A stretch of DNA of 32,290 nt. Source: Perkinsus chesapeaki (lineage: Eukaryota; Perkinsozoa; Perkinsida; Perkinsidae). The position numbers and the translations under genes were made by a program. The notes beneath the pieces were generated by a model. That model worked only from the letters and a program-made list of their open reading frames with translations. It was not told the origin of the DNA and did no database searches. Below are positions 1-32,290 of the stretch, piece after piece (positions within the stretch are counted from its first letter, which is position 1; each line of letters starts with the position of its first letter). The DNA is taken from positions 1 through 32,290 of the forward strand of contig JAAPAO010000406.1 in assembly GCA_013115145.1 (NCBI GenBank), read 5' to 3'.

Positions 1-479
1 GAGTATGAACGTGATTTATGGAGATTGAACATTAAGTGTACGTGTTTTATGTGTACCAATCGTTAACATCCCAGATGTTGTGGGGTGAATTCGTTCGTCA
101 CGCGCCACACTCTGTCGCGCGCCTAGAAACCTTTGGCCCGAATTAAGTAGACAATTATTGTGAGCGCATCTTGTGGCTGTGCTGTCCTAGGCTAGCTATA
201 ACTTAGGTGCTGTAATATACTCGTAAAAGTGCACAGATCGTGTACGTAAGTATACGCTTTTATTCGTATTAACTTGACGCTTCTTGTCCCGTACAAAGGC
301 GTATTAGGGGCAAGGCTCTGATTTGCGTTTTCTACAAGTTATACCCTCAACGACTACACTTGGTATCGCTCACAACTCCCTATACCTTGACATCGTGACA
401 GTTTACTTCTGGGCGCGCGCGAAAGAAACTGCGCTGAAGCCGTTTGGCATTCGTCGTTGTTGCTGTGCCAAATTGAAGT
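1..479. other. Left-edge flank upstream of the JMJD7-like gene
   Basis: No coding region could be supported on either strand. The stretch is ordinary mixed-composition sequence ending directly at the first gene's ATG. It should contain that gene's promoter and 5' leader, but I recognise no TATA box or other named element. Confidence 0.5.
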
Positions 480-1616
480 ATGGCGAGTAAGTCCGAGGCT
501 GCAATCAGCACCGTTTGCGAGTCAGCCAGAGATCTAGGTTGGCTGCCTGACAAAGATACCATCGCCAAGCTCGAGTACGAAGATGTCAAGGCTCATCCGT
601 TTCGATTTTACCGCGATTTTATATCCCAAAACAGACCGGCAATAATAACCGGCATAACCAAGGCTCTGGGAATCGACAAAGTTGACTGGGGCTCGGCGAT
701 CGCCTCTGAGAAGCTCGTCAGCGTGAACTTCACCCCTAACGGGAAGGCTGATGCGGTTTTGGAAAACAAAGTGTTCGCTAAGCCGTGCGAAGAAAAGATA
801 CCTTTCGGCGATTTTTGGGAGTACATAACCTCGAGACGAGAAGATCGCGGTATCCCTTATTTGAGCCATCAGAACGACTCACTGCGCCAGGAAATTCCAG
901 AGCTGATTGGGAAGTACATTCCCGAGAGGATCGAATGGCTGGACGAGACTCTGGAGACCAAGGTTGATGCGGTGAACTTGTGGATAGGCGACGAACGATC
1001 CCATTCTTCGACACATTCTGATTTCTATGAGAACATATATACTTGCCTTTACGGAGTCAAAGTCTTTCATTTGCTACCGCCGTGCTTTCTCCCTAAAATC
1101 GGTGAAGGGCGTTATCCAGCAGCGACCTATCATCGCCGAGATGATGCCACTTTGGAGCTGGAGCCTGAAGCTGAGGATGTCGTATGGGTAATGAAGGAAG
1201 TCCAGGAGCTTTCTGAGTGTCTTACTGTCGAGCTGGCGGCTGGAGATGCTCTTTACTTGCCAAGCTTATGGTTGCATTCGGCGACACAGAACTGTCTGAC
1301 GGTTGGTGTGAATCACTGGTACGACATGGATTTCGATCTCAAGTACTGCTACTACTCGATGGTCCGCGCCCTAATGCCTTCGCCGGCGCTAGCAGTGAAG
1401 AGTTGGCCGCATGAGGAGGTCTCTATATGGTTCAAAACTCACTTTCCGACGCTTGAGCTCCCGCAGAAGTTCTATGCGCTCGATGGGCAAGGCTTAATGG
1501 ATCTAGCAGACGACCCGGAGTTTTCTATTGAAGAGAAATTGCGGTTTATGGATCTCGAGGAGCCTTCTTCGATCGCGGCTGTGGCTGATGGGTTGCGGAC
1601 GCTCTTGGAGGAGTGA
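480..1616 (+). CDS. JMJD7: JMJD7-like JmjC-domain 2-oxoglutarate oxygenase (intronless, 378 aa)
   Basis: A single uninterrupted exon from ATG to TGA. The cupin-type JmjC fold is readable. The Fe(II) triad is H179 and D181 in STHSDFYEN and H266 in LWLHSATQ. The YGVKVFHLLPP strand carries a lysine near residue 194, where JMJD7 proteins bind 2-oxoglutarate. The stretch NHWYDMDFDLKYCYYS is a JMJD7 signature, matching the family's conserved WYDM-x-YDLKY segment after the distal histidine. In animals JMJD7 is a (3S)-lysyl hydroxylase acting on DRG GTPases, and a peptidase activity has also been claimed. All three metal ligands are present, so the enzyme is probably active, in cytosol or nucleus because no signal peptide is visible. 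The length is slightly above the human protein, through a C-terminal extension of about 70 residues. The lack of introns contrasts with most neighbours. Confidence 0.9.
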   Translation: MASKSEAAISTVCESARDLGWLPDKDTIAKLEYEDVKAHPFRFYRDFISQNRPAIITGITKALGIDKVDWGSAIASEKLVSVNFTPNGKADAVLENKVFAKPCEEKIPFGDFWEYITSRREDRGIPYLSHQNDSLRQEIPELIGKYIPERIEWLDETLETKVDAVNLWIGDERSHSSTHSDFYENIYTCLYGVKVFHLLPPCFLPKIGEGRYPAATYHRRDDATLELEPEAEDVVWVMKEVQELSECLTVELAAGDALYLPSLWLHSATQNCLTVGVNHWYDMDFDLKYCYYSMVRALMPSPALAVKSWPHEEVSIWFKTHFPTLELPQKFYALDGQGLMDLADDPEFSIEEKLRFMDLEEPSSIAAVADGLRTLLEE

Positions 1617-2135
1617 AGGGTCGATCGTCAATATTATTGCTTTCTGTTGCGCGATGATGTTAAGTTGCATTTTCGTTGCGGTTTGAAATTTTTTTCCGCC
1701 AGGCCCCTATGACTATTGAAAATGACTTCCTTCATTCTACACAGGAAGACACAGCGCCATTTGTGGGAGATGAATCAGCTGGACATGGTAGCCGCGCACC
1801 CTTTTGGGGGGCCATTGGAGGGTATGTACAGGTATGAGCACTACCGGCATCAGCTTCTACAGGCCACATAGCATGTCACGGTCATTAACCACAGGTAGTG
1901 GAGCGTGGGAAGGGGGAGGGGGTCGTTTGGTGTATGTCACTGGAATTAGTAGATGTTTGCTGGTTTGAGGTTAGTATTAAAGGCGGAATGCCATTGGTAG
2001 TGTTTGCTACATGCAAACACTAGTTGCTCGTTCTAGGCTCGTGAACTGATAGCTATAGTTATCGAAAAGCATTCAAAGATATCGTTGCATTATCGGAAAT
2101 CGTCCAAGCAGTAGTGTCATAGGAAATGACCTGTG
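1617..2135. other. Intergenic region
   Basis: No gene could be supported here. It holds the presumed 3' UTR of the JMJD7-like gene and G-rich runs around 1913-1925. I see no repeat or RNA gene. Confidence 0.5.
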
Positions 2136-2477
2136 ATGAGATATGAGGGCCGCGCACTACGCCGATTGTTAGTTTTTACTTTCTGGTTTCTTGTCCCCTC
2201 CGACCAGGCTCTTTATAGACAGCTTAGGGGCATCGTGGGGGCGGATTCAGGTTGTGAGAATCTGAAGTGTGGTGAAACCCTTAGCGTTCATGTTACTGTG
2301 GGTGACAGGAGAGAGTTTCCCCGGCATTGCACGGATACATACGATATTAACGAATCCAGTTTTGAGGATGTGTCTAAATTCATCAAGGAACATTGTATGT
2401 GTCCGCTCCCCGTATCGAACGAGGCCAAATATCAATCGTGCTCCATGGCCTTGCGGTGGGGTGTAGGTGCGGAGTAG
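2136..2477 (+). CDS. Small putative secreted Cys-containing protein (113 aa)
   Basis: Single-exon frame starting MRYEGRALRR and followed by a hydrophobic run LLVFTFWFLV, then PSDQA, a plausible signal-peptide core and cleavage region. The mature part of about 88 residues has six cysteines (CENLKC, RHC, HCMC, QSC), an even number compatible with disulfides in an extracellular protein. No family is recognised. The in-frame triplet just upstream is GTG, so the ATG at 2136 was taken as start. Support is limited to frame length, the signal-like N-terminus and cysteine content, so it could be a chance frame. No obvious splice sites interrupt it. Confidence 0.42.
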   Translation: MRYEGRALRRLLVFTFWFLVPSDQALYRQLRGIVGADSGCENLKCGETLSVHVTVGDRREFPRHCTDTYDINESSFEDVSKFIKEHCMCPLPVSNEAKYQSCSMALRWGVGAE

Positions 2478-2645
2478 GTTGTCCCCAAATCCTCATTCTT
2501 ATCATTGATCATCAGTATTGCTAAGGCATCTCATTGCTGAATCTACCATCACCAGGGCCGATTTTATTAACCCTCGTAACGCTTTATTTATAAGCCATGC
2601 TTTCTAGGAGGCAGTACGCGTTCAACATTCACAACCGGCTCTGTG

Positions 2646-4894
2646 ATGACGCTATCTGATAGAAAGAAGTGTACTTGGGAGGAGATAGAAATAACAATAA
2701 GACAGTTCTCGGTAACCCTACCACGGTGGTTTCGTCGAAGGCCGTTGCAGACCATGCGGTACATCTTGGGTTCAATTGGACGGAGGGGCGGCAGGCAAGG
2801 TTTGCGGTCTGGAGGCCGTTTACAAGGCCATGTAGTGGGGTGGGGCAGCGGAGGGGGCTGAGGGTGGCGTCTGATAGGTACGATGCGGTGAGCTCTCTCG
2901 AGTTTGGGTTCTTCGAGCGATTCTCTGAAGTTCAAGTTAGGGACATTGTTAAAGTGTTGCAGGTGAGGTGGAGGCTCGGGGGAAAGAGTGTTTGGTGGAG
3001 GGATTCTTCTAACAACGGGAATGCGCTTCGAGGGGAGGTATAACGGAGAACCATTCAACTGCAAATGGATTTGATAGATAAGGCTTAAATTCACAAATAT
3101 TTTAATTCCCGTTTAAATTTCAGCTTCAAGTTAGCGCTTAATTTTATCAATTTTCATCAGTTATTATAAGAATTATCAGTTTTAGTGAACTAGTCTTTTA
3201 TTTATCAGCTATTAGCTTTATTAATTAATCAGTAGTATTAGTCAATGAACTTTGATTTTAGGCGTGCACTTGATGAGGTCTGCTTCTGATTAGATACGAC
3301 ATTACAGGGAGGGAGATGTGGTCTGCAATAAGGGGGAAGAAGGACATGAATTTTACCTTGTATTTCGTGGCGAGGTGACTAATTCAATCTCGACGTCCTT
3401 GAGGGAGTTCCGAGATTCTCAGGTTGATATTTACCCGGAGCCAAAGGAACCGCCGGTCGCCACTTTCTTGGCTGGCGACTCCTTTGGGGAGTTGGCCTTG
3501 ATGCACGATGCGCCCAGAGCGGCTACGGTGATCTGCCGGACCGATTGCACACTTGGACTGTTACACAGGCTGCCTTTTATGCGAGCAACATTTCAGCATA
3601 AGTAGGCGATTTCTTGCAGCGCCAGGAAATTAGGCGTCTTTTCAGGATGCTTGAGGAGAGCCGAATTGTTGATTTTCTTACGTCATGTGTTCCTTTCTGT
3701 GGAGTGCCGACGCGGAAGCTGTGGCGATGCATAGGTAGGGGCAGAGGGATAGTAGAGGGCGAAAGTCACAGTCATGGAATTGAACACAGCGGGGGGGTAG
3801 CGAGAAGTCAAAATTTCAATGGCAACACGATGCCATGTGTACTAGGTTATTACTCCAGGCTGATGCCATGTGTACTAGGTTATTACTCCAGGCTGATGCC
3901 ATGTGTACTAGGTTATTACTCCAGGCTGATGGCATGTGTACTAGGTTATTACTCCAGGCTGATGCCATGTGTACTAGGTTATTATTCGAGGCTGATGGCA
4001 TGCCATTCTATTGACTATTAGTATTACGTATGGCGCTGGTTGTGAATTCAGTATTTTATCGATATTGATGATCTCAAATAGATCTCTTCGTTGATGTTGC
4101 AATACTGGTGAAGTTGTTCATGGTTCAGATGCCTGGTTTTTGAAGAGGTCCACTCCAGGCAAGTGCTTGTTGCATTCTCGAAGTCCATGGGCTCCTATTG
4201 GCAGCCAATTATCAGGGGAGGGAGGCTATGATGGGGAGGTAAGGGCGCTATTAGATTAACACTTACAAAAACTTGTGTGGGATTTCGGATATAGTTTTCG
4301 AGAGATTCGTCACGTAGATTGCCTTGATAAAGTCTACGGAGACAGATAGCTGTGGGGGGGGAGTGACATACCACAGTCGCTATCAATTGCTCTATCTTCA
4401 TTCACTCTGTGGAGCTTTTTACCGCACAGTGGGAGGTTTCAGAAATGGAATGTGCTTTGCATTTGCAATATCTCCCTACTGTAATTTGAGGGAGTTAGGC
4501 TCTAGATGAGAGAGCGAGGAACTCTGTGTAGTTTGCTGATGTTCAGGTTGATATGACTTCGGAGTTCGATTGGTCGGAGCAGTCGTTTGAATTCGGTGGG
4601 ATAAAGTGACATGTGCCGGGATCGAACCTGTGCCTTTTCAGGTCCGGCGGACGCACCAGTGCCGCTAATCCACGCGCGGCCCGAGGCTACACCAATACCC
4701 TTCTTCGTAGTTATGAGGGGCAAGGTAGGAAACCCTAGGAGCTCGTTAATTCTGAGGCGCGCGGTAATTGTCAGGTGATGGTGCATGGGACCATTGCTAT
4801 CCACGGAAGAGTCGCTACTAAGTGGCAAAACGATGGGGATGAGAGTCGAGAGGAATTCAGCTTTGGCAGCTTTGATACCATAGATTCCGAGGCG
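2646..4894 (+). CDS. Cyclic-nucleotide-binding-domain protein, multi-exon, ends uncertain
   Basis: At least one clear cNMP-binding domain. An exon near 2878-2962 gives the N-terminal helix (FGFFERFSEVQVRDIVKVLQ). The next, from about 3308 to 3601, gives GDVVCNKGEEGHEFYLVFRG and the phosphate-binding cassette FGELALMHDAPRAATV. That cassette has the Glu and Arg that contact cyclic nucleotide in PKA/PKG-type domains, so ligand binding looks intact. A further exon from 3620 (QEIRRLFRMLEESRIVDFL) resembles the linker into a second domain. Exons 4547-4595, 4642-4724 and 4775-4894 join in consistent phase and give a domain-like strand set (FFVVMRGKVMVHGTIAIHG). No kinase or channel segment is visible. 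The 3601/3620 junction is one base out of frame for an 18-nt GT-AG gap, and a minisatellite interrupts the middle. The gene may therefore be a decayed copy, or it may have exons I could not place. The true 5' and 3' ends are unknown. Confidence 0.55.
3829..3993. repeat. 33-bp minisatellite, five copies
   Basis: Five tandem units of 33 bp, beginning GATGCCATGTGTACTAGGTT. Copies 1-3 are identical, copy 4 differs by one base and copy 5 by two. A partial sixth unit follows. Because 33 is a multiple of three, the array stays open in one frame on each strand (11-residue repeat MPCVLGYYSRL on the plus strand). It lies between recognisable exons of the cyclic-nucleotide-binding gene, so it is more likely intronic than coding. 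Confidence 0.97.
4596..4641 (-). other. tRNA-like intron, copy A (46 nt)
   Basis: A 46-nt GT-AG intron between exons whose phases match (split Gly codon). Its middle reads TGACATG, five bases, then GGATCGAAC. The complement of the core GCCGGGATCGAACCTG is a textbook tRNA T-arm/B-box (GGTTCGATCCC). The strand given is that of the tRNA-like sense; the host gene runs plus. It aligns ungapped with the intron at 15842-15896 (23 of 33). Confidence 0.65.
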
Positions 4895-5973
4895 GTGAGT
4901 TGGGGTCCGCTAGTTCCCCGTTGGTGTCGTAATCTCGCTGATGGGAGATTTCCGCCGCATGTCGTCACTAGGCTGTAACAGCCTGACTGTTAGGGAATGC
5001 GACAATACTTGTACGGATATTTGCATGGGTTTATTAGTCCTCATGCTTCTACTTACTACTCTTCGTTTTCTCTCCGACAAGCGTGTTACGCTCGTTCCAG
5101 TGATGCGCTTGGCGTCGGGGTGAAGGTGAAATAGCAGAAATTTCAAGAAGCCGCTACCGTACAAGTTTAATTATGATACTTCTTCAACGTCTTGAACTTT
5201 TAAATGTATATCACAGCGCATGTATTGTTAGAAACAATACAGCCTCAATCTACAATAATACGACTTGTAGCACTGACGTTTGGAAATTCACTCGATAAAA
5301 CTCGAGATTTAGTGAGGAATCGAATAAATACGAAATATTCTATTTTATTGCGTCGGGCTGTATAGTAATAGTAAATAGAATTACAAATCACAGTCAAGTG
5401 AAACGTACTAGGTTGTATGTTCATTGTAGGTTAAAACGAGTAAGGTTTATGAATGTTGAATAGTTAATCAGAAAAATGGAACAAAGAACAAAGTTGTGTG
5501 ACGAGCTCCGAATTGTGTCGCTTACCCTAACACAACAATTCTGTCCCGTATTTATATCGCTTGGCAATTTCCTGGAAGATCTGAGTAACACTGTGGCGAT
5601 GATCAGGTACGAGTGTTTGAAAACATTCCCTTATTTGAGCTGTCTCAAGGCATGTTCTATGGTCAGGGAGAGATGCTCTTAGGCCCCGAGGTCCGACAGG
5701 TAGGCCCTGAGGCAGGGTAGCTGTGAGGCCTGGTAAAGCATTATTCAAATACGTGCCGTATTGGTCTAAGAACACTGCATTCAACTACATATGGTATTGT
5801 TATCCCCTCGAGGTGTAGCATCGCCTACGCAGTGGCGAGTGGGTTTTCACTAATTCAAGCTCTGGGATTGTGCGCACTATAAAGGATACGCATTGATATC
5901 TGATCAGATATTGCCCAACGTCTCGGTATCGAACCTGTCTGTGGTAGCCCTGACCGAGGGTAGGACTTTGTCA
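4895..5973. other. Stretch without a supported gene
   Basis: Probably holds the 3' end of the cyclic-nucleotide-binding gene and the 5' region of the RRM gene. An ATG frame at 5476-5605 followed by GTACGAG could be an upstream RRM-gene exon, but I could not connect its phase. AT-rich sequence occupies about 5160-5470. A tRNA-like core lies at 5917-5947. Confidence 0.4.
5917..5947 (-). other. tRNA-like core, copy E (probable intron end)
   Basis: CGGTATCGAACCTGT matches copy A's CGGGATCGAACCTGT at 14 of 15 positions. It is followed by GTGGTAG, a possible acceptor, after which an open frame leads into the RRM gene. The intron's 5' end could not be placed. Confidence 0.4.
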
Positions 5974-8010
5974 ATGGACCAACCGCACTTTGCAGCCCTC
6001 TGTCATTCCGAGGCAGAGTTTTTGTAGTTGCCGGGGGCGGAGCGTTGAAATTGATCTCCGTTCAGTGACGGCATTATGGCCATTACGCGCTCCTTGTCCG
6101 CTTTGGAGAAGCAGCAGATGGTTCAAATTGTGTCACTTCTGGATCGGGTAGGGCTTCTGTGCATGGTCATGATTCCACTCGTTGAGTTAGCCGGACTTTG
6201 CCCGCAAGTCGGCCCATTATATGTTGAAGATAATGTCGATTGTGCAGAACACTGGACAGTTATGGGCGTCTGTGCCGGAGTTTGCAGAGGTACGTCGGGT
6301 GGCCCTTGGCAGCAGATACTCAATGATGGCTGTAGAACTAGCCTGCCTTGGTAGCTTTGTAGACTGGAAAATCTCCTACAGTACCCATTGCCAGTGCGAA
6401 CTCTTGTCCTCGATAGGGCCTCCCCTCTGAGGCTCTACTTAGTAGACTGCCCCGGTGGCTAAATGCACGCATCAAGCTAAGATATTTGTTTTTACATTTT
6501 CGGTTGTATCTCGGTCAGGTGGCCCAGAGATGTGCGCATGAGCGTCACCGGGCGGCGCTATCGGAAAAGGTTGCCGATAAGGTCGAGCATGCAAATGACG
6601 AGATACGAGGATACGTAGTGCAGAATTGGCTGCGTCATAGCAAGACGTAGAGGATGCTGCTGTTCGACATGATTGTATTGGCCGTTGTTCCACACAGGGA
6701 CAATTGTTGGGTTGAGTGGGGGGGGGAGCGAAGCGATGCAGGAATACACGATTTCAGCCTCCTGTTGATTGTGCGATGGATGTCTTAGAGCTGCTTGAAG
6801 TTGAGGAAGAGCCGGTTGTGGCGGGAACTGAGGCTGTTGGGCAGCAAGGGAAGGATGAAGGGGCTAAAAAGAGACAAACAAGGAAGAGGCGGCGGAGGAA
6901 CTCTGAGGGTGGGTAGGGAGAGCTGGGATGCGGAGAGCGGAAAGACAATCCTACTAGGGTTACTCTACCCAACGGGGCTGGTGGGGGGGACAGGAATTGT
7001 GTGGAAAGCGACTTGGGACGGCAAATTCTGGGTCAAATAATATGAACCATCTCTGAAATAAAATTGTGTAGTGGCTGTTAAGGTTCGCGTCATGAATTTG
7101 GGGAGTGCCGACGGCTCGGTTGGCTGGGTATAGGCTATTGTGGCTTTAGGGGGTGGCAACGAGGATAAGAGGATGAAGAATGAGGGAGGGTTAAGGAAAC
7201 GAAAGCCTGTTGACAGAGCAATAAAGTAAGCTGGTCCTAATACCTGTTCGCAGTAGAGATTCGGAGCGGCAAGTCAGTCTAGAAATTTCACCGATTTAGC
7301 ATTTGGTACCTCTCTGGCGTTCAGGGCTCGAAGTATGTTCTTGAATAACCTACCAGTGGAGGCGACATCCGAGTGGGTGAAGAGAACTGTGCTGAGTGTG
7401 TTGCCAGAAGGAAGCAATGGAATGGATGTCATCGATCGGGTGTTCATCGGACGAGATAAGAAATGTAGGTACGCTGGATGTCGGGAGTCGAGGCCATTAG
7501 GGCTGTCGGCATAACTTTCTTTTTGCTCGATCAGCGCTACTTAGCACGTTCTCGTTGTATGTTACAATGCCTCAGAGCAGAGTACAATTTGATGACATCT
7601 CGTTTCTTCTCGAATTTTCCCCATCTCATGTAAGCGATGACATCCGTGTGCATATATACGTAATATATCTCCGAATTTCCTTGACTTTTCGTTTGTGTTA
7701 CTTCCCAAGTTGAAAATGTCATACTTTCGCAGATCCAACTCGGTGCGCTGGGTGGGCCAATGTAACGTTCACATCGGAATCGATTGCCGAAGACGCGTTG
7801 GCGAGGCTGGATTACCATATGGTCGATTGTGAGGACCTATTGAAGGAAGCCGAGGAGAAGGAGCAAAGCGCATCTGCTGGTGGTGCTGGGCAGCCCCCGA
7901 CTAACAAACGTGAGATGGGACGGGGTAAGAGAAATGCTCGCGGAGGAACCGTGAAGGGCGCCGCCCTCCAAGGGAGATGGGCTCCGGTAGAAGTTCATAG
8001 TTCAAGTTGA
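5974..8010 (+). CDS. RRM-domain RNA-binding protein, seven exons (about 293 aa)
   Basis: Exons 5974-6023, 6066-6147, 6209-6289, 6519-6614, 6758-6912, 7325-7464 and 7733-8010 join with GT-AG introns (42-412 nt) and perfect phase to a TGA. The first third is helical (LEKQQMVQIVSLLDR, VAQRCAHERHRAALSEK). Next comes an acidic patch (LELLEVEEE), then a strongly basic run (KKRQTRKRRRR) that looks like a nuclear localisation signal. One RRM follows: RNP2-like MFLNNLPV, a linker helix, RNP1-like CAGWANVTF, then a helix ending DYHMVDCEDL. The tail is Gly/Arg-rich (MGRGKRNARGG). This predicts a nuclear RNA-binding protein, but the exact role is not recognisable. The start could lie further upstream, because the frame stays open back to a possible acceptor near 5947. 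No frameshift is seen. Confidence 0.75.
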
Positions 8011-8330
8011 TAATGGAGCCTAATTTGTAAGTATTGATTTCCAATATGTTAATGAGGAGTATACTATCGCTTAACGATCGTTGAAGTAGGATAGGTCTCC
8101 ACAAAGTAGTCGTCCTGTACGGTATTTCGTACGCTCTACGTGAGATGCGGTCGCAGTGTGACGTGCCCGAGTCGGGCATTACGAAATTATCAGTCGTAGC
8201 TCACATAAAGCTCAGTTTAGATTGTCAAATATCATCACATTCTCACGGAAAACCTTTGTAGCGGTGGAGGACTCTTCAGGGCGTGGTGGCCACGGGCCTA
8301 AGGGTGTCAGAGTAACGAAGAGATGCCTCT

Positions 8331-9218
8331 ATGCATCCTCGGGGCTACAACGCCACGAATCGGGCCAGAACGGAGGTAGAGGCAAATAGCCTCCAGCGAG
8401 CGTTTACTTATCGTGCTTTCACAGAACACACCAAGTCTACGGCGAGTCAATTTCGCCTCCCCGAAGAGCTGGTGCAGAAGCTGAAAGATCTTGTACGGGA
8501 GCATAGTTTGTCCGACTCCCCAGCGGGCAGGCTGGCTGATTCGTATCGACGGACGTTTGGCGAAAGGGTACCTGTGCAAGAGTATGGCTTCAAGAACTTC
8601 GTGGCGGTGAGTTGGGCTAGCTAAAATTTTGATGGCTCGCATAGTTTGCATTTTCCAAAAAGTTACCGGCCAGTAAGAGAACTGTGTGTAGGACAGCTGG
8701 AAGCTCCTCGATCTTTGCACCTGGTACGGTTTGTTCAAGCGCTGAGAAACTAATTGTTTTTATCTTATAAACTTCTCCTCGAAGTTGGCATTCTCACCTT
8801 CGAAATTTGCCTCCTAATTTGACGGATACCGCCGGTTAGAGTTCTGCGAAGCTGCTAATCTTGTCGGAGGAATAGCTCCCTGTAGAGAAACAGCCTGCTG
8901 AAACAGCTCTTTGAAATAGATGGTATAGCATATGCTTATTGGCTCGTTGAACAGGAACGTTGTCCCCGTCAGGCCCTGAGTTCCATCCCTGGGGTGAGCA
9001 TCTGGGAGGAAAGACCAAAACAAGTGTGGTTCTCATGGGAAACAGAAGAGGAGGACAATGTCAGTGTCGAGGTTGCCCCAGCTACGAATGACAAGACACA
9101 AACTGTTTCTTATCCGACCGACTTTAGTTCGTGCGGACGTTTCTTGTATTTTGCATCTCGTAGCGCATTCGCCAGAGGAGTGACCAATCATGCCCTCCCA
9201 CTCGAAAGGCGTAATTAG
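8331..9218 (+). CDS. LOTUS/OST-HTH domain protein, two exons (173 aa)
   Basis: Exon 1 (8331-8606) and exon 2 (8973-9218) join phase 0 across a GTGAGT...CAG intron of 366 nt. From about residue 40 the protein reads ELVQKLKDLVREH, then RLADSYRRTFGERVPVQEYG, then FKNFVAALSSIPGVSI. This is the winged-helix pattern of LOTUS (OST-HTH) domains, with the conserved YGF after the recognition-helix region. In animals and plants these domains occur in RNA-silencing and germ-granule proteins (TDRD5/7, MARF1, Oskar), where they bind RNA or Vasa-type helicases. Both flanks are short and unlike any known domain. It directly follows the RRM gene, an arrangement reminiscent of RRM-LOTUS proteins. However, an in-frame stop at 8008-8010 and incompatible phases argue for separate genes. 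Confidence 0.7.
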
Positions 9219-9475
9219 TGAGTACGTGAGTGGAAATCTTTTAGTGTGTCGCATATCAGTTACGAAATAGGGGAGATATCCACAGGCAATCAACCCGTGT
9301 TGAACCTAAGGCAAAATCTTTTGAAGGTTTTTAAACTTTTTCGGCATCACGGCCCACTTTTGAGATTGGTCTCCAGGCGTGTGTGTTACAGTCGCGTTTT
9401 CGTACAGGAATAACCCACACTATTAATTGCGCCAAGTGGGCAAATTCGACAGGCTTTTCATAGTTTTTCGTTACT

Positions 9476-10301
9476 ATGGACCCTAATCTCGTCTCCTCTA
9501 TTTGTGCTGCTGCAGCATCGTTGTTTGCTAAAGTTGGTTTCGACTCCACAGACAGATCCACCGCGTGAGTTCCGATGGGGGGATCGTTGTTCGTTTTCGT
9601 GTAGAATTTAATCTTTGCACTACATTTGTTCGACAATAAGCTCAACTGTGGACGTGGATACGATCTGATCCGAGAAAAGATGCACATCGGCGTTTCAATG
9701 GTTACTAGTCGTTAAAATGCGATGAGCATTGGTAGCGATGGTAGCATTTCCCGCTCAGTGATAATTAACCATGCGACTGGCGAAACTTTATACCTCACGC
9801 TTGCTTGGAGTATTCATGCGCTGAGAACTGACTCTCAAAGTCAATCCTCGGTTCTCAAGTATTTCAACAAAGTCAGGCTTTGTAGAGACATGTGGATTGC
9901 TTCGAGTATGTTGCCGTTTTCAGATCGGAATTCGGCAGGGACTTCCATCCTCTGGCAGGTTACGCTGTCCGGGCTGTTTTCATTGCCCTTTCTCTAGCGG
10001 CAAATGCAGCAATGATGTCCTATTATATTGAGGCATTGCAAAAACGTAGAATGCCAAGATTGAACCAGAGGTCCTCATTTCCGCGCCAGGTACAGCGTTA
10101 CAGGCTACTGTGATGAACTTCGGAGGGAACTTCTTGTTCTCGTCGATCTTCGGCGTGGTGTTCTTCGGCGAGAGGATGAGCTTTACCTGGCTGTTGGGGG
10201 CTGCGTCGATTGCTACTGGAGTGGTGAGTGTGACGTGGTGCTTGTTTGTAGCTGAGATTCGGTGTTGGAATAGTAGTCGGAATTTCTACAGAAGTGAGTG
10301 A
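9476..10301 (+). CDS. TMEM42: TMEM42-like DMT-fold membrane protein, three exons (140 aa)
   Basis: Exons 9476-9564, 9924-10045 and 10090-10301 join in consistent phase. The four hydrophobic segments expected of a half-size EamA/DMT protein are present: the N-terminal SSICAAAASLFAKVGF, then AVFIALSLAANAAMMSYY, then the conserved TALQATVMNFGGNFLFSS, and FTWLLGAASIATGVVSV. The signature F-G-E (VVFFGERMS) before the last helix is typical of TMEM42 and of DMT halves. Human TMEM42 is of similar length (about 160 aa). The transport substrate, if any, is unknown for the family. GTGAGT near 10222 could be an extra donor, in which case the C-terminus would differ. The second intron is one of the tRNA-like introns. 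Confidence 0.8.
10046..10089 (-). other. tRNA-like intron, copy N (44 nt)
   Basis: Whole 44-nt intron of the TMEM42-like gene, with phase confirmed by the conserved protein on both sides. Its core TGCCAAGATTGAACC, followed by CCTCATTTCCGCGC, aligns without gaps to the P5A intron at 29514-29562 over 35 nt with 23 identities. Nine of the 12 mismatches are transitions. The complement carries a B-box-like GGTTCAATC. The core is antisense to the host gene. Confidence 0.65.
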
Positions 10302-10589
10302 AAATCTAAAATGCAACAGAAACGATATAAAATCAGGTATTGAAGTATATTGCGAGAAAATTCTGTAGGTAACATGCTGTACATTAATATATAATGATTC
10401 AATTATCATGACTGTCTACTCTAATCATCTCCTATTGATCAAATTGATCAAATCAATGTGTGAGTTCTGATATTACTGATACGGAACTGTATTTGATATC
10501 ATAGGAGTATGTAATCCCAGTGCCTGATATGTGAGATCCAGAAGACGTCATTAGGGCACAGTTATTTCGCGGTCCCGCTCGCGACATGT

Positions 10590-10743
10590 TCAGGAGCGGC
10601 CGTTCCTGATCTAGCTTCCGCTAACTGGTCGGGTGGACTAACGCTAGCTAACTCAACAAATCGGGTGGATCATGGGGGACATCTCGCTTTCTCCTGGTTA
10701 CGGCACTTGATCGCGAATCACGATTCGCGCCGCGAATCTCGCG
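10590..10743. repeat. Inverted-repeat / palindrome cluster
   Basis: A 20-bp near-palindrome around AGCGGCCG lies at 10590-10609. A perfect 8-bp-arm hairpin with a 2-nt spacer, CGCGAATC AC GATTCGCG, lies at 10712-10729. A third CGCGAATC half-site follows at 10731. TCGGGTGGA is directly repeated at about 10628 and 10662. Function is unknown; a protein-binding site or the remnant of a foldback element are both possible. Confidence 0.6.
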
Positions 10744-11124
10744 CTCCGTGGATGGAGAAGTACATCCCACGAGGCTGCGTCCCTTATGCGTGTAATAACA
10801 AGCCCGAATCGCGATGAATTTGTGGAAGGAACGTGGAGCTGAACCTTTCTGGCTCAAGTCAGACTTATTCTATGGTCCAGTTGGAGAAGGGTCTCACGAA
10901 AAGGCCTGCCACGGTGACAAAGTCGCCGTTAGCGATCGTAAATGACCTGAATTGCCTGACCTACCACAAGTCCTATGGAACAGGAAGAACTTGACGCACC
11001 ACAATGGAAGATGGTCTACGCGCAAGACCCCCAGGAGTCTGTACGATGTCTACAATAGGAACTAGCGCTGCAGTTTGGAGCAGAGCGACTACTGCTGCTT
11101 GCAGTTCCCGACGTTTCTTGAGGT

Positions 11125-11215
11125 TTCTTGAGCATAGATGCATATGTATTTATACAGATAGATGCCCAGATGCTGATATAGATGATGCATGATATAGATG
11201 CTTATGCATATATAG
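11125..11215. repeat. Degenerate ATAGATGC simple-repeat tract
   Basis: Repeated ATAGATGC, AGATGC and ATGCATAT strings with no fixed period; simple-sequence expansion in a noncoding stretch. Confidence 0.7.
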
Positions 11216-11534
11216 AGCTCGAATATTGCGTCCTCAGCTAGATGGACCTTGCAGGTCTGACATTCCAAGCATGTTGTCGTTTTCTGTCCGCGCGGGTGTG
11301 TTCAGAGTACTTTTGAGCTTGCCGCGTGTGTGGAAAGAAGGGGGGGTCTCCGCAAAATTGGTATATCGAGTCACTTCAAATAACGTATTTGTGTAGGTGC
11401 TTGTAGCGGCAGGTAGTGGCAAGCAGCATACCACTGGAGGAAAGGAGACTAAGAAGCATCGGTGACATCTGCAGTAGTTTCCAGCATATTCTGCTCTATT
11501 GTGTTACGGCGAAGCGAAGCTCTCTATTTATATA

Positions 11535-14229
11535 ATGGCATGGGAACTGACACCGGAAGAGATAGAAGACCTTTGGAATGTAAGGAACGCCATCGTGTGT
11601 CACGTATCGCCTTTCACGGATAATTTACATTCTGTTGCCGTTTAGCATTGTCTGCTTTAACACGCTCTGCTAGTTCTGGTGAGATGTCGTGTATTACTTC
11701 TTGGGAGGCGCGTATATTTCAGAGATGGACCAGTTATGCCGCCACCCTCGCCAAGTGTTTCACTTGCCTATTATGCTCAAGTCCACCATGAGGAGATACG
11801 AGCCCTATTTCTAGTCTCATAGAAATCTCTTCAGAAAATTTCTTCAGAAAAGTGTTCTCTACATGAACCACTGTTCTCGTTGCTGCTGTTGCGGTTGTCT
11901 TGATGTTCCGCAACTGATCGATCGTAATAGCTTTAATGACCCTCTTAGCGGATTCAGCCTTATCGCGATTATCTTTTCTTTTGATCAGTTCTACCTTCAT
12001 CGCGAAGGGAACAAGTCCGGGTCGGACAGTCTGAGGATCCAGGGCGGATTTGCGGCGATGGTCCGGTCGCTTTTCGAGCAGGAAGGACTGCTGTATCCAA
12101 GTGCCGGATTGGTGGCATGGCTGGCATACGATATCTTCGGCGCTGAGGACGAGGAGATCGATAAGGCGACGTTCAGGAGAAGATTTAACGAGTAATGCTA
12201 GCGGCTGCAAGTTAGCGAGAAATTGACAGAGTGGAGACTGCGAGGAGCGAGAGGCTCCGATGGTGACTCATGTATGGGTCTCGACTATGAAAATTTCATG
12301 CCCTTATCATTGATGAGGGGGGGTTCATTCAACCTCGGATGGGAGTGTTATTTCCTGAGCCTATTCTCGAAACGCGTCACACTTCTTTGGATACTCTCTC
12401 GGACCACGAACGCATTTATGCAATCAGGTTCTGGACCAGCCGGGAGTTCATCCTTCAACGCTATGCTCAGCTACAGGGCACGTGGTCTCCACCGACGGTC
12501 GCGGTTATGGCGCCGGTTAGGGGGGTAGTCGAGCATTCAAGGGAGCCTGAAATGAACGAAAGCTCCCCTTTGTTGGTAAAGGAGGGAGCACTTGAAGAAG
12601 CGCCGAGGCAGGTTAACGAGAAATTTACGTTGAAAGAGAATCTTGTGCGTGGAAAAGCGAAAGTGGAGGCGGTGGGAATTGAACCCGCGAAGGCAGCTGA
12701 CACCGCAGTTGTTGCGACACCCGACTCGCTGTCCCCGAAGTCTGTTAGGGCTACTGAGCGCACGCGCAAGTCAGGGAAAGGAGATGAGGAGAAATGGAGA
12801 GATTTGAAGGTCGCCAGGCTGCTGAAGAGGCTTGAAACAGTCGAGACGAGGTAAGACTTAATACATTTGGCACCGTTAGGATAGATGGCACCGTTAGAGA
12901 GAACCCCGTGTCAGATAGATTGACATTTGCACCCAATGGGGGGATCGGTGAGCGTTTGTGACTCTTCGGCTCGCTGGATTGAGGTGGTAATAGAGCCTGT
13001 AAATAATAGACACAGGAACGGCAGTAAAAAGGAAGCTGGAACTGAGCCGTTGGTGAATTAGACTCAACTCCTAGCTTAAGTTAATGACGCAGCCTGGATA
13101 TAGCGAATGTCGATGGCCGTGTACACAGTAATCATGTGCCAGCTTTCCTTTTTAGGAGGGCTGAGGCCGAGAAGTTAGCGAGCTCCCGGGCAGATGAGAT
13201 GAAGGAGATGACACGGAAAATACGAGAATTGGAGGTTTGCCGAACTTCAAGATTGAGGTGGGAGTTTACAAAGTCAGGATGCTCTGGGTGTCGCCAGAAG
13301 ACTTAGTCTCCGGGAGAGGAAGGAGAAGAGCGGACATGATAGTGTAACATACAGGACAATGTTCGCTGAATGAGCCTCTCATGACGGAAGTTTACAATGG
13401 GGAGGATGGCATCGTCAGACGACTGGTTCGTCAAATAATTTTCCCGACATGCTCGGTTTCCGTGCTACGACTCCACTTTCCTGTTCTGAGCTAAGGATGG
13501 GCGAGCGTTGGGCATCTCCCCCAATTAGATTTCACAGATATCGACTTCACTGAGAGCTGCTTAACTCGACCACTGTCTTTGCGGGACACATAGACGTGCA
13601 GTACGCTGTAACATCGTTATCGCTGGGGAGTATGCTTTATCACCTTGCGTGCACACGGTTTGCATGCAGTTCTTTCATTCTCCCTGTCCTGGAAATTCCA
13701 TATTATCATCCCTTCTCAGAGTGCGTCTCGTTTTAGACAGCACCACTTGATAAACAGCTATCCGCTCTTCATCGATCACGTGCTTGTCTTGCCACTGCAG
13801 TGACGGCAGCATCTAAGGCAATGGCCACGACAGAGGAAGTTTGGGATAGGCCCTCGGAGTTGACCAGTCTACTCTTCCAGGTACCTCGATACCAGGGACA
13901 TTAAATTCTCTTACGCGCACAGTGTGGATTGCAAAAGCCTTCTGGGTTCGATATGCACATAGTCAATTCTCGTCGCTTTCTAATTGGCGGAAGTACAATG
14001 GCTTCTTACCAGCATCAGTAGCTATAAGTAGTTGTCCTCAATCCTTTACTTCCTCGATACATTAGCCGTATCATCAATGCTTTAAGGTACTGGACAACGC
14101 CAAGTCGCTGGCCCAAGCGGAGACCGAGGACCATGTCTCGACCTGGAGAGACCTCTTCGTTGATCTTTGCAATATCCAAGTGCAGATGGTCAGAGCCGAC
14201 AAGCGCGCCCAGCGTCTGGCCACTCGCAC
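11535..14229 (+). CDS. EF-hand plus coiled-coil protein, multi-exon
   Basis: Exons 11535-11579, 11989-12191, 12216-12344, 12428-12850 and 13156-13234 chain in phase. Exons 13801-13880 and 14087-14229 probably continue the gene after an exon I could not place between 13235 and 13800. The N-terminus forms an EF-hand-like helix-loop-helix: TPEEIEDLWNFYLHREGNKS, then SDSLRIQGGFAAMV. A degenerate second unit is AYDIFGAEDEEIDKATF, and a third Asp-rich loop is GSDGDSCMGLDYENF. Canonical calcium ligands are incomplete in all three, so Ca2+ binding is uncertain. After a charged low-complexity linker, the chain becomes coiled-coil-like (KVARLLKRLETVETRRAEAE, later VLDNAKSLAQAE and VQMVRADKRAQRLA). The intron between exons 2 and 3 would be only 24 nt. 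The downstream antiporter-tail-like exons may belong to the same gene, but the phase at 14229/14300 does not match. Confidence 0.55.
12672..12696 (-). other. tRNA-like string inside an exon, copy C
   Basis: GTGGGAATTGAACCCGCGAA resembles the complement of a tRNA T-arm (GGTTCAATTCC) but lies within an open coding frame in the low-complexity linker. It starts with GTG and ends with CAG, yet at 25 nt its removal would shift the frame. It may be an exonised remnant or chance. Confidence 0.3.
13931..13967 (+). other. tRNA-like core, copy F, inside a 206-nt intron
   Basis: On the complementary strand this reads TGACTATGTGC, AT, then ATCGAACCC and GGCTTTTGC. It matches copy A's TGACATGTGCCGGG, ATCGAACC and GCCTTTT apart from short indels. 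It lies in the intron 13881-14086, in the opposite orientation to copies A, B and N. Confidence 0.4.
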
Positions 14230-14299
14230 GTGAAAGCATGGGACCTTTCCTTCGACACCATCGGCTTTGCGTTTAACGCTTACACTCTTCCCGTATCAG

Positions 14300-16126
14300 A
14301 TGTGCCTTTGGCTGCACCAGTTTTCAACATGACTAAAAGTATAGTTTCAGTGCTATCTGAGTTCGCCGGGGACTCGAAGTCCCTCTGCATCTTTGGTGGC
14401 GGTGGTGGTTCCGATCAGGAGACGGCCAGATTATTAGCAGTTTCCCTCGTCAGTAAGCAGTTTCAGCAATCGGTTGTATCCTACGCGTTGGTCTCCACTT
14501 GAGCTTCTCAGTATACAGCTGCTAGTCTTTGTTTGATTGGTTTTCATGATCGACTTTCTTCAACTTGGTCCGAATTCACAACCCCTGTTTAGGTTGTAAA
14601 AAGCACTCCCTGAAGACCATCACCGTCATCACAGCATTTGCTCCGCTTTACGACCGGGAGGGCCCTCACCAAGAAAATGAGATTTTTACAGCTCGATCGC
14701 GCGAGCAGACAAAATTGAAGTAGGCGGTCGTTCGGTTGGTATGAGGAGCAACGTGCTCTGTGTGGTCAGGTACACTGGTAAACCCTTCAAGAGCTGGCAG
14801 AAGTCTGCCTCTGGCGAGTGGGAGTATGCCCAGCGCGACGCATCTAGGAGTTATTCTGATAATGAGTGCGTAGCTTCGTTATCAGAGGACAGCTCTCATG
14901 ACGGTCTTTTGTACACTACTGCCCAACCTGTTGAAGTTGAGGGAGTGACGATTCAAAGGTAAACTCTTGAAGAAATATCTGTGTTTTTGCATCCTGCTTT
15001 CTTGAGAAAAATACGTCTAATGAAGACCCTATCCAAATGTGATCATTTCGAGACAGACTGGAACATTTTATGCCGGCCGTGAGATTTTATGCGGATCACG
15101 CACTGGAAACCGATCATTCGTTTCAGCGTACAAGACGCGACCGCCTTTTTCAACTTTTCCTCTTCCGCTGAATTTTTCATCGTCCGACTTTTCTCAGTTA
15201 CGGTCTCGTTGTTGTACCGCCATCGGAAAAGCCACTTTTCGAGGCTTCCAGAGATCTCCTTCAACGCTTGCTCTGCCCGACCAATTCCGACATCGTCGAG
15301 CCTATTCTGTTAGTAGACACCGGCGGAGATGGGATGAAGTTTTACACTAAACGATCGTTACCAGCGGTAAGTTCTCGTCGCTGCGCGGTTATAAAACAAG
15401 GTTTGTTCCACCAGTGGCCTGTCAAACTGCTTATCTACACTTGGTATACTTGTTAAAATATTTCTGAATCGATCGTCATAAAGTAGCCATTTTCATGTCC
15501 TTATTTTTCAGGGTGCGGCACATATGGGAGACGTAGACGTTACTGCTATTTACGGCGGCGTGAGTGACAGTCGGGACACAGATTCCCTTCGCTTGTGCCT
15601 CCAAATTTCTCGGAAAAAGAATGGAAAGATGGCTTTCCTAGTAGTTGGTCCCGGTGCCGACGGCGAGAGCTCCACACAAGTAAGCTACGTTACGTTTTAA
15701 CTGTGGCGCAACCTGTTGTCTCAGGGCTTGACAAATACCCATGATATGATACGTCGAAATGGCTCTTTGGTTCTGGAAGGATCGGTTGCGGAACTCATTG
15801 GTATAATGGACGACCACACATCGCTTCCAGAGAGACATTTGGTGAGTGCATAAATGACATGACCGAGGATCGAACTGGGGATCTTTCGATTGTTAGCTCA
15901 AACTCTGGCTGCAACCGCGACAGTTCAGTACTATTGCTCACATTACTGAAGCAGTGAAGCTTGGTGAGCATAAAAACACCTCTATGGACGACCAAACGGT
16001 TACCATACGGAGGCAGGGAGTTGTGGTATGCATCGTGGATGAGGGTGAATAATAATAGAACGTTCGCTTTCAGGTCGGCCCTCGCCCTGCGTCATTCCTC
16101 AGCTCGTTTTGGCTGATCAGTGGTGA
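14300..16126 (+). CDS. Protein resembling the UspA-like C-terminal region of CPA2/CHX antiporters
   Basis: Exons 14300-14452, 14721-14958, 15198-15366, 15512-15679, 15725-15841, 15897-15963 and 16074-16126 join with perfect phase to a TGA. Two halves look alike. SLCIFGGGGGSDQETARLLA followed by NVLCVVRYTGK parallels VTAIYGGVSDSRDTDSLRLC followed by KMAFLVVGPG. The pattern hydrophobic strand, GG, acidic, then Arg/Glu plus Leu-rich helix, recalls the GGPDDREAL motif in the cytosolic tail of plant CHX and other CPA2 Na+(K+)/H+ antiporters, where a UspA-like fold is thought to bind nucleotide. I see no membrane segments in the assembled part. The 5' part is unresolved: this may be the tail of a gene whose transmembrane exons I failed to place, part of the upstream EF-hand gene, or a free-standing regulator. 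Family assignment is tentative; the exon chain itself is solid. Confidence 0.5.
15842..15896 (-). other. tRNA-like intron, copy B (55 nt)
   Basis: A phase-0 GTGAGT...TTAG intron. It carries TGACATG, five bases, then GGATCGAAC, the same spacing as copy A. The complement CCCCAGTTCGATCCT plus the following ATCGAAAGATC resembles a tRNA T-arm, variable loop and anticodon-stem 3' side. The core is antisense to the host gene. The 5' and 3' acceptor strands do not pair, so this is not an intact tRNA. Confidence 0.65.
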
Positions 16127-16529
16127 CATTCTGGAAGAGTTCCTTTAATCGGGCGACTCTCACGTCGACCGTTAAAATTACTATCAGCAGCTACAGCAAT
16201 TCAAAGTTCTACCTGTTTGGTTTGCTACTCATTCAAAAGCGGCTTGAGTTGTTAAGGAGTAAGATTAGTATCATTAAGTTCGCCGGTAGGCATTTCACAC
16301 CACTGTACTTTCGCACTTCCGTTTTTCACAAGCGGGGAAAACGTTGACAAATCATTACTCGTAAAATGCTCCACATATCATTGATGAACTCGAAAACAAA
16401 CAATATTTGCAGAATAGTATTTCTTAGAGAACGGCTGGAAGGCAATGTCACATAACAGAATGCCAGCAAGGACATCCCCTCGCTAGGGGCGAATTTTTTT
16501 CACCGACTGCCAGGAATAATCCCCGTCGT
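16127..16529. other. Convergent intergenic region
   Basis: Short region between the stop of the plus-strand antiporter-tail-like gene and the stop of the minus-strand thioredoxin gene. It should hold both 3' UTRs. No gene or terminator-like structure is recognised. Confidence 0.5.
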
Positions 16530-17080
16530 TTACTGGGTTAGCTGCTTGACGATCTGTTCAATCTTGACGGGATCGGCGCCAGTAACACGCTGAACCTATA
16601 TTAGACAATACTTATAAGGCGACTCGGAGAATTGGGCGTACCTCCTTTCCGTCCTTATAGAAGGCAAATGTCGGAACGGACATGACTTTGTTTTCCTGGG
16701 CCATCTCGTCGAAATCATCAATATCAATCTTGATAAAGGACACCTTATCATTGTTCTTCGCAAGATTCTCGATCTACAAAACGCAAATAAAAGACTACTT
16801 GCAGCTGGTTAACTTACATAGGGAGTGACCTGCTTGCAAGGACCGCACCAGCTGGCAGTGAACCAGGCAACCTTAAGAGGAGGATAAGCGGTCGACAACT
16901 GTTGCTTAGCCGCGGATTCTGAGCCGGCAACTGTCACCTACACACAAACAGTCCAATACAGGTTCTACAAAGCCCTGTTAAGTGCTTTTAACTTACCGCA
17001 AAGCGACGAGCTGCAGGAGCGGCCATTCGAACGGCGTTTGCTGCGGTACCGGCTGCGGCTTTCTGCAATGATGCGAGCAT
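16530..17080 (-). CDS. Thioredoxin, probably mitochondrial, four exons (133 aa)
   Basis: Exons (in transcription order) 17080-16997, 16937-16818, 16773-16642 and 16595-16530, all GT-AG with phase 0. The redox-active WCGPC motif lies at residues 58-62 within VAWFTASWCGPCKQVTPY. The cis-proline is P102 in MSVPTFAFY, and KIDIDDFDEMA supplies the conserved acidic strand. The core is a complete thioredoxin fold, expected to reduce protein disulfides at the expense of thioredoxin reductase. The first 28 residues are Ala/Arg-rich with no acidic residue (MLASLQKAAAGTAANAVRMA), typical of a mitochondrial presequence. They form a separate exon, which suggests targeting was added as a module. Introns are 44-59 nt, and none clearly carries the tRNA-like core. 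Confidence 0.93.
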
Positions 17081-17528
17081 TTTTGATATTAAAACAGAGT
17101 GACAAATAAATCTTAAAGCTAGTTTGGTGCGTTGAGAGTTGGGGCGTACGCTAAAATACTGCACAAAGCGCTCGGACTAAAATTGTGAACTTGTTCGGAG
17201 GGGAAAGTATCTTGCGAAGAGACAGATGCTGTGTGCTGGTTAACTCAGGGAAGTCGGCAGAAATAGGTCTGCAACTTCGGGACCAGGACTGACTCGGAAG
17301 TTTGGTATGTGGAACCTGGATTAATCCTTCTAGTCGAGCCGAGGACTTGCGGACTCCTAGCTCAATACCCTTCAATTGATTCAGGCTGTTTCTGCTCAGA
17401 AGTTCAGACCCGAACGCACGACTACGCGAAATAAACTGATATCTTAAAGCCTTCAAGAACGTTGTGATGTTGTAGGTAGTTGCGATAGAGCATGCCGGAA
17501 AATATTTTCCTATCGCCAAGTCTTCTAG

Positions 17529-18480
17529 CGAACCCACAAACCTTTACTTGGATCAAAGCTGATATCCTTTCGGAGCGTACTAAGGCAGCTGCCAATGAAC
17601 GGGCCGCCTGGAACGAAAGCTTGAGAAAAACCGCCGGACATCTCAAATTTACCCAAAGCGAATATCGGTAAGAATTCAGTCAAGCCAAAGGGATGCGCAG
17701 CTTGGTCAGATCGAACTTCCGAGTGCCCACTACGATAGCACCAGACCCAACGAGACTGATACTGAGAGATAGTGCTTCACCATTCTCCGGCAACACATGT
17801 TGTCTACCCTTGTATAAGTCATCTGGCTCACGCCCCTATCCAACTTTAGCAACTAGCGTAAGACTGCTGTCAAGCCTCCTTCCACTGAGGCACCTTGTGT
17901 GATAGGAGGGTGATGCGATGTTACCTCAGGACGTTAAGTATGACAATGCTGGTATCCGATCGAGCAGAACTAAGAGTAGGTCCAGGCTTGGGAAGTCGAA
18001 ATGTAGGGACATTGATGAAGGAGGTCGGATGGTTTGCATTCAGCAACAAGCTCCCTCGATAAACCCGTCAAAGAGTGCATGAATGCTCGCCATGTTGATG
18101 TATGACGTTGTTAACCCTCCGCACTGTCGCGTTGAGTAAGAGCTCATCCTATCAAGTAGAAGTATAAAAAGTATTGACTCTGTCGAAAACGAAAGGCAAA
18201 GCAGACAGTCCAAGGACCTTTCGAGCGAGGTTCGAGGTCACGTCACCGTGTCTTTGAAATCGCACATGTCTGTCGAGTATCTCCCATCACTGCGGATTTC
18301 GGGTCAATCTGACGCTAAATGAAAGCTACCTGAGCATAAGACAGCTCTGTGAGGCTCGACAGGCTTTAATCCTCTATTGATAAGGTTCTTGAAGCATCGG
18401 CGCGCCGTGACGTCTTCGAATGGCCATGTCAAGATGTCACAAGAGATATTTCAACCGCCGCCAAGTTAGCCGATCTCTAG
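17529..18480 (+). CDS. Hypothetical charged protein, multi-exon, 5' end unresolved
   Basis: Exons 17529-17667, 17701-17857 and 17906 onward are in consistent phase. They are followed by probable exons from 18160 to about 18229 and 18385-18480 ending in TAG. The first readable exon is helical and alanine/charge-rich (SERTKAAANERAAWNESLRK). Later parts are basic (SSRTKSRSRLGKSKCRD) or polar (ENERQSRQSKDLSSE). The C-terminus reads EASARRDVFEWPCQDVTRDI. No domain is recognised. The exon end near 18080 and the start upstream of 17529 could not be fixed. The first exon may sit in the 450-bp gap facing the thioredoxin gene, which is transcribed divergently. Candidate introns here are as short as 33 and 48 nt. 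Confidence 0.45.
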
Positions 18481-19319
18481 CAGTGACATGAAGGCTGTTA
18501 GATGCATAATGCTTATCACTTTTATTGGCGTGGCCGCCTCGGAACTTTCAAAACCAGCAACCCGTGGTTACCATGTCGTAAGATCGTCATATTCGCTTCA
18601 CATGGTAGTGTTTATGTCAGGCGCGCCCACGCTCTGCATGACACCGATCTCATAGGTATGTTGGGAAGCCTTACGATTGGACAGCGTGAATGATTATGAA
18701 CGCTGTATAGCAGACCAAAAGGAAGCTGCAAATACAACAGCCACAATCACAGCCTTTCAGATTTTCTGTTGCTTCCCTCCACTAGAAGTTTACTATTCGG
18801 CGGTGGGTAGAGGGAAGCCTCGTCGTGCAAGTTTTATTGTTCTCTTTCCCTACAGTTAGACGATCTCGAGGGCTTGGCTTGTTCCAGCAATGAAGACTGC
18901 AGAGATGCTCCTAACGGTCTCTCTGGGGTGTGTGTCGAGTCCCTCAAGGGCGATTACCATTGTCAAATTCCATGCGAAGTGAATACCATATGAGAATTCA
19001 CTTGTGTTAACTTTATCAAATATCTTTCAGGATTGCCCAGCTTGCAGGATTGGTAGATATTGGTGCTCGAATGATTCCTAGTTGGGCGGCAACTGTATGC
19101 TACATCCGTCATAGCGTTTTCCGGTGTTGTTGTCTATCACTCGTTCACAGTATTCATTCCCTCGTACATCATTCACCCGTCTATAGAGGTTTCCACACTA
19201 TTGCTGTCTAAGCCTTGTGTTTACCTTGTTGTTCATCTTAATATAAGTTTCGTCACTTCCCGTCACACTATATAACACAACACAAGTCGTAGTCAGTAAC
19301 ACTGTACAACGGATAATCG
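18481..19319. other. Intergenic region
   Basis: No exon chain could be supported. A short polar frame near 18680-18760 (SVNDYERCIADQKEAANTT) is open but isolated. The rest appears noncoding, including T-rich sequence upstream of the convergent methyltransferase stop. Confidence 0.45.
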
Positions 19320-20702
19320 TTAGCTCTCCTTGGCCTTTTGTCGTTTGGCTGCCCGCTCCTTTCTCTTCTCATCGATAACCTGTTTCTCATACTCTGTTGG
19401 ATGTTCATATCTATCCAACTTCCCTCGGCCCTCATCTGTAACGAACTTCTGCCCCTCCCGTGCAGCCACTGGCATCCCTGATACCATAGCGAAATGATGC
19501 AATACGATCGACCCAGCAATGGCGACGTTGAGGGAGGCAGTGGCCTTGGTATACTGCTCGATGTATGTGAAGTGATCACACGCTGCGATCTGAAAGACCA
19601 GTCATACAACCAAGGGCGTTCAAATCTTCAACGTCTGAAGCTGTCTAAGAAGTGCAACGGTTTTCCTCCGTTCGAGCGAGAATCCTACTGCGGGAGCACC
19701 TCAATTTGGGCCACTTCGTCACATCCTCCCAAGAGTGGAATAGGCAAGTCTGAGTTTCAGTGAAGTTGTAATTCATTACGTAGTCCCTTGCCTCACTTTC
19801 ATAACCCCATTCTGAACCATCGCTAAGAAGCTCGAATGCCACGAAGTAGTTATAAACAAAATTAACATATTTTCCTCGCACTATACAAGCGGAGCCCTCG
19901 ATCCTCCAACAAAGCTAGCTTTGTCAGACTCACCTGTTTATCTGTCATACCAGTGCCCTCATTCCCCAGCATAAAGCATGTATCTCCCCTCCACTTAACA
20001 TCCTGCACTGGCACTGAGGATGGGTGAATCTCAACGCCACATAAAGTGATGCCTCGCTTTTCCAACTCAGCCTTGGCCTCTGCTATGGTATCGAAGAACT
20101 CAAATGTTGCATGGAGCGTGGTGCCTGCGGAAGATAACCAAAATGGGCAATTCCATGACGGATTTATGGACGCTTTAAAACAGTGCGTTTTCTCGGAATG
20201 AAGAAATTTCGCTTACATTACGAAACCCGGAACCATTTCTAAGAAATGCATGCTTGGAGCTCGGATGCTTCCGACAAGATGGAATAAACGTGTCGTGAGC
20301 AAACGACTTATCCTTTATCACAGTATTTTTGACCTTATTCGGTGAGCATTATTACGAGACACATCATTACGGTGGTGCTCGAAATCCTCCTTGAAAAAAC
20401 ATCAGATCGCCGGGAGTGTAAGTAGCCTACCTCGCTGATATATAAATCAGTTCACATGGAAGCTCGTCTACGAGAAGCGGTGCCCCCCAAATGACCCATG
20501 GACAGCACAGGCTGCCCATATTACCTTGATTGCCAAACAAGGCAAGTTCCTTCATTTTTTTAGCACCGACCACAAACACCTCGGTGACACCGAAGGCTGT
20601 GGCCGATCGCAAAAGCTGACCCCAGTTCTGTCGCTTGCCAACATTGCAGATGAGCAGATAGCTCTTCCACGGCCGAGATGGCTGATCCGCGGAAGTGGCC
20701 AT
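19320..20702 (-). CDS. SpoU/TrmH-family RNA 2'-O-methyltransferase, three exons (212 aa)
   Basis: Exons 20702-20525, 20124-19934 and 19589-19320, introns 400 and 344 nt, phases consistent. The three SPOUT motifs are present: motif 1 QNWGQLLRSATAFGV (N26, R32), motif 2 LGNEGTGM (residues 112-119), and motif 3 ASLNVAIAGSIVLHHF (about 141-156). These form the trefoil knot that binds S-adenosylmethionine and supply the catalytic Arg/Asn set of TrmH-type tRNA/rRNA ribose methylases. The protein is short, with no N-terminal RNA-binding extension. A lysine-rich tail (DEKRKERAAKRQKAKES) may substitute for RNA contact. The exact substrate cannot be told; TrmH-like enzymes modify tRNA G18 or rRNA. An alternative donor near 20428 would give a different short isoform. 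Confidence 0.88.
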
Positions 20703-20883
20703 TATTGATACTTGAAAGAGATCCAATTAGAGACTGTCAACACAAAAAAGGGGACAGTTTGAAATACAAATTACACCACTGAAGTATCATGCCCACCATC
20801 CATGGCCAGGGCACTCAGTGCCAGGCTTACAACAGGCCAAACAGGCCACATAGAATGGAGGGACTCGGACAGCGCAGCAGCTC

Positions 20884-22379
20884 CTATGGGAGCCGACGAT
20901 ATATCTGCAAAACGGATGCTGATTGATAAGGGTCCAAGTTATGACCAAAAGCTATGATATCCTGGGCGGCATTTAACAGCGAAGAACGATAGTCTCGATC
21001 ATCGGTCGTGGCGGCAACCTAAATGGCCTCCCCAGAGAAGATTCCAGGAGCACTTACACCGGCAAGGGCCATTGTAAACGGAATGGGGTGCAGACGGACG
21101 AACGTGTCATTGCCTGCGACATCGCTCGACAGCAGCCCTTGGCAGGCCACTGCGAGCTGAGATAGGTCTCCACCGGTGAGCGCTCTGACAGTTTATATGC
21201 TCTACGAAGGCCGCGAGATGCCTACTCCGAACTGACGGTGTAGAACTGATTAACAATTGGATCTTCAATGTCATCCTTGCCGGCAGCTAACATGCCTGCC
21301 TGAAGATTCCTCAGTTGCCATTGTGCCTGATAAGCCTCAGATAGGCCCATTAGCAATGATCCCAGTCGACTACCATCAAAGGGAAAAACGGCCACCCACT
21401 AGCATGTACTTTCTGCCAGGGAATGTCCACCAACACAGTCATCAGAGGACTGTGAAGTTTCTCATTGGAGATTAATGCCTCCGATACCTGCCGCCACGTT
21501 GGAGCCCTGTGGTCCTTAGCAACCCCTACAGCCTCGGACCCAACAGCACCGATGGCTCCGATCACTCCCATCAGTTGGGTTGTGAGCCTGGCGAGCCCGC
21601 AGTCGGCAGTGGTGGCCAACAAGTCGACAGGAAGGGTCTCAGTGGCAACCTGTATGTGATAAGTTGTACAATGACCCATGATATCTAGACCTGTTCCAGA
21701 TCCATGAGGTCGGGGTCTGCCAATATCTGCAGCGATGCCTCCGGCTGCATCAACAATGATGCCAACAGACGCTTCGATTCCTGCCAACGTGGCCCGCAGG
21801 AGAGATCCAAAACCTAACGCCAGGGCAGCTTTGCCTTGACACTATTTACCAGTTTGCAGCTCTACTTCCGGTGGTTGTGGGATAGATTCCTCAATCACCG
21901 GCGGTGGAGGCGGAGGCACCTCGCCCGAGAGCTTCCGTGACCTACATGCGCAATCCGCTGCCCTTACAAACACCCTTACTGCGTATCATTATCGGGAGCA
22001 TTCCAAATAGCCCAGTCCTCCCGAAGCCGTTGTATCTCCCTGTAGACTCATAACACCCACTACAGTCCTACCCCGACCTACGCATCCGAGCCTCCATCAA
22101 CCACAGTCCTCGAGCCAGCTCCAGTCACTTTACGAACCCCATCGACATCGGTCGCTACAAAGCTTGCCGTGACGGTTTCGGTATGAGCGTGCCAGCTGCC
22201 AGGTTAACCTCAAAAATATCTTCTCTGCGAACTCACTGAGTTTCGGCCTCCCCGCCGGCCTTATGGCTTTCTTCAGCGATTGGATCGCTGACCACTCCAG
22301 TGGCCCTAGCAATGCGGGTGAGCCAATCAGTCTTGGCGAAAGATGTCGCTGCCAGGGATAGAACCAGGGTGAATCTCAT
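20884..22379 (-). CDS. Unknown signal-peptide protein, eight exons (about 389 aa)
   Basis: Exons 22379-22237, 22195-22082, 22039-21980, 21941-21850, 21813-21488, 21398-21226, 21184-21058 and 21018-20884 chain with matching phases, which is the main evidence that the gene is real. It starts MRFTLVLSLAATSFA, a clear signal peptide. It continues through a polar region, a proline-rich linker (SGEVPPPPPPVIEE) and a glycine/alanine-rich section (ASVGIIVDAAGGIAADIGRP, later MGVIGAIGAVGSEAVGV). The C-terminal part is ordinary and mixed. No family is recognised. It may be secreted, surface or vacuolar. The last intron choice is uncertain: splicing near 20930/20973 would replace the end with a hydrophobic tail stopping at 20771, which might act as a membrane or GPI-type anchor. 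One intron is only 36 nt. Confidence 0.6.
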
Positions 22380-22559
22380 AGGAAAACTCTGGCGCTGCTT
22401 AACAAACCGAAAGCATCCCGGAGGCTCCGAGTAGCAGCACCGAAGTAAATTGCACAGCGTTCGGTAAAAGGGCAAGAGATGGCCAACTCAGCAACTGTGC
22501 AAAGGTAAGAAAAATATTACACTCAGAGCAACACTTAAAGTACACTCAACCAGCGACAG

Positions 22560-23933
22560 TCAATCGCCTGCTACTACCGATGAAGAAAACACATGTGTGA
22601 AGGTAAGGACGCCCAGAACAACAACGAAGATCAAGTAGGCCGAGAATAGCACCACGGCCTCCGTCCGAGTGAGATATGCCTTCGGGTATCCTTTGATAAC
22701 AGCAACACCATCAGTGAGAAGGAGCAGGCCAAACACGGCCACCATAATGACAATAGAAGTATCGAAAAGGAAGGATCCTCGCTCATCCACAGGGATCGAC
22801 CCGCCAGCCAGTGAGGCAACAGTCCAGGGCAGGCCAAGGCCGACACAGATGTTAATGATCTGTGATCCCATACAGGCTGAAGCTGCCATGGAGCCGTAGC
22901 CCCGGCTGGCAACTGTGATGGCATTGACCGTATCGGGTATCTCGGCCCCCATCGCCACTAGTATTAGGCCGAAGTAGCCCATGCTACCTGGCTGGCCCAG
23001 TAGAGTTACCCATCGATCGACAACAGTGCCGAGCATGAACGATGCTACTGTAATCCAGAGAAAGGATGCCAGGAAGGTTAACGGATAAAGATCCTCTCGA
23101 GGTTGATAGATGCGGCAGTCCGGACAGGTCTCATCGATGATCCACTTCAACGGGGCCATCAGAGCCACCACTAGACTTTTCGGGGAGGGCAATTTCTTTT
23201 TGCGTTCCCGGTTAGCATCTCGCTGCACCAAAGGCTGCGACAGTTGGGAGTCGTACCGCTCTCGGAAGACCGAGGTGGATTCCTTGGCGAAGACCTGTCT
23301 AGGATTGGCACCGTGGCTCAGCTTAAATTGCTTATACCATGCGTTGACCTTACGACCGTAGCACAGGACCAACACATACACAACATAAGTGAGCAGCTCC
23401 AGACAGGCGATGGCCAAGTCGACACCCATTCTCAGAGCCCACATTAGCAGGCCAAGAGCTATCATATAGAAACAGATGTCCCGAGCCAGAGGTCGGCGCT
23501 TCAAGGCCAAAGGGCGACCATCCACCATTACTAAGGTACACATTGCTGGTATAGCCAGGAAGGCTATAAGCCCACTACCGAGGATGGCACCGACACCGAG
23601 CTCGGCTTCGGTGACATCCTCAGGGTGATCTGTTCGAGATTGCTTTAATAAGGATTTTACTGTGGCTACTGAATTGACTGTTATTTCGGGCACTGCTCCG
23701 CCAAGAGCCATAAAAGTTGCCCCACCGACGTCCTCAGGGACATCCCAGTGGTCACAGAGGGTCTCCATGGAGTTACAGAGATGGTCCGCGGCAAACGATA
23801 GCATCCCAAAACAGTAAAATAGGATCACGAGCTCGAGGACTATACCGTACCAGGCATGGTCCAGGGCATCGAGACACATGCTCTCCTCAAAGTGGGATAA
23901 TGTACATGTAGCTGGCCCTACACCATCTGACAT
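22560..23933 (-). CDS. NCKX/SLC24-like cation/Ca2+ exchanger (intronless, 457 aa)
   Basis: Single-exon frame with about ten hydrophobic segments. The two inverted alpha-repeats of the CaCA superfamily are clear. Alpha-1 is GGATFMALGGAVPEITVNSV at residues 70-89 (family: GATFMAAGSSAPE), with the ion-binding Glu in VPE. Alpha-2 is VAMGAEIPDTVNAITVASRG near 326-345, with the Asp in IPD, followed by MGSQIINICVGLGLPW. Between them lies a cytosolic loop with basic and Ser-rich patches (about residues 195-275). The family exchanges Na+ (with or without K+) for Ca2+ at plasma or organelle membranes. A striking change is GSQIIN where NCKX proteins have GSNxFD. The Asp there determines K+ dependence in NCKX2, so this protein may be K+-independent. 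The absence of a long N-terminal extracellular segment makes it shorter than animal NCKX. Confidence 0.88.
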   Translation of the reverse strand: MSDGVGPATCTLSHFEESMCLDALDHAWYGIVLELVILFYCFGMLSFAADHLCNSMETLCDHWDVPEDVGGATFMALGGAVPEITVNSVATVKSLLKQSRTDHPEDVTEAELGVGAILGSGLIAFLAIPAMCTLVMVDGRPLALKRRPLARDICFYMIALGLLMWALRMGVDLAIACLELLTYVVYVLVLCYGRKVNAWYKQFKLSHGANPRQVFAKESTSVFRERYDSQLSQPLVQRDANRERKKKLPSPKSLVVALMAPLKWIIDETCPDCRIYQPREDLYPLTFLASFLWITVASFMLGTVVDRWVTLLGQPGSMGYFGLILVAMGAEIPDTVNAITVASRGYGSMAASACMGSQIINICVGLGLPWTVASLAGGSIPVDERGSFLFDTSIVIMVAVFGLLLLTDGVAVIKGYPKAYLTRTEAVVLFSAYLIFVVVLGVLTFTHVFSSSVVAGD

Positions 23934-24098
23934 ATTACAAAGGGAGTATAGGGGAACGGAGAGAGTATCCTTGGAGTATCTTGCTGACTTGGGCTCACTT
24001 CCATTTCCTCAACGCAAAAGATACGCTTTCAAACCGATCACAACTTGATTGTCGTTCTTTTCTACTTGTTCATTAATAGTAATTGTTAATTTATCGTA
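23934..24098. promoter_or_regulatory. Shared divergent promoter region
   Basis: Only 165 bp separate the start codons of the minus-strand exchanger gene and the plus-strand RRM gene. Both 5' leaders and promoters must share it, unless leaders are supplied in trans. The right part is AT-rich (TTAATAGTAATTGTTAATTT). No named motif is recognised. Confidence 0.5.
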
Positions 24099-25174
24099 AT
24101 GTGCACTCCTCAGCACTTGAACGAAGCCTTACTGTTGACCTGCAACACTTACCACGAGCAGCTTCAAGATGAACGTCGTCGAACTCGTGAGCTTGAAGAG
24201 CAAAATCTTCAACTGAAGCGCCTCCTTACGGCCTGCCCAACCGTTCAACCAGAAGACTTCAGTAAGCCGCAATAAGCGTTATTATTGCATCCCGAGTTTC
24301 TCAGATTCCCGAACTCCTGAGCGCCACAACAGCGCACCGATGCTGACACCGGCGCCTGCCGCCATCGAGAACACTCCTACGATAGGCGGTGGGTACTGCC
24401 TTCCCGACCTACTCAAGCAGTTGGACCAGGAAGATGAATCCTGCATATTCATAGTCAGGAAAATACATAAGCTTCGGTAAGTGTCCATAAGGTTTTCTTT
24501 GCTCTTGCTCGCTTGACAGGTTTCAGTCAGCCAGTATCCTTGAGCACTATTTCTCTGGTTTCGGTGAAGTTAAAAAGGTCCTGCTACTCCCATGGAGACG
24601 GCAGAAGTCCGTTGGTCCCCATCCCGGCAAGGCTCGGTAGCCCTCAGTACCCTGCCCTGTATAATAGTGTTTGTTGTTCAGCCCTGCGTCCATGGGATTC
24701 ATAGTCATGAAGTCGGCTATCGCGGTTTCTAATATCCTTTCCATATCGCAGCACACCATCGCTGGTTGGCCCATCAGCGTTCAAGTGTTCGAGCGCCAAT
24801 CTGAAAAGTGTGGAGGTACGCTCGATCTCGTTGTGTCGTATCAGTGTCTCCTTTTAGATTCCAGACGCTCAAGTATTACTTCCGACTTCCTCTCTTACGA
24901 ATGGTCGTCCCCAGCGAGCACCGCTGCAACTCCGGCAGTCGACAACCAGCTGGCTCCTCTTATGATCGACCCAACCGGCCATGATTACTCCCCAGCGCTG
25001 TTCGCGGCGGAATCTGTGCTCAAAGGCCTGACTGATGATCTCATGCTCGGTCTCGACGGAACCACTAATTGCAGCGAATTCGTCACAAACCCCACTGATG
25101 TGCCTTCCATATTTTCTATACCTTTTATATCACAACCGGTGAATCCGGACTATCTCATGCCGCGGGAGCTCTGA
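24099..25174 (+). CDS. RRM-fold protein with N-terminal coiled coil, five exons (300 aa)
   Basis: Exons 24099-24261, 24305-24476, 24520-24636, 24682-24815 and 24858-25174 join in perfect phase; introns are 42-45 nt. Residues 18-43 form a charged coiled coil (HEQLQDERRRTRELEEQNLQ). After a Pro-rich linker, a single RRM-like fold spans about residues 97-190: strand CIFIVRKIHKL, helix SASILEHYFSGFG, strand VKKVLLLPW, a basic loop (RRQKSVGPHPGKAR), strand ASMGFIVMKS, helix, and strand WPISVQVFE. The order matches a divergent RRM in which the RNP1 aromatic signature is reduced to MGFIVM. Related one-RRM proteins with this RxHxL...HYFSxFG pattern are, to my recollection, common in protists, but I cannot name an orthologue. 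The C-terminal 110 residues are acidic and Ser/Thr/Pro-rich, probably disordered. It is likely an RNA-binding regulator. Confidence 0.8.
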
Positions 25175-25695
25175 TATCTATAGTAGACGCTTGATCGTGA
25201 TGGATTAGTGCATAAGTCAAGTCCTTCACGGTGCTCTTATATACGCGGCTTAATGCATGCTATTAGGGAATGCCCATGCAGTTATTGTATAACTACTATC
25301 CTGGATTACTCAGCGAACTTCGCTGTCGTCGTCGTCGGTTTATACTATATATCAAAATGGTTCGTATTTCGGCCTATTGGCAGATATCCATGGTCTTCAT
25401 GTATCACATGTGTCTCTATGGGCACGTTTCATTACTACTTTATCGGTTTAGTTATATGGTAGTAAAATCAACGGTGGGGCTGCTGGGAATCATTCCCAAA
25501 ATTAAGGTGGCATGGGAGGAATATCACCTTAAGGCACCCCCTTGTTGTGGGGAGATTTCTAGCAGTAACACAGTGTGCAATAAGGGTTTCTGAAAAGGCA
25601 ATTTTACTCAACGCAATAAAGATACCAGAAAGAGTACACACCGAGGGAAACGTGGTGACGATAATGGTGGTGAAGCAATTTGGTATTTATAAGGA
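25175..25695. other. Convergent intergenic region
   Basis: Lies between the RRM gene stop and the P5A gene stop. A frame at 25270-25593 is open but has no homology I recognise and reads like chance. I treat the region as 3' flanks. Confidence 0.5.
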
Positions 25696-28600
25696 TTAAA
25701 ACAACCATCTGCTCTCATAGCCTTGGGCAACCTTTTCGAGATGCATACACCATCGACCAACGAAGACAGGAAGGATAAAATGGCACACCACCAGCAACAT
25801 TGACCATCTATGATATCCTTCGCTTTCGGGGAACCGCACTATAGAGAATAGCTCGTTGAAGTCGGGAGAAGCCTCGCTGGCCACAAAGAGTACAGTGGTG
25901 ACAGCGGCCACTAAACCCATCCATAATGGGCGATTTGCCTTCATGGACTTCATTGATGGTGGACCTTCATAGTTGGCTAAGAATGCAGAGAAGTGGCAAG
26001 CAGCAGTCTGGATGAACATCTGGGAGTTCAACAGTGTCGGCTCGAATGCAGAGTCGAGATCCACCGGCCCCTCGGGGGCGTAGGAGGCGGCTAACCTCCA
26101 TCCGGCAAGCATGAGGACGACGTGAATGGTCAATTGCAGCGCCAGAGAAAGTTGCACGCTCCAATGAAAGATACTCGTGACCGGCTTGAAAAGGGAAAGC
26201 TTGTTGGCGGGCTTTGACCGTCCCATAGCTGTGAAGATAAGGGAAACTGCAATGGCCTCCGTGGCAGATTGAAAGTCGCCGAACTTGGCACCGTGAAGGG
26301 TGAGGACGGAGAGACTGAAGGCACCGATGAGGGAGTTAAGGGCGAGAATCTTGTACATCTGCATCACCACCGAATGGACGGCCCTCCCACAACGCAAAAT
26401 GAAGGGAACACATTTGATGCATTCACCGCGATAAGTGAAGGGTGCGGCCACACTGGCGTCCATGCCCATCCGCGCAACCGGTGCTGCACCATGAAGCTCA
26501 GCTTCTCGGAGTTGAAGTCTACGCTTGCGGGAAAGGGGACCGGAGTCGGATGATAGGAGAGATATCCCCACGTGGGCCGCCTTGAGCGCACCGACATCAT
26601 TAGTGCCATCACCGCACATTAGAGTGATCTTTCCATCGGCCACCATACGCCTGATGACGTCCTCCTTATTAACCGGTGACATTCGGCTGAAGATGGTTAT
26701 CTTGGTCAAGTCAACATCGGGGTTCTCCAAAAGCAACGGGACCGATTTCCCCTGCACACAGAGGGTGTACCGATTGCTGTGGTCGAAGCCCCACTGGAGA
26801 GGCACGGTGTAATCGGCCGAATCGAACAAAGGGCTCCACTCTGTCGCGTCATCAGAGAGAATGAGCACTCCATCAGAATCGCCTGATTTGAGGCCAACAG
26901 CCTGGGCTACTTCACAGGACGTCGAGGGATGGTCGCCGGTGATCATGCAAAGTGGCCTGGAAACGTCATCAACAGTGTTTGAAGCTGCGCGGTGGCGTCC
27001 TTACACTTTGCTGCCCATCTCCTTCAAGTGCCTCACAGCCTTCATAGTGCCGGTCTTAACCTCGTTACGGAAGGCAATGAAAGCGATGAAGTGCAGGTTT
27101 CTCTCGACTTCGTCTCTGTCACTCACATCGCTGTGCGTGCTAACCCTCTTGTACGCTGCAGCGATCACTCGCAGACCTTCACCAGCTAGGTCCTGGAAAG
27201 TCCTGAAGTGGGCACGAATCGCAATAAGAAGTATGTAGCAAAGCTCACTCCTCGTAATCCTGCGGAACGTCTTCTAAGAGAGATTCGATCATCTCCGGGC
27301 TCCCTTTGCTCAGGATTAACAGCTCGCTCGCAGGGCCGTTTTCGTGCCTGACAAGGAGCTATATACAGGGAGCAGACCAATGAATCCTCCTACTTCATAA
27401 CGACGCTCATCCGCTGTAGTTCGCTATTGAAGGGGAACCGCGCCAATTGCTTGTACTTCTGGTTGCCGAACACTTGGAACGTCGGAGCATCGCCGCCAGG
27501 AAGGTATATAACTGACACCAAAACACTCAACAAGCGTTAGTAGGCAGCTCGGTGAAGACTATTATAGAGTAATAGGAATCCCATCAAGCAGCGGAAAGTT
27601 CGCTATATCAGCTTACCAGCCGCGTTGGTAGCCGTCCGGGCCGCAGTGAACATCGCTTGCTCAAGAGGATCTCCCACTAAGACTGTTGCTGCTGGATCTA
27701 CCGCTGTGAGAGAGTGACAGCAGGACAGTACCAAGTCAAGTAACCTGAACACACTGCTTTCACCGTAGCTGTGACGGTGAGCCTTACTTCCCAGAATCAA
27801 CCGTGCTCGCTCCTGGAAGCATCTTGGTGGCCTGAAGTGTCATCTCCCCGTTTGTAATGGTACCAGTTTTATCAAAGCAACATACATCAACCTGAAAGAG
27901 TGCAATGAGTAGGATTAGTAGAGACGATTAATTTTGGTTAAGCTCAAAATGCTCATATCCGCAGCTGCGAGGTCTGATTTAGATACACAGGAAGATATAC
28001 CCCCCTCTGCGACCCTCTGGAGCGATGCATCGAGTTCTGCTCACCTGGCCAGCAAAGGGGAGTCTGAAAGGCTCTGTGCAATAGACACTGTTCCGCATGA
28101 GATGACCGAGGCACATGGTAACCGCTATACTCATCGTAACCGGGAACTCTGGAGGGACAACGTTCGTTATTATATGGGTTAAAGATAGGAACAACTTCCA
28201 CCTGAAGAGAGCAACGTTGGTCGGAGCAATAACAACATGTAAAGAGTCCGCTTCATCCATTACTATCCCTTCTATTGTACCGCTCGCGTCAAGCGAGATA
28301 AAGCGTTGAAAAGGAGAAGGACTCGAGAGATTAATCCATGAACCTTTCATAGAGACTAGAATCGATGAAGCACTAGGAGGCAACCACAGCATCAGTGATA
28401 CTTCCCATTCCACTCGAGGGGATTTCCCACTGTCGAATAGCTGCAAATGACTATTGCATACTTACTTTGAAGGAGTGAGGCTTGGATTAACGACCAGACG
28501 GTAATAGGCAACGTAGGCTGATGCTACCAAAGCCACTGCTACCAACCCTAACAGGAACGTCGTGGCCTCTCGACTGTTGGTACCTATAATGTTAGATACA

Positions 28601-31024
28601 CACTATTAGCAGTGGCTAATAACAGTAATACCAGTCACTCTCTCTGAGGAGTACAGGATCGTTCTGACTAGCTTCCCTTGGACAGTGTCAAAGCCCGTCC
28701 GCAAAACATAGCAAACTGCCCCTTGCTTATAGGGCGCCTGAAATTCTCATTATCCTTGCCGTGTTCGAACTTCGAATCTTTACCTTCTTCAATATGCCAG
28801 ACTCGGGCGCCGTTGGTGGTTTGGTCAACACCAGTCTCGTGCCGGAGAAGAGAATGTTACCCTTGTGAGATCCACGGCAATCCAATTCAGTGTCAGGTGA
28901 CGATATAATAGATTCCTTCAAGCCCGGAGTGGACTCTCCTGAAAATACTCTAGCGGAGCGAAGCACATAAGTTTCATTTACCAGTCAACATAGATTCGTT
29001 CACTACAGCTGATGAGCCAGCCAGCAGCAGCATGTCAGCTGGAACCACCTAAGCGTGCATCTCACGCAAGAAAAAGATATTTCCATACCGGGTTGTTCAT
29101 AGTAACGCAAATGATATCTCCAGGGAGTAACCTATTGGATGGTATAAAGGTCCATCGGCCTCCTCGCACCACAGCGACTTCGTAGATTGGCGGTTTGATG
29201 GAGCGGATCTCGGACATGTCTCTGATGCGACGCTTTATCTGAGTTGCGGATGAGGGTACTACGGAAAGAGATGTTTATTACTGTCATTATCTCCAGCATA
29301 ACCAGAAGGATTATTGTCATCAAGGAGTAATACCAGTAACTAAAGCAGACGTTGAGCTATTTTGGATCTTGCACGGTGAAGCTCTAGATTCCCAGTGAGA
29401 ATTTCCCAAACTCCCTCGTACTCGTCAAAAAGCCATAACAGCCCGCAAATCATCTGAAAAACGAAGAAGGGTGCAGTGACGTGCTGCAGGAGGAGCTCTT
29501 GGAACTCTGGGATCTAAAAATGCACCCTGCCGGGATAGAACTCGCGACCTCTATTTCCGCACAGGCATATTAAGGTCATTGTCGAAGTAAGTCTCCTCTG
29601 CCTTAGACACCTCCTCCTCTGATAAACCTCTACTGTTATTATAAAAATCAAGTGTGTGGTGGATTGGGTACCTAACACGCCAATGATAAGATACTATGGA
29701 AGTTAGAGTATAAGGGTTAAGTGATGACTAGGGTACTCTACCAGATGTTGGATATTAAGGGAGCTAGAGTATAAGGGTTAAGTCATGACTAGGGTACTCT
29801 ACCAGATGTTGGATATTAAGGGAGTTAGAGTATAAGGGTTAATCGATGACTAGGGTACTCTACCAGATGCTGGATAGTAAGGGAGTTAATAGAGTATAAG
29901 GGTTAATCGATGACTAGGGTACTCCCTTTGCGTACATATATTTCTACATTATATCATTCCCCCATGTATCCATACCGTATACTACTTTGCTCGATGAAAT
30001 ATACCATCCTTAGGGTCCAAAAGTAGCTTCTTCCTCTCATAATCTATCCACACCTGTCCACCACTTTTTGTCTGTATTGGGCATAATAATGACTTATCAC
30101 ATGTCACAACTCTGAGAGCAAAAGGAATCATAATCACATAGGGAAATCTAGCGACCATTTAAGACTCATTCAGCGAATGTAAGCCTGCAAATTTTAGATC
30201 GCAAATCTTGGTCGATATGTACGTCAAAGGGTCCAATTCATATCTTCGGTGAGAAAACTTAGAGCTCGAGTAAGAGAAGTCAAAGGAGAAAGAGCGAAGA
30301 GGTGACGATGTGAAGGTGTTCGGTAAAAGGGGAGAAATGATATATTACTTAACATGGGTAACCTCCTTACTATATGTTGGTAAGGCTGTATACCCTATCA
30401 AGCATTGTGCTGTAACAGACCAGTGCCCCATAAGGTACACTAATACATGCGATAGACCACTGAGAACCTGAACATTGTAGACTATGTCCATTCTTTTCGA
30501 GAGTTCCCTTTCTCAAAAATGAGAAACCGCCACTCACTTGGCGGTACCATCAAGCCCATGGTGTTCGTACACGAACCAATTTTCTTAGGAATACAGATCG
30601 AACAGCTAAAATGCGTGAAACCGCCTCTGAGTCTCGTTAAACATTTTTCGACTGTCCAATCGTATTGAAAAGGGTCGTCAGATTTTCATAGGGCGACGTT
30701 TATGATTCTTTCTTTCGCATATTTCCCAGCTGAATTTTAGTAATATCGTCAGTACATTAACATCACAGTTTGAACCCCTAGGAAAATATACCGACGAATC
30801 TCTCCCTGATGATGATGATGCCCTGGAAATACTACCAAAGGAATGAAATGTTCCAATTCTCCATCATCCCTAATATCCACATAAGTGGCGAGCCATGCAT
30901 GCAATATGAACCATAGAGGGCCGTCAAGCCTATAAAGGAGTGGCCTTTCCTTGTAGAAGACGAAGCGTCTTTTATCAGACGACTGAGGCGTCGATGAATC
31001 ACCAACGCTATTGGGCTCGGCCAT
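25696..31024 (-). CDS. ATP13A1: P5A-type P-type ATPase (ATP13A1/Spf1 family), at least 17 exons
   Basis: From 30071 down, 16 exons join in perfect phase (30071-29986, 29632-29563, 29513-29422, 29339-29282, 29238-29089, 29048-28982, 28938-28784, 28737-28632, 28583-28466, 28201-28045, 27891-27788, 27744-27617, 27511-27394, 27347-27249, 27202-27005, 26956-25696), giving 988 residues. Motifs in order: [26 protein letters not shown] (actuator), the P5A helix motif [19 protein letters not shown], phosphorylation site [22 protein letters not shown], and [16 protein letters not shown], followed by six C-terminal helices. Spf1/ATP13A1 is an ER transmembrane-helix dislocase that removes mis-inserted proteins. 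All catalytic motifs are intact. A first exon starting at ATG 31024 ([10 protein letters not shown]...[20 protein letters not shown]) fits the family's N-terminus. The exons linking it to 30071 were not resolved. One intron holds a minisatellite and two carry tRNA-like cores. Confidence 0.92.
28738..28783 (-). other. tRNA-like intron, copy H (46 nt)
   Basis: Phase-0 P5A intron. Plus-strand TGCCGTGTTCGAACTT matches copy A's TGCCGGGATCGAACCT at 13 of 16. In the gene sense, AGTTCGAACACGGCAAGG matches the intron at 29514-29562 at 14 of 18. Here the B-box-like string is in sense with the host transcript, opposite to copies A, B and N. Confidence 0.6.
29514..29562 (-). other. tRNA-like intron, copy D (49 nt)
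   Basis: Whole phase-0 P5A intron, bounded by conserved protein (LNMP / IPEF). Plus-strand TGCCGGGATAGAAC is identical to copy A at 13 of 14. The next 21 nt, ending ATTTCCGCAC, match the TMEM42 intron. T-arm-like sense is the same as the host gene. Confidence 0.7.
29701..29926. repeat. 61-bp minisatellite, about 3.7 copies, in a P5A intron
   Basis: Units begin at 29701, 29762, 29823 and 29884, with period 61 bp; the last carries a 3-bp insertion and is truncated. Each unit holds AGAGTATAAGGGTTAA and GACTAGGGTACTCT, whose ends AGAGTA/TACTCT are inverted, so each unit can form a hairpin. The array lies inside the 353-nt intron 29633-29985 of the P5A gene. Confidence 0.95.
30072..30750. other. 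Unresolved part of the P5A gene
   Basis: This stretch should contain the missing N-terminal membrane exon(s) between the first exon and the exon at 29986-30071. I could not identify coding segments with confidence. Much of it looks intronic. Confidence 0.45.
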
Positions 31025-31292
31025 CCTCAACAAAAAACTGAAGCCTCTTGGAATAACACCTCTTAAACTGATGCAGTGGGTTTGATCAAATCTTGTACGA
31101 AATGCACGGGTGACCTTGAGATACCTTGTTGGAAGAAATAGTGCAGAACTCCTATTTGATAAATTAATTGACGACCCTGTTGAAACTAATTAAATCTTTA
31201 CTAGGAACTGAACACACTTCTTAAAAATAACACCAATAATCAACACACAAAGTGACACCATGAGATAAATATCTATAATATGATTTGCACCT

Positions 31293-32213
31293 CTATTTAC
31301 TGTATTTAGGGTGCTCTTTGGCACGCTGAGCAACATATGACTCCAGCCATCGAATCCCACGTTCATAGCCTTCAGGGGGAGTTCTATCAATAAGCATAAA
31401 AAGTCTTCTGCAATCATCAGGCTTCTTTGGGTCGGTTCTCTTAACCATATCTTTAGCTTCTTCTGACAAGTGTTTTAGTAGTGAGTAATCTTCTACAGCA
31501 CTAGCTCCTTGAAGGCGCACTTCTTTATTCATAAACTGCGAGCTGCCGCTGATATAAACTGTGGATTTTTCCCAGCTGAAAAACATATCACTGAGTAGCT
31601 TCTCATCCTCGGGAAAAGGCGGGTCCTCAACAAGCACAAATGAGAGCCCCCTCCAATGGGTAAGTAACGAAGTGGCTTACTCAGTAATGTAGGAGGGGCC
31701 GTCGATACTTAAAACCTCTCTAATCATCTTATTGCTTGTCATGGCGAATTGAAGTATGAACGAGCTACCATCCGTGTACACGCAAGTATCTCCCGCGGAC
31801 CGAATTCTCCCCGGGAGCTGAAGCAATGGTTGTTGTTAAGTTGAAAAGTGTCAGTAGGGTGGAAATGAAGAAAATTGAGAGTCGTTACGTGTGTAGGAGA
31901 GTTCGATACCATCTTCTTCAACTCACTCAATTCCCTCGTGAGGCCGGATACTGTATCCTAAGAAAAACGTGTGATCTCATAAACAGCAAGATGATATGGT
32001 ATCATGTATGATGTTATAAACAGGATCGAAGTATAACTTGATTAACCTTACCTCAACAGCAGTCATTCTACTTGACAGATCGGACACCTGAGATATGTCT
32101 AATATAAATGCAAATAGGCAAACCTTCATCGTTACCTCATCCTTCTTTGCAGTGCGTATAGCTGATACGATGGCTGCTGAAGATATGATAGCTTTAATGT
32201 TGAAAGATACCAT
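31293..32213 (-). CDS. Secreted or ER-lumenal protein of unknown family, five exons (225 aa)
   Basis: Exons 32213-32136, 32087-32052, 31957-31889, 31817-31681 and 31650-31293 join with matching phases to a TAG. The N-terminus MVSFNIKAIISSAAIVSAIR is a plausible signal peptide. A short helical, coiled-coil-like part follows (VSDLSSRMTAVEDTVSGLTR, then ELSELKKM). A mixed alpha/beta domain comes next: CVYTDGSSFILQFAMTSNKM, GLSFVLVEDPPFPEDEKLL and STVYISGSSQFMNKEVRLQG. The end is helical (YERGIRWLESYVAQRAKEHP). No family is recognised. The intron between exons 4 and 5 would be only 30 nt, which is short but gives the only consistent frame. The gene lies head-to-tail upstream of the P5A gene and is near the window edge, but it appears complete. 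Confidence 0.65.
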
Positions 32214-32290
32214 TTAATAAGTGGGGTTGGGAAATGCTGATGTATATTGAATTATTGGGCTAAGGTCAAATAGATATTTTAAAGGTCAGA

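Follow-up and report, generated by a model that had tools for sequence, protein, structure and literature searches.

Short introns of unrelated genes sometimes resemble one another, and the question raised by contig 342 of Perkinsus chesapeaki, analysed here over its whole stretch of 32,290 nucleotides (the window), is whether such introns descend from one repeated, tRNA-like sequence. The first-pass annotation of the window had described five short GT-AG introns in four genes as a family, had read the complement of their common core as the B-box and T-loop of a tRNA followed by a variable loop and an anticodon stem, and had proposed an element derived from a tRNA half or a SINE that inserts as an intron. 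The origin of new introns is an old question. The genome comprises 35.4 Mb in 884 contigs.

Introns of the window

The five introns were all located with GT-AG ends, three on the forward strand and two (28738 and 29514) on the reverse strand (Table 1). The core is exact in two of them, shows two mismatches in another two, and at 15842 is recognised by the weight matrix described below. Four introns match this matrix strongly and the one at 28738 matches weakly, which leaves the proposed five-member family with four strong members; the introns at 4596 and 29514 are among the copies from which the matrix was built, and their scores are partly a product of its construction. The ungapped pairwise matches of 23/33, 23/35 and 14/18 were recomputed, with a different scoring rule, as 19/24, 22/33 and 14/18. 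The claim that phase and flanking protein confirm these introns stands in part: a domain runs across the junctions at 10046, 28738 and 29514, and for those at 4596 and 15842 Pfam gave nothing and the support is the reading frame.

Table 1. Copies and candidate copies of the element in the window, with the number of 400 shuffles that reach the matrix score.
Position	Strand	Feature	Core	Matrix score	Shuffles	Junction and remarks
4596..4641	+	GT-AG intron candidate	4614-4627, exact, on coding strand (antisense of tRNA-like sequence)	45.7	0	Reading frame; no Pfam domain
10046..10089	+	GT-AG intron, EamA-like transporter gene	10052-10065, 2 mismatches, on coding strand	22.5	0	EamA match spans junction, E 2e-4, below Pfam's cut-off
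12649..12696	+	GT-AG stretch of 48 nt inside ORF	T-loop-like sequence	14.5	1	Frame open with or without the 48 nt
15842..15896	+	GT-AG intron	On coding strand	25.5	0	Reading frame; no Pfam match; end ...TTTCGATTGTTAG, antisense of CTAACAATCGAAA
22337..22378	+	Further copy, outside the five of the first-pass annotation		23.0		
26957..27004	-	Intron of P-type ATPase gene model		8.3	0	
27348..27393	-	Intron of P-type ATPase gene model		4.8	1	
28738..28783	-	GT-AG intron, same P-type ATPase gene as 29514	28757, 2 mismatches	8.6	1	E1-E2_ATPase match 69-204 covers junction at residue 172
29514..29562	-	GT-AG intron, P-type ATPase gene	29528-29541 on +, exact; tRNA sense	40.0	0	Cation_ATPase_N spans junction, E 2e-4; T-run TTTTTAG makes 3' splice site

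The intron at 4596 lies inside a tRNA-like stretch (4606-4678, reverse strand) with an A-box-like part, which makes the right end of the intron uncertain; this stretch is called by ARAGORN only at a lowered threshold, at which 198 calls were obtained against 154 on the reversed sequence. Another tRNA-like sequence with an A-box-like part, at about 5907-6000, was seen by eye around a weak matrix match (12.2). The stretch at 12649 could be an intron whose length preserves the frame. The whole window contains 16 matches to the core at up to three mismatches, and 100 shuffles gave a mean of 7.4, with one shuffle reaching 16; the excess within the window is by itself mild, and it is the genome-wide count that decides.

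Copies in the genome

When up to one mismatch is allowed, the 14-base core TGCCGGGATNGAAC occurs at 315 places of the genome and its reversed pattern at 16, and a broader pattern in tRNA sense, GTTCGANYCC-N9-CATTTT, occurs at 1,022 places against eight for its control; with two mismatches this broader pattern gives 2,025 places against 118, and all three counts take in some true tRNA genes. The first count includes some genes for tRNA-Thr(CGT), the T-arm of which matches the core with a T at the free place (locus L064). Of the 100 exact places listed for the broader pattern, no fewer than two are tRNA-Leu genes (L101 and L102).

A weight matrix of 42 columns was built from 88 copies in the fetched loci, minus L064 and L042, the latter being tRNA-like by eye and not called by ARAGORN. 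At a score of at least 15 the matrix finds 142 distinct places: 88 have the core with at most one mismatch and 54 have other cores, a few of these being true tRNA genes (e.g., L043). The reversed sequence gave two raw matches of at least 14 and none of at least 16, and at least one raw match was counted twice through overlapping loci. The fetched loci are the surroundings of copies, and the density of matrix matches in them is no fair sample of the genome. In one set of loci the flanks, compared by eye, look unrelated. Among 70 copies with the exact core, the linkage between variable columns exceeds that of all 200 shuffles in three of four sets of element columns, and in the fourth set and the trailer control it is not above shuffles; this linkage suggests subfamilies, and the strong differences at variable positions may point to several sources.

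Two longer repeat families also contain the B-box-CATTTT core, with conserved 3' flanks: one of about 165 bp (L103, L104 and L111) and one of at least 300 bp in L107 and L108, to which L136 was assigned by eye. Both are possible relatives or sources of the short element.

Likeness to the 3' end of a tRNA

In tRNA orientation the copies are conserved at C48, G52-C62 (GGTTCGANYCC), C72 and A73, after which comes a T-run, and the distance from C48 to TTTT is 30 nt. Columns 49-51 and 67-71 are variable, as are 63-66 among the copies with other cores. C48, the B-box and A73 are largely common to tRNAs in general. The B-box, found with the T-run spacing in the numbers given above, is a feature expected of a tRNA-derived SINE, and the T-loop reading of the core is borne out. 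The T-run stands directly after A73, where a mature tRNA has CCA, which points to a gene or a primary transcript as the source.

The likeness is one of sequence and spacing, not of structure. No anticodon-stem signal above chance was found in the copies, and this part of the original description is not supported. A-box-like sequence at tRNA distance lies upstream of only 13 of the 138 copies, a number that takes in true tRNAs; among 820 control windows the share is about 3%. The T-stem shows all five pairs in only two of the 70 exact-core copies; in the 65 copies with other cores its pairing is at the level of shuffled partners (five pairs in six copies), and its covariation is not above chance. 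From the pairing it follows that the source was no intact tRNA or that the copies are old. An upstream partner for the acceptor strand, with seven pairs, was found in eight of 159 copies against 6.6 by chance; these full matches are the true tRNA genes L064, L043 and L102 and a few others, among them the tRNA-like L116. The likeness to a tRNA is supported by the B-box, C48, C72, A73 and the T-run, and not by an intact T-stem or, in most copies, an A-box.

The search of the window for cloverleaves gave no call with either ARAGORN or Rfam. The places found in the genome contain true tRNA genes (L064 and L102), and Rfam applied to 20 loci reported, besides the tRNA-Leu loci L101 and L102, only L116 above its cut-off. 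This last (contig 92, 17889-17942, forward strand) is a tRNA-like stretch of 54 nt with an acceptor stem of 7 bp, a perfect T-arm and a single short arm in place of the D- and anticodon arms; it scores 31.7 bits as tRNA and 22.5 bits, under the cut-off, as mascRNA-menRNA, and contains the CTAACAACCGAAAGGTC of one element subfamily. Its acceptor pairing could be due to chance.

Source of the copies

The closest gene by eye, among tRNA genes examined that are a small part of the set of the genome, is tRNA-Thr(CGT): it agrees with the element consensus at 20 of 23 positions (44-66), carries the core with one base changed, and differs in the acceptor strand. The dominant form of the element, GTTCGATCCCGGCA, is absent from this same small part of the tRNA set. 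Nine copies show a CTAACAA-type sequence at the place of the anticodon loop, with unrelated sequence before it, five of the nine having been fetched for that very pattern. A tRNA-Val(AAC), suggested by a known tRNA as the source of this subfamily, was rejected, no place being an intact gene by eye; patterns of this type occur at seven places against none in the control for one and at 10 against four for another. A primer-binding site of retroviral type is likewise an unlikely origin; the T-run sits at the place of the CCA complement.

No clear target-site duplication is present at the copies. Repeated 7-mers flank 16 of 138 copies against 8.7 in shuffled pairs, a small excess, and repeats of at least 8 bases flank three of 138 against 2.7 expected; the longest matching run between flanks averages 4.3 against 4.0 (sd 0.14) in tRNA-sense introns and 3.8 against 4.0 in the others. 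The genome contains 56 reverse transcriptase matches at E ≤0.001, and contig 843 shows, at 4724-6595, endonuclease and reverse transcriptase matches in an uninterrupted, LINE-like reading frame of 1,150 aa.

These data bear on whether there is a mobile family at all. Many fragments of tRNA genes or of their 3' halves might instead have been pasted into exons independently, by break repair, and then recruited as introns. Captures of this kind would agree with conserved columns that are largely those general to tRNAs while the acceptor columns vary, with the lack of a clear target-site duplication, with the CTAACAA-type copies, and with the tRNA-Thr(CGT) core. Fresh fragments, however, should have an intact T-stem, and the five pairs are present in very few copies; the linkage between variable columns and the absence of the dominant form from the tRNA genes examined also speak against captures, which are considered unlikely. 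The two ends of the element, one fixed at the T-run and the other variable, are in line with copying of a short Pol III transcript by a reverse transcriptase. The lack of a clear target-site duplication, the shuffled level of T-stem pairing and the strong differences at variable positions were counted against a mobile family.

The high-scoring tRNA matches found several to a contig on contigs 328, 358, 440 and others are tRNA genes where examined (Arg, Ile, Thr, Cys, Gln, Lys and Gly), several of them nearly identical. This agrees with the large numbers of tRNA genes described for P. marinus (PMC3706591).

Copies within introns

GT-AG candidates of 36-110 nt were listed on both strands for 88 copies. 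Under a strict rule (clear strand preference and at most 66 nt), which leaves out 28 of 86 copies, the coding strand carries the core in 31 copies and the tRNA sense in 27; these 58 copies show one consensus common to both orientations. Intron context was also scored without splice matrices derived from the element, and six of the 142 places were dropped because of their nearness to a locus end. A score of at least 85 was reached by 38 of the 87 seeds and by 16 of the other 49 copies, compared with 52 of the 600 places drawn at random.

Pfam was run on 32 proteins: 31 are spliced across an element, at 33 junctions (L126 and L132 have two each), and in the thirty-second the E1-E2 ATPase domain covers the junction at 28738. 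In 14 of the 31 a domain runs across the element junction. Eight of these have the core on the coding strand: cyclophilin (L072), protein kinase (L074), DUF676 (L058), RRM (L009), poly(A) polymerase (L008), glycosyl hydrolase 47 (L016), ion channel (L127) and EamA (window, 10046), the matches of L074 and EamA being below Pfam's own cut-off. Six have the tRNA sense: kinesin P-loop (L080), THF dehydrogenase (L069), KH (L065, in which the domain extends five residues past the junction), protein kinase (L041), histidine-kinase ATPase (L112) and Cation_ATPase_N (window, 29514). In L045 a domain begins at the element junction, and 16 of the 32 proteins gave no match. The spliced joins were picked by eye, and this success rate is no estimate for the family. 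The 14 domain-supported introns belong to different genes. L126 and L132, on which Pfam gave no match, each have by reading frame apparently one intron per orientation in one gene. Many copies thus appear, from frame, splice sites and domain continuity, to sit in GT-AG introns of unrelated genes in both orientations, and the observation of repeated introns resembling a tRNA 3' end holds genome-wide.

The element is not confined to introns. An unselected sample, 20 regions taken in list order from the 100 exact places with those already fetched skipped, contains 22 copies: 10 score at least 80 by frame and splice sites, one of them (L136) in a longer repeat, and 12 are not strong introns, which was counted against the mobile-element explanation.

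The 14 domain-supported introns measure 44-71 nt, and the element takes up 30-46 nt within them, so that the core region does fill most of the intron as described; the outer parts of the introns are not conserved. Removal of the 30-nt element leaves 14-41 nt, less than 39 nt in 13 of the 14. Perkinsus introns are reported, in the available text, at 39 to 1,622 bp, the 39 bp being the shortest of P. marinus (PMC3101222), and the copies are therefore more than insertions into introns that already existed.

This result also weighs on the possibility that the copies are ordinary decayed tRNA-derived SINEs or tRNA pseudogenes, scattered through the genome and by chance present in some older introns. 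Full-length degenerate tRNA-like stretches do occur, and the 12 sampled copies that are not strong introns would be explained. Against this stand the remainders too short for an older intron, the enrichment in intron-like context and the low frequency of A-box-like sequence, and such scattering is judged improbable, somewhat more so than independent captures.

Tested introns of three genes

The P-type ATPase gene with the introns at 29514 and 28738, which we take to resemble the P5A class, was given a home-made model with 22 introns, and ten sound-looking ones were tested by matrix. One is a clear copy, those at 28738, 27348 and 26957 score above all or all but one of the 400 shuffles and are possibly decayed copies, and the remaining six gave no matrix signal above shuffles. 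In a thioredoxin-like and an RRM-like gene, so named from their sequence, seven introns were tested and show no trace of the element; 13 of the 17 tested introns of these three genes are thus no recognisable copy. Old, decayed copies thus probably exist. No empty site was seen among the copies, and the paralogues lacking an intron are all distant ones: a stretch on contig 452 is open across the region and, at only 27% identity, uninformative on intron gain.

A conserved functional intron motif, such as a TFIIIC-binding B-box or a splicing signal, would agree with a B-box kept better than the T-stem (in part by construction, the copies having been chosen by their B-box) and is very improbable in view of one consensus in both orientations relative to the gene and of the 13 introns with no trace.

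Proposed origin of the introns

The reading preferred here, with a probability of roughly 0.7, is that the repeated core represents a small mobile element, non-autonomous and descended from a tRNA gene's 3' end, which acts as an introner. Its observed basis is the sequence, the copy number, the presence of both orientations, the intron context and the domain continuity. The element would be about 30-46 bp long and consist of the rest of a variable loop with C48, the B-box/T-loop (GGTTCGANYCC), nine free bases, C72 and A73, with the T-run after A73 standing where a Pol III terminator would be. On insertion into an exon, an event deduced from the copies, it would make up the larger part of a new spliceosomal intron about 40-70 nt long. 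A copy in tRNA sense would be spliced from a GT at or close to the variable loop to a 3' splice site formed by the T-run, as polypyrimidine tract, and an AG; an antisense copy would draw its 5' splice site, GTAAA(A)TG, from the A-run and would end at an AG located at or close to the element's 5' end. The element would spread when a short Pol III transcript, variable at its 5' end, is reverse-transcribed, presumably by a LINE-type enzyme encoded in the genome.

The splice sites seen in the copies are as follows. The tRNA-sense introns have their AG after the T-run (e.g., CATTTTTAG) and their GT near the variable loop. The antisense introns start with GTAAA(A)TG or GTGAAAAATG, and one antisense subfamily ends in ...CTTTCGATTGTTAG, the antisense of CTAACAATCGAAAG. 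The exon after the intron starts with GT in 14 of 31 antisense and six of 27 tRNA-sense introns, and a GT at the start of the downstream exon could be a preferred target.

A fuller version of this introner reading has a little better than an even chance: the family would bring no splice sites of its own, the Pol III terminator would double as polypyrimidine tract in one orientation and as part of the 5' splice site in the other, and its invasion of genes would have lasted long enough for a sizeable share of the introns of 44-60 nt to be decayed copies. If the introner reading is true, Pol III transcripts are a source of spliceosomal introns, ready-made splice sites have a simple reason, and an intron can be created by an element hardly longer than the smallest intron. 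The graded decay among copies in one 35-Mb genome would make the process datable upon comparison with a second Perkinsus genome.

Comparison with known elements

SINEs derived from tRNAs are short, non-autonomous repeats with a B-box, and the Perkinsus element has these features in common with them. It differs in that most copies have no A-box, that the intron copies show no visible tail region, and that it is very short, amounting to most of an intron.

Introners themselves are already known. In diverse eukaryotes most families show a DNA-transposon signature, either a target-site duplication or terminal inverted repeats, according to the available text of the survey of Gozashti et al. (2022; PMC9860276), and a tRNA 3' end working in either orientation would add a Pol III-derived source. 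As in that survey, many similar introns lie in unrelated genes; its families carry splice sites or recruit them from the insertion site, and insertion in opposite orientation is considered there. Unlike them, the Perkinsus element shows no clear target-site duplication and has the 3' end of a tRNA as its core; the words tRNA, SINE and Perkinsus are absent from the main text of the survey. The introners of Amoebophrya, an alveolate relative, are also repeated introns; in the text available they have inverted and direct repeats and form mostly non-canonical introns (PMC7789003), whereas the Perkinsus introns are canonical GT-AG and show no clear direct repeats. Dada transposons of Perkinsus marinus (PMC3706591) share the genus and the involvement of tRNA genes; they are described there as DNA transposons, 4.7-11 kb long, whose targets are small RNA genes and whose insertion duplicates 6-7 bp of the site, whereas the element described here is itself the tRNA-like sequence. 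Among the papers listed on introners, intron gain, SINEs and Perkinsus genomes, a set with most subscription papers and all bioRxiv preprints outside it, titles and abstract openings name no tRNA-derived or Perkinsus introner.

Other features of the window

The window also contains two tandem repeats, one of 5.3 copies of a 33-bp unit (3829-4002) and one of 3.8 copies of a 61-bp unit (29690-29924). An ORF of 457 codons on the reverse strand (22560-23933), apparently with no introns, encodes a protein of the Na/Ca exchanger family, whose alignment with a 455-aa protein of P. marinus covers 99% and which shows 85% identity to P. marinus and 84% to P. olseni.
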